DNA of 64,000 nucleotides from contig CAMPDV010002330.1 of NCBI GenBank assembly GCA_946699065.1, positions 1-64,000 of the forward strand. The letters are read 5' to 3'. The translations under genes and the position numbers were made by a program. The first letter of the stretch is position 1. Each line of letters starts with the position of its first letter. Shown here one piece after another: positions 1 to 64,000 of this stretch. The notes beneath the pieces are model-generated. The model was not told the origin of the DNA and searched no databases. It was given only the letters and a program-made list of their open reading frames with translations. The stretch comes from Loxodes magnus (taxonomy: Eukaryota > Ciliophora > Karyorelictea > Loxodida > Loxodidae).

Positions 1-267
1 CTCTTTTTATCCTCTTTTTATCTTGAATCCAATAGTTTTACTTTTCTGTTGAAATTTGAACACTTCTGATATAGATGTCATAAGCTTCCAAAGCAGAAAA
101 ACTTCTTTCAAATCTTTATCAGCTACTCATTTTAAGATTGTTTTTTGGGTTCCACGACCATTGACACTGTTTCGTTGTTAAACCGCTTTATTCTTGATTT
201 AATTACTGTAATTCTTATTCTCATAAACTAAATTAATAAAACTATTTATTTTTTTAGAAAAAAATCC
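1..267 (-). pseudogene. Partial minus-strand ORF, unassigned (copy 1)
   Basis: This is the N-terminal part of the reading frame seen whole at 34536-35066, cut by the window start. Read with TAA/TAG as Gln it has one internal TGA at 127-129. The visible part is basic and Q/K/N-rich. I do not recognise the family. See the entry for the full copy for composition and alternatives. Confidence 0.4.
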
Positions 268-330
268 TCACTTACTTTTATTATTTCAGAATTATTTTTA
301 TAAAGCTACTCAGAGTTCTGAGTTCATTTA

Positions 331-3300
331 CAAATTTACTAAATTCCAATAGATTTTCTATTGCTTAGATTTATTATAAATAATTTTTGTTTCTTATGAA
401 ATCTTTTTATTTTAAAAGAATTTTATTTAGTCTTTATATCGAAAAAATACTATTCCGAATCAGATTAGATATTATTAAAAATTAAATCTAAATATTTTGG
501 TATAAAAAAAATATAACTTTGATTTAAAAATTAGGATTTTTAATCTTTTTTCAACCATTAAATTTAAATTTAAATTTTTTATTTAAAAGAAAAAATAAAC
601 GCCAAACATGAATCAATACAAAATAATTTTTCTTACTAAAATTATTTCTTTGACCCCATTATTTAGATTAATAAACAAATTTTAATTATTTTTTGAAAAA
701 CATTATATAAATAAATTTCATATAAGAGTTCTTAAATAATTTAGTATTTTTTAATTTTGATCTCTTTTATAGATAAAAAACCATATTCACAAAAAAATTT
801 TTTTTGTTTTTTTAATGAAAAACTATAAAATAAATAAGGCATAAAATACTAATTAAGAGCAGTATTTTTATTTTATAAATTTAATTAACAACTTTTACGT
901 TTTAAATAATAAGCATCATTTTAATTATAATTTTCTAAATTTTAATCAATAGCAATACAGATTAAATTTTATTCTATTTTAGATTTCTTATTTAATATTG
1001 ATTAATTTCAATTTAATTAACTAATTATTTTTTATTAAGTAATTATTAAGCTTTCATTTAGGCTTATCGGAAGTTCTAAGATTAAGATCCTTTAATCTCA
1101 CTTTTTTAATAGAAATGTAGTTTTTTATTTATTTAATTTCAATTTTGCAATAATTTAAATAATTAAATTTGCTTTTTTATCTTATTTTTTAGTTTTAATT
1201 TAATTAATATATTAAATTTTAAGTTAAGTAAAATAATTTAAAACATAAATAATAATAACTATTATTATTATTTTTATTAATATGTATTAGACACTGAATC
1301 ATGGTTTATTTTCTAATGTTTTTAGTAATCTATTTTATAACATATGCTTATATATTATCTGCTTCCCAATTTATGCCTATTGGACTCATCCTTTATTGTT
1401 CTTAATAAAATTACTATTTATAAATATTACAAGCATTTATTTTATGCAATCGCGAGTTGCTCATTAATACTATCGAATCTTATCTACTTTACTTTAATCA
1501 ACTTCTCTATCCTAATCACCTACCTTATCCCATAGAGAAAAGTCACCATTTATCCTCGTCTATCCTCTTGTATTGTCAAATAAATTTTAAATCTAAGCAT
1601 AAAATGTATTAATAATTTTTCTTAGGAACAATTTTTGAAACTTTTAATCAGTGCTTAATAAGTTTGAAGGAAATATGTGATTAAGAAAAAAATATTTAAG
1701 TATCAATTATAAGTTTTAATTCCTTTTTTGTAACTTTTACTTGATTGTATATAATGAAAAAATATTTATTATATTAAGAAATGCTATTAATTATAAAGAT
1801 ATCATATTGTAATTTTTGCTTTTTATTGCTAAAAATTAAACAGAAAAACTTTATTATAAATTAAAATTGATAAAATGATTTTATTTTAAAGTAAATAAGC
1901 TAAAAGTTACTATAGTTATAATTACTTTTACTCCTTTTTTAAATATTTTATTTTAAGTTCAGCTTATTATATTTATAGCATGCTGGATTTAATTATAGAA
2001 TATATCTATAATAGTCTAAAATTTAAGCTAATAAAACTATTTTGGACTAATTTTGCTATGAGCTTATAATTGACTATCTTCAAATTTAATTTATAATTAA
2101 ATTAGGAATTTCTTATTTTACATATACTTTAAAAGGGAACTATTATTAGATATCATTTTATCTTTGCTATATATTTTTCAATTAAATTATAATAAATAAT
2201 AAAGATTAAGAGTTAGTATACAAAATTTATAAATTTTAGATTGTAAACTATCTATAGCAGTGCTTTAAAAATAGTTAGAAATATAATAAAATAAAGGAAT
2301 TTTAAAGAATGTAAAATAGATATTTAATAAAAGTGAAAGTAATTAAATTAAAATATTTTAAATTACATAAGTGAATATTATAAATGTTTGCTATTTAAAA
2401 ATTGAAATTTAATATATTTAAAAGCATTAATTAAATATAAATATTGAAATTATTATCACTTATGCTTATAAAATGAAATTTGGTATTTGCAAAGGGGTGT
2501 TTAAATAAGCTACATTTATTAATAGTTTTTTTCATTTACATTATACTATCATAAACATAAATATGCTTCAAGTTTTAGAAACATTGTGATGAAATGTAAT
2601 AATAAAAATTATAAATCTTCAAAATATTAAGATAAAAGTTTAGTATTTATCATGGATTAATTAATTTTTTCATAAATTTTGATAATCAAGCTCATGGAAT
2701 AATATTAATATATAAAATTAACCTATAGGAAAAAATTTATGTAAACAGTTTTTAGAAGAGTAGTGATTTAATATTTATTAAATTGTTAGCCTATATAAGC
2801 ATTATTTATATATTTTTATTATGATCAAAATGTTTAATAAACATTTAATTTAATATCTTTCCGATAAATTTTAAAGATATTTTCTCAATATTAGGTATTT
2901 ACTTTTTAAAAGTTCTTTATTTCTTGATTATAAGGACAAAATAACAAAAATATTTTCTAATAAGAAAATATACGTTTTTCGTTTAAATAAAAATTGATTT
3001 TCAAATGTTTTGCATAATATACTCTTTTTTAATATCTTTAAATATTTATTAATTCTTAAATTCTTACAGAAATTTATACTCATCCATTAAAATTTATCCG
3101 AAAGTAAGTTATTATTGTTCTTCTTTTAAGAAGTTTAATTCTTATAAAATCCTTAGATTAAATCTCAATACAACTAAGATTTTCTAATTTTGCTTATTTA
3201 TTACCTTAAGATTTTTTAGTTTGCTTAAATAATTATTGATTTAATTTTTGAATAGCTTATTATATTTCTACTTCTATATTTTAATAATTAAAATAAAATT

Positions 3301-6147
3301 CAAATATCATATTATTATTGAATTTTTCATCAAGTAAACTTGCTTAACAAATTTGTTCATTTCATTATAATTTATCTATTAATTAAACTTCCAAAAATTA
3401 GATTAAACTTATTCTTAATTCTTAAAGTAAAAACTGCATATAAAATCTTATTATCAACTATAATATCTTATGAAACGTAGAGGTGGATAAATCTTAAAAA
3501 GATGCTTATTATTCCTTTAGCTATTGCTCACAAAATTTTATAATATTTGTGAATTTCTTTTATTTTAAATTTAATATATCTTCATCCTCAAGATCTTTAA
3601 ATTTAGCTTCTTTTAGAATTTATTTCATTAATCAAATTCCTAAAATTATTTTCTATCTCTTTCAGAGCTCAAAACTACAAATTAATTATATAATATTTAG
3701 ATCCAATAAGCTATTTCTTAATTTAAAGATTACAGATGCTTACTTAAAGCCAAATGTTATAGAAATAAGAAAATAAGTTTAAGCTTTTATTTTAACTTAG
3801 CGATGGAATAAATTATATAATTTATTTATAAAATGCTTATTATTATAGAGGTATAAAGTTATACTTATTTAAAGTTTATTTAATTCATACCTATTAATAA
3901 GCTTCTATAATCATACTCAATAATACAGCTTGCTTTTCATTATATCCAGTTAAAGTAGATTAATCATTATATTTTAATTATCGCTTAAGTGTAAGATTAT
4001 TAGTAGACCTTAGTGTACATTTTATTTATGCTAAATCTTTAAGCATAAATTCGTTATTTATACTTAACTGTCTTTTAAAATAAAGAATGATTTTTTTCAA
4101 TATGATAAGCTAGTTAAACTATTTCTTAAGTGCCATTTAAAAAGAAATGCTTTGCTTTTATTATAAATTAAAATAAAAGAAATCGAGTAAATGATAAGCA
4201 GGTGATTTAACATATAGAATCTATGAAATCTTGTGCCTTATATCAAAAATTTCAATTTTTATCGAAGGATTGCAATTTTAAACGTTTTTACTTTAATCTT
4301 TCTTGAATTCCCAGATTTAAAATCTGTAGTATTTAAAATTAACAAATTTCTTTATTTGTTTTTATTACAAAACTTCTTAGATAAGTTTCTGGGTATGCTT
4401 TTCTACAAAACTTTTATTGGTAAAAAATTTAATACTTTTAATGTTCCAATTCTACTTAAAATCTTTAGTTTAAGTTTAATTTCTAATTGATTTTATGATT
4501 TTTGCACTTTTGCTAGGCTGTGCTTATATATTTCTATTTATATAAAACATATTTTCTAACTCTTTTCTTTTTTCTTCTTTAACTTAAAAGATTTGCTTCA
4601 TTATTCAAAATCCTTTATTCAAGATATTCTATAAGGAAAACTGTTTGACTTATCTCTTTAGAATTACCAAAAATTGTTCTCACTGTGTTTTCCTTGCTAG
4701 TAAAAATTCTAATGTCCTTTTGGACTAAAATTTCCACTAAATATTTACCTTATTATTATTAAAAGCAACTTAAATAGTTATTAAATGTGCATCAATCTAG
4801 AAAGTTATTATTTATATATGTCAAAACCTCTTATTTCTAATTTTGAACGCTTTAGTAGATTTATACATTATTAACTCACAAATTTGTTTAAGAAGAATCG
4901 CGAAACTAGAAAAATAATTTAAAATATTTACTATCATAAATTATAGAAATTTAAATGTCTAAACAGCATAGAGCATTAGTTATTATAGGGATATTTAAAT
5001 TCTTTTTAAGCATGATTAATATATCAAACACCTTAAATGAAAAAGCTATAGATAAGAATTAATTATAGCTTAGCTTTAGTTTTAAATCTTTAATGATTAA
5101 AATTGTTTAGATATAACTAACAGTTAAAAATTTGATATTAGTATTAAATTAATATTTAAATTAATATTATTAAATAAGGAAGTAAATTAAATAACTTTTA
5201 TATTAACTAATAAGAAAATTATTCAATCACTATTATATTTTATTTTAGCTTGTAAATATGGAAATATTTATAGATATTTAAAGTTAGGAAATAAAGAATA
5301 TGATTGCTAATATATTTCATTTCTTAATATTATATATATTACTTTTATTTTTTAATTCAGTAAAGTGAATTTTAGAATAATTAGTTATAGAAATATTTTT
5401 CACTACAATTAATATAAAAACTAGTAAATTTAAAGCTATATAAATCAGCTAACTATCCTTTATATAATTGTTTTAAATTAAATTAAGTAATTAAATGCTA
5501 ATATTACATTTAAGATTCAAATAAATACATTAGTTAATCAAATATGCTAAGAATATTGTCATAATTTAATTTATATTTCAAGATCTTATCTTCTAACCTT
5601 TTTCTTTTTATGCTATTATCTTTTGCATAATTTTATTTTGATTAAGATTAGAAAAAATATGGATTGATGTTATATTCTAATTTATAAAATGAGTTAATTA
5701 ACCTAAGTAAAATTAAGATCATCGAAAATTATGGAAAAAGGAAGACAAAATTATTATTGGAAAACATAATATATTTTGATATGTCTTTTAATGAAGTTAA
5801 AGTCTAAAAGATTTAAAAAGAAAGCAACTGATAAATTTACAAACTATATAGTAATTTATTTATAAGCTGAATATTTCAAGTATTTTAGGATCAATAATTG
5901 TTTCTTTTAATAGCTACTTGATAACTGTAATCTTTTTATCTATTGTAGATTAGATTAATCATTTTATTTGTATCTTTCTTGTAGTATCAATTTCTTCTTA
6001 TATTAACGTGCAAAAATTTTAAATATCCTATTATAAAAGAAATATGATGAAGAATATTAAAAATTGCTTTAATTTCAACTTATTATTCTCTTGCTTTGTC
6101 AAAGTTCTATGAATTTTTCTTAATTTATTATATAAATAATATAAATT
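331..6147. other. A+T-rich stretch without supported genes (copy 1)
   Basis: Nearly six kilobases of very A+T-rich sequence with homopolymer runs. Two short standard-code ORFs (3549-3776 and 4233-4490) are present in both repeat copies, but near-identical copies say nothing about selection, and their products are I/F/L/K-rich as expected from composition alone. I see no RNA gene, terminal repeat or regulatory site that I can support. The matching part of copy 2 is about 35130-40920. Confidence 0.7.
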
Positions 6148-6915
6148 ATGTTTACCTTAAAAAAACTTCTGATTCTCGAAGAATGAACTTTGAAACTTAA
6201 GAAAAAAGTGATGAAAGAAATAAAGAAAAATGCATTAGAATCAAAAGGAATCAATTTTTCATCAAAAGTAAAGTTTTTATCGGAAATGTAGAGATTGGAA
6301 AAACTTAAAATAAAATTGACCAAAAAATCTAAAATAAACTAGAAAAATGTAAAAATTAATCTAAAATTTTGAAGAAACAATCTACAATTAAGGGAAAAAA
6401 TCAGAAAATTAATAATAATAATGACAATTAAAATAATGAATTATTAATAATACGTTATCAGTTAATCTAAAATAATTTAGTAGCAGAACAATAACTTTAT
6501 GAGTAATCATAATGAATATTTATTAATAGCAAAATATGGTTATAGAAAATGAATAAATTAATTTTAATTTATTAAGAAATTAGGCGAGGAGAAAAAACTA
6601 ACATAAAGTTACAAAAAAGAAATAGAAAAATTGGAAAAAAGTTTTAGAAAAAAGTCTGAAAAATCAATCAAAAAATGCTACTACTGTAATTAAATTTACA
6701 ATATTTTACGACAGTTTTGAGTCTTAAAACAAACTAAGAAAAAGAGAAGAATGAAGAACATGAAGAAGTCTAAATAAATTCTGAATAACGGTAAAAGGTA
6801 CTTATAAATAGAAAATTTTATAAAGAACTAATGATAGTTGTTGATAACCTACCACATATAAAAATGGCAGAAAGTACCTGGTTGAAAGCCCAGGGATCTA
6901 AAACTCTCAACATTT
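6148..6915 (+). pseudogene. Decayed ORF1 (gag-like) cassette, family a, copy 1
   Basis: A fossil LINE-type ORF1 read with TAA/TAG as Gln. The start is ATG 6148 (MFTLKKLLILEE), followed by a lysine-rich coiled-coil region. A segment reading NNELLIIRYQLIQNNLVAEQ is clearly homologous to the units at 12712 and 46001. A degenerate zinc knuckle starts at 6676 with the CX2CX4HX4C spacing: C1 and C4 are present, His is replaced by Asn, and the last Cys by Phe (TTT at 6715). The C-terminus reads KWQKVPG-TGA-KPRDLK near 6880, matching GWKPR in the 12.7 kb unit, where the codon is TGG. Several frameshifts break the frame. The unit probably bound nucleic acid as part of a retrotransposon particle; this copy cannot be functional. 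Confidence 0.8.
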
Positions 6916-7139
6916 AATTATTTTTTTTATATCAATTTTATCTTTGTAACTTATCTTTTGTCTTGTTTGAGTATGTTCAAGCCTAAATTATAAGTTTAAC
7001 TACTTTTATAAACTTTTAATTTTTAAATACTGAAATAAATAATAAAAAATTATCCCGTTTGATGTTAAACTTTAAGTACTTTGATTAATTACTATAAAAA
7101 CTACAATAATATTTTGTATTTCATATTTAATTACATTTT

Positions 7140-7550
7140 TCAAAAATTGTTATTTTTTGTAACTTTAATTATCTTTTATTTATTTTAAATACTTAAAGAA
7201 ATATTGCTTTAAAATTATAACAACCTCTAACATAATATGACCAATTCATCATCTACTTTCATATTATTTTCATTATATTTTTCATTATAGTATTAATATT
7301 GTGAAATTTTTGTATATTGAATAATCAAGAAAATTTATTTATCTCAACTCCAGAATTTTATGCTTTTTTCTTGTAAGTTCTTAAATCTTTGAATTTTCAA
7401 GCAATCAAGCCATTTAATTAAAAAAATGCAAATTTCGATTCTTTTATGTGTTAAAAAATTACTGAAATAATTTGATTCTTACAAAAATTTCTCTTTTTAG
7501 CAAATTTTAGCCTTTATATTTTAATATTACGGCAGAATTTTTCGATTCAT
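7140..7550 (-). pseudogene. 137-codon minus-strand ORF, unassigned, with relatives
   Basis: Starts with ATG at 7550 (MNRKILPQYQNIKAKICQ) and ends in TGA at 7140-7142, with one internal TGA after FWS. The translation is K/I/Q-rich with a patch CLKIQRFKNLQEKSIKF. A diverged sequence at about 26461-27020 (-) keeps this patch in the same frame as CLKIQSFKNQQKKIEF, and an outer patch YNLGLNILKQDK appears there as YNLILKTLKK. Protein-level agreement between otherwise diverged DNA argues that this was coding. I do not recognise the family. It sits at the right edge of the long repeat, downstream of and facing the ORF1 cassette. Confidence 0.5.
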
Positions 7551-7755
7551 AAATAAATACATTTTTATAGCTTATCTAAAATAATTTTTTAGAGAACATG
7601 ATATCTCATTTTATAATAATTTTAAATGAGTAGTCTCTTTAGATTCAGTTATATGCTAAAAAATTATCAGTTTGTACTTTATAGATGATGCAAGAATCGA
7701 GAATTTGAATAAGATATAGATAACTAAAATAAAAGAATTTATATATTTATTATAT

Positions 7756-7880
7756 ATAAATCATGTAAGAGTTGGCTGCGGTCGGGTGAGCTAGTAGGTA
7801 ATCTGCTGCAACGAATATTGCATTGTGAGTAATCTCGCACTAGATACACAATTGAAAAGAGCGGACAAGCTCAGAAAAGA
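7756..7880. other. Short G+C-rich non-coding island
   Basis: About 110 bases (GGCTGCGGTCGGGTGAGC and following) that are far more G+C-rich than both flanks. It lies just outside the long repeat and upstream of the LINE ORF2 tail. It does not fold into a tRNA that I can see and has no recognisable B box. It could be a retrotransposon 5' leader or a structured RNA; neither is shown. Confidence 0.35.
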
Positions 7881-8999
7881 CAAGTTTAATTTATTTGAGG
7901 ATTTTAACTAGCAGTTGAACATTTAACTGACTGGCCATTTAATATCCTTAATTACTAGTCCTTATTTGAATCTTATTTAACAAGACTGGAACATTTGCAT
8001 TAAGAATAATTTTTTATAATTAGATTCCCCGTTTGGAGAAGCTGACGAGTCTCATTGAACATCCAGAATGACAATATTAAATATGAGAACACTGCCATCA
8101 GTATTAATATTAGCAATTAATTCGTGACAAAACTATTAACATGATGTCACGCTAATTTATTTATAGAAAATATTGGTAATATTATGAAAAAATACATGGT
8201 TAAGCAATTTATGAAGAATAATATAAAAGTGGATTACTAAAATAAATAGTAAAATAATAATTAAAAATTATATGTTGGGAAACTTTTCTATCTTAGAATT
8301 TTAGCGATTAGCAAATTAGATAAACTATAATAAGTTATTAAGATGCTTAAAGATTAAAATGTTGCAATCATACTAGAAATAAATACTTATAATGTTAATG
8401 AAAATGAATGTTAGGAATTAAAATTTAATTACTTATTCTAAATAGATTTTACATTTATAGGATTTAAAAATATTTGCTTTATAATTAAAAAATTAAGTAT
8501 AAAATAAAAATGTTCAACTAAATAACTGAAGAATTAATTTACTAGTCTGATTTAACCAATGAGAGATTATTACTTATGAATCAATTTTTAATTTAGCTAG
8601 CATTAAGCATAAAATATTGCTTTGAAGAACTAGGAATTTTGATCAATCTTAAATGAAGATTTGATTGATGAAAAGTATAATATTTATAATCTATCTGTAG
8701 ATATAATTACGTTTCAGTTTTTAAAAGATTGATTAAATTAAAAAGATTGATAAAATAATGCTAATAATTTAGATAAAATAAACAAAAATTTAATTATGAT
8801 CATGTAAAAGAATTATCTGAGCAAACTAAGCAAGAGATTCTAAATATATTAAATGCACCAAAAATCATGTTCTAAATTCAAAGATTAGCAAGGATTAAGT
8901 GAACAGATAGTTAAATTATGACTTTGTTTTTGATTAAAATAGCAGAAAAATGCTCACATAAAGCAAATAAATAAATAATTAAACTTGTAAAAAATAGAA
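7881..8999 (+). other. A+T-rich stretch, possible degraded LINE ORF2 interior
   Basis: Moderately A+T-rich DNA leading into the LINE ORF2 tail. Short coding-looking patches exist, but I cannot find the RT fingers, the YxDD motif or an endonuclease domain. The span may hold the ruined middle of the same ORF2. Confidence 0.3.
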
Positions 9000-10418
9000 A
9001 AATAAGTATATAAAATAGCTAAAAAGTTTCTTACTACATTTCAAAAAGGAAAATTAATCTTACCTTCTGAATAGAACAAGGCGTCAGAAAGAAAGACATT
9101 GTTAAATATAATTTAATAAGAAAGTCAGCTAAAATTGTCTAAATTATTCTTAATATAATGAATATTGGGAAAAATAACAATGAATAAGGGATTAACACCA
9201 TATAATGCAAGAATAATGATAAAATCCTTCGTAAGCTCAGCTTTCAATTATTGGACAGAAGTGATTCCATATCGCGAATAATTTATAGGAAAATAAGTGA
9301 TGGAGCAACTAGAAATAATATAGAGAAGATCTTTACGAACAATCATAGATGCCCCTTTTTAAGTGAAAATGAGATGTTAGAACACGAATTGAAATTTATG
9401 AAATTTAAACATTACCTATGACAAAAAACGTTGAGATTAAGAGGCAAAATAAAAGGAAGCAAAGGAATAACAGTAGACGGATTATTGTTTGACCTAAGTA
9501 AAGAAGAGAATTTTATATTTGAATAATATTGCACAACAATAAAATTAGTATTAAAAATTGAAGATAAAGAAATATTTATAGATTATGGTAATAGCAATTA
9601 AAAAGGAAAGAAAAACATTAATCGTGTAATATGAGAATATAGAGTATACGTAGAAGATAGAGAAAGAATGGAGTAAATGATAACAACATTATAATATAAA
9701 AAAACATAATTTGATGAATATGTAGTAGGACCACCCAACTACTTGAGATTTAATAAAAATAGAAAAGAAGAAATATGTTACCTATTTAGAATAAGAACGA
9801 GATGTAATGGGTGCTAGGATTGCCTAAAAGAAAAATACCTAGTTATGACAAGTTAATGTCCTTTCTGTAACAAAGTAAGAGAAAATTAAAGGCATATCCT
9901 AGAAAACTGTTCAGAGCTCAAAGAAGGAAGATAATAATGTATCTGAAATCTTAGAGCATAGGAGTAAAGAGATAAGGAATGGAACTATTTGATATAATAT
10001 GAGGTACGGCCAAATTCGAGAAATTCATTAGAACCTAAGAAGAGTAAAAAAGAGCTAATGGTGACTTGATAATAAAATATTATATCAAAGATATATTAGA
10101 AAAAAGGAAAAAAGGATATATAGAAAAGAAAATTGAATGAAAAAAGAAATAGGAAAAGACTATAGAGCATGAAAAGGATAATTTTTGTGAGTGTATAAAA
10201 GTTTAATCAAGAAGAAAAGAATTAGAAATGAAAATTAGTAAGATATGTAAGAAAAAATAAATAAAGCTTGCATATAGATCTAATGAAGCGTAGATAGATA
10301 GAAGATAGAAGAACAAGAGATAATATAGAGAAAAATGAGGAAGATATGTAACTAATAAGAGAAGAATTTCTTTTACCTGCAGACTTATTTGAAGAAACGG
10401 AAATATATTGAGATATGT
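9000..10418 (+). pseudogene. LINE ORF2 C-terminal part (RT thumb/connector and C-terminal zinc finger)
   Basis: The reading frame (TAA/TAG as Gln) begins in a conserved connector (KFLTTFQKGKLILPSEQNKA). It then shows the post-RT segment typical of LINEs: ARIMIKSFVSSAFNYWTEV followed by QLEIIQRRSLRTIIDAPF. Near the end is a C-terminal finger, CPFCNKVRENQRHILENC (Cys at 9857 and 9866, His at 9893, Cys at 9908; spacing CX2CX8HX4C), preceded by RCNGCQDC. This is the standard tail of many LINE reverse transcriptases. The catalytic core is absent. In-frame TGA codons occur near 9418, 9630, 9943 and 10066. A hairpin follows directly at 10419. This is a broken 3' portion of an autonomous non-LTR retrotransposon. 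Confidence 0.85.
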
Positions 10419-10455
10419 AAAGAGCTGCGTACCAACGAGGTGCTACGCGCTCTTT
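10419..10455 (+). repeat. Imperfect hairpin at the 3' end of LINE ORF2
   Basis: AAAGAGC at the left pairs with GCTCTTT at the right, and GCGTA pairs with TACGC inside, around a short loop with GAGGTGCTACGC on the right arm. The same sequence in the same relation to coding DNA occurs on the minus strand at 12274-12308 and 23187-23220. It is probably the 3'-terminal structure recognised by the retrotransposon's reverse transcriptase. That role is inferred from position only. Confidence 0.7.
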
Positions 10456-11095
10456 AATCAAATTTATTTATTTATCCTTTTTTTATATTTTAGAAAGATC
10501 TTCTTAAAATAAATTTATTATTTCTATTTATATAAATAGAAAAATTTTAATGTTAATTAAATGAAATATAAAGAAAGTAGACAAGATTAAACTAAAGATT
10601 TATTGAAATTATTTTTAAAAAGTAAATAATAATATTATTTAAATATTTTTCAAATAAAAAAAGAATAATAAAAATCAGCAAAACATGTTTAAATATAAGT
10701 TTTAAATTAGTATAATGCTTATATAGTTATTTATCTTTAATAATTTTTTATTTGTCTTAATATCATATTTTATTCGGAAACCCATTATCTTGCTTCAATT
10801 TTAAATTACTTAAACTATAGAATCCATCTAGTTGAGTTCCTGACGAGTTTGCTTTTTTATATATCTGCTAACTTAAATTTCTAGTTCCTAAGTTATTTAA
10901 ATCTTAGAAATTTAAAGGCTTTTATTGTTAGATACTGAATTTATAATTTTTTGATTCCATTTCTTTTATAAAATTTTTACTTTTATAGTAAATTGAAGAA
11001 TTTAATAATTATTATCAGTCGTTTGCTCTGAAGATAAGTAAGAATCGTTAGAAAAATTGAATATCTGATGATTAATATAAATGTACAAAAACTGA
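10456..11095. other. A+T-rich spacer, no gene seen
   Basis: Between the LINE 3' hairpin and the next ORF. No motif, repeat or conserved frame that I can support. Confidence 0.6.
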
Positions 11096-11872
11096 AAATA
11101 GGTAGGTATAAAATATCAGAATCGACCAACTAGAAATAAAAATAGACCAATTCGAAGAACTGACGTAAAGCATATTCCTCTAAAAGATATCGATGAATAA
11201 TCCGATGGATGTGAAACAAAAATATACAATAATCTATATTCCCTATCGGAAAATAATGAAATTCTAATATTATAAGAGATCAGAACATAAAATACGAAAT
11301 TGTATCCAACATGGACTAAAAGAAAAGAGAATAATATAGCAATAATGGAAAAATATGTTCAGAATTTATTGCAATTAAAAAGGATAAATTTACAGAATAA
11401 ACAGCAACTTAACAAAGAAGCTCCATATATCTAATATGCATTTAATGAATTCAATAAGAAATGAATGGAATTTGACCTATCAGAAACTATTAGAAATAGC
11501 AAATAAAAAATAGTCAGGACTTATGATAGATATGATCCAAGTAAATTTGAAGTTAATGTTTTTATTACAATTTACTTTAAGTTCGTGATGAGCCAAATGT
11601 AGATGAAATCAAGTTAATAATTATTATTATCACTATTTAAATAAATTTACGCAATTAAGGTAGAAATGCATGGTTTATAGGCCTTTTTTAATTTTAATCA
11701 GAAAAGTATTATAATAAATTAAAAAATAAATAAGAAATATTCAAATAATCAAAATTATGAAATTAAATTTGTATATTTTTTAAGAAAAACTATTAACGAA
11801 GAAATTTAGATAGATATTATTCAAAATCCAAATAATTTATAAAAAAATAAAATTATTATCAAATATAGTTGA
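11096..11872 (+). pseudogene. Unassigned 258-codon ORF (NEFNKK / TYDRxDP family)
   Basis: Open between TGA 11093-11095 and TGA 11870-11872 with a single internal TGA (after NEFNKK). The protein is hydrophilic, helical-looking and Q/K/N-rich. A diverged relative lies on the minus strand at about 18480-19130. Matching patches include DIDEQSDG with FDExSNG, NNLYSL, EILILQ with EILELQ, KYVQNLL with KYFQDLL, NEFNKK, and RTYDRYDPSKF with RTYDRHDPNKF. Roughly half of the residues match in the best blocks. In this pair CAG aligns with TAG and TAA aligns with CAA, which shows both triplets are read as Gln. No known domain is recognisable. It may be a retrotransposon accessory protein. No start codon can be chosen with confidence. 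Confidence 0.6.
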
Positions 11873-12238
11873 TATTTCGTCTAGAAGTTTGAAAAGTTTT
11901 TAAATCTTGAAAAATTATCCTTTCTCTGAGAATTTATTCTTCTCCAGTCTGTGAATTTTTTTCAATTTTCAGATCTTTCTAACGCTCGATTTAAAGAAAT
12001 TATTTACCTTATGACATACCACTTTCCAAGCCCCCTCTTCTTTTTATATTTTTTGCGGGCATTTTCGTCATAAATACCATAAATTATTTTAGATAAAATG
12101 CGTTATTCGAATCCCCTCTTTTTATTTTCGATCATTCTTCCTTTCTTTCTATCTTCATTAGAATATTGCCACATTATTAAGATTTTTGCTAAAATTTCTT
12201 CAGTTTTCTTTTATTCTCTGTTTTAAATATATCTTGCC

Positions 12239-12562
12239 TCACTAAGCATTTATGAATGGACAAATGAGATTATAAAGCGCGTAGCACCTCAATGGTGCGC
12301 AGCTCTTTAAAAAAGATTTTTAAAGTTAAAAAAATCCCTTGCTGATGTCTTCCGCAGTACTAGCATTCCCTTGAGAGTTTTGTCTTCTATAGGATTGCAA
12401 TCGGAATGCTACTCGAAGAAACCTTAGTGCATCTTTCTTCATTAATGCTACTTGATGCCTCTTCAATCTTGTTTTGTCTTCTCTTCTCTTAGCTGGTTCT
12501 TCACCTTTGGAGTACTTCCTGGTACCAGAGTTTAAATCAGTTTCAATTGGAGGATTGCTCCT
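12239..12562 (-). pseudogene. ORF1-like C-terminal fragment on the minus strand
   Basis: The minus-strand frame is open for 108 codons after TGA at 12563-12565. It is basic and Arg/Lys-rich (EEPAKRREDKTRLKRHQVAL, then FLRVAFRLQSYRRQNSQG), ending in EDISKGFF close to the hairpin at 12274-12308. The ending resembles the C-termini of the ORF1 units (KRFFN at 33375, KLFNF at 45895). G+C is clearly higher than the flanks, as for the unit at 32464. No zinc knuckle is left, so the 5' part is missing or has been replaced. It lies head to head with the 12712 unit. Confidence 0.55.
12274..12308 (-). repeat. Conserved hairpin, second copy
   Basis: On the minus strand this reads AAAGAGCTGCGCACC, a short loop and GAGGTGCTACGCGC, matching the + strand element at 10419-10455. 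GGTGC pairs with GCACC in the stem. It sits immediately downstream of the minus-strand ORF1-like fragment, so the relation (coding end, then hairpin) is the same as at 10.4 kb. Confidence 0.7.
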
Positions 12563-12711
12563 TCACTATTTATTTATATAATAAAATTACTATATAAATA
12601 TAAACAATTTTTATCTATTTAAGATAAAAATAACGATCCAGAAAAAGTAGTTATAATTTTATTTATTTAGAAAAAATAGAAGAATAGAAAAAAAGTAAAA
12701 AATGAGCAAAA

Positions 12712-13480
12712 CATTCGACTTTCAAGAAACCAAATTAAAAACGCTAAAAAGAAAGCTACAAGATAATTATTGAAAAAATAACTGAAGCAAGAGCATTCAA
12801 GTTCTTCACTTGAAGGAAAAATTATGATAGAAACAGATGAAATGAACGAATCTAAATCTGACAATGACTCACATCTGTAAGATCTACTACAAAAAATGAG
12901 GAAGTTAATATCTAATTATGAGGAAGTTATCTATTATCAAGGAGGAAAAATCAGAGAACTTATGAATAATTTAGATGACTAAAACAACGAACTACTGATA
13001 TTAAGACGGCAATTAATCTAAAATAATTGCTTACAGAACAGTAACTATATGAATAGTCTTAATCAAACTTTAAATAAGCTCAAAAAATGGACATTGAAAA
13101 TGCTCCTTTCTAAAAATAAGAAAAAAATAATTAAAATGATTTAACTCTAGATACAAGTATAATAAAGAGAATTGAAAAAATCAAATAAATTTTTTTTTTA
13201 ATATATGTGTAAAATAAAAAGAAAAAATGTTGATACTTCAATTAAGATAATCACATTTTGCGGCAATGTCAAGAATGAAAAAGTTCAAAATATCAGAAGA
13301 AAAAAGAATGTGAAGAACTAAAACTGGTATATACAGGCAGAAATTGAACATAAGAAACACCGAAAACCATCCGTGGTAACCTTCACCATACAAAAAGAGG
13401 TCGTGGTATATATCCCATATTAAAAATGGCGGAGCGAAACTGGTTGGAAGCCCAGGGAACTCCAAACACTTAACTTTTAG
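12712..13480 (+). mobile_element. Solo ORF1 (gag-like) unit, family b, with (ATT)n tail
   Basis: This unit matches the 46001 unit along its length. The N-terminus is NEQNIRLSRNQIKNAK against MEQSIRLSKNLTRNAK; one base is lost just after ATG 12712. A Ser cluster and EGKIMIET follow, then a coiled coil with KIRELMNNLDDQNNELLILR. The zinc knuckle lies at 13228-13269: C1, His (13252) and C14 (13267) are kept, C4 is changed to Phe, and TGA sits at position 2. The C-terminus reads KWRSETGWKPRELQTLNF with TGG at 13445. An ATT run at about 13482-13502 follows directly, as expected for a non-LTR 3' tail. At least two frameshifts make it a fossil. Role: RNA-binding particle protein of a LINE-like element, probably non-autonomous since no RT follows. 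Confidence 0.85.
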
Positions 13481-13957
13481 TTCATATTATTATTATTATT
13501 AATTTTATTTATTTAAAAGGTATTAACTATTTTTGATAAAAGAATACATAAGTAATTAAAATTATATAGCCAATTTAATATAAACTTTAATCTGAGGAAG
13601 TAAAAATTCTTTTATCGATTTTATTTCTTACCTTGAAAAAATTAAATTTTAGATATTAATTTAAGAGTATATTATACGAAAGAATTCTAAAAAATTAAAT
13701 TTACAAAAATTAGAAAAGTAGCAAGAAAAAAGTGTTTTCTTTATTTATTTAATTCTTTATTTTAACTTTATTATTATCTCATAAGTTCTTTTATAGGTTT
13801 AACCATTAATTTATCGTTTTATTTTATTATTGCTTTAAATATCTTCTTATATATAATTAGAAAAATAGTGAAAGGATTTAAAAAAGTTTTCTTGAGCTAC
13901 CCAAAAAAAACAGTAAAAAGCGGTATCTTATAATCTAAAGGACTTAGAAAAGCTAGT

Positions 13958-14500
13958 ATGAAGAACAAGAAATCAAGTAATTGTTCTGATATTTAAATCA
14001 AATTTGAGGAAATAAGTTTAAAATTCTGCTAGCAAGAAGTATCAAAACTTATCATTGGACTTTGGATATTATTTAAAACCTACTAAGGAAATAATAAACT
14101 CCAAAAAGATAAAAGGGTTAAAAAAGAACGAAAAGCACTAATAGAGAACCAAGAGGAAACTTAGTCAAGCCTCTTGTCGCAAAAAAGAGACTTAAACGTC
14201 TTCTAAAAGATATCATAAGACTAAATTAATCATTTAAAGAAATAATAATAGGAATAAAAAGGAATAATTACAGAATAGGTGAAATTACAGTAAACTAGCA
14301 AAAATTACAATGCTAAATTGATAAAAAGACAAAATATGCAATATATAGGTATTAGAGGAAGAAGGAATCCCATTATAAGTGCCAGAACGATTAAAGAAAA
14401 TATATTATTATTGTAATTCAGTAACGCATCTATTGAAAAGATGCAAACAATTACCCAACTTCAAATAAGAATACTAAATAAAACAAAAGCAAAAAAAGAA
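13958..14500 (+). pseudogene. Solo ORF1 (gag-like) unit, family c
   Basis: ATG 13958 opens a frame (MKNKKSSNCSDIQIKFEE) that runs through a Q/K-rich coiled coil. After a frame change it reaches a zinc-knuckle motif at 14403-14444 reading YYYCNSVTHLLKRC. The spacing of CX2CX4HX4C is kept, with the first Cys replaced by Tyr. The same variant knuckle occurs at 51376-51417 (YYYCKSRTHQ-TGA-KRC), so the loss of the first Cys looks ancestral to this family. No RT domain follows; downstream DNA is A+T-rich. Confidence 0.65.
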
Positions 14501-14599
14501 AAAGGACAGAAACAATTAAACTTTCATCAGTTTTTTTGGAGTATTTGAAGGCTGGATAGTTTAAAAGCGTTCAAGGCTTCAAATCTAAGTTTTTCATTT

Positions 14600-17340
14600 T
14601 TCAATTAAAACTAATGATTAAATACATTAAAAAATAAAGTTAATTTTCTTATTTTTTATATTTTTATCTAGCTTTTTATTATATCCTATCTATAGTATTT
14701 AATTGCTTTACTTCATCAATAGATTCTAGATTTTAAATTGTATTTTCTTATTTTCTTCCTATAATAAATAATCATTTTTTTAATATCTCCAATCGTAAAT
14801 AATAGAATACTAAAAGCTTTTCTTAATTTTAAGTATAAAAATGGATTATATAAGTTTAAAGGAATTGTAAACACTTAAAATTAATTTCTGAAACTATTAG
14901 AAATAAATCACTAAAAGACTAAAATAGTAAGCACTAATAAACATTACTTAGATTGTCTTAAGTAGATTTTATATTTATAAAAAGATAAAATAAAACTAAG
15001 AAATTATAAAAAAACTAAGCATTTAATTTGAGAGACATCAATTTAAATCATATCGAAATTAAAGGCGACATATATGTTATAAACTCAGATAAGAAAAAGT
15101 CGCGAAGAAGTTCATCAATTTCATATAAAAGGAATTTATCTTAATGCACTTTGTGAAGGTTTTTAATTAATATAAGGTTATTATTTATATAAAAGCCAGG
15201 AAAAATTTAATGAAGCACAAAATATATAAAAATAGGTGGAATAAATATATATTTTAACAGATAAAATAACAAATAATAATTATCTCTAAATTAAATGAAA
15301 TAAGTCGTAAAAATTAAAGTAGACTATAAATTCGCACCTTTAATTTAAGCAATTTTTGATTAATCAATTAAAAATATTTAATTTATTTTAAGAGACATAA
15401 AATATTTATATAGACTGATTTATTTCTCTAAAATAAATAATATATTCCAACAAAATTAAAATTATCCAAAATTAAAAATAAAGCAAAAATATTTAAATTT
15501 ATATAAGTAATTTTAATTTTTCAAGCAATTAAATGATTAAAATTTATAGAAATTTAATTATTTAAATATTATAAAGCTATATAATCAAAACAAAAGAAAT
15601 CTAAATTCATAAAAAGCATGTTTACAAATCATGTTAAGAATATTAATATCATATTAAATAAATAAAAATCTATATTAAAGTTATAAAAATAAATTTTTCA
15701 ATAAATAAAACAAATATTTTTTTAATTTCATTGTTCGTTAATTCGTTTTTCGGCGTCTAATAGATTTTTCATATAATGCTATTTTACTTTTAATTTTTTA
15801 AAAATTATAGTGAGAAATTTTATTGTTTTAAATTAGCTGTTTATAAGTAAAAATATTAAATATTATAATATTAAAGTTATTATTCATAAATATTCTTTAA
15901 GATATTTAATAATTTTTTGAACCAATTTAATTTTCCCTTTTATTTAGTTATTTTAAGTCACAAATTTAAAGTAATTTTTTTAAATTTACTAGAAGCTTTT
16001 ATCTGAATGATATTAAATTTAAGATAAAATAAAATACATTAATAAAATAGAAAAATAAATTTTATTATAAGAAATTAAAGCCATTTTGAAATACTTTAAA
16101 GAATAAAATTTACAAAAAATGGATAGAATTATAAACTATATAATAATATGCTTTTTTTAAGATTAAATATAATTAGCCAGTTAATAATTAAAATAAAGAA
16201 CTAAATTGTGTAAATAAAAGCTTATAAATGATTAGTAATAAATACATATAAAACTAAAAGAAAATATTATTTAAATAGTGATTATTTTTGAAAAAAAGTA
16301 AGAATCTTTATACATAAAATAGCATATTAAAAAGGATGAACTTTTACTTAAAAGCAACAAAAAAAATTACAAAAAATGAGGAAAAATATTCTTTTATAAA
16401 TGAAATTTAAATTTTTGTTAATACAACTTGAAAGGTTCATAAAAGCAATATAATTGCTGTAACATTAAGCAAATATAAATACAAATTGAGATATCTAAAT
16501 ACAGCATTGTAAATATTTATTATTATTTTTTTACTTATAGAAATTAATCTAGGATAAGAAATTTCCTAATTTATTTTCTTTAATTCACTTAAATTTTTTT
16601 TTATTTTTTAATTATTTTGTAAATTAATTTAAATTATATAGATGAAAAAATGTTTACATTAAACGTTCACTCAAAAGTAACTCTCTCATATTTTATTATT
16701 TTTATTTTGTTTTATATTCTTTATATTTTGCATATATTTCTTCATAGATTTCTATATCTATATCCATTAATTTTTGAAATTATTCTATTTTTTAACTTCC
16801 TTTTATATTTTTTCAACAAATGACTTGCTATATATTTTTTATAAATATAGTTTATCATATTATTACTCAAATATTTTTTGTTTCATAAGTACTTTCTTAT
16901 TATTTTAATTTAGCATTGCAACTAAATTTTTCTCTTTAAGTTACTTTATTCTTAATTCTTATGAGATATTAGTCAGATGTCTCATGATCCTATCTTAAAA
17001 TTAGAATAAATAATTGAATTTATAATTTTATTCTGTACTTTTCCTTTTCCTGAAAGAACATTATACAAATTTAATTTTTTTGATTCAAATTAAAATTTAT
17101 AAAATAAATGAAATAATTAATTATATCTTATGAGAATTTAAAGGTATAAACAATATTTTGGATGTAAAAAGAGTAAAAATAATAAAATATAGACCACTTG
17201 AAAGAAACGAGAGTATCTCATAATAAGTAAATATTTGGGATAAGTTACATATTAGAAATGGAATTAATTTATAGTTGACCAAAACATTCATAAGATAAAG
17301 AAATAATTATAATTATTTTTTATTCATTTTATTGATTAAA
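14600..17340. other. A+T-rich stretch, no supported gene
   Basis: Long A+T-rich sequence. One short coding-looking patch at about 15030-15140 (EIKGDIYVINSDKKK, then a Ser/Arg run) is too short to call. Nothing else is supportable. Confidence 0.6.
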
Positions 17341-17347
17341 AAGGTAG

Positions 17348-18262
17348 ATGTCTAAAAGAAAAACTTTTTGACCACCTCCTTTTAGTTGAGGAGAAAGCCA
17401 GAAACGTCAATTATATAAAAAAAATATTCTTTAATAGCGTAACCTTCTTCTTAAACACATGTATAAAACATTAAAGACTCCTCCGAAACTAGTTATGAAG
17501 CATTAAAATGCGAAAATCTTGACTGAATATTTACCAAAAAGCCTAAAATCAGCGAATTCAAGACCAAAACCAAGACATTTAGTCTCTAAATGTATTTTAA
17601 AACTTAAAATTGAGTAAATCCTTGGAATGACTAAGAAAGAAATGGCTAAGACGATATTAGCACTTATCAACAAGATTTAGAATCTAAAATAATTAAGTTG
17701 ATTGCCTTGATTAAAACCATAAAGATAAATACAATAAGAAAATATCTCATACGACATAAGGATGAAGACGAAGTCCATATAATGGGCAGATAAGCGAAAT
17801 CAGCTGTATTACTATAGTTAGCCAGATTTTCCACAGACTTAATGATACTTGAAGAACATAAAATAAGGCTTTTGCTAAATAAGAAAATTAAATGATTTCT
17901 TATAAAATTAGAAGAAAAAATATAAAGAATTGAATAGAAAAACATAATAAATAAGATAATTCAGAGATATTCTATCAATGAGCAGTCAATAATCAAGATC
18001 CAAGTAAATTAAAAACCGAAAAAATTACGAGAAATAGAATTTGCAACAAAATTGGAGATTCTTTGGAAAAATATTGATAGAGAGAAAGAATAGAGAAGAA
18101 ATTAAAAGACAATATCTAAAATGAAATTACCTCCATTGTCCAGCTTCGAGCATCAAAATCTATAAGAGGAAGCAAAGAATTTCTGAGTTGTTTGAGAAAT
18201 CCTTGAAATATGAAGTTTGGATAAGGTAGAGATGCATGGAGACTAGTAATGAGCTAGGTTGA
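17348..18262 (+). pseudogene. Possible ORF1-like unit, family d, coiled coil, no clear knuckle
   Basis: ATG 17348 starts MSKRKTF-TGA-PPPFS-TGA-GESQKRQLY, and TGA 18260-18262 ends a frame in register with it (EKSLKYEVWIRQRCMETSN). The middle part (17690-18130) reads best one frame away: LEEHKIRLLLNKKIK and a long charged helical stretch. Two compensating frameshifts are therefore likely. Composition and style match the other ORF1 units, but no CX2CX4HX4C motif is visible and both frames are open over the first 110 codons. I regard this as a likely but unproven relative. Much of the complementary strand is also open, which I take as a shadow. Confidence 0.4.
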
Positions 18263-18479
18263 AAGGGAAATTATTATTTCGAAATATTAAATTAAATAAA
18301 GTTTTAGGATAGATAAAGCTATTATAAAATTATAAAATATAATTAATATTTTAAAGACTATAAAAAGAATTATAATTTAAAATTTAAACGCAAGTAAGAT
18401 TTTCATTTAAAATTATAAATTAAAGCAAAAGCATTTTATAAATTTTTTTATATATTAAAACTATCTCTAAAAATTATAT

Positions 18480-19130
18480 GAAAAATATATAATCATAATA
18501 ATTAATTAGTGCGACTTCAGCTTTATTTTGTTCATCACGAATTAAAAGCTTTTAATTAAATAAAAGTAGCTTAAAATTTATTTGGATCGTGTCTGTCATA
18601 AGTTCTCATGATTTTTAATTTTTTTAATGATTTCCGTTAGGTCATTTGCCATTATCTTTTTATTGAATTCATTAATTACATGGTAAATATTTGGAACTTT
18701 TTTTCTTAGTTAGAGTATTTATTTCCGTTAATTATACCTTCTTGAGTGCAATAGATCCTAAAAATATTTTCTCATTAATTTTCTATTAATCTCTTTTATC
18801 TTTATCAAATTCGGTAGCAATTTTTTAATTTGTGTCATTGCCTTTTGTAGTTCCAATATCTCATATTTTCCATAGCGAATATAGGTTGTTGGTATTTGGT
18901 ATTCTACGTCCATTAGATCATTCATCAAAAGCTTTGATAGGAGCATATTTTCCTTCAAATTTGCGAACTGATTGAATTTTATTTCTACTAAGTCTATTTT
19001 AACAATTTCTGACTATTTATTTCCTATTTTTGTTCTATTATATTGATCATCAGTAATTTGGTATTTCTTTCAAGTTCATATGCTTGTCTTAATAAATTAA
19101 AGTTTTTATGTTACATAATTTTGAGTTCTT
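18480..19130 (-). pseudogene. Minus-strand relative of the 11096-11872 ORF
   Basis: A diverged copy of the NEFNKK / TYDRxDP family, reading right to left. The patches are, in order, NNLYSL, EILELQKAMTQIKKLLPN, KYFQDLLHSRR, INEFNKKIMANDL and KIMRTYDRHDPNKF, followed by a FVM patch. At least two frameshifts separate them. One TGA aligns with a TAA (Gln) of the other copy, which is a real nonsense or missense change rather than a Trp position. It lies downstream of, and on the same strand as, the gag-like frame at 19620-20132, so the two may once have formed one element. Confidence 0.55.
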
Positions 19131-19619
19131 AAAGTATTATCTATTAATCATAATTAAACTGAAATTAAACCTTTAAAGAAGAGAAGCTTTGCAAGAAATG
19201 TTCCATTTTTTATTATGATATCATAAAACAAATATAAATAGTAAAAAGTGATATATAAAGTAAAAAGATTATAATAGAATATATTATAAAAAATTATAAA
19301 ATTAAAACCATATATTTAATTCAATGTTATACATAGTTTTCTTTGATTATGTTATAAATATAACATCATATTAAACTCTTAATTTTTATAACTATAAAAA
19401 GGGATATATTAATAAAAAAATAAAATAAGAATTTAATTAACAATTTTGGTAAAATATTATTACTATTTCCATTATCAAAGCTATCTTTCATATTAAATAT
19501 GCTTTTATAATATATTTTTATATAAAATTTTATAACATTTTATCTCTTCGTTATATTTAAAAGTATGGTAGGAAATAGTTTTATAACCAAATTTATAGAA
19601 ATTATTTTATGAGAAAATT

Positions 19620-20132
19620 ATAAAAATTTAAATTATCAATGTATTCGTAGTCTTAACGTCGCATTTTCGTTTCAATTACTAAATTTATCACTTATTTTAG
19701 TTGAAAAATGAGCATTTTCTCGCAAATTTTTCTTTAATTGCCATTTTTTAGAACTCTTGCCGCAATAAAAATTACGATAATCATTTGAAATTTATATTTT
19801 ACAATTTTAACTTAGTCAACCAAATCTTAATGTGTTTCAAAATGTTTTCCTTTCTTTTTCTATAGTCATTCTGAGCTAACATGCTAGTAAGCAATTTAAG
19901 TCAAAAGACTCGCACAATTTTTCAAAATACTTAAAATTTCATGATCTTTCAAAATTAGTTTATCAGTTTGTTCTTCTTTCTTACAAAAATTATCTCTGTA
20001 ATTGCAAATATTTATCCTTATGGACTCAGATAACAGTATTTTTTCGTTACCGAGTGGTGGAATTTGACCCTATTTATAAAATATTTTGCCAGCAAGGTAT
20101 CTGTTATTCAATCACCAAAGGTGAAAGCCCAT
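19620..20132 (-). pseudogene. Possible ORF1-like frame on the minus strand
   Basis: ATG at 20132 starts MGFHLW-TGA-LNNRYLAGK, followed by QGQIPPLGNEKILLSESIR. The PLGN stretch resembles EHQPLGNPELKKL at the start of the 45132 unit. A helical charged region follows with one further TGA. In an alternative frame at about 19790-19740 there is NFYCGKSSKKWQLK, which may be a ruined zinc knuckle. No intact catalytic domain is present. I call it a decayed ORF1 with low to moderate confidence. Confidence 0.42.
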
Positions 20133-20199
20133 AAGTTCTATTTTTTCGATATTTTATAATTTTTTTCCACTTACTCTTGTATATAATATCAATCAGTCA

Positions 20200-23180
20200 C
20201 ATTATATACCGTTGAATGTTATACATGTATCTATCTTATTAATTATCATTCGTATTTTAGCTTAAATAAATTACCATTCTTCTTGGTAAATATTTTTGTA
20301 GTAGTGGATCTTCAGTAAATCCAAGAATCTCATTTATAACTACATATTTTCTAAATCTATAGGAGTATATATCATATTTCTTTCAAATTAGAAAACGAAA
20401 AAATAGAAGAAATAAAAATTATTATATTTATATAATAAATAAAATATGAAATTGATTTATATATCAATATATATCAAATATATTTAAAATATATATAGTT
20501 TAAGGAGAAATAAAAGAAAAACTAACAATCAGAAAAAATATTTTGATCTTGACAAAAATTATTAAAATTATAACCTTACTATCATAAATATTATATCCGT
20601 AAAAGAATAAAGAATTTATAAGAAAAAGATTGGATGATTAAATAATATTCTAAGCAGATATTATAAAATAACAAAATTTAGTAAAAAAACCAAAATTTTA
20701 ATTTAGTTTTTTCTTGTAATTTTTATATTTTAATTCTTTTCTTATTTTAAATAATATAAAAGATAGTATTCTTGATTCTTCTTTTTCTTTTTAATATATA
20801 CCTTTTAAATCATTTAATAGACAGTTTAATGAACAAAATCAATCAATAAAGCTTTCATATTTTATCTGAAGAGTAGATTAATAATATTTAAATAGTGATT
20901 AGTTTACTATTGTAATAATTATATCCAATAGTACTTAGAAAAGAGTTTTAATAATAAATATTGTAAAGATGAGAAAATAATAAAGCGTTAAGTTTAAAAA
21001 GAAAATGAAAATGTCCTAAAAATTTATAAATTTAATAGCAAAATTTAAATTATATTTATATTAAATTCGCATAAAAAACTAAGAATAAATTAAGATATTG
21101 GTAATTTAAAATATATCATAATAAAAATCTCATAACTATTAGCTTCATATTTATGCTATTAATTAACCTATAAAAAAATTATATATATAAGTTTTGAGTA
21201 GTATAATAGTTATTTCAAGATTACTAGCAGAAGGGAGATAACATATAGTAATTTTAATAGAAGATTGAAAAATATATATAAATTTTAAATAGTAATAAGT
21301 TAATTCTGATCAGAATTTAGATTAAATACACTTTACTATAATAAAATAATCACTTAGGTATTATAAATAAGAGAAAAGTCTAATTCCTCCCACTAATATA
21401 TTATAAAAGATATATAAATTAATCTAGATTTAAGTTCTATATTTTTTATTATAATCATAAGAAAAATCAAAATCATAATTCAAATTAAAAAAAATTATGA
21501 AAGTTTATATTTAAAATTTTTTCTATGAACAAACTATTATTATTTATTTTATATTTATACTCTTCCAAATTTTTTATTATAGATTTATCTTATTAATAAA
21601 AAATATTATACAAATATTTTTAATTATAAATTATAAAAAAATTATTTTTATGACATCAATATATATTTCTAGAATAATGAAAATTGAGAAAGTTAAAAAA
21701 TATTAACTTATAAAAATTATATTTAAATCAATAGATTATCTCATAAAAACGACTAAAATTTGCGTAAAAATAATCTATGAAATTATTTCTATAATAGGAA
21801 TTTCGTTTTATAGTAACTAATATAAAATATATAAATTTCGATTGGAAATATAGCGTATAGGATCTTATTAAAAAGCATGTCAAGCATAAATTCTTAAAAT
21901 GAAAAAAGTTATTATTTTTTAAATTATCTTAAGATTTCTTTTCAAACTTATGCCCCTAAATCAGGATTTGGAATATCTACTGATAAAACAATAAAATTAG
22001 AATCTCTTTACTTTCAATTTCCATATAATTGTTGAAAAAATCATTCTCAAAATAAAAAAACCTGATTTGTTTTTGTTTTCAGACACAATCTAATGAATGA
22101 ATGTGAGAATGTGTGTTAATATAACTTTATATTATCTATTAAGAGTTTTTCCAAATAGTTTAGCATTTAATTAATTTAAGTTTAGTCATTGAACAAGTGC
22201 TATTAAGTACAAATAAATCTAATTTTTTAGTAACTTTTCCTATTAAATTTTCATTTAAAAAGTATAAAAACATTATTTAATTAGTAATAGCCAATTAAAA
22301 TAGTTTAGATCTCAGTAATGAACGTAAAGAAAATGTGGTTAAAGATTAATTAAATATTACTTTAAACATTTACTTATAAAAATATTTAGAAGTAGATATT
22401 TAAATTTATACTAATTTAATATAAAAAACGAAAAGAGTAATTTTACATTCTATGATTAGAATCAATATATGAAAATGAGATTCTTTTATTTTTTTTTTAG
22501 TTTAGATACTAAGAGAGTAGGAGTATTAAATTAATGTAGATAGTTAGTAATATTATTAATAAATTTCCGAAATAAAAATGAAAAAGAATAGTATAAATAT
22601 TAGTAAATGCCCAAATGCAAAAATTATAAAAATTAAAATAGGAATAAAGCTTTTACATTTCTAAATTATTCACAATATCAACTATTATTAGTAACTGTAT
22701 TTAACTAAATTAAATATTTTATTAAATTTAAAAATAAAAGTTTACTATGATCAATTAATTATTTATATATGTTTTTATAAAAAGATAAAATATAAAGTTG
22801 ATACATATTATAAAAATTTAGAATTAAATTAAAAGCTAAAATGCATGACATAAGTTTTGTAAATATTATATTTTAAAAGTATATATAAAATTGCTGCATC
22901 TTTTAATAGTATAGAATTCTTAATTTTTGTGGAATTTATAATGATTAAAACTTATATATTATTTTTTTATTTTTTTTAATATTTTTAAATCGAGTGTCAT
23001 AACTTAATTTTTTCCTATAAGAAATAAAAAAATGAAAATATTTCAATAATAGTTGGCTAAAAAGATATAATAAAAAGTAATTAATATTAAATAAAAATTA
23101 TAAACTAGTTATATAAAACATATTAATAAGGAAATTTAGATTAATGCCTTAAATTTTTGTTACATAAATAAATAAATTGG
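20200..23180. other. A+T-rich stretch, no supported gene
   Basis: About three kilobases of very A+T-rich DNA with many homopolymers. I see no conserved frame, RNA gene or ordered repeat in it. Confidence 0.6.
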
Positions 23181-23186
23181 ATTATA

Positions 23187-23220
23187 GATGCGTAGCACTC
23201 TCGTTGGTGCTCATCTCTTT
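23187..23220 (-). repeat. Conserved hairpin, third copy
   Basis: On the minus strand this reads AAAGAGATGAGCACC, a loop AACGA, then GAGTGCTACGCATC. It matches the elements at 10419 and 12274 and again follows directly after a coding remnant on the same strand. GATG/CATC and AGCAC/GTGCT form the stem. In one reading frame of the preceding ORF a TGA falls inside the hairpin. Confidence 0.65.
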
Positions 23221-23525
23221 AAATTAATTTTATTTACTGTTGAAAATTTTTTTATAGGTCTCTCTTTCCTTGTTTCCTAATCCTGCAGTACGTCCCTGTA
23301 ATTTTTACTCCAAAGCATAGGATGCAATAAGCGATTACGGGCACATTTCGCCGTCCTATGATGAAGAAAGTTTCCTCCTGGCATTCAGAGTTCTCCAGCT
23401 TGTCACATCTTCCTTCTCTTGTAATTAGTTTCTCTTCCTCCGATTTATCCTCCGTCCGCGCTCATTTTTTTGTTGCCTTACTGGGCCTCCAAGCAGCATC
23501 CGAAGGAAAGGGTTTTCCACCCTAT
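23221..23525 (-). pseudogene. ORF1-like fragment with a variant zinc knuckle
   Basis: A minus-strand, comparatively G+C-rich remnant. The chosen frame reads KPFPSDAAWRPSKATKK-TGA-ARTEDKSEEEKLITREG, then a Cys motif AYCILCFGVKITGTYC at 23326-23285 and a basic tail RKQGKRDL. The Cys spacing is CX2CX9C, which equals the zinc knuckle CX2CX4HX4C with His replaced by Ile. All three frames are open here, so the frame rests on the knuckle. The 3' end leads directly into the hairpin at 23187-23220, as at 12.3 kb. Confidence 0.5.
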
Positions 23526-23559
23526 TTAAATTATTTTATATAATAATAAATAAACTTAA

Positions 23560-26460
23560 ACAAATTTTAATACATATATTTAAGAAATATTTTTAAATTA
23601 AAAATATAATATTAAATTAAAAATAAATAAATAAATCATTTACTAAACATGAAAAAATAAAAATACTAGAAGTTTATCTTATTTAACATATACTTAGATA
23701 GATAAACATAGCTTTAAATAAAACCCAAAACTGGATTTTTAAAGTTTATTAAAAAATTAATAGTAACTAGAGGTAGCCCGTCAATCTGATTTCTCATCCA
23801 GTAATTTTCAATTATTGACTAGATTTAGTTCGATAATATTTAGACTCTTTGAAATAAATTACCTATAATATAAATTCATCCTAAAAGTTAAATGATTTAA
23901 TTTAGCCTTTTAATGGCAAAAAAAATTAGAAATATCTGCTTCAAATCATTTTTATTTTTATGCTATTGATAAATTTAATTTTAAATTATATATAACATAA
24001 AAAAAATTTAAAAATCAATAGTTTTTCAAAATTTATTAAAAATAAAAAAAGCGAATAATTTATATTAGTCTATATTAGAAAAGCTTAAATTAACTAAAAG
24101 AAAATAGTAGTAAATAAATCTTTATAATATTAAAATATTTTTATTTTTTCCCTGATTGGCTAATAATTATTAAACTTAAAGCTAAATTTATAAAAATTGA
24201 TTTAAAATATTTATTTGTATAAGTTAGAATAAATTAATCTAAATAAACTGAAAGAAAAATTAATAAATTAAAATATAAAGAAAAGAACTAAGGATTCTAT
24301 GAAGTTTTTAATTAATTAATTGATTAGAATAAGTTAGAATAACAATGCTTATTTAAAAAATAATTTTTTATAATTTTAACATATAATGCAATAGATATTA
24401 AAAATAAAAAATAAATTAAATCTTCAAAATAATTATTTAAATATTTAATTAAGAAAAGTAATGCTAGAAATAAATTCATTTAAATGATATTTTATATAAC
24501 TTAGAAAATGATGATATATGAAAATTAAGATAAAATATTTAAAATAAAAAGCAATTATTTTAATAATTTTAGAAATAAATATAAAAAGAAAAAACTTAAA
24601 AATAATATTTTTCAATTTGAAATATTTAAGAAATGAAAAATAAGTATAAAAAATTAAATAAAAAAATAACAACTTAAACTAATTTTAATTTTATATCAAA
24701 AGAATATTTCATATAAAAATGAGAAAATAAATTTTCAAATAAAAAAATTTAACAAAAATTGAATTTAAAAAAATAATTGGCAAATAGATAAGTTATATGA
24801 TGTAAAATAACTTATTATAACTTAATTATAGCAAAATATAGTAAATACATTATAATTATGGGACGTAATCAGGTATTTACTAAATAAAAATGCTTGCTGA
24901 TTAGATTTAATCCAAATGAGTCATTTAAATAATATTCACATGATATTTTTTAACTTTAAATAAAATTTTTAAAATTGTTAAAAATTCTAAATTTTCCTGA
25001 TAAATTAAATAGTGAGAAAATAAATATGATACGCAAAAAAGGAATAAAAATAATTGAAAAATTACAGACATATATCTCTAAAAATTACACATAAAAATAC
25101 AAGAAAAATTTTTACCAAATTAAATATTTTAAGAAATAAACGAAATTTATTTACTAAAAAGAATAAAAATGATACCTTAAAATATAAATATCAAATAGCA
25201 TTAGATAAATATAAAAAATTATTGATCATTATTAAAGCAAAAAAATGATGTTAAACTATTATGGTCTTAATAGATATCTAAAAAATTTCGATTAAATTAG
25301 TCATGACATATCTTCAAGTTAGGTTAATATTTTAAATTTCAGATAGAATAATAAAATATAAATTTAAATATAAGAAATATGAATATTTTACTGTATAGAC
25401 ATTTTACATGAAGGATTTAAATAAAAAAGAGTTTTATAATGAATTAAAGTGGCCTAATATTAATAATCAATTTTTACAATACTGATTAAAAAGTTGAAAA
25501 AGTCTAATTAACTGGAATAAAAATTAGAAAATAAATTTAAAACAAAATTATCATGAGCCAATGGTTTAACTTTAATCTTAGATAAGAAAATTTGCAAGTT
25601 TATTGATAAAGAGTTAACGAGTATTTAAACTGATCATTTTAAATATAAAAATTGGAAAAAGCGAGATATTAAAATCCTTAAAAAATTAGATATAAAAATC
25701 TTTAAAAATAAAATTGAGTTTAAAAGGACAATTAACAAAACATAGTTAATAAAAGTAATATCTTATTTTAAATTAAAGGTGAAATTAAAATTAAAATTTG
25801 ATAATTTTTATTATTAAGAAAAGTAGCATCAATCAAATTTCTATTATTTTTTATTTTCCCTTTAAAAATCAAGTTAAAATTTATTTTTTCATTATAAAGA
25901 TTTGATAAAGCTATTTAACTTTTGACTTGAAAAAAATTATAATTATAATATTTTTATTTAATAGAAAAGTAAAAAAGTTTTAAAAATTTCTATTGAAAGT
26001 TATTTACAAATTTAATAATTCATTTTTTTTATCTGAAGATTGCTTGTTTAATTAGTAATAATTAAACACTACAGTTGTCTAATTTATACAAATATTTTTA
26101 TTATATTATATATATATATTATAATGTTTATCTAATTTTTAATTTAAAATGAGCTTTTTATCTAGCTTAAAGTTCAAAATTTAAGAGATAAATTTTTTTA
26201 ATTTCTTTATATATTTTAATATGGTAAGTTTAAAAAATTACTGCTTAAATTTTTATAGCATATATTATTAATTCATTTTTATTTTCCTTGTAATATAAAT
26301 TCTCCTTCTAATTATATGTTGATGAGATTTATTATTCTTTGACGATTAGAAATACGATTGAGAATAGTAAAAAAAATTTGATTTTTACTTAAAGAATTTC
26401 TAATTATATTATGTTTTCAGTATTCTTTTTGTGTATCTTCATCCTTTATATAAAGCGAAA
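23560..26460. other. A+T-rich stretch, no supported gene
   Basis: Very A+T-rich DNA. A short K/N-rich standard-code ORF at 25054-25248 has only the composition expected of chance. Nothing else is supportable. Confidence 0.6.
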
Positions 26461-27020
26461 TCTTATCTTTACTTTTTTGAGAGTTTTCAAGATTAAATTA
26501 TATTTTTTATAAACTTTTTAATTTTAAATATTTAATATATAAAATATATTTAATTCCTATTTTGTTAAGTTTTAAATATTTTTGATTAATTTCTAAAATA
26601 TAACAAAGTTCATTATTTCATTTTTAATTAAATTATACAAAGGTTGTCAATTTTTTACAATTTTATTATACTTTAATTCTTTTGAAATAATTTCACAAAA
26701 ATTAATTTAAGTATTTAAAAATCACACTTATTCTAGTTTAAGACAATTAAATCAGAAAGAATGTTTATTTTTTTCATTATTATATGTTCATTTCAATGCT
26801 TTTATGGCGAAATCTTTTTAATTTGAATAAAAATTTTATTTACCTCCATAAATTCAATCTTTTTTTGTTGGTTCTTAAAACTTTGAATTTTTAAGCAAAT
26901 TAATTTTTTAAATTAAAGCGTGCATTTTTATCTTTATTTCTTTTTGTCACATCAGAAAGTTACGAAAATAACTTGATTTTAATAGATTTTTACCTTTTAG
27001 TATTTCAGTATATTTTAAAT
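26461..27020 (-). pseudogene. Diverged relative of the 7140-7550 ORF
   Basis: The DNA resembles 6949-7560 over several hundred bases, with many substitutions. On the minus strand the patch CLKIQSFKNQQKKIEF matches CLKIQRFKNLQEKSIKF in frame, and KKYNLILKTLKKVKIR matches the far end. Two TGA codons and probably frameshifts interrupt it. It lies just upstream of the LINE at 27.4 kb on the opposite strand. Confidence 0.4.
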
Positions 27021-27425
27021 ATTTTTATCATTATTTTTCTATTATTCTCTTTCATTTTTACAAAATTTTAGCATTTCCATACTTTATACACTGAACATTT
27101 GCAGTATAAACTTACCATTACTGCACAGAAGGTAATCTCTTATGTTAGCGGTTGTTGTTCTATATCCATTTGGTTACTGAGTCATTATATTTGTTCTTGC
27201 TTAGAGTGTCTAGTGCTTTAAATTTTCTTTTAAGATTTATTCTATTATTGAAATTCTTCCTTATATTTGCTACAGAGATGGGTTTAGAACTATTTCACAT
27301 AGAGTTTTAAAATTTTAAAATTCTTAAGTATTTATCTGTTTAATCTAAATTACTTACTCTATTTTATTAATCATTTTAATTTAAGCAATTTCTTAAAAAG
27401 ATAAGGAGCATAAAATAAGAAAGGA

Positions 27426-28690
27426 ATGAAGTAATAAAAAAAAGTCACAACCTAAAGCTATAATTTAATAAAAGAATTAGCAACTAATCTCAGCCAACGT
27501 CCCTGAAGACTAAATTGTAAGAGTCTTATGCCTGTGATGATCTATCAGATATGGTGGTCGCAGTTTATTTTAACCACTATCTGGAAAATACTGATTTAGT
27601 AGAAAAAGCCATAGACTAAGAAGTAATACAAGTGTTTAGAAATCAAATATGGAGCGAGTACGGACAAGCAGTGGCCAAATTCATCGTCAAATAAAACGGA
27701 ATAATATATTTAATATTTAACAATGAAGAAAGATACTAGCAATTCGCTTAATTCAGGAAATAAACATTCAAAGACGTTAGAATTCTTATCTAAGCAAGAA
27801 ACTATTAGAATACTTTGGCATGTATAACTACCCAGTTTACTTCATAATAAACAAATACTCAAACAAGAAGGAAGTAATGGAAGTAATGAGACAATATGGA
27901 AAATTTAGAGGAGAGGTATAGCATACATACCCAAACACTACAACTAACAGGTAGAAGTGTAGTGTAATTAGATTTAAAGGATATTGATGAAGCAAAAAGA
28001 ATATCAGAAGTAATAGACCTGAACGGAAACAAAATGATAATATAGCACCCAGAAAATTTTATCTGCTGTCTATGCAAATTGAAAGGGTGCTCAGATCAAC
28101 AATGCAGAAGGGTGGAAGTAGCAAAAAGGAAAAAACCACATACAAGAGAATTAGAGATACTTGAAGGAGATGTTAAATTAGCAATAAACAAACCAGAATC
28201 AAAAGCAAATCAAGCAAATAAGAGGATAATTGAAGAAGTAGATTATATGATTATAGAGGAAGCAAGGGAAGAAGAGAAATAAAATGAGGAGAATAGGAAA
28301 ATAATTAAAACAACTAAACAATTAAATTATAAAAAGTCTTTTATGCTAAATGAATAAATAAGAATTATTTTTCATCAAAATGGAATTGGACATATGTAAG
28401 GCAGAGGGATAGAGAAATGTTCATAGAACTAAAAAAATAGAAAGCAAACAATTATACAATAAGATATAATATAAAACAAATCAGAGAAAAGGATAGGATA
28501 AATGATGGTAAAAACACTAAACTCTAACAGAAGAAATAAGAAAAAAACAAAATAGTATAATGTAATATGTAAGGAAAAGCATTAATTAAGAAAAATAACA
28601 AAAAGAAATAGAACAAGTTCAAGAAGAAAAAGAATAAAATACAAGATAAAAGGGAGAAGTAAGAAGCAAACTGAAACAAACTTCAATTAG
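27426..28690 (+). pseudogene. LINE ORF1: RRM-like region, CCCC-type zinc knuckle, charged linker
   Basis: Read with the ciliate code, after two frame changes this gives LVEKAIDQEVIQVFRNQIW, KFIVKQNGIIYLIFNN, LLEYFGMYNYPVYFIINKYS and GRSVVQLDLKDIDEAKRISE. The alternation of strands and helices resembles the RRM-type nucleic-acid binding region of LINE ORF1 proteins. A knuckle follows at 28064-28105: CCLCKLKGCSDQQC with CX2CX4CX4C spacing (Cys in place of His). A long K/E/Q-rich tail follows, including 28079-28282, which is open even in the standard code. It leads into the endonuclease frame, so ORF1 and ORF2 may have been one polyprotein. It is the RNA-binding part of an autonomous non-LTR element. 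Confidence 0.75.
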
Positions 28691-30985
28691 AATTTACTAT
28701 GCTAGGAAACAAAAAAAATAAAAATGAGCAATTACCCAACAACAATTAATAGGAAAAAGAAAAGAAGAAGAATAGAATAGATAAGAAGAAGGAAAAGATA
28801 GATAATAATCGGAAAAATATAAAAAAGGGGAAATAACTAATAATGAAGTGAATATGGAAGCAGAGAATGATAGGTAAGATGAAAGAAAGATGGAGTAGGA
28901 AGATGAATAAAAAGAAGAAAGTGATGAAGAGGAAGCAGACGAGATGGGTGAAAAAGAAGAATAAAAATAAGTCATAAAAATAGGGACAGCAAATGTAAGG
29001 GGAGTTAGAAGTGCAAAAGAGGCACTAGCCAAATTAATGACTCAAAAAGTATCCACATAATGGTAATATAAGTGATTTAGATTGAAGACTAAAAGATATG
29101 TGTAATATAGCAGTATATAAAAACTTAATAAATGTCTGGTCAAAAAAAGGGAAAGGAGTAACATTCTATATAAGAAACGACATATGTAAGAAGATCAAAG
29201 AATATAGAATGAAGTAAACCAAATGACGCTTTTTGGAGGACCGAGAGTGATGGTCATTGAAATAAGAAGAAAACTGGCAGTAATAAATATAAATGTACCT
29301 GTGGCAAATTACAACTAATAATATGAACCATTCTATAACTTAGTGAACGAATTCAAATTTTAAGCAACAGAAAAAGTACTTGATGTAATGATCATAGGAG
29401 ATTGAAATGCTTACATAGAGTAATTTACAACCAAAGAAAAAAAACTCAGCTGTTAAGAGAATGTTACAGTTCATGGAACAGAATAATTTAATATACTTTG
29501 ATCCAATTTAAATAGGTATTTTCGTTCACTAAAGCAATGAATATATAATAGATTACTTTTTAATTGAAGAAATAATGTGAGAAAAGGTGATAAAAAGTGA
29601 TTTTCATTACTCATATGTAATAGGGGACCACAGACCTGGTATTATAAAGATAAAGATTGGTAAAGAAGTTAGAAAACCATAAAAGGTAGCAAAAAATAAA
29701 TTACCTACTATTAAAGAAAAAAGAGATCTAAGAAAAATTTGAAAGATTTATACAAAAAAATATCTAAGAAGAAGAAATTGAAAGCCTAAACGGCATATAG
29801 ACTTACAAATGATGAAAAAAAAAGAAATAAGAAGGATCTCAATGGCATGTGGAACAGTTAAAACATAAAACTTTAAGATATATAAATACTCAGAAACAAC
29901 AAAATATTGCAATAAAATTTTCAGAAAATACAGCAAACAATTAAAATAAATGATAAAGAACAACGAATTTATAAATGAAAATCAACAAAACTAAAAATAT
30001 AGAGAATACCAAAGAATAAGACAAGAGTAAATTTAATAAAGAAAAAAGATAAAAAAACTAACTCAACCTATTTATAGACAATGCAAATAAAGGAAATCTG
30101 ACAGAAATGTGGAAGAAACTAAAAAACTTACTTAATAGAAAAAATAATTAGTGAGTACCCTTATCAAAAGAAGATGTTAAGACTTTCAGGAACGAATGAT
30201 AGCAGTTATATGAAGTTGGCGTTAATACGATACCAACTAAATTCTTAATCAAGAGACAAATAGTGGTAAACGAATATGAAATTTGAGAAAAAATTAATTA
30301 ATTGGCGAAATGAAAAGCAGAAGAACTGATGAAATTTAAGTAGGAACAATTTTAGCTGGAGGGAAAAAATATATAGAAGTAACTTACAAAATGATAACTA
30401 AGATGATTTAAGAGGGAGTAATACCTTAAAAGATGAAACAACAATACATAATTTTAATATACAAAAAAGGAGGTTAGATGAGCCTGATGAACTATAGACC
30501 AATCTCTTTATTGAATCATGCTTTGAAAGTTGAAGACGCATTAATTTTCTAGCAATTCTAAGGATATCTTCAAAATGATGAAGGCGAATACTAATATGTT
30601 TTCAAAAAAGGAAAATCATGTGCACTATAAATCTTCAATCTAAGAACAGTATAGAAATGGACAATGCGGAACAAAAAAGATTTATTTGTAATATTTGTTG
30701 ATATTAAGAAAGCTTATGACTCAGTGCAAAGAAAGAATATATGATAAATCCTAAACGATCTAAAGTACAAGAATAGATAATTAAACTGCTAGCAAACTAC
30801 TACTGTGAAGAAGAAATTAAACTGAAAATCAATAATTAAATAGCAAAATCATTCGCAACAAATAAAGGACTAAAACAGGGAAACATAAAGTCGCCAAGAC
30901 TATTTAACTTGATAATATTTATTTGTATAGTGGACTTTTAAAAGAAAAGAAGGAAAATTAAAATAATATCTCAAAAAATTCTATA
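28691..30985 (+). pseudogene. LINE ORF2: apurinic-like endonuclease and front half of reverse transcriptase
   Basis: An acidic, Q/E-rich linker precedes an endonuclease/exonuclease/phosphatase domain. That domain shows IGTANVRGVRS (28979), KGKGVTFYIRND, a VMVIEIRRKLAVINI strand, IIGD-TGA-NA (29397-29408; GDWN expected) and GDHRPG (29623). The RT follows: VIPQKMKQQYIILIYKKGG, NYRPISLL (30490), FVDIKKAYDSV (30694) with the first catalytic Asp, and LKQGNIKSPRLFNL (30870). The sequence then degenerates into A+T-rich DNA before the YxDD motif, so the enzyme is truncated. There are several frameshifts. In-frame TGA falls at places where LINEs have Trp (after AYDSVxRKNI at 30742; after IEEIM at 29578). 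It would nick target DNA and copy its RNA there. It cannot act as it stands. Confidence 0.92.
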
Positions 30986-31480
30986 AAAGTTAATTTATTT
31001 AAATTTGGTTTTCTAGCATCATTTTTTCTTGATTGAAAAAATTACTCTCATTAATCTACTACTACAAGCATAATATTTATTAAAAATAATCTTCTTTTAG
31101 AGTTAAAAATGACATAGCCAAATTAAACATTTTATAATTGACATTATTTAGAAAATAAGTTTTATATGATTAACCATTGTTTGAGTAAAGCTCAGTGGAG
31201 ATTTTATATCAATCATCACTAAAACTAGATCCTAAAATAAGATATATCATTTCTTAAAAGCTAAAAAAGGCTTGTCTGATTTACAGAAATTAAGAATTGG
31301 CAAGAGTAAACTCTTAATAAGACGAATTAAATGAATTTCTACGTATAAAAGCAATTTTATTCAAAGAAAAAGTTACAATGGTAATTCAAATTGCCATATT
31401 TGTATATGATTAATGTTAAATTTGGCTCTTAAAGTTAAATAAAGTTTGAATAATTTTCTTAAAAGACGTTTAACGTTAGA
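30986..31480. other. A+T-rich spacer after the LINE break
   Basis: The RT frame is lost here and no further RT motif is found. Nothing else is supportable. This is probably an insertion or deletion boundary. Confidence 0.5.
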
Positions 31481-31612
31481 TTCCGGTCATCGGTGCTTTT
31501 TAAATAGGCTTTCCTTCCTATCTATCGGTATTAGGAGTAAGCATGATTGACATGAACAAATTACTTTCTTTTCCATTTTCATCAGTGGGAATCGTTTTAT
31601 TTCAAATTAGGC

Positions 31613-32163
31613 TCAATCTCTCAACAGCGGTCCGAATCTTTTATTGCTCTTATCTAAACACTGACTATCGTTATTGGCATTCAAACTTGATAGCTGGTTT
31701 ATGGATAGGACTGAGGAGGGAGCAGAATGATGTTGTTTTGCTGGTATTCTTTCATCATAAATGCTGGTTACAATCGCAAATCGTGGTCTTGCATACATAC
31801 TGGATATTCTTTTACTCGCTATCCTTTGTTGTCTGACCAAGTGAGAATTTTCATTCTACAGACAGACCAGAGTTGAAGTCTTTCTGATAGGTTATCTTCA
31901 TATATACTCTGATCATAGACTGATTGAATTTCCCCTTCACTGATCGTTGAAAAGAAAAATGAGCAAGTGGCCCTACTTCAGTCTCAATTTTGATAATAAA
32001 AACAGTAGGGTTGCACTGTATAAAAATTAACAGTCAAAGTGGGGCTGATAACACGATCCAAATAGCTTTCACTGTATTCGAGAGCATAACATATAAAGAG
32101 GAATTCATTACTGAAGTTAAAAAGTTGAGGAGTTCTAACATTAAAAGTTCTTATTAATCCCCA
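31613..32163 (-). pseudogene. Higher-G+C coding remnant, unassigned
   Basis: A block with clearly higher G+C than its surroundings. On the minus strand three successive frames read naturally. The first is FNVRTPQLFNFSNEFLFICY and LEYSESYLDRVISPTLTVNF (32163-31990). The second is IIKIETEVGPLAHFSFQRSV and FNQSMIRVYMKITYQKDF (about 31985-31850). The third is RIASKRISSMYARPRFAIVT down to NKRFGPLLRD and TGA at 31613. The hydrophobic/aromatic first part and Ser/Arg-rich C-terminus suggest a surface or membrane-associated protein, but I recognise no family. It could be a captured host-gene fragment or part of another element. Two frameshifts are needed, so it is a pseudogene if the assignment is right. 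The ORF at 31543-31836 on the + strand overlaps it and is probably a shadow. Confidence 0.4.
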
Positions 32164-32463
32164 AATTTCTTCAAGTTAATACAAAATTATGTGTAAGAGA
32201 AAACGCTCATCTGATATCTTCGTCAAACGAAATTCTTTTAATATTTAACTCTTAAACTATTTTATTTCAGAAGTAAATACTAACATTATAAAAGATCTTT
32301 TAAGTTTTTTTGTTAAATTTAAAAAAGAGATAATTTAATTTGTTAATATTTATAAATTTTTATTACTAAAAAGCTACAAGAGATAAATTTAATTTTATAT
32401 AGAATTTTTATTTTCTTAATTACTTTTTCTGATTTTATTTTAATTAAGATTAGAAACAAAAAA

Positions 32464-33391
32464 ATGGAAGACTAAAGGAAGGTATTCACCAACTTGTCAA
32501 AGGTAGAGATGAAAATTGAAGGAGCTGAGCAAGTTACGACCTAACACTAGTAGCAAGTAACCTTCAAGCCTTCCTTTAAGCACCCTTATACTTAACTAGA
32601 TACCCCTCCAACCGCTGAAAAGCCTAAAAAAATATAAAAAATAAATACCAGAGGTCAGGGAATACTAAACGGCTAAGTCGGAGTAGCAAGAACAATCTGA
32701 AGTAATAGAAGGATAATTACCGAACTTAACCAGGAGATGGGAAGGCTGAAAGCCCAAACTGAATATGCTATGAAACTATATAATAACGGGCTGGCTCTAA
32801 ACTAGAAAATCCAGGTCCGCTTTGGGAAGGAAGTCTAGGGACTTAGAGATGAAGTGAAAGGCCTTAGAGAATAGCTAACGGAGCATCTCGAGAAGTCAGA
32901 CAAAGACCAAGAATAGCTATAATAGCAAATAATAGCTACTATAATGATGGAACTAGAAGAGAATGGGCGTTGCTTACCTAATTCTCCTTCTCCCGCAAAA
33001 AACCAGTAAGCCAAGTCTCAGAAATAATGCTACCTATGTGGCAGTGCTTGGTACCTCTATAAATAATGCAAAACTTTTGTTGAAAAATAGAGAAACTACT
33101 GGAGAATTTAAATCTATCAGGAGCAGTAAGCGATAAAGAAATATAGACAAAAGATACTAAATTTAAGAAGAATGCAAAATCACCTCTACTGCGATCCTAG
33201 CGGGAGAATATACAAGAGGAAACTTCAACCTTAGACAGATTTTACCTCGTACAGAAGACTACATCTCCATACGAAGCTTACTGTTAGATGACCCAAGTCA
33301 CTTTGGCTATTATAACTCACCGGAAGGAAAACCGATAACCCGCCGAAAGGCAGCAACTGAAGTAAAAAGGTTTTTTAACAAATATTCCTGA
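32464..33391 (+). mobile_element. Solo ORF1 (gag-like) unit, family h, best preserved
   Basis: ATG 32464 starts MEDQRKVFTNLSKVEMKIEG. After a frame-shifted Q/P-rich part comes a strong coiled coil (LNQEMGRLKAQTEYAMKL and KEVQGLRDEVKGLREQL). The zinc knuckle at 33028-33069 reads CYLCGSAWYLYKQC, with the CX2CX4HX4C spacing and His replaced by Tyr. The C-terminal region reads ILPRTEDYISIRSLLLDD and ITRRKAATEVKRFFNKYS and ends cleanly at TGA 33389-33391. Frame changes occur twice. Composition is more G+C-rich than the neighbours. A short repeat of ATAAG units follows at 33409-33430. This is an RNA-binding LINE ORF1 with no RT beside it, probably a non-autonomous unit. Confidence 0.85.
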
Positions 33392-33408
33392 CTATTTCAT
33401 TAATTTAA

Positions 33409-33430
33409 TTAAGATAAGATAAGATAAGAA
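33409..33430 (+). repeat. Short (ATAAG)n tail after the family h unit
   Basis: Three to four AAGAT/ATAAG units immediately after the ORF1 stop. Short simple repeats at the 3' end are typical of several non-LTR retrotransposon clades, so this probably marks the 3' end of the element. Confidence 0.55.
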
Positions 33431-33439
33431 AATTCTATA

Positions 33440-34535
33440 TATTTTTCTAATGATATTCAAATTTAAATAAAAAGTTTGGTTATAGGTTCAGCTAAAAAAT
33501 TATTATCACTAAAAACCAATTTATAATTATATACAAGTATAAAATTGAAATTATTTCTTTGATTAAATCTTAAATATTAATGAAGTAAAAATTTAGAATA
33601 TTGTTTATTTAATAAATAATTAGAAAATAAAAAAATTGATTTTGTCACATTTTTTATGTGCATAGGATTTCTTAGAAAAAGAGTTAGTAATTGTCTTTAT
33701 AATACAAAATATAAAAATTTTAAACCAAATGTAAGTAATTTAAATTTTTTTAGTTATAATACGACTGATTTTTATCAATAGGCTAAATCAATATTTTCAA
33801 GATAATATTAAAAATATTTAATAAAAAATTAAATTAATTTTTAATTTTTTTAATTTTAAATTCAAATATAAAATTTTTTAAATATAAAAAATATATTTTG
33901 GATAATAAATTTTATATTTTAGAAATTTTCGATAAAAAACACAAGAATTTATTAATATATTCTTACAAAAATATTTTATCTTTATTTTTATAATGCTGAT
34001 GGGAGTTAAAAAATTAGCGTATAAAATAAATAATAATTTTTGTTTTTAATATTTTTTTAAATAAATGTCTATTAAATAAATAGAAAATGTTTATAGATTT
34101 TTAAAGAAAATTGATGAATTATCGAAATAAAGAGAAATTTTTTTAAATATTTTTTTCAAAACAGGGTATCAGTAAAAATTAATAAAAAAATGATTTATCA
34201 CTAAAATTATAATTTAGACTTCTATAGAAAATGATTTTTTCAATTGTTTATACAAAAATGTTTAAATATATTATACATTTAGATTTTAAGATTCTTTATA
34301 TTATTATATTATATATTAAAATGAGCAAAAATTACTTTCTCCCAATGAAACTTCGAATTTTATCAGAATATGTAATGCTCTAAGCTAAATGATTAAGGAA
34401 TTCTATTACTTCTTTATAAATACATTTTAGTCTTTCTTTGAAATTTTTCAGAAAAGTTAAATTTAAATTCAAAAGTTTAAAAATAGATATAAGCACAGAT
34501 TATCAAAATAGCTTTGATAAGTTATATTTTGATAA
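33440..34535. other. A+T-rich stretch, no supported gene
   Basis: No conserved frame or motif is visible between the family h unit and the left part of repeat copy 2. Confidence 0.6.
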
Positions 34536-35066
34536 TCATTTATAAATATAAAAAGAAATTATTTATTTATTAATTAATATAGTTTTCCTATAAGGGATAT
34601 GAATAAAAAATTGAGAACAGAAGTTAATTCTCCCTGCTGTTTAATAAAAATGCTCGAAAATCTAGTTTTGGCGAGATTAATAGCTCGAATTTCTCCAGGT
34701 TTTCTTTTCTTTGGCTTGTGGTCTTTGATTATTCTCATCTTTCTTGATTTTATAAATTGATTCACTCAGACTGCAATACATTCTGTTCAATCTGTCTTTC
34801 TCTTTTTATCCTCTTTTTATCTTGAATCCAATAGTTTTACTTTTCTGTTGAAATTTGAACACTTCTGATATAGATGTCATAAGCTTCTAAAGCAGAAAAA
34901 CTTCTTTCAAATCTTTATCAGCTACTCATTTTAAGATTGTTTTTTTGGTTCCACGACCATTGACACTGTTTCGTTGTTAAACCGCTTTATTCTTGATTTA
35001 ATTACTGTAATTCTTATTCTCATAAACTAAATTAATAAAACTATTTATTTTTTTAGAAAAAAATCC
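34536..35066 (-). pseudogene. Basic Q/K-rich ORF spanning the repeat edge, unassigned
   Basis: With the ciliate code this minus-strand frame is 177 codons long, bounded by TGA at 35067-35069 upstream and ending in TGA at 34536-34538. It has one internal TGA at 34926-34928. The protein is hydrophilic and lysine/glutamine-rich (for example FKIKRGQKEKDRLNRMY and KTWRNSSYQSRQNQIFEHF), and base composition is less A+T-rich than the surroundings. The style resembles the ORF1 (gag-like) proteins in the rest of the window, but I see no zinc knuckle, so this is only a guess. Its start lies inside the long repeat, its end outside the part visible in copy 1. Confidence 0.45.
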
Positions 35067-38000
35067 TCACTTACTTTTATTATTTCAGAATTATTTTTAT
35101 AAAGCTACTCAGAGTTCTGAGTTCATTTACAAATTTACTAAATTCCAATAGATTTTCTATTGCTTAGATTTATTATAAATAATTTTTGTTTCTTATGAAA
35201 TCTTTTTATTTTAAAAGAATTTTATTTAGTCTTTATATCGAAAAAATACTATTCCGAATCAGATTAGATATTATTAAAAATTAAATCTAAATATTTTGGT
35301 ATAAAAAAAATATAACTTTGATTTAAAAATTAGGATTTTTAATCTTTTTTCAACCATTAAATTTAATTTTAATTTTAATTTTTATTTAAAAGAAAAAATA
35401 AACGCCAAACATGAATCAATACAAAATAATTTTTCTTACTAAAATTATTTCTTCGACCCCATTATTTAGATTAATAAATAAATTTCATATAAGAGTTCTT
35501 AAATAATTTAGTATTTTTTAATTTTGATCTCTTTTATAGATAAAAAACCATATTCACAAAAAATTTTCTTTTTGTTTTTTTAATGAAAAACTATAAAATA
35601 AATAAAGCATAAAATACTAATTAAGAGCAGTATTTTTATTTTATAAATTTAATTAACAACTTTTACGTTTTAAATAATAAGCATCATTTTAATTATAATT
35701 TTCTAAATTTTAATCAATAGCAATACAGATTAAATTTTATTCTATTTTAGATTTCTTATTTAATATTGATTAATTTCAATTTAATTAACTAATTATTTTT
35801 TATTAAGTAATTATTAAGCTTTCATTTAGGCTTATCGGAAGTTCTAAGATTAAGATCCTTTAATCTCACTTTTTTAATAGAAATGTAGTTTTTTATTTAT
35901 TTAATTTCAATTTTACAATAATTTAAATAATTAAATTTGCTTTTTTATTTTATTTTTTAGTTTTAATTTAATTAATATATTAAATTTTAAGTTAAGTAAA
36001 ATAATTTAAAACATAAATAATAATAACTATTATTATTATTTTTATTAATATGTATTAGACACTGAATCATGGCTTATTTTCTAATGTTTTTAGTAATCTA
36101 TTTTATAACATATGCTTATATATTATCTGCTTCCCAATTTATGCCTATTGGACTCATCCTTTATTGTTCTTAATAAAATTACTATTTATAAATATTACAA
36201 GCATTTATTTTTATGCAATCGCGAGTTGCTCATTAATACTATCGAATCTTATCTACTTTACTTTAATCAACTTCTCTATCCTAATCACCTACCTTATCCC
36301 ATAGAGAAAAGTCACCATTTATCCTCGTCTATCCTCTTGTATTGTCAAATAAATTTTAAATCTAAGCATAAAATGTATTAATAATTTTTCTTAGGAACAA
36401 TTTTTGAAACTTTTAATCAGTGCTTAATAAGTTTGAAGGAAATATGTGATTAAGAAAAAAATATTTAAGTATCAATTATAAGTTTTAATTCCTTTTTTGT
36501 AACTTTTACTTGATTGTATATAATGAAAAAATATTTATTATATTAAGAAATGCTATTAATTATAAAGATATCATATTGTAATTTTTGCTTTTTATTGCTA
36601 AAAATTAAACAGAAAAACTTTATTATAAATTAAAATTGATAAAATGATTTTATTTTAAAGTAAATAAGCTAAAAGTTACTATAGTTATAATTACTTTTAC
36701 TCCTTTTTTAAATATTTTATTTTAAGTTCAGCTTATTATATTTATAGCATGCTGGATTTAATTATAGAATATATCTATAATAGTCTAAAATTTAAGCTAA
36801 TAAAACTATTTTGGACTAATTTTGCTATGAGCTTATAATTGACTATCTTCAAATTTAATTTATAATTAAATTAGGAATTTCTTATTTTACATATACTTTA
36901 AAAGGGAACTATTATTAGATATCATTTTATCTTTGCTATATATTTTTCAATTAAATTATAATAAATAATAAAGATTAAGAGTTAGTATACAAAATTTATA
37001 AATTTTAGATTGTAAACTATCTATAGCAGTGCTTTAAAAATAGTTAGAAATATAATAAAATAAAGGAATTTTAAAGAATGTAAAATAGATATTTAATAAA
37101 AGTGAAAGTAATTAAATTAAAATATTTTAAATTACATAAGTGAATATTATAAATGTTTGCTATTTAAAAATTGAAATTTAATATATTTAAAAGCATTAAT
37201 TAAATATAAATATTGAAATTATTATCACTTATGCTTATAAAATGAAATTTGGTATTTGCAAAGGGGTGTTTAAATAAGCTACATTTATTAATAGTTTTTT
37301 TCATTTACATTATACTATCATAAACATAAATATGCTTCAAGTTTTAGAAACATTGTGATGAAATGTAATAATAAAAATTATAAATCTTCAAAATATTAAG
37401 ATAAAAGTTTAGTATTTATCATGGATTAATTAATTTTTTCATAAATTTTGATAATCAAGCTCATGGAATAATATTAATATATAAAATTAACCTATAGGAA
37501 AAAATTTATGTAAAGAGTTTTTAGAAGAGTAGTGATTTAATATTTATTAAATTGTTAGCCTATATAAGCATTATTTATATATTTTTATTATGATCAAAAT
37601 GTTTAATAAACATTTAATTTAATATCTTTCCAAAAATTTTAAAGATATTTTCTCAAGAATAGGTATTTACTTTTTAAAAGTTCTTTATTTCTTGATTATA
37701 AGGACCAAAATAACAAAAACATTTCTAATAAGAAAATATACATTTTTCGTTTAAATAAAAATTGATTTTCAAATGCTTTACATAATATACTCTTTTTTAA
37801 TATCTTTAAATATTTATTAATTCTTAAATTCTTACAGAAATTTATACTCATCCATTAAAATTTATCCGAAAGTAAGTTATTATTGTTCTTCTTTTAAGAA
37901 GTTTAATTCTTATAAAATCCTTAGATTAAATCTCAATACAACTAAGATTTTCTAATTTTGCTTATTTATTACCTTAAGATTTTTTAGTTTGCTTAAATAA

Positions 38001-40920
38001 TTATTGATTTAATTTTTGAATAGCTTATTATATTTCTACTTCTATATTTTAATAATTAAAATAAAATTCAAATATCATATTATTATTGAATTTTTCATCA
38101 AGTAAACTTGCTTAACAAATTTGTTCATTTCATTATAATTTATCTATTAATTAAACTTCCAAAAATTAGATTAAGCTTATTCTTAATTCTTAAAGTAAAA
38201 ACTGGATATAAAATCTTATTATCAACTATAATATCTTATGAAACGTAGAGGTGTATACATCTTAAAAAGATGCTTATTATTCCTTTAGCTATTGCTCACA
38301 AAATTTTATAATATTTGTGAATTTCTTTTATTTTAAATTTAATATATCTTCATCCTCAAGATCTTTAAATTTAGCTTCTTTTAGAATTTATTTCATTAAT
38401 CAAATTCCTAAAATTATTTTCTATCTCTTTCAGAGCTCAAAACTACAAATTAATTATATAATATTTAGATCCAATAAGCTATTTCTTAATTTAAAGATTA
38501 CAGATGCTTACTTAAAGCCAAATGTTATAGAAATAAGAAAATAAGTTTAAGCTTTTATTTTAACTTAGCGATGGAATAAATTATATAATTTATTTATAAA
38601 ATGCTTATTATTATAGAGGTATAAAGTTATACTTATTTAAAGTTTATTTAATTCATACCTATTAATAAGCTTCTATAATCATACTCAATAATACAGCTTG
38701 CTTTTCATTATATCCAGTTAAAGTAGATTAATCATTATATTTTAATTATCGCTTAAGTGTAAGATTATTAGTAGACCTTAGTGTACATTTTATTTATGCT
38801 AAATCTTTAAGCATAAATTCGTTATTTATACTTAACTGTCTTTTAAAATAAAGAATGATTTTTTTCAATATGATAAGCTAGTTAAACTATTTCTTAAGTG
38901 CCATTTAAAAAGAAATGCTTTGCTTTTATTATAAATTAAAATAAAAGAGAAATCGAGTAAATGATAAGCAGGTGATTTAATATATAGAATCTAAAAAATC
39001 TTGTGCCTTATATCAAAAATTTCAATTTTTATCGAAGGATTGCAATTTTAAACGTTTTTACTTTAATCTTTCTTGAATTCCCAGACTTAAAATCTGTAGT
39101 ATTTAAAATTAACAAATTTCTTTATTTGTTTTTATTACAAAACTTCTTAGATAAGTTTCTGGGTATGCTTTTCTACAAAACTTTTATTGGTAAAAAATTT
39201 AATACTTTTAATGTTCCAATTCTACTTAAAATCTTTAGTTTAAGTTTAATTTCTAATTGATTTTATGATTTTTGCACTTTTGCTAGGCTGTGCTTATATA
39301 TTTCTATTTATATAAAACATATTTTCTAATTTTTTTCTTTTTTCTTCTTTAACTTAAAAGATTTGCTTCATTATTCAAAATCCTTTATTCAAGATATTCT
39401 ATAAGGAAAACTGTTTGACTTATCTCTTTAGAATTACCAAAAATTGTTCTCACTGTGTTTTCCTTGCTAGTAAAAATTCTAATGTCCTTTTGGACTAAAA
39501 TTTCCACTAAATATTTACCTTATTATTATTAAAAGCAACTTAAATAGTTATTAAATGTGCATCAATCTAGAAAGTTATTATTTATATATGTCTAAACCTC
39601 TTATTTCTAATTTTGAACGCTTTAGTAGATTTATACATTATTAACTCACAAATTTGTTTAAGAAGAATCGCGAAACTAGAAAAATAATTTAAAATATTTA
39701 CTATCATAAATTATAGAAATTTAAATGTCTAAACAGCATAGAGCATTAGTTATTATAGGGATATTTAAATTCTTTTTAAGCATGATTAATATATCAAACA
39801 CCTTAAATGAAAAAGCTATCGATAAGAATTAATTATAGCTTAGCTTTAGTTTTAAATCTTTAATGATTAAAATTGTTTAGATATAACTAACAGTTAAAAA
39901 TTTGATATTAGTATTAAATTAATATTTAAATTAATATTATTAAATAAGGAAGTAAATTAAATAACTTTTATATTAACTAATAAGAAAATTATTCAATCAC
40001 TATTATATTTTATTTTAGCTTGTAAATATGGAAATATTTATAGATATTTAAAGTTAGGAAATAAAGAATATGATTGCTAATATATTTCATTTCTTAATAT
40101 TATATATATTACTTTTATTTTTTAATTCAGTAAAGTGAATTTTAGAATAATTAGTTATAGAAATATTTTTCACTACAATTAATAAAAAAACTAGTAAATT
40201 TTAATGCTATATAAATCAGCTAAACTATATCTTTATATAATTGTTTTAAATTAAATTAAGTAATTAAATGCTAATATTACATTTAAGATTCAAATAAATA
40301 CATTAGTTAATCAAATATGCTAAGAATATTGTCATAATTTAATTTATATTTCAAGATCTTATCTTCTAACCTTTTTCTTTTTATGCTATTATCTTTTGCA
40401 TAATTTTATTTTGATTAAGATTAGAAAAAATATGGATTGATGTTATATTCTAATTTATAAAATGAGTTAATTAACCTAAGTAAAATTAAGATCATCGAAA
40501 ATTATGGAAAAAGGAAGAAAAAATTATTATTGGAAAACATAATATATTTTGATATGTCTTTTAATGAAGTTAAAGTCTAAAAGATTTAAAAAGAAAGCAA
40601 CTAATAAATTTACAAACTATATAGTAATTTATTTATAAGCTGAATATTTCAAGTATTTTAGGATCAATAATTGTTTCTTTTAATAGCTACTTGATAACTG
40701 TAATCTTTTTATCTATTGTAGATTAGATTAATCATTTTATTTGTATCTTTCTTGTAGTATCAATTTCTTCTTATATTAACGTGCAAAAATTTTAAATATC
40801 CTATTATAAAAGAAATATGATGAAGAATATTAAAAATTGCTTTAATTTTAACTTATTATTCTCTTGCTTTGTCAAAGTTCTATGAATTTTTCTTAATTTA
40901 CTATATAAATAATATAAATT

Positions 40921-41687
40921 ATGTTTACCTTAAAAAAACTTCTGATTCTCGAAGAATGAACTTTGAAACTTAAGAAAAAAGTGATGAAAGAAATAAAGAA
41001 AAATGCATTATAATCAAAAGGAATCAATTTTTCATCAAAAGTAAAGTTTTTATCGGAAATGTAGAGATTGGAAAAACTTAAAATAAAATTGACCAAAAAA
41101 TCTAAAATAAACTAGAAAAATGTAAAAATTAATCTAAAATTTTGAAGAAACAATCTACAATTAAGGGAAAAAATCAGAAAATTAATAATAATAATGACAA
41201 TTAAAATAATGAATTATTAATAATACGTTATCAGTTAATCTAAAATAATTTAGTAGCAGAACAATAACTTTATGAGTAATCATAATGAATATTTATTAAT
41301 AGCAAAATATGGTTATAGAAAATGAATAAATTAATTTAATTTATTAAGAAATTAGGCGAGGAGAAAAAACTAACATAAAGTTACAAAAAAGAAATAGAAA
41401 AATTGGAAAAAAGTTTTAGAGAAAAGTCTGAAAAATCAATCAAAAAATGCTACTACTGTAATTAAATTTACAATATTTTACGACAGTTTTGAGTCTTAAA
41501 ACAAACTAAGAAAAAGAGAAGAATGAAGAACATGAAGAAGTCTAAATAAATTCTGAATAACGGTAAAAGGTACTTATAAATAGAAAATTTTATAAAGAAC
41601 TAATTATAGTTATTGATAACCTACCACATATAAAAATGGCAGAAGGTACCTGGTTGAAAGCCCAGGGATCTAAAACTCTCAACATTT
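40921..41687 (+). pseudogene. Decayed ORF1 (gag-like) cassette, family a, copy 2
   Basis: Second copy of the 6148-6915 unit, carried inside the long direct repeat. It shares the same frameshifts, the same degenerate knuckle (C-Y-Y-C kept, His and last Cys lost) and the same TGA in the C-terminal GxKPR motif. The decay therefore predates the duplication. Only isolated base differences separate the copies. Confidence 0.8.
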
Positions 41688-41911
41688 AATTATTTTTTTT
41701 ATATCAATTTTATCTTTGTAACTTATCTTTTGTCTTGTTTGAGTATGTTCAAGCCTAAATTATAAGTTTAACTACTTTTATAAACTTTTAATTTTTAAAT
41801 ACTGAAATAAATAATAAAAAATTATCCCGTTTGATGTTAAACTTTAAGTACTTTGATTAATTACTATAAAAACTACAATAATATTTTGTATTTCATATTT
41901 AATTACATTTT

Positions 41912-42321
41912 TCAAAAATTGTTATTTTTTGTAACTTTAATTATCTTTTATTTATTTTAAATACTCAAAGAAATATTGCTTTAAAATTATAACAACCTCT
42001 AACATAATATGACAATTCAGCATCTACTTTCATATTATTTTCATTATATTTTTCATTATAGTATTAATATTGTGAAATTTTTGTATATTGAATAATCAAG
42101 AAAATTTATTTATCTCAACTCCAGAATTTTATGCTTTTTTCTTGTAAGTTCTTAAATCTTTGAATTTTCAAGCAATCAAGCCATTTAATTAAAAAAATGC
42201 AAATTTCGATTCTTTTATGTGTTAAAAAATTACTGAAATAATTTGATTCTTACAAAAATTTCTCTTTTTAGCAAATTTTAGCCTTTATATTTTAATATTA
42301 CGGCAGAATTTTTCGATTCAT
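41912..42321 (-). pseudogene. Second copy of the 7140-7550 ORF, frameshifted
   Basis: Same ORF as 7140-7550 inside repeat copy 2. The span is 410 rather than 411 bases because one C is missing near 42012, which shifts the frame. The start ATG at 42321 and the stop at 41912 are both still present. This makes copy 1 the better version. Confidence 0.45.
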
Positions 42322-42373
42322 AAATAAATACATTTTATAGCTTATCTAAAATGATTTTTTAGAGAACATGATA

Positions 42374-43940
42374 ATCTTTTTTAAAATTAGCAGATTTTAG
42401 ATTAAAAGATTTTTACTCTATGTAAAGATCACTGCTAATTTACAAAGAAAAATACTTAATTGTCACTTATTAAAACATTTTAGATAAAATATAATAATTA
42501 TTTAAATTAAATTGTCTTAATTAAATAATTAAATCAATTTTAAGAAAAAATAAAATGTAATAATTTCGAAATATATTAGTAAATAAAATAATCAATAAAA
42601 TCTATATTATTAGGATTTGGAAAAATTAAATTAAATTAAACTAAAAATAACTAAATTAAGGCATCAAATATTTTTTTCATATTTTTATTTTTTTATGAAA
42701 ACTGGGTGACGATGTCAAAATATCTATAGTAACGATAAATATTTCTATAAAAAACATTTTGTTTGATTGAAAACGAAGTAATTATATATAAGAATCAAAA
42801 AAGAAAATTAGATGCTTGCTTAACTAAAGAAAAATATAATTAAACAAATCTGTTGTAAAATTAATTATAAAAGTGTTATTAAAATCATTTTTCCATTTTT
42901 AATATACAACAAAAATGTATTTGAAATAAATTTAAATTTGAAAGAAAAAATTATTTTAAACTAGCGTGAGTTCTTTTATTTCTTATTCAAATTTATAAAC
43001 GAAATAATATTTTATTAGAAAAAAGCAGATAAACAAAATTTTAATCAAATCATAATTAAACTTCATATGGCAAGAAAAAAATATAAATAAAAGCATTAAT
43101 TAAATATAGTTTGCGCTGATTTAACTCATTTTTTTACTTTAAAATTTGAATCAAAATTATGTATTATTTTTATAAAAAAAATTAAAATAGTAAAATTTAG
43201 TATTAAATTTTAAATAACAGAAATTTAATAATTTATATTTTTCTTACTTAAAATAGATTTAACTATCATTATATTGAATTAAAAAAAGAAAAATGATAAC
43301 CCTTATATTTTCTTAATATTAGCTCAATTGCTTAAAATTTTAAGTAAAATAAATTAGAGAAAGAAAATTTTGTATTAAAATATAATTTTATTTTTAATTT
43401 TTATTTAAATATCCAATTTTTAACTAATTTATGTCTATTATAATTATTAATTCAGATAAATAAATAAAATTTAGTTTTGAATATAAAGTAATTATGATTC
43501 GATTTTTCAATTTATATTTTTGAAAATTGATATAATAAGTTTTATAATTTGTTTCCTTTTCTGATTTTTATTTCAATTAATTTGATTTTTTATTAATTTA
43601 TATTATATTATTTTGCTTATTTATAATATTTTAATATTTTTAAAATTTTATTATCAAATATTATTCAATTTTCCTATTTTTTAGAGTTTTCCACTCTGGA
43701 TGCTTTTCGTTTCTTTAATAATGATATTCATAATCCTTTTACTTATAAAAAACTATTGTTTTAATTTTCTTTTAGTATAAAATAATGTCTTTTTTGTTTA
43801 AATATCTTTATATTAAAATCAGCTTCTTAATTTTAATTTTTTTTGCTTCTAAATAATATTCAAAATTATAAAAATTAATAATTCAAACTAAAATTCAAAC
43901 CTTTAACTTACTCTCTTTAATCTTTAACCTCTTTGAAATT
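42374..43940. other. A+T-rich stretch, no supported gene
   Basis: Unique sequence right of repeat copy 2. Very A+T-rich, without any frame or repeat that I can support. Confidence 0.6.
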
Positions 43941-43946
43941 TACTTT

Positions 43947-44441
43947 TCAACTTTTAACTATGTTTGCAAATATTTAATGAATAGAATAATTTTTTAAATA
44001 TTTAAAAACAAAAATTCTTTTTGTTAGTTAAAAAAAGAAATGTAACTAATAAATAAGTATATTTATATTTATTTTTAAATAATATGATTCAATCATTTTG
44101 GAGAAATAAATAAAAGTTATTTTTAAGAGTTAAAATATTGGAAAATTAATTATATTATTTAAATTTTTTTCAAATATAACCATTTTTACTATAAATAGAG
44201 ACCAAATACAACAAGTAATTATATAAAGAAAGTACTGTAAAATGAGAAAAGGTAGGATTATTTTTAAACAGTTCACTTATTTTTTATTATATTGACAATT
44301 AACTTATACTTAAATCTATAGAATTTATTTTTTATAGCTATGTTTAAAATTATTTATTTCAATTTTTTCTAATGTAATTAAATAACTTCTAGCTAGTTTC
44401 TTTTGTCTATTTCTACGTATTTTTTTATATTTTTTATCCAT
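43947..44441 (-). CDS. 165-codon minus-strand ORF without internal TGA, unassigned
   Basis: With TAA/TAG as Gln, ATG at 44441 starts MDKKYKKIRRNRQKKLARSY and the frame runs to TGA at 43947-43949 without interruption. The N-terminus is strongly basic. A hydrophobic segment in the middle (LPFLILQYFLYIITCCIWSL and following) could be a membrane segment. The length is within what chance allows when only TGA can stop a frame in this composition, and there is no relative in the window, so I give it low confidence. Confidence 0.25.
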
Positions 44442-44574
44442 TTTTAACAACCATTTTCAATGTATTGATTTAAAAAATTACATAGTCTTTCAAAATGGAT
44501 GAAGCCTAGCATAGTAAATTTTTTTATGTCATTCTTTAATCTTAAAACGTAAAATACCTTTTTCCTAAAAAAAT

Positions 44575-44596
44575 TGAATGAGATCTGAATGAGATC
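44575..44596 (+). repeat. Tandem 11-base direct repeat
   Basis: TGAATGAGATC occurs twice in tandem, with a partly matching third unit following. No function can be inferred. Confidence 0.6.
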
Positions 44597-45131
44597 TAAT
44601 TGAGAATTGAATGAAATTTCTAAAAATCTTTAATTTACAGTGTTGAACTTGGCTTATTCTAAATTGAATTGATACTTAAAACTGGAGATAATTGTCTGAA
44701 AATACTTTGCATTTTCTGAAAATTAATTGAATCTATAGAGTCCTTTGTGCTTAGTTAAAAATTAATAGAAATTAAAAGCAGTTTAAATGAAACAATTTAA
44801 TTTTGAATTTTGCAAAAAATATCTAAGCTCAATCTCTACTGCTTTCTAAGCAATCGAATTCTTAGGCCAGGAATTGGTTAGTAGTGGTTAAATAATACTT
44901 AAAAATAATAGAATTTTTAATAATAATTAACTTTTTTCAGATTAGTGTGTGGAACCTGAAAAATTAAAAATAGCTGATATCAATACAGATTTACTATTCT
45001 AGACAACTGAATATCATGAGATATTTTTATTATGATATATATATAAATCGGCTTCTAAGAAATAACAGAACTTTGAACAAAACATTTAAACAGGAAAATT
45101 CTCTAAAAAATAAAAAAGTGAAAAAATTACA

Positions 45132-45914
45132 ATGAGTGAAAGTGAGGTAAAAGATTGATATGGCGAACATTAACCACTTGGAAATCCAGAATTAAAAAAA
45201 CTTCCGACACAAACTCAAATAGAAATATTATCTAAGTCATTAAAAGAGTTTATGTTTAAAAATAGATACCTCACTGATAAAGTAGAAAAATTAGAAAAAC
45301 TAATAATGTCTTTACTTGAGAAACAATATTAATAATCATAAGAAATAGAAAAAAAACTAGAATAAAGTATTCTTTAAATTTAATAATAAATTCAGGTTAC
45401 ACCATTTTCGATTTAACAGAATTAATCAGATTCTATGGAAATAGAAAATGAAGCCTCAAATTAAAATAAACAGTAAACGTTTATTTAAAATAAGTAGTAA
45501 ATTTAAATTAAATAAGTGTTACAGGAATAATAGGTTAAAAGAATAATAAAATGCTACGTGCGCAATAAATAACACCAATGAAAATACTGCTACTAACTAA
45601 GCGAAATTTAAAGAAAGAATAAATAAGATATTTTTAGAAAACTATTTAGGATATATCCAACATAAAGCGGAAAAATTTATAGAAAAAAATTCTTTAATTC
45701 AAATCTTAATCCTTGGAGAAATAATTAGGAACGCTACATGCAAGATGAAGACTATTCAGAATATTAAAAGATGGTGCGCTAATGAAGAGCTACACCGCCT
45801 AACTAAACCTAGTAGAAATTCAAGACAAACTAATGGAGACAAGCTGATAGAATAGGTCAGATGGCTGACTACTAAGGCTTTAACAAAGCTTTTTAACTTT
45901 TAACTTTTTATAAG
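45132..45914 (+). mobile_element. Solo ORF1 (gag-like) unit, family i
   Basis: ATG 45132 starts MSESEVKD-TGA-YGEHQPLGNPELKKL, then a coiled coil (FKNRYLTDKVEKLEKLIMSL and EKQYQQSQEIEKKLEQ) and a very Q-rich stretch. A damaged zinc knuckle lies at 45552-45590, CYVRNKQHQ-TGA-KYC: the second Cys is Arg, one residue is missing, and TGA is two residues after His. After a frame change the C-terminal domain is well kept: FKERINKIFLENYLGYIQHK, IQNIKRWCANEELHRLTKPS and WLTTKALTKLFNF. The FNF-type ending recurs in other units. The next unit begins only about 85 bases downstream. No RT is attached. It is an RNA-binding retroelement protein, decayed. Confidence 0.78.
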
Positions 45915-46000
45915 AAAATAATTGCTAAAGCATCATGTGTATAATTAAATCCATTTCTAATACAATAAAGCATTTTAAAAAAAAAGAATATAAAAAAAAA

Positions 46001-46806
46001 ATGGAACAATCTATTCGCCTTTCCAAAAACTTAACTAGAAACGCAAAAATGAAAGCGGCGAAACAATTACTTAAATAACAAAAACTAAGAGAGAAATCGA
46101 GTTCCTCATCAGAAGGTAAAATTATGATAGGAACAGCTCAGAAGAATCCAGGTAAGATTGGAGAGAATTCAGAACTTTTTTTATAGCTCGATTAAATGAA
46201 AAATAAAATTTCTGAGTATCAAGAAATAATTTACAACCAAGGAGAAAAAATCAGAGAATTAATGAACTTCATAGATGATCAAAATAATGAATTGTTAATA
46301 ATTAGACGTCAGTTAATCCAGAATAATTTAGTAACGGAATAATAATTATACTAATAGTCTCAAACGAACCTTAAATAAAATCAAGACATGATCATTGAAA
46401 AGGAATTAATTTAAAAAGAAGTTGCAGAAAAATAGAAAAATGAAAATATTGAATAAGATTTAATAAAACGAATAAATCAGCTTGAAAAAAAGTATTTTAG
46501 AAAAAACTTTTGAAAAGATAAACCAAACAATGTTGATATTGCAAGTCAAGATGACATTTATTGAAAAATTGTGGTGGCTGAAAACAAATATAATTAAAAG
46601 AACAACTAAGAACGTGAAAGACTCTTAATAGGCTATGAATTACTGAAGCCGGAGTCTATAAAAGAAAAATATTTACTGGAAACTCGGAAGATTTTTAGTG
46701 GTTACCTCCAACGTAAAAAACTTGGTCGTGGTATCCATCCACGTTAAAAAAATGGCAGCAAGAAACTGGTTGAGATTCCAGGCATTGCAAGACTTTTTAA
46801 CTTTAA
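46001..46806 (+). mobile_element. Solo ORF1 (gag-like) unit, family b relative, with (TTA)n tail
   Basis: ATG 46001 starts MEQSIRLSKNLTRNAKMKAA, followed by SSSSSEGKIMIGT and a long coiled coil (YNQGEKIRELMNFIDDQN and ELLIIRRQLIQNNLVTEQ). One frameshift near 46490 in an A run leads to the zinc knuckle at 46531-46572, C-TGA-YCKSR-TGA-HLLKNC. All four zinc ligands with CX2CX4HX4C spacing are present, and two TGA codons sit at positions 2 and 8. The C-terminus reads TWSWYPSTLKKWQQETG-TGA-DSRHCKTF, aligned with GWKPR of the 12712 unit. A TTA/ATT run at about 46808-46826 ends it. TGA occurs six times in the last 100 codons. This is either decay or TGA is sense; the placement suggests Trp. Confidence 0.85.
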
Positions 46807-46829
46807 GTTTATTATTATTATTATTAAAG

Positions 46830-49100
46830 CATTTAAAAATTGAAGATATAGTTCCATATCAAATAAAGATATAAAATAAGGATTAATTTACAAATTAGTA
46901 TGTAATGTCCTAATTCAAAGGTCATAATTTTAAAGGGGTTTAGCTTTTTCTTATTTCTTGAAGAGCTTTGTCATACATACTAAAATCCAGATAAGTGAAG
47001 AGTTTTACGTAAAAATAAAAGAAAATGCAGTTAATATGAATCTTTTGATTTTGGATCTAAAAGAGAAAAAAATAATTTAAATAAAAGGATTATAATCTAT
47101 TAAATCATTATAAATGGCTAATTAAATTTTAGATAAATATTTCCTTTAATAATCAAAATTATATAACTTCAGTAGTTTGTGCATCTTAAACAAAAGTATT
47201 ATAAGGATGTAATATTTAATAATTTACTTAATTTTAAATATTTAATAAATAAAAAAATTAAGAAAGATATTTAGAATAAAAGTTATTTTTGAATATTCTT
47301 ATAAATTAAAAAGAAAAATAAATTATTAAGCAAGAATAAGCTATCAGAGAATTATTCAACAAAATACCAATCTTTTTATTGTCAATAGTAAATAAAATAA
47401 AAATATCAATCAATCATTTAGATTAAAATTCAAATAATTTTGCTGTAAAATTAAAGTCTAAGGAAAATTAAAAATTTTTAAAAGTTAACTATAATCAAAA
47501 ACGAATTAAAAATTTTATGAAAGAGTTTTTGAACAAATATTCAAAAAGATAAAAAAATAAGATTTTACTTTGATTAAAAGAAATTAATTTTTATAAAATT
47601 TAAAAAATTTGAAAAAGCAAATTAAAATTAGACAAAAAAAGGAAAAAATTATAAAAAAGTTAAAATTTAAAAATTTCTTAAAAGCTTTTAAAATTAAGTT
47701 AAAAGTATTATAATGAAATAAATTTCAATAATTAATTATTTTATAATAATTTTAATAATGTAATTTTAGTAATTTATCATTCTTTAATTTTTTCAATTGA
47801 TTAATATCTTTTTAAATACCAAGATAATCATTTGTCACTTTCTAGTTAAAAAATTTTTACATTTATTATTAAAATTTTTTTAATTAAAAATTTTTTCAGT
47901 TTATTACATTTCAAGTAATTTAAAAGAAATAAATCATAACGAAAATAATATTTTTTATATTTAAATGATTGTTTTAATTCCTTTTTCGAGATAAATAAAA
48001 ATATGATTTTTATATTTGCTCTTTAGAAATATTTAATAAGTTTTTTAAATATTTTTATTATTTCTAAATATTTTTTGAAGATGAGAAGTTTATTAAAATT
48101 TTACTTTATTTACTTCCTAGTTCAAGAGCTTATTATAAGTTATATAAGTTGGAATATCTCATTTAGCTTAAAAAACTTTAATTTTTTTGTAATTAACCTT
48201 TATTTTGCTTTTATATTTAAATTTTTTTTGAATAATTACCTTTTTTTAATTATATTGAATTTTAGGCAAATTTATCTATTGCTTTTTATAAAGCAATGTC
48301 AAAAAAGAATATTTGCTTGAGTAGGGAATTTGCATCTTTTAAATTACTTAAATATTAAATAAAGTTTAAATTATTTTTATGAATATACATTTTTATATAG
48401 CAAAATAAAACTTTTTTATTTAAAATTTTTGATTAAACTATAAAAATTCAATAATGCTAGAAATAAGTTTTTTATGATAATACATTTAATTTTTATAACA
48501 GATTTTTTAGAAAATTAAAAAATATAAGTAAGTTAGAAATTTTTGTATGCAAATAGTTTTTATATTAAAGTTATAATTACAATTATAAATCTAAATCTTT
48601 CTAAAGCTTTCAACACTTCAAAAAAATCTTTATGATTAAAATTATTAATTATTATAAATATATTTAGTAAACTATTTTAATGCTTTGTCTCTATATTTAA
48701 TTTTAATCTGTTAAAATTAAATTTTAAATTTTTTAATTTATTTTTTATTTTATTTGTTTACTCATTTTCATCAATATTTTTTAGAATAATATGTAAATAT
48801 ATTTTATTTAATTAAGATTTTTTTTTCTTTTTTCGATACTCTTAACTTAGTCTGAGAAATACCGATTTTTTTAACAATTTTTTGGTGATTATATAATTTA
48901 CATAGCATTTAATTTTAAATTGTTCATATTTCTTACTATAATATTTCGACATTTATGTCAGTTTTTTTTCTTAATTTTTATTATTATATTCTTGCATTTT
49001 TAATTTTATTTATTTCTTTCAATCAAATTTTAATTATTTTTTAATTTTATTTTTTTGTAAATTTATTTAGATTATATAACTTTTTATATTTTTATTAAAA
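46830..49100. other. A+T-rich stretch, no supported gene
   Basis: Very A+T-rich. The hydrophobic standard-code ORF at 48075-48320 is F/L/I-rich, as expected from T-rich composition, and I do not support it as a gene. Confidence 0.6.
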
Positions 49101-49102
49101 AA

Positions 49103-49905
49103 GAAGGAGAACTGGAACAAAGGTTTTCTTATCCAAAAAATGACTGTAGTACTTCTGATCGATCTTTTAGAACCAATAAACGTCAAGCAAGATTTTAAAA
49201 AACTATATTGCAAGATTTCAGAAGATAAATAATTACTGTCCAAAATTAAAAAAGAAGTACATATTTGAATTTCTCATAAGCTTAGATAAGAAATAACTTC
49301 TTGAGGTTTTTATCGACTATATTAATAAAGTAGAGAAATTCGGACATTACATCATGAGCTTATAACAGGACTTACAAGATTACTTCGAAAATAAGAAATT
49401 ACACTCTGAAATTGTGATAAAATAGGATATTATCAATAGGTATTAAGAAATTGAATACAATATTGTAAGATTAAATGAATAATGAAAATAAATGCCCTAA
49501 ATATGAAAATGTCTTTTGATAAATTATAGAAATTAAGCAACAATTAGGAAACAAAAGGAACTAATAATTCTAAAAAAGCAAAAATCTAACGATAATAGAA
49601 GAACAACCCATGTTTAAAGAAAATTTCTTAAAAAAGAAGTGCTACATATGCGGCAGTTAATGTCACCTTTGAAGACGATGTAATCAAAAATTTTAAATTA
49701 GAAATATATTTGAAAATAATTTACTACGTTTTATCCTTCCTCGGATGGTTAACTATGATGAAAAAGATAATTTCAAGACCATTCGAAAAATTTGGAAGCG
49801 AATTTTGGTGAAGCACTTGGAAATCCGATATCCTGTAAAAGGTAATATAATGGGTTATGAACTTAATAAGGGTACACTGCATTAGTCTTAAAATATTTAA
49901 TTTAA
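49103..49905 (+). mobile_element. Solo ORF1 (gag-like) unit, family k
   Basis: The 5' part reads YPKNDCSTSDRSFRTNKRQA. A coiled coil follows in another frame (LDKKQLLEVFIDYINKVEKF, then QDLQDYFENKKLHSEIV and INRYQEIEYNIVRLNEQ). At 49640-49681 there is a complete zinc knuckle, CYICGSQCHL-TGA-RRC, with CX2CX4HX4C spacing, His at 49664 and TGA two residues after it. The frame then stays open to about 49900 (MVNYDEKDNFKTIRKIWKR and LVKHLEIRYPVKGNIMGYEL). This is another RNA-binding ORF1 family without an attached RT. The start codon is uncertain because the 5' part is frameshifted. Confidence 0.75.
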
Positions 49906-49999
49906 TTTAATTTTTAATATTTGATAAATAGGTTCCTTTTAGCAAATATTTAAAAAAATAAGAAAAATAATCTAATTTAATTGAATAATCACCTTGATA

Positions 50000-51195
50000 A
50001 GATTAAGGATGATAATCTCGGATTCTTTTGCATTTTCAGGACTTAAAGAAATTAGAATCTACAATAAGAATTAAAACGATAAAGGTAAAAATTTTAATAA
50101 TTAGAATAGAAATAGATTAATTAGTATAAAGGTTAAATCTTATTTCCATCTATAGAGGAGACAGTCAATTTTATATAATCATAAATGGAGTATAAACTAG
50201 AAGTTTGACAAGCAGTTCATTTAAATTCCTCAAATACTTTAATTCCAATTTCTCATCTCCAGTATCTAATAAAAGTAATTTAATAAAAGAAAATACAATA
50301 ATAAGAAACTATCTAAATTATTAATGAATAGCAGGGAAATATACCTAAAGGAATTGAGGTAAGTAACTATTAATAAAGCATAAGAAAAAAATTTCTCTGC
50401 TATTTTGTTAAAAATGGTATTATTATCAAAGACGCCGGTACAAAGCCTAAATTTACGAAAAAAATAAAAAAGTTATGTTAAAAGAATTATTCTATATATT
50501 AGCAACTTAAATATAAAATGTGGCAATAAGCTGAAATCGACTGTGGACTCCTATAGCTCGAATTCGAGCAAGCGGAGGTGTGCAGTTATTACTGAATATC
50601 AACATTATTTAGAAGCTTTCAGCTTTGAGATCGAAATAATTCCATTCTGATCTCATTCTTCTAACCTTTCTTGAGAAAGATAGGTTTTATATAGCATCCA
50701 TAAGTATGTTGATTATAGATTACAAAGAGATAAATATAAGTTAAATGTGAGTAATATTAGTAAAGAAATTGTAACTAAATTTCTAATGATGGAGTTTCAT
50801 TAAAACTTATTTAATTATTACTATTATAAAGTAATGAGAAAAATATCTCAGAATTCATATTTTGATTTTTCACGCCTCCAGTAAACAGAGGTTGCAAATA
50901 TTCTAGAGAAAATCGGATAAAAATAGGCCCCAAATAGGTACCCACTAAATCGAGAGCCATACCTCTTCTATTTCAAGTTTTTACATCAATTTCTTATTAT
51001 CTTTCTTAAGCTTTTTGGCCTTTTTCAGGTTATCAAATTTATCTTTTATCTTCTAATCATAACTTATTTACTGCTCTAAGGTATAATTAGATTTTCTGAG
51101 GGCATAATATTTTTAAATTTTCTCCTAGGCTTCTTTTCAGAGGAAATAAAATCCAGATTTATTATCTAAGAAAAAAATCTTAATACCTTCTAAAA
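50000..51195. other. Mixed-composition stretch, no gene assigned
   Basis: G+C is higher here than in the A+T-rich spacers, and coding-looking patches occur on both strands, but no motif or conserved frame could be fixed. It contains the perfect 14-base palindrome at 50556-50569. Confidence 0.4.
50556..50569. repeat. Perfect 14-base palindrome
   Basis: GCTCGAATTCGAGC equals its own reverse complement and sits in a locally G+C-rich patch. It could be a hairpin or a protein-binding site, or chance. Confidence 0.5.
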
Positions 51196-51199
51196 TATT

Positions 51200-51770
51200 T
51201 TACAAGATCAAAAAATAGTCAAACTTAAAACTAGAAATAGTAGCAAAAAGAAAACTAACAGTAGAAAATTAGAAGAAAATCAATAAAAATCAGCGCTAAA
51301 TGGAATAAAGAGTTTGATAACGATTAAATGATAATTGAAGAAGAAAGATTTAAGCTTAAATGATAAACGAAAATATATTATTACTGCAAATCTCGTACGC
51401 ATCAGTGAAAAAGATGCTAGAAATTCCCAACTTCAAATAAGAGTCCTGAAATTACTAGAAGAAATTGAAGAAAAAGAAGAAATAACAAAAACTAAAAAGA
51501 GAAAAATTATATTGCAACAAATATGGAGAAATTTTTGAGTAAAAATATATCAAGCGTCCCTTAGGTGAAAGAAAAAATCAAAGATAAAATGCATAGCAAT
51601 GATAAGTTTTATTAGAAATTCTTATATTTTTATATCTAGTCTCTAGAACAATCTAGAAGTTGGTAAGAAAGAGATTGAAACGCCTCCAAGAGCGCCATAT
51701 ATTTGATTTTGCCCTTTCTTATCTAAATATTATTTAATAATAATAAGTAAAATTAAACTTTTAAATTCTT
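51200..51770 (+). pseudogene. ORF1-like unit, family c/l, module copy A start
   Basis: The frame reads NKEFDNDQMIIEEERFKLK-TGA, then a variant knuckle at 51376-51417, YYYCKSRTHQ-TGA-KRC, almost the same as the one at 14403 (YYYCNSVTHLLKRC). The first Cys is Tyr in both; TGA here occupies the place of Leu there. In the same frame further on, SRSWQERD-TGA-NASKSAIYLILPFL is matched by PRSWQERDYNTYKNAIYLILAFL (written here in two parts: PRSWQERDYNTY and KNAIYLILAFL) at 60.7 kb, so this frame was coding. A second frame (QLQIRVLKLLEEIEEKEE) is also conserved at 60.5 kb. The unit opens the larger duplicated module. Confidence 0.6.
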
Positions 51771-53400
51771 TAAAATTAACAGAAAAGCATTCCCTTAAAA
51801 AAATACTTAGGAATAGCTAAGTTATTGACTAATGACAGAAAAATTACCTTTTTCACCTATTAAGTAATAATATCTTTCGCTTATTCTCAAAAATGTAAAA
51901 CTAGAATTCTTAAATAAACTTGAAATTAAATAAAATTACCCATATTTAACAATTTTTCTATTTTCTATAATTGAATCTAAAATTTCTTTTTATTTTTAAA
52001 TGTAAACAAAATTTTGAAGGATAATGATATTTTAATAAAGAGCTTTTGGATATCTTTGACAGTTTAAATAATTAAAAGAAAAGAGTTTAAAAGAAGCAAA
52101 TAATCCTTAAAAGCTTTATCTACATCAGACTTGTAATTAATAGAAAACTATTTTGAATTTGATATTTAAATAGAAATTGAAACTTATGATAAAGATAAGA
52201 GAAAAGTTTTAAAAGCAATATTGATAAAGAAGTTAATTATTTAAAGAATATGAAGCATCTATATTAAACTATATCGATTATTACTAATTAATTTTATATT
52301 ATAGGCTATATAAAAAAGTTTATTGAAATAGATTAGTTTCTTCTATCCTCAATTATAACTAAAAAAGATAAATATTAAATAATATCTAATAAAAGTCATC
52401 TGCATTCATGTAAATTAGCTATTAAAGTAATTGATAATTTGTAAGAAAAACCTTATAAATTATGAGAATGAAACTTAGAAAAACTAATACAGCGAATGCA
52501 AATTATTTATAAACAAATAAACACAATATTTAAATTTTTTAACTATTGCACTATTATCTATAATTCAAACAAAATCTAAAGGAGTAAACTTATGAAATAG
52601 ATTTAGTAGAACTATCTAATTTATAGACAGTTTGTTAGAAAATTATTATAACTCATAAGTAAAGATAAAATCAATATCTATGCTTAAATGCTGATAAAGT
52701 TTAATTAAAGAATAGCTTAATTAATTTATCTGATATACAATATTAATAAGAGAATTTGTATTGAATTTTTCATATATTTACATATAAATATTTATTTTTA
52801 AGGTAATTATTGATAAAAGCTTTTAATAGCAAAATTTTTTTTGAGTTAGTTTTTTCCTGTTATATATTATTAGTCTTTAATAATCTTTAATACTGTGTAT
52901 CAACTTTTATTTACTTTATGTTTTGATGGAAGCAAGTTATAAATTAATAAAATAAACCTCATTTCATTATTCTAAAATTCTATTTTTAATTGAATCTTTA
53001 CAGTTTAATAATTAATTTAATATTCCTCTAGTCCTTCTTATGTCAGATCCTAGAATATTATCACACTAATTTGAGATTTAGTAAAATAAAAGTTCTACAA
53101 ATATTATTAAATTTTTTGAATAAACTACTATTTAGAAAATAAAGGAGTTTCTCTTTTAATTGATATCCTATATACTAACAAGATATAGTATCTATATTAT
53201 TTATGCCTTTTGTACTAATAAGGTACCTATTATTTTAAATTAACTACCATTACATTAAGATTTAAAATAATAGCTCTACATTGCTTATTTTATTATTACA
53301 AGCAATAAAGTCCAGTTTAGATAAATAAGATAAATAATAATAAAGAAGGCTTAAATACTTTTTAATTACAGAAGTAGCACCTAAGCGCTAATATTATAGG
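51771..53400 (+). pseudogene. Module copy A, conserved coding remnant, unassigned
   Basis: DNA similar to 60.85-62.6 kb. In matching frames this copy reads QKLVRKRLKRLQERHIFDF, VKLNFQILQNQQKSI and YQVIISFAYS. The other copy reads QKLVGKRLQYLQKRYIFNF, VKLNFKILQNQQKSI and YQVIISFACS. Further on, ENYFEFDIQIEIETYDKDK matches RKLFQFDISREVKIYDKEK. Many base changes fall between conserved residues, which points to former protein coding. The family is unknown to me. Frameshifts and TGA codons are present. Confidence 0.45.
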
Positions 53401-53431
53401 TATTATATTAAAAGTATTCCTTTTTCTTAAA

Positions 53432-55207
53432 ATGATACAAGAAAATAAAACAAGGATGGATATTCTAAAACTTATAAATTATAATCAACATTATAATGGG
53501 AAAGCTAAATCATCTATGGATATGATGATAAATGCTAAGGAAAAAAGCGAAACATATTTAATCTTTGTCTAAGAAGGTAAATAAGAGAGAATAATTTCTG
53601 AGATTTGTAAGACTCAAAAAGAAGCAATAAGAAGGAAAGAAGTTTAACAAAATATAGAGATATTAGTTTCATATATCTATTTCTAACTTCCTTTGCTTTT
53701 TAAAATTTAAACTTTTGCTTTCATTTATCTACATAATGATAAATTACTTAACTAAGGATAAATATTTTCCTCTTAGGAAGTAAAAAGAATTGTAATTACT
53801 TCAGCAGATATAGAATCGATACAATTTACTGGATATACTTTAGAAACCAAGCTTTATCACGCTATGCTAAAGCTTAATATACTTTGGCTCTTGCCAGATT
53901 AATAATAGAAAATCAATAGTTTAAAATAGCAACAAGCAAAAATCACATTTAGATATGGATAGGTTGAATTATGCTAATGTGAATGTAAAGTAACAGTTTA
54001 AAGCACTAAAATCAAAATTAAGAGATAAAATTGAAAGGAATAGCAATCCGTACAGATAAGATATGCTTTTATTAAAATTAGATCAGGAGAGAACACTTCT
54101 ACATGAATAGTTTAGCATGATTTCTAATATTTAGCGATTTTGCCAAATAAGTAAATATCAAAAAGTAAACTGATTAATTAGCTAAAATTAGATAGAAAAT
54201 GGCTAAGAAACTAAGAATTAATGGAGAGAAGGCTTAAAATACTTAAAATCTAATTTCAAGAAAATGAGATTAAAGAAGAAACTGATTTTGAGAGAAAGGA
54301 ATGCTAAATCAGCAATATAACTTAAAAACTTGAGAACATTATATTACAGGATTTATAAAGGTAAGAGTAAATAAAGCAAGGAATGGATATGAGACTAAAT
54401 TGCTTAAAAAGATACGAAAAAGCAAAAGAATCTTTTGATAATTTATAAAATATGAGACATCAGGCACTTCCAGTTACTTGAAGAATAAATATTCAGGGTT
54501 GCAATTATTTAATTAGGCTAAAATCTAAAAATGTAAATTCTGTAAAAAATTTGTAAAAGTTCAAAGTTGATAAATCAAATATATTCCCATAAGTAACAAT
54601 TAATAAAAAGCCTGACCAAAATTAGCTAATCTTAAATTCAAAATAGATGATCGCTTATAATGTCTCAACATATGGACAATAATATAGCTTACTAAATTAA
54701 ATAGCGAATGAGGGCATTGAGCCTTACTTAATCATACTAAATTTGGAAAGATAGTAAGCAGAGAGTTTAAAAAGCATGTAGCTAAGTTATAGGAATAGTG
54801 AACTTTTCAACAGGATACAAGTAAGAAAGTAACTTCTTTTAGGTTTCTTTTTCTCTTCTTTTACATCCAGCTTGTTTTAAATTTTTTTTATCCTTGCTGG
54901 GTTTTCGTATCTATGGATTAGTTCCTCTAACTGACCTTTTTCCTATTTTCTTGTCACGACTATTTTTTCGTCGATTTATGGAGAAGAAGCTAGCTTACAA
55001 TTTTTAGATGGAATAAAGACCATGACTGTTCCAGTTGAGAAAACAAAAAAATAATGTATTATTTAAGCAGAGAAAGTGAACATATTGATAATTATAGAAA
55101 AAATAGATAGTTTGCTTTTCATTCCAATGATACATCATATTTCACAAAAAATCCTTTTACTATAATAAAAATTCTAGAGATTGCTCAAAGATACGAAAGA
55201 TTGCTGA
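53432..55207 (+). pseudogene. Long TGA-poor frame in module A, unassigned
   Basis: From ATG 53432 (MIQENKTRMDILKLINY) the frame has only four internal TGA codons in 591 codons before TGA 55205. That is fewer than the roughly one in fifty expected by chance in this composition. TGG also occurs three times (NILWLLP, RKWLRN, SYLWIS). Segments include IESIQFTGYTLETKLYHAML, a charged coiled coil (IKEETDFERKECQISNITQ, then RLNCLKRYEKAKESFDNLQ) and a hydrophobic stretch (KQLLLGFFFSSFTSSLFQIF). The first hundred bases are also open in another frame that agrees better with copy B at 62.6 kb, so the start is unsure. I recognise no enzymatic motif, DDE triad, polymerase or P-loop. Confidence 0.4.
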
Positions 55208-57278
55208 AGGTAAGAATATTACATAGATATCATTCTGGCTAGCCTTTTAAATCAAGACCTATATTATAAATTATAACTTGAACGGACTTCAACATGTGTA
55301 GAGCAAAATCAACAAAAATAAGGGAAATTTTTTTTCCTAATTTCCTTAGTTAACTAATTTCTAAGAAGCTTCTCTCATCACCCATCTACTCATATTCTCC
55401 TCACCAAAAAAGCAAATATGTTCTACATCTTATCTATTTAGTATACATTTAAGCTAGAAGATAGGGTTATATATTAAATTATTAGTCTCTTTAAAGTTTG
55501 AACTACTTAATCTCTGCAGATCTTCGATTAAATTTGAGAGTTTAAGATAAATTCCAATTAAATATTTGAATTTTTCCCTATAAATGGAGCTAAGCTCTAT
55601 AAAGCCTAGAATACTTAGCTTCTAAAGTATTTTCTGATTAAGTGCAAAAGATAGTAAGATAGTATCGTTAACTACTAGTATAGTTTGCAGTTGGTTAGTA
55701 GTAATGAGTATTGGTAAGGCTTTTGATAGTGAGAAAATGGATTTAGGACAAATCTGCAGAAAGTTTACCAAATTTTATGACACTAAGATTTTGGCACTAA
55801 ACGTTGATTGACTAATGAATTCACAGAACTTAAGGAAGTAAGAGATTTATATCATTTTGGCATAATAGATAATGAAGGTAAATTTATTTAGAGAGAAGAG
55901 ACAATAAAAGAGAAAGAACTATTTGATGGATTGCTAAGATGATATTTGGCAAGTGCAGAAAGAAATATATTAGGTATAGCAAAATGAAACAATTAAACTT
56001 CTTTGTATATTTTAGACATGGAAGACTTTACACTTAGTTAAGCTACGAATGTCTCAAATTTAATGGTTTCGACCAAATTTCATTAAATTGCTCGACTAAA
56101 ATACTAAAAACATATTATCTATCAATGCTACCTTTTAGCTTTCAGATGCTTGAAATCCGATAAAACTCTTAATAGAAAAAGAATGCTACAAAAAATCAAA
56201 ATTGGTAGCTATTTTTTCCAAAAGAGCTGTTTAAGCTCGTAAGCTTTAACAATATAGGATGAATCTGTAAAATTAGCGATATTTCTTAGCGGTACATGTG
56301 AATGTCTAATTGGCTTCTTTAAAACAAATTCAGGATATAAAAGTCCTTATAACCTACCTCTTAATATCAAGGATTCCTTAGAAAGAGTTTAACGAAAGCA
56401 ACACAGCAGTCTAGAATAAACCATTTCTTATTAGAAGGCCAAGCTTTGCTCAAAAGGATAAAAGAGAGATAATTCATCAGATGAAGAACAAAACCTTGAA
56501 GAGCTCATATGGGAACTAAAAGTACTTCTAATAAAAGGAAAGATTGCGAGCCAGCAGTAATTTTCAGAAAGGTGAAATTCCCTAAGCCTTAACTAGAGCG
56601 GTAAAGATTCAAAATGGTAAGATCTTTATTTATAGTGCAGAGAAGAAAAAAACAATAATAATTATACTTTAGATCCTCTATTTAATATCAAGTTCTTTAA
56701 CTCCTTGAATCACCTACGCATAGCTTTATGTTTTATTTCTTATATCACTTTCCTTTAAAAGAGTCTTAGAAAAGTACAAATTTATTTTCTATTTAGTGGT
56801 AAAATTCAATGAGATTTTCCGAGCTCTGGTTTAGGAAGATGGAGATTAGTTTCATATCTGAATTTTAGCTAGATTTATTTATCGTATATTGAGGATTTGA
56901 TCTTTCATGCAAGAAGAATAAGAAGTAAAAGTTCTATTACCTTGAGAAAGCGAAGCAAGCTAAAATAAATTTAAGCTGAACTAAAGTTATAAAGCAGCAT
57001 TACTACATATCTAAAGAGCCTTCTCATAATTAAAATGTGTAGAGTAAGTTAACTTTTCCTATAATAAGCTCTTGCTTAAACTTCTTATTTATCATAGTTT
57101 AATCAAGCTACCCTTTAAAGCTATAAGATTATTTAATATTATTAAATTTAGAGTAATAGGAAAAAGAAAATTAAGTTCTCCTCTTATGACAGGGCAAAAT
57201 AATCAGCTCAGGAATTAGAATAGTTAGACAGAAGAATAGAAAAAAGCATCTAATAAGCCTTAAGTTCTACCTGTCTTT
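55208..57278 (+). pseudogene. Further coding-like region in module A, unassigned
   Basis: The same register as the preceding frame continues to read like protein up to TGA 57276. Examples are YYIDIILASLLNQDLYYKLQ, then from 55820 FTELKEVRDLYHFGIIDNEG, LDMEDFTLSQATNVSNLMV, LSGTCECLIGFFKTNSGYKS and DFPSSGLGRWRLVSYLNFSQ. Ten or more TGA codons interrupt it, several next to natural Trp contexts (LLR-TGA-YLASAER, KIQ-TGA-DFPS). Around 55700-55800 a different frame (MSIGKAFDSEKMDLGQICRK) looks better. With no stop except TGA, frame continuity alone proves little. Composition is clearly less A+T-rich than the spacers. Confidence 0.35.
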
Positions 57279-58330
57279 GAAAAAAGCGTTACATTGCTTA
57301 AAAACACTAAGTCAGGCGGATTTAAAGTTATTTAGTTCGTGTGTCAAGGGTAGGAGCAGTTGGAAATGAAATCCTTAACCACTGTAAAAAAGTTAGTTTG
57401 CTTATATATGCATTGATAGAGAATAAAAAAGAAGTTAAGTTAGTCGAAATAAATAGCGCAAACTAAGCCTCAATTTATACGAGATGAAGTTATAGGAGAA
57501 GATAAAATCACTTAAAGGTACTGGAGAAATCTATAAATTTTGGAGAAAGTAAGTCCCAAAAAGCTTTAGTCGCTCCCTTTGAATCTGTGATAGTTAAGTT
57601 TAATTATTAGGATAATTAGCAAGTCAGAAGACTTATTTCTGAAAAGTCCTGAGAAGCTTAAAACGTAGCTTGCAGAAATGAAGGAATGGTTATCATACGG
57701 ATGCTGATGTTTGAGATATTTGAATTGAAATTGAGGAAAGCTTAGTGTTTAAAAAATGCTTAAGCCAGCAAAATTGACTAGGCTAATTCTAGCCTAACTT
57801 GAACAGCAAATCAGATCCTTATATGCTAAAGAATAGTATGCAACTATTTTTCCATGGAAGTTGACACAAAATAGATTAAGAAAGTATGAAAAACTAGAAA
57901 GTGCTCTACTAAAAGATACTTTAAAATATAGCTTATAAAAATACTAATAGAGCTTACAACTATATCAGTTAAATCTAGGTAATTAGACTAGATATCGTAG
58001 AAAGCTAGTAAGATACATCTAATAAAAGTTCTTATTTTAAGAATAGTCAGTAATTCTACTCTTTAACATCGAGTATATGCTATTAGACAAAAAATTGATG
58101 AGATAGAGTTTAAAAATGCAACAAATAAGAAATATCTCCTGAGTAGTTTAAAACGCAAAGTATCGAAACGGGAATATCTAAAAAGTAATTATTACATCGC
58201 CAATTGAACAGTCTAAATAAAAGGTTCATATAAAGAATGGTCTTTATTATTAAAATTAAAATACTATAAAAGAATTTGAAGCAATGGGTCAAAAAACTGT
58301 ATGACAGAAAGTGCAACATAGAGAAAAAGC
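57187..58330 (+). pseudogene. Coding-like remnants in module A, unassigned
   Basis: ATG 57187 opens MTGQNNQLRNQNSQTEEQKK, followed by QVLPVFEKSVTLLKNTKSGG, EQLEMKSLTTVKKLVCLYMH, then after a TGA QTKPQFIRDEVIGEDKITQ and LKTQLAEMKEWLSYG. From about 57690 a second frame takes over (MLMFEIFELKLRKAQCLK, then FSMEVDTKQIKKV). The pieces are hydrophilic and helical. They overlap the end of the previous entry in another frame, and only one of them can be right locally. No domain is recognised. Confidence 0.33.
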
Positions 58331-58508
58331 CGAAATAAGTAGCACTATAGCATTCAATAAGTTACTAAGACAATAAAATTGTAAATGTAAAGTGATTATA
58401 AATGAATTAAATATCTTTTGATAGCTTTAAGTAATTTTATCTTTTAATCTACAAGCTAATATTTAAATAAGCTATAGATAATTATAGTAAATTATTAAAG
58501 GCTGAATT

Positions 58509-59235
58509 ATGGAAAGAGGATTAAAGATAAACATTCAGCTTAGAAAATATATTACTGCTCAAGGTGAGACAATAGAACATAGTCTAATGAAATTATAGCT
58601 TAATTAGAAAAACAGAGTTTAAGATTTAGTTTGAACAGGTAAAATATCCATGGAAGAAAGAGCCAATTATATATAGCCCAGACGTAGTTAATTGTTTATC
58701 ATTAGAAATTAAAAAATTAAGCCAAGAGAATAAATGCTAAAAGTTAATTTTTTTAACCCTAAATATCCACTAAAGAATCATAAAATAGCGATGTATAAAT
58801 AAAGCAATAGAAAAAGAGATTTAAGATATCTAATATATTTTAAAGAAAAATAAAGATAATTAAACTAGAACAGTTTAAAAGACAAGTTTTAACATTCAGA
58901 ATTAGAGCAGTAAGTAAGAGAATTAAAGTAACAGCAAAAGTAATATATTCTCAATAATAAGAACAATTAATAAGACAAACTGACTAGAAAGAAGAAATCC
59001 ATCATTGAAAATTCAAAGTAGAAAGTACTCATTATAATAAAATAAAAGATTCTGATCATTCTACGTAATTAACAGGCTCAAAATTTGTAAAGGGTGAGGA
59101 AAACGAAATATTCAAAAGAGTACGATATAACTTAGTAAATAAATAGAATACAGGAGTTTTTTGGAAGAATCTATTGAGATAGTGTAGAAGATGAGAAAAT
59201 AGTACAAGATTAATTAAAGAAGTGGAGATACTACT
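58509..59235 (+). pseudogene. 225-codon frame with one TGA, coiled coil, module A
   Basis: ATG 58509 starts MERGLKINIQLRKYITAQGE. The frame contains SMEERANYIQPRRSQLFIIR and a Q-rich coiled coil (ELEQQVRELKQQQKQYIL), with a single internal TGA (DLV-TGA-TGKIS). Near 59045 another frame continues naturally (KDSDHSTQLTGSKFVKGEEN and VFWKNLLRQC), so a frameshift is likely there. The coiled-coil Q-rich style is like the ORF1 units, but no knuckle is visible. Confidence 0.38.
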
Positions 59236-59239
59236 ATTA

Positions 59240-60500
59240 TCTATTTTAGCAGAGTATTTTAATTAATAGCATAAAACAAACTTTATAAAACTATTAAATT
59301 TAATCTCTAATTTTATTAGCTTAATATATTATCACTTTTCCAAAATTGTATACTTTAGAATTCAATAAGTCTGAATAAACTTTAGTAATTTGACTTAAAT
59401 AGCTTTTTAATAATCTTACCCATTTTAATTATATTAATTTGAACATATAGCTTTGATAAGATGTAATAATGTTTTATGGATTTTTAGATAGTAAAGCTTT
59501 AGTTAATTAATAGTATAAAAGTAAGAATCAAAACTGTAAAATAATAAGTTCTATTCATCTAAACCTTGTAGATAAACTACTTATAAATGACTTCTTAAAC
59601 CTTATTTATCTTTCTTCTTTTTTTCTTTTAGTGCTTCAATAATATAATTTTATGCTAAAGAATAAGGAAACTACCTATCATTATCTTTGTGATTTAATGC
59701 TAAGAACAAATTAAGCCTCTTCATTTTAATTAAAGGTTTTTAGTATTCTCTCGTTTTTATTTTTTCTTGTCTTAAGAATATTTTTAGCAATAGATTCAAT
59801 AGAGAAAAACTAAAGATAAGTAAAAAGCATAAATTATGAGTAATTTAATAATAATCCTGCTAACTTTTCAAATCTGCTGCTTATTTTATGAGATTGACTT
59901 ATAGACTACCTTATTGAATCTCTAGTGCGAATTATTTTTGTTCCTTTTTGTCTTTTTGATTTATTTAGATTAAATAATAAAAAATATCTTTTCAGTCTTT
60001 ATCATCTTTCATTGTCATTGAGGATAAATCTAATTATTTACCTTATTTATCAAAATAATTTTTCTGTTCTATCTATATTTTGTTTCTTGTTAGTCTCCAA
60101 TTTTATATGCATGCTTTACTTTTCTATAAATCTAAATCTCTAATTGCAACGATTTCCTTTCCCCTTCCTTGAAATCTTCCAAATTAGTCTTGCCATTCAT
60201 ACATCTCATTATCTCTGAATTATAAAATTAGTTATTTAAAATATGAGACAACTTACAACTCTAGAAGTTAATTATCCTTTACCATTAAAGAAGCGAGATA
60301 AGAATTGTCTTCATATCTTTATTAAATGCTTTTGCTTTATAAACTATTAAAGTATATCAAGCATTTTTTAATACTGAATTTATCTTCTTTCATTAAGATT
60401 GCTTTATAGAAGGAAAATAAATAAGCAAATGCAGAAGCTTCTAGACTATTAATGTATACCATATTTCTATTTTTCAATATAACTAAATATTAGAAACCTC
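59240..60500. other. A+T-rich stretch between module copies
   Basis: T-rich sequence. The hydrophobic ORF at 59925-60143 is what composition alone would give. No feature is supported. Confidence 0.5.
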
Positions 60501-60504
60501 CTAA

Positions 60505-62600
60505 AATTAGTAATTTCACATCTTCAAATAAGAGCACTGAAATTACTAGAAGAAGTTGGAGAAAAAAAGAGAGACAACAACTAAAAATAAAAAGAGAAAG
60601 ACTATAATGCAAAAAACTACCAGACGCTTACAAGAAAACAGATATCAAGTATTATTTAGGCGAAAGAAGAAATAAAAAATCAATGCATAGCAACGAGAAA
60701 TTTTATATAGATTTGTAAACTTTTAGATATAATCTCATGAGCATCCTAGAAGTTGGTAGGAAAGAGATTATAATACCTACAAAAACGCTATATATTTAAT
60801 TTTGGCTTTTCTTGTCTAAAAATTATTGAATAATGATTAGTAAAGCTAAATTTTAAAATTCTCTAAAATTAATAGAAAAGCATTTTCCAAAAAAACTGCT
60901 TAGGACTAGCAAAGTTATTAATGACAGAAAAATAACCTTTTGTCTCCTATTAAGTGATAATATCTTTCGCTTGCTCTGAAACAAGATAAATTTAAAAGGG
61001 AGATAATTAAATAAACTTATAGATAAGTACAATTGCAAATAGTTAATTGTTTTGCTATTTTTCTATAAGTGAAGCTAAAGTTTCTTTTTATTTTATACGA
61101 GAGCAAAAATTTAAATGATAACGATACTTCATATAGAGATTTTGGATATCTTTCTAGTTTGATAATGAAAAGAATAGAGTTTTAAAGAAGCAATTCATCG
61201 TAAAGTTTTACATCAGGCTTGTGATGAATAGAAAGCTATTTTAATTTGACATTTCAAGAGAAGTTAAAATTTATGATAAAGAGAAGTTGTAAAAGCAATA
61301 CAGACAAAGAGTTAATTATTTAAAGAATATGAAGCATCTATAGTTTACCAATAATTACATATTATAGGCATTATAAAAAGTTATTCAAATAGATTAGCTT
61401 CTACTATCCTAACTTCTAACTGAAATAAAAGGAAAATAACAAATAACATCTAATATAATTAGCGCATTGATATTATCTAGCTGATAAAGTAGTTGATAAT
61501 CTTTAGTTTATTTAATATTAAGAATTTAGTAAGAGACTAAGATATCTAGAAGTTCTATTTATTTCGATATTTATAAGCTTAACATAAGCATATTTAAAGA
61601 TATTGCTAAATGGAAGAAATAATGATAACTATATCTGTTTATAAACTATTATTAGAGTAAAATTTCTGATTAATCATGGTAATCCCTGATTTAATATTCT
61701 TCCCTTTTAAAATATTAGCACACAAATAGTGGTAAGGAAACTAATAAGATATGAGAATTAAACTTAGAAGAACTAGAATAACGAATGTAAATGTTTAATA
61801 TGTGGCTAGTTTATTTAAAGATTGTAAATTTTAATAACATTTGAGAAAGCCATTTATACTAATAAGAGAGAATAGGCTATATATTTGTTTGATGAAAAAA
61901 TCACCTTATTTTCCTCCTCATTCGTAAGAAGTTTATAAATACTCTTAGCGTTTGATTAAAGTACGATATTTGGATTAATTTAAACCAAAGAGCAAAAATA
62001 TTAAAACTTAATTTAGAAAATTTTGCCTTTAAGCTAAAATCTAAGATTAAGAGAGAAAAAAAATAGAATCAAATAAAGAAAATATTTATAATAAGCTTGA
62101 GATAATAAATACTTTATTTTTAACCATCTAACTCATGGATTATTATCAATAATTCAAACTAATATTAGAGGAGTAAGTTATGAATAAACTTAATCCAACT
62201 GTCTAATTTAAAGGAACATTTTTACAAAATTATAATAACTCATTAGCATAACAAATCAGTTTCATGCTTAAGTGTTGATATTATTAAAGGATAGCTAAAC
62301 TTAACTGCTTTATATGTAATTTTTACAAGAGAAAACAAGAAACTGCTTTTTGAAAAATAGCATGTTAGCTCTTGCAACTAACATCCTATCTATAGAGTTA
62401 ACAGATGTAGCGGGCAATTTAATTTATGTCTGTTTGATATGCTAAATTAGTACCTTGGCATTGTTAATTAATTAGCATTACTTTAAGACATTAATTAGTA
62501 GTATTTAGTTTTCCTTTTATAGTTAGTAGGATTAATCTAACTTAAATAGATAATAAACCAATGGTGAAGAATCCAGCTTCAAGTATATTTCATTTAATAA
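60505..62600 (+). pseudogene. Module copy B, counterpart of 51.4-53.4 kb
   Basis: Homologous to copy A in the same frames: LVGKRLQYLQKRYIFNF, ILQNQQKSIFQKNCLGLAKL, VIISFACSE. It then reads SISEAKVSFYFIREQKFK and DNEKNRVLKKQFIVKFYIRL, RKLFQFDISREVKIYDKEKL. The last block is longer and better kept than in copy A. Some TGA and frame changes are present. Conservation at protein level with diverged DNA supports former coding. Function unknown. Confidence 0.45.
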
Positions 62601-62659
62601 CCTAAGCATCTAAATGCTGTTCATATAGGCATTACACTAAAAAGCTAACTTTCCTTAAA

Positions 62660-63440
62660 CTAACGCGAAAAGTCTAGAATAGAATTAATCTTTAACAGGT
62701 ATCTTTCTTAGAATACCAGAAGACTTATAAACCTTCAATGGAAATCCTTTATTAAAGATGGTTCGAAATGAAAAAGAGCCATTTGTAAAAATTGAGAACT
62801 ACACTATAGCTGCCTCGAATTAACACTCTACTTGCAATTTAATAAAAAGGAAGCTATTTAATCTTCATTATTTAAGGAAGCCACTGTAGAAAATTTGGCT
62901 GATCTCCTATATATATTTTTATAGGAAACTAGATTGCAAAGAGTTAAAAAGTTAAAAAGTTAAAAACAGGATAAATCAAATGATTTTCTTAATTAGCGGC
63001 TAAGAGAAAAGAAAATAATGGAAAGTAAATAAATAAATAGCTTGGAGCAAATGGACATTTATTATCTTTTCAGACTAATAGAACTACTATGAAGGAATTC
63101 ATTCTATGTAAGAGGATTTTCACAAAATTTGACAGAATTAAAAACGTCGTTATAAAATTTCTGAATCCGACTTGGCATTTTTACTCAAAATATAATAAAA
63201 ACCCAAAGTTTAAAGCAGAGCTATTAAAATTTCAGCAAACTCTTAGAATTATTACGTGAATATAAAATTGAAGATCAAGATACTAAATAAAAAGTAAATA
63301 TATTGTAAGTGAAATCACTGTGGTTAAAAATAATATCTTTGAAAGAAAGGTAAATTATATAAAATAAAGGATTGAAGAAAATAATAAATATTAAAGTTGC
63401 TAATTCAACCTGATAATATGATTATAATATAATTGATTTT
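62660..63440 (+). pseudogene. Module copy B, counterpart of the 53.4 kb frame
   Basis: Reads EIQKK-type helical sequence: HYSCLELTLYLQFNKKEAIQ, FKEATVENLADLLYIFLQET, RVKKLKSQKQDKSNDFLNQR, INSLEQMDIYYLFRLIELL. The block FLQETRLQR resembles FVQEGKQER of copy A. An AGTTAAAAA unit is repeated three times at about 62944 within the coding stretch. Four TGA codons break the 250-codon region. Unassigned. Confidence 0.4.
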
Positions 63441-63497
63441 AAGAGACAATTGTTCAAATTTACTTGCATTTAAGAGAGTTAAAACTGAAGGTTGTTA

Positions 63498-63960
63498 ATG
63501 AAAGAAAATGGAATTTACAAAGAAAGTTTAAAGATTGAAATTTATAACTTTTAGATTATTAAAAGAAAGGATGTGTATTACTTCTTGGAGATTTAGGAAG
63601 GAAAGGGTATTATTCGTGAAATATTTAAATTTGAAACCCTTAATTTAAAACGTGCCAATAAATGTTTATCTTCCTATTGTTGAAGCAAGCAAGAGCAATT
63701 TCTCACAACAGATATTAAGCGACTAGAATATAAAATTTAGCGATAAATTAATATTTAAAAATTAATTTTTATTTGATGGTATGATAAGATAGTAAAGCTA
63801 CAAGCATATATTTGAGATAAAAGCAAAAGCTTCCATAGACCAGTATTCTGCTACATGCAGAATAAATTTATGAACTAAGATAAAATAAAATGTCAAGTAT
63901 TAGAGAAGTCGCAATTTTGATAATTTTAATGATGAGTTAACAATTCTAAAAATTAGAATT
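63498..63960 (+). pseudogene. Coding-like frame at the right edge, partial
   Basis: ATG 63498 follows an in-frame TGA and starts MKENGIYKESLKIEIYNFQI, then IKRKDVYYFLEIQEGKGIIR and FETLNLKRANKCLSSYC up to TGA 63681. After it the same frame continues (SKQEQFLTTDIKRLEYKIQ, then HRPVFCYMQNKFMNQDK) with more TGA codons. It may belong to the module B protein. No family is recognised, and the window ends shortly after. Confidence 0.35.
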
Positions 63961-64000
63961 CTCTCAGATTAAGAACTATTTCTTCGAATTTACAATGCTA

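Follow-up and report, generated by a model that had tools for sequence, protein, structure and literature searches.

TGA as a sense codon at tryptophan columns of LINE-like retrotransposons and host genes of Loxodes magnus

The window analysed here is a 64,000-nt stretch of Loxodes magnus contig CAMPDV010002330.1 that carries a broken LINE copy, several zinc-knuckle motifs, and probable 3' stem-loops. The original prediction singled out 11 codons, 10 TGA and one TGG, all of which were confirmed in position and context. It held that in-frame TGA recurs at conserved Trp positions, took decay as the default reading, and named as the alternative a karyorelict-like genetic code in which TGA specifies Trp. 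The features are as follows.

6878..6893, + strand, probable 3' stem-loop, third copy, with TGA at 6883 in the loop
13231..13233, + strand, TGA at knuckle position 2 (motif only)
13440..13455, + strand, probable element 3' stem-loop, with TGG at 13445 in the loop
27404..30917, + strand, LINE copy comprising a zinc-knuckle ORF1, the endonuclease, and the start of the reverse transcriptase (RT)
29403..29405, + strand, endonuclease TGA following IIGD, read as sense (Trp) by the codons of the copies
29578..29580, + strand, TGA after IEEIM, at an Arg rather than a Trp column
30742..30744, + strand, RT TGA following AYDSVQRKNI, read as sense (Trp) by the codons of the copies
45579..45581, + strand, TGA at the corresponding residue of a further knuckle (motif only)
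46534..46536, + strand, TGA at knuckle position 2 in a young repeat family (motif only)
46766..46781, + strand, probable 3' stem-loop, second family, with TGA at 46771 in the loop
49670..49672, + strand, TGA at the corresponding residue of a third knuckle (motif only)
51406..51408, + strand, TGA two residues past the knuckle His of ORF1, a Trp column

The LINE copy was delimited by blastn of its copies and by tblastn domain frames, with 27404 marking the start of the fetched relatives and not a proven left end; all 17 relatives L012-L028 exit the alignment at 30917, and L009-L011 continue past it. The window's own copy gave no Pfam match at E <= 0.001 in three frames and, because it is broken across frames, copies from elsewhere were used for domain work. 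One of these (L012) matches PF14529 at E 1.2e-10 and, in another frame, PF00078 at E 5.3e-23, and the RT search returned LINE-1 and R2 chains. The presence of an APE-type endonuclease and an RT in one element identifies a non-LTR retrotransposon (LINE), and the family resembles the non-LTR elements described for L. magnus in having both EN and RVT_1 and many copies, about 2,700 RVT_1 copies being reported for the species (PMC11441545). Many frameshifts are seen across the copies. In the close relatives L019-L021, ORF1, the linker, and the first 186 endonuclease residues share one frame across in-frame TGAs, and in the other copies these parts lie in differing frames. A candidate ORF2 stop, a TGA, is present in 16/16 copies that align there (17 given), ahead of an apparent hairpin (judged by eye) and a TTTA tail.

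Codons at the cited sites were compared across copies, the window included. At 29403 (IIGD-x-N) the 20 copies have TGA in 17, TAA in two, and TGT in one, and at 30742 (AYDSVxRKxI-x) the 33 copies have TGA in 32 and CGA in one, with TGG at neither site. The exonuclease chains shown carry Phe at the 29403 column. A near-invariant LINE Trp had been claimed for 30742, which is not borne out because the LINE-1 ORF2 chains shown carry Leu there. At 51406 we recognize a true Trp column, since TGG occurs in 18 of 21 sequences (TGA in two, TGT in one), and 29578 (IEEIM-x) is an Arg column, since its 19 copies read AGA in 14 and GGA in three, the other two having TGA. The proposal that TGA occupies Trp positions is thus upheld at 29403, 30742, and 51406 and fails at 29578 and at the GWKPR sites, which are probably non-coding. 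At knuckle position 2, Tyr is found in most relatives of the 51.4-kb family, and the repeat family at 46534 has 40 copies among the matches listed, 95-100% identical.

A short CTGG-N8-CCAG stem-loop, approximately 30 nt ahead of a (TTA)n or T-rich stretch, holds the GWKPR sites at 6883, 13445, and 46771 in its loop, as it does a fourth copy at 41655, and for this reason we set GWKPR aside as probably no protein motif. Fold support for the stem-loop is weak (-4.3 kcal/mol). Its four inner pairs are kept in 9/9 sequences with G-U changes only, and of the three outer pairs two show changes on both sides and two are broken or gapped in two sequences.

A codon table of the RT core was made from 19 copies over the first 276 columns only, because L012, the query, departs from the frame of its relatives after about residue 276; an earlier 433-residue table was dropped for the same reason. 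Cells with less than 50% local identity to L012 were removed, which left 4,767 cells from a maximum of 5,244. Six columns chosen by a TGA+TGG majority, a choice that is circular for their own count, contain TGA in 94 of 109 cells, followed by TGG (8), TAA (3), TGT (2), CGA (1), and TTA (1), and the remaining 4,658 cells contain three TGA. At four of the six columns TGG was seen in no examined copy, so that Trp at these four and at 29403 is an assignment based on the code. In the LINE-1 chains shown, none of the RT columns that their alignments reach carries Trp. TAA (216) and TAG (88) outnumber CAA (68) and CAG (28) in the RT core. The median dN/dS of 0.17 (107 pairs) shows purifying selection on these TGA-rich reverse transcriptases.

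The prediction had also remarked on the lack of TAG at Trp sites, and this proved general among the columns compared: TAG is found in 0/109 RT core cells, in 0/20, 0/33, and 0/21 sequences at 29403, 30742, and 51406, and in 0/44 tubulin cells. Composition does not account for this absence, because plain TGA and TAG triplets are about equally common on the + strand of the window (1,030 and 1,088, respectively). If TGA were a stop (NCBI table 6), the in-frame TGAs would be nonsense mutations in dead retrotransposons. Such decay is consistent with the frequent frameshifts among copies, given which a single TGA may still be damage, and with the TGAs in the Arg column at 29578. It does not, however, readily explain the retention of an identical TGA in nearly all copies at 30742 and 29403, the TGAs at six columns of an RT with low dN/dS, or the absence there of TAG, which arises from TGG as easily as TGA does.

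Host genes show the same pattern. Two Trp columns, which we take to be W21 and W103, were compared in 22 tubulin N-domains (44 cells), giving TGA in 23 and TGG in 14; W21 has TGG in 10 genes, TGA in 10, and other codons in two, and W103 has TGA in 13, TGG in four, and Phe/Tyr codons in five. Only eight TGAs occur in the 4,551 cells outside these columns. The concentration of 23 of 31 TGAs in 44 of 4,595 cells gives a Fisher p of 2.5e-43, which is indicative because the genes are paralogues, and 16 of the 20 fetched genes were selected since TGA was listed in them. A beta-tubulin with two TGAs (L061) and its all-TGG paralogue (L075) are separated by 107 synonymous and 12 nonsynonymous differences, and the TGA-bearing Trp columns lie in genes under strong purifying selection, a further point against decay. 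Internal TAA is present in all 150 tubulin matches, many of which also have TAG; TAA and TAG are used as sense codons in the tubulins and in the RT core. In the tRNA-synt_1b family two of four matches have one TGA each. None of the three outcomes that the original prediction had set as refuting it was found, since TGA is in excess at Trp columns, TAG is missing from those compared, and internal TGAs occur in conserved host genes. TGA is read as Trp inside coding sequence.

The ends of host genes present the other side of this codon. In alpha-tubulin a TGA lies directly past the conserved acidic C-terminus, at the same place in 15/15 loci from two contigs (12 on C64 and three on C237, alike), the end being taken as the nearest TGA downstream of that conserved tail, and no TGA precedes it in any of the 15. 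A terminal TGA is what decay would also expect, but with TGA concentrated at Trp columns and TAG missing from them that default reading is wrong at the key sites, and we consider decay by itself very improbable. On the genomic sequence TGA thus seems to double as a stop codon. That TGA is always Trp and genes end at some other codon would accommodate the Trp columns of the tubulins and RT core, but is contradicted by the alpha-tubulin ends and by the description of TGA as the sole stop codon of L. magnus (PMC11441545), leaving it with even less credibility than decay. Programmed readthrough or selenocysteine-like recoding confined to retrotransposons could draw on the predominance of TGA over TGG in the RT core columns (94/102 of TGA+TGG, compared with 23/37 in the TGA-picked tubulins and 0/45 in alpha-tubulin) and on the TGA-free interior of alpha-tubulin, but is just as implausible in view of the internal TGAs of other tubulins and tRNA-synt_1b matches and of the replacement of TGA by TGG at shared columns, unexpected for selenocysteine.

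The tRNA complement was searched with a tRNA-Trp pattern, which matched 126 places, all 100 among the matches listed having a CCA anticodon. In 98 of these 100 the top anticodon-stem pair is A.C or U.C and in two the stem is full; Rfam alignments of L076, L078, and L079 likewise flag the top pair. Of the listed places, C67 has 48, which form a tandem array, C148 has 50, and C110 has the two full-stem copies. The arrays as a special feature of tRNA-Trp are weakened as an idea by another tRNA kind that is also regularly spaced, and that scores 74 bits against 58-60 for tRNA-Trp (63 scored of 42,786 candidates). The UCA form envisaged in the original prediction had no match to one 29-place pattern, which a differing UCA sequence would escape. 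Loxodes is reported to carry a 4-bp-stem tRNA, and the tRNA-Trp(CCA) described for Blastocrithidia, Condylostoma, Blepharisma, and Loxodes (PMC13092985) agrees with the present copies in its CCA anticodon and shortened stem, here through the broken top pair. The array on C67 and the copies on C148, with two full-stem copies on C110, are a point of difference from those short-stem systems.

TGA is a sense codon in the window, as is already known and published for L. magnus, so that the alternative raised in the original prediction is supported and had been described for what is very probably the same species. The published code is NCBI table 27, in which TAA and TAG encode Gln and TGA is Trp or stop by context (PMC11441545), and this karyorelict nuclear code is also reported in Parduczia (PMC4967479). 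The present assembly likewise has TAA and TAG in frame and TGA both at Trp columns and at gene ends, and no difference was found among the features compared. Termination in L. magnus is described as tied to nearness of the poly(A), with coding TGA depleted ahead of the stop (PMC11441545). With great confidence, we attribute the sequence to L. magnus and read TAA/TAG as Gln and TGA as internal Trp and as stop near the mRNA 3' end, with the LINE-like elements sharing the host code. Under the nuclear code proposed, TGA would be translated as Trp within coding sequence, probably by tRNA-Trp(CCA) with the shortened 4-bp anticodon stem, a decoding role taken from the literature, and would terminate only near the mRNA 3' end, where, by the published rule of poly(A) proximity, eRF1 would prevail. 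The LINE-like retrotransposons of the window are very probably written in the code of their host, so that TGA is their chief Trp codon.

Consequences particular to the LINEs can be suggested only tentatively. A poly(A)-bound stop may have forced the fusion of ORF1 and ORF2 in a single frame, and the near-exclusive use of TGA as Trp may impose a dependence on short-stem tRNA-Trp that checks expression; we think this rather unlikely, the single-frame ORF1-endonuclease of L019-L021 being the only hint of such a fusion. Among the listed titles and opening parts of abstracts, we found none on TGA use in karyorelict retrotransposons or on Loxodes tRNA-Trp arrays.

Reading frames in this assembly require table 27. 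Because TGA is Trp within genes and a stop at their ends, an in-frame TGA taken alone does not mark a gene as dead, and TGA-containing copies should not be scored as dead on that basis only. The comparison of LINE-like elements with host genes provides a small direct test that karyorelict retrotransposons obey the ambiguous code of their host.

In the assembly that holds the window (7,843 contigs, 705,730,643 bases), TGA has two meanings, sense and stop, since it occurs inside host genes and also directly after the alpha-tubulin tail. The Pfam tubulin model gave 150 matches, all containing TAA, and a hand count of the listing found at least one internal TGA in 116 of them. We tabulated codons in 20 fetched tubulins (16 picked for a listed TGA, four without TGA) and two alpha-tubulins, masking TGA during alignment. 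Among these 22 genes, one Trp column, which we take to be W21, holds TGG 10, TGA 10, TTG 1 and TAT 1, and a second, presumably W103, holds TGA 13, TGG 4 and Phe/Tyr codons 5. TAG occupies 0 of these 44 cells and occurs 45 times elsewhere in the alignment; eight of the 31 TGA codons lie outside the two columns (Fisher p = 2.5e-43). A tubulin with two TGA codons (L061) is under strong purifying selection, as it differs from one with none (L075) by 107 synonymous and 12 nonsynonymous changes. Internal TGA in conserved host genes, proposed as a check on TGA as sense, is present in tubulins and also, one apiece, in two of four tRNA-synt_1b matches. At 15 of 15 alpha-tubulin loci, on two contigs, three TGG and no TGA precede the conserved acidic tail, and TGA follows at the identical place. 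Tubulin matches are clustered at C64:618992-934095; all 12 of those extracted proved to be alpha-tubulins, each carrying TGA at its conserved terminus.

In the LINE copy L012, Exo_endo_phos_2 (E = 1.2e-10) lies in one frame and RVT_1 (E = 5.3e-23) in another, and every one of the 98 matches listed in a protein search with its reverse transcriptase (RT) contains in-frame TGA, TAG and TAA. Within the first 276 residues of the RT core in 19 copies (12 fetched as diverged and seven others; median dN/dS 0.17 over 107 pairs, range 0.11-1.03), 94 of 97 TGA codons fall in six columns, together with TGG 8, TAA 3, TGT 2, CGA 1 and TTA 1; the other 4,658 cells hold 88 TAG, 2 TGG and 3 TGA. TAG, which the original prediction had not seen at its Trp sites, is likewise absent from these six columns, and composition is not the cause because TGA and TAG are near-equal as plain triplets in the window (1,030 and 1,088). 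In two columns TGA interchanges with TGG (23 and 8 codons, summed over both). The remaining four have no TGG in the 19 copies and no Trp in the LINE-1 chains shown from the RT search, so that we infer Trp there from the code. A second, diverged LINE RT (28-34% identity) at L025:7636-8321 has TGA within SKDD-x-KN-x-RPISL.

All 11 codons cited in the window were found with the described identity and context. Among fetched copies plus the window copy, the column after IIGD in the endonuclease (29403) is TGA in 17 of 20 (TAA 2, TGT 1), and that after AYDSVxRKxI in the RT (30742) is TGA in 32 of 33 (CGA 1). The position after IEEIM (29578), also proposed as Trp, is instead an Arg column, being mostly AGA in the corresponding set (AGA 14, GGA 3, TGA 2; n = 19); single TGAs can be ordinary mutations. 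Two residues after the knuckle His of an ORF1 (51406), the window sequence and 20 relatives of 73-91% identity have TGG 18, TGA 2 (including the window copy) and TGT 1, confirming a Trp column.

Decay, the default reading in the original prediction, fails at key sites, and its alternative, a code with TGA as Trp as in karyorelict ciliates, is correct. Frameshifts in the LINE copies are genuine. In three closely related copies (L019, L020 and L021) the ORF1 knuckle, linker and endonuclease residues 1-186 are all in frame with one another through intervening in-frame TGAs, resembling a fusion of ORF1 and ORF2; this is no more than a hint at a bolder idea, in which the code would have forced the two into a single frame. 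At L012:5111-5187 and matching places, TGA is present in 16 of 16 aligned copies (17 given), directly 5' of an apparent hairpin (judged by eye) and a (TTTA)n tail; translation of the element may truly end at this TGA.

No match was obtained for a UCA form of the tRNA-Trp pattern, sought as a possible decoder. The tRNA-Trp pattern itself occurs at 126 places, and all 100 listed have a CCA anticodon:

C67:482309-491186, tRNA-Trp(CCA) array, 48 listed copies, A.C atop the anticodon stem
C148:155450-168953, tRNA-Trp(CCA), 50 listed copies, 49 arrayed and one apart, U.C atop the anticodon stem
C110, tRNA-Trp(CCA), two copies, full stem

The tandem arrays on C67 and C148 (L076-L079) have periods of ~187 and ~241 bp, and all listed copies there have a broken top anticodon-stem pair. 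Eight of eight fetched examples were called tRNA-Trp(CCA) by ARAGORN and scored as tRNA by Rfam. Because tRNA genes of another kind also form arrays in this assembly, the arrays are no evidence for a special role. Published passages describe a 4-bp-stem tRNA-Trp(CCA) in Loxodes, and increased UGA readthrough in reporters with the shortened stem of Blastocrithidia and Condylostoma tRNA (PMC13092985). Passages on karyorelicts give TAA and TAG as Gln, seen for Parduczia, and a model in which such codons become stops when near the transcript end (PMC4967479).

GWKPR, proposed as a protein motif with TGG or TGA at its Trp, is probably not protein: its three sites sit inside the loop of CTGG-N8-CCAG, which has a fourth copy at 41655 and lies ~30 nt upstream of a (TTA)n or T-rich stretch. 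These sites are probably 3' stem-loops of elements, with weak fold support. Window positions 702-7617 and 35470-42387 form a ~6.9 kb direct duplication (99.2% identity), and 1-682 matches 34800-35485 at 98.5%. Stretches of the window, 0.3-8 kb long, recur at 96-100% identity on C1555, C7840, C1146, C5374 and other contigs, suggesting haplotypes or segmental duplication.

The code with TGA as Trp is already in print and is not new; the contribution here is its direct test on retrotransposon elements.
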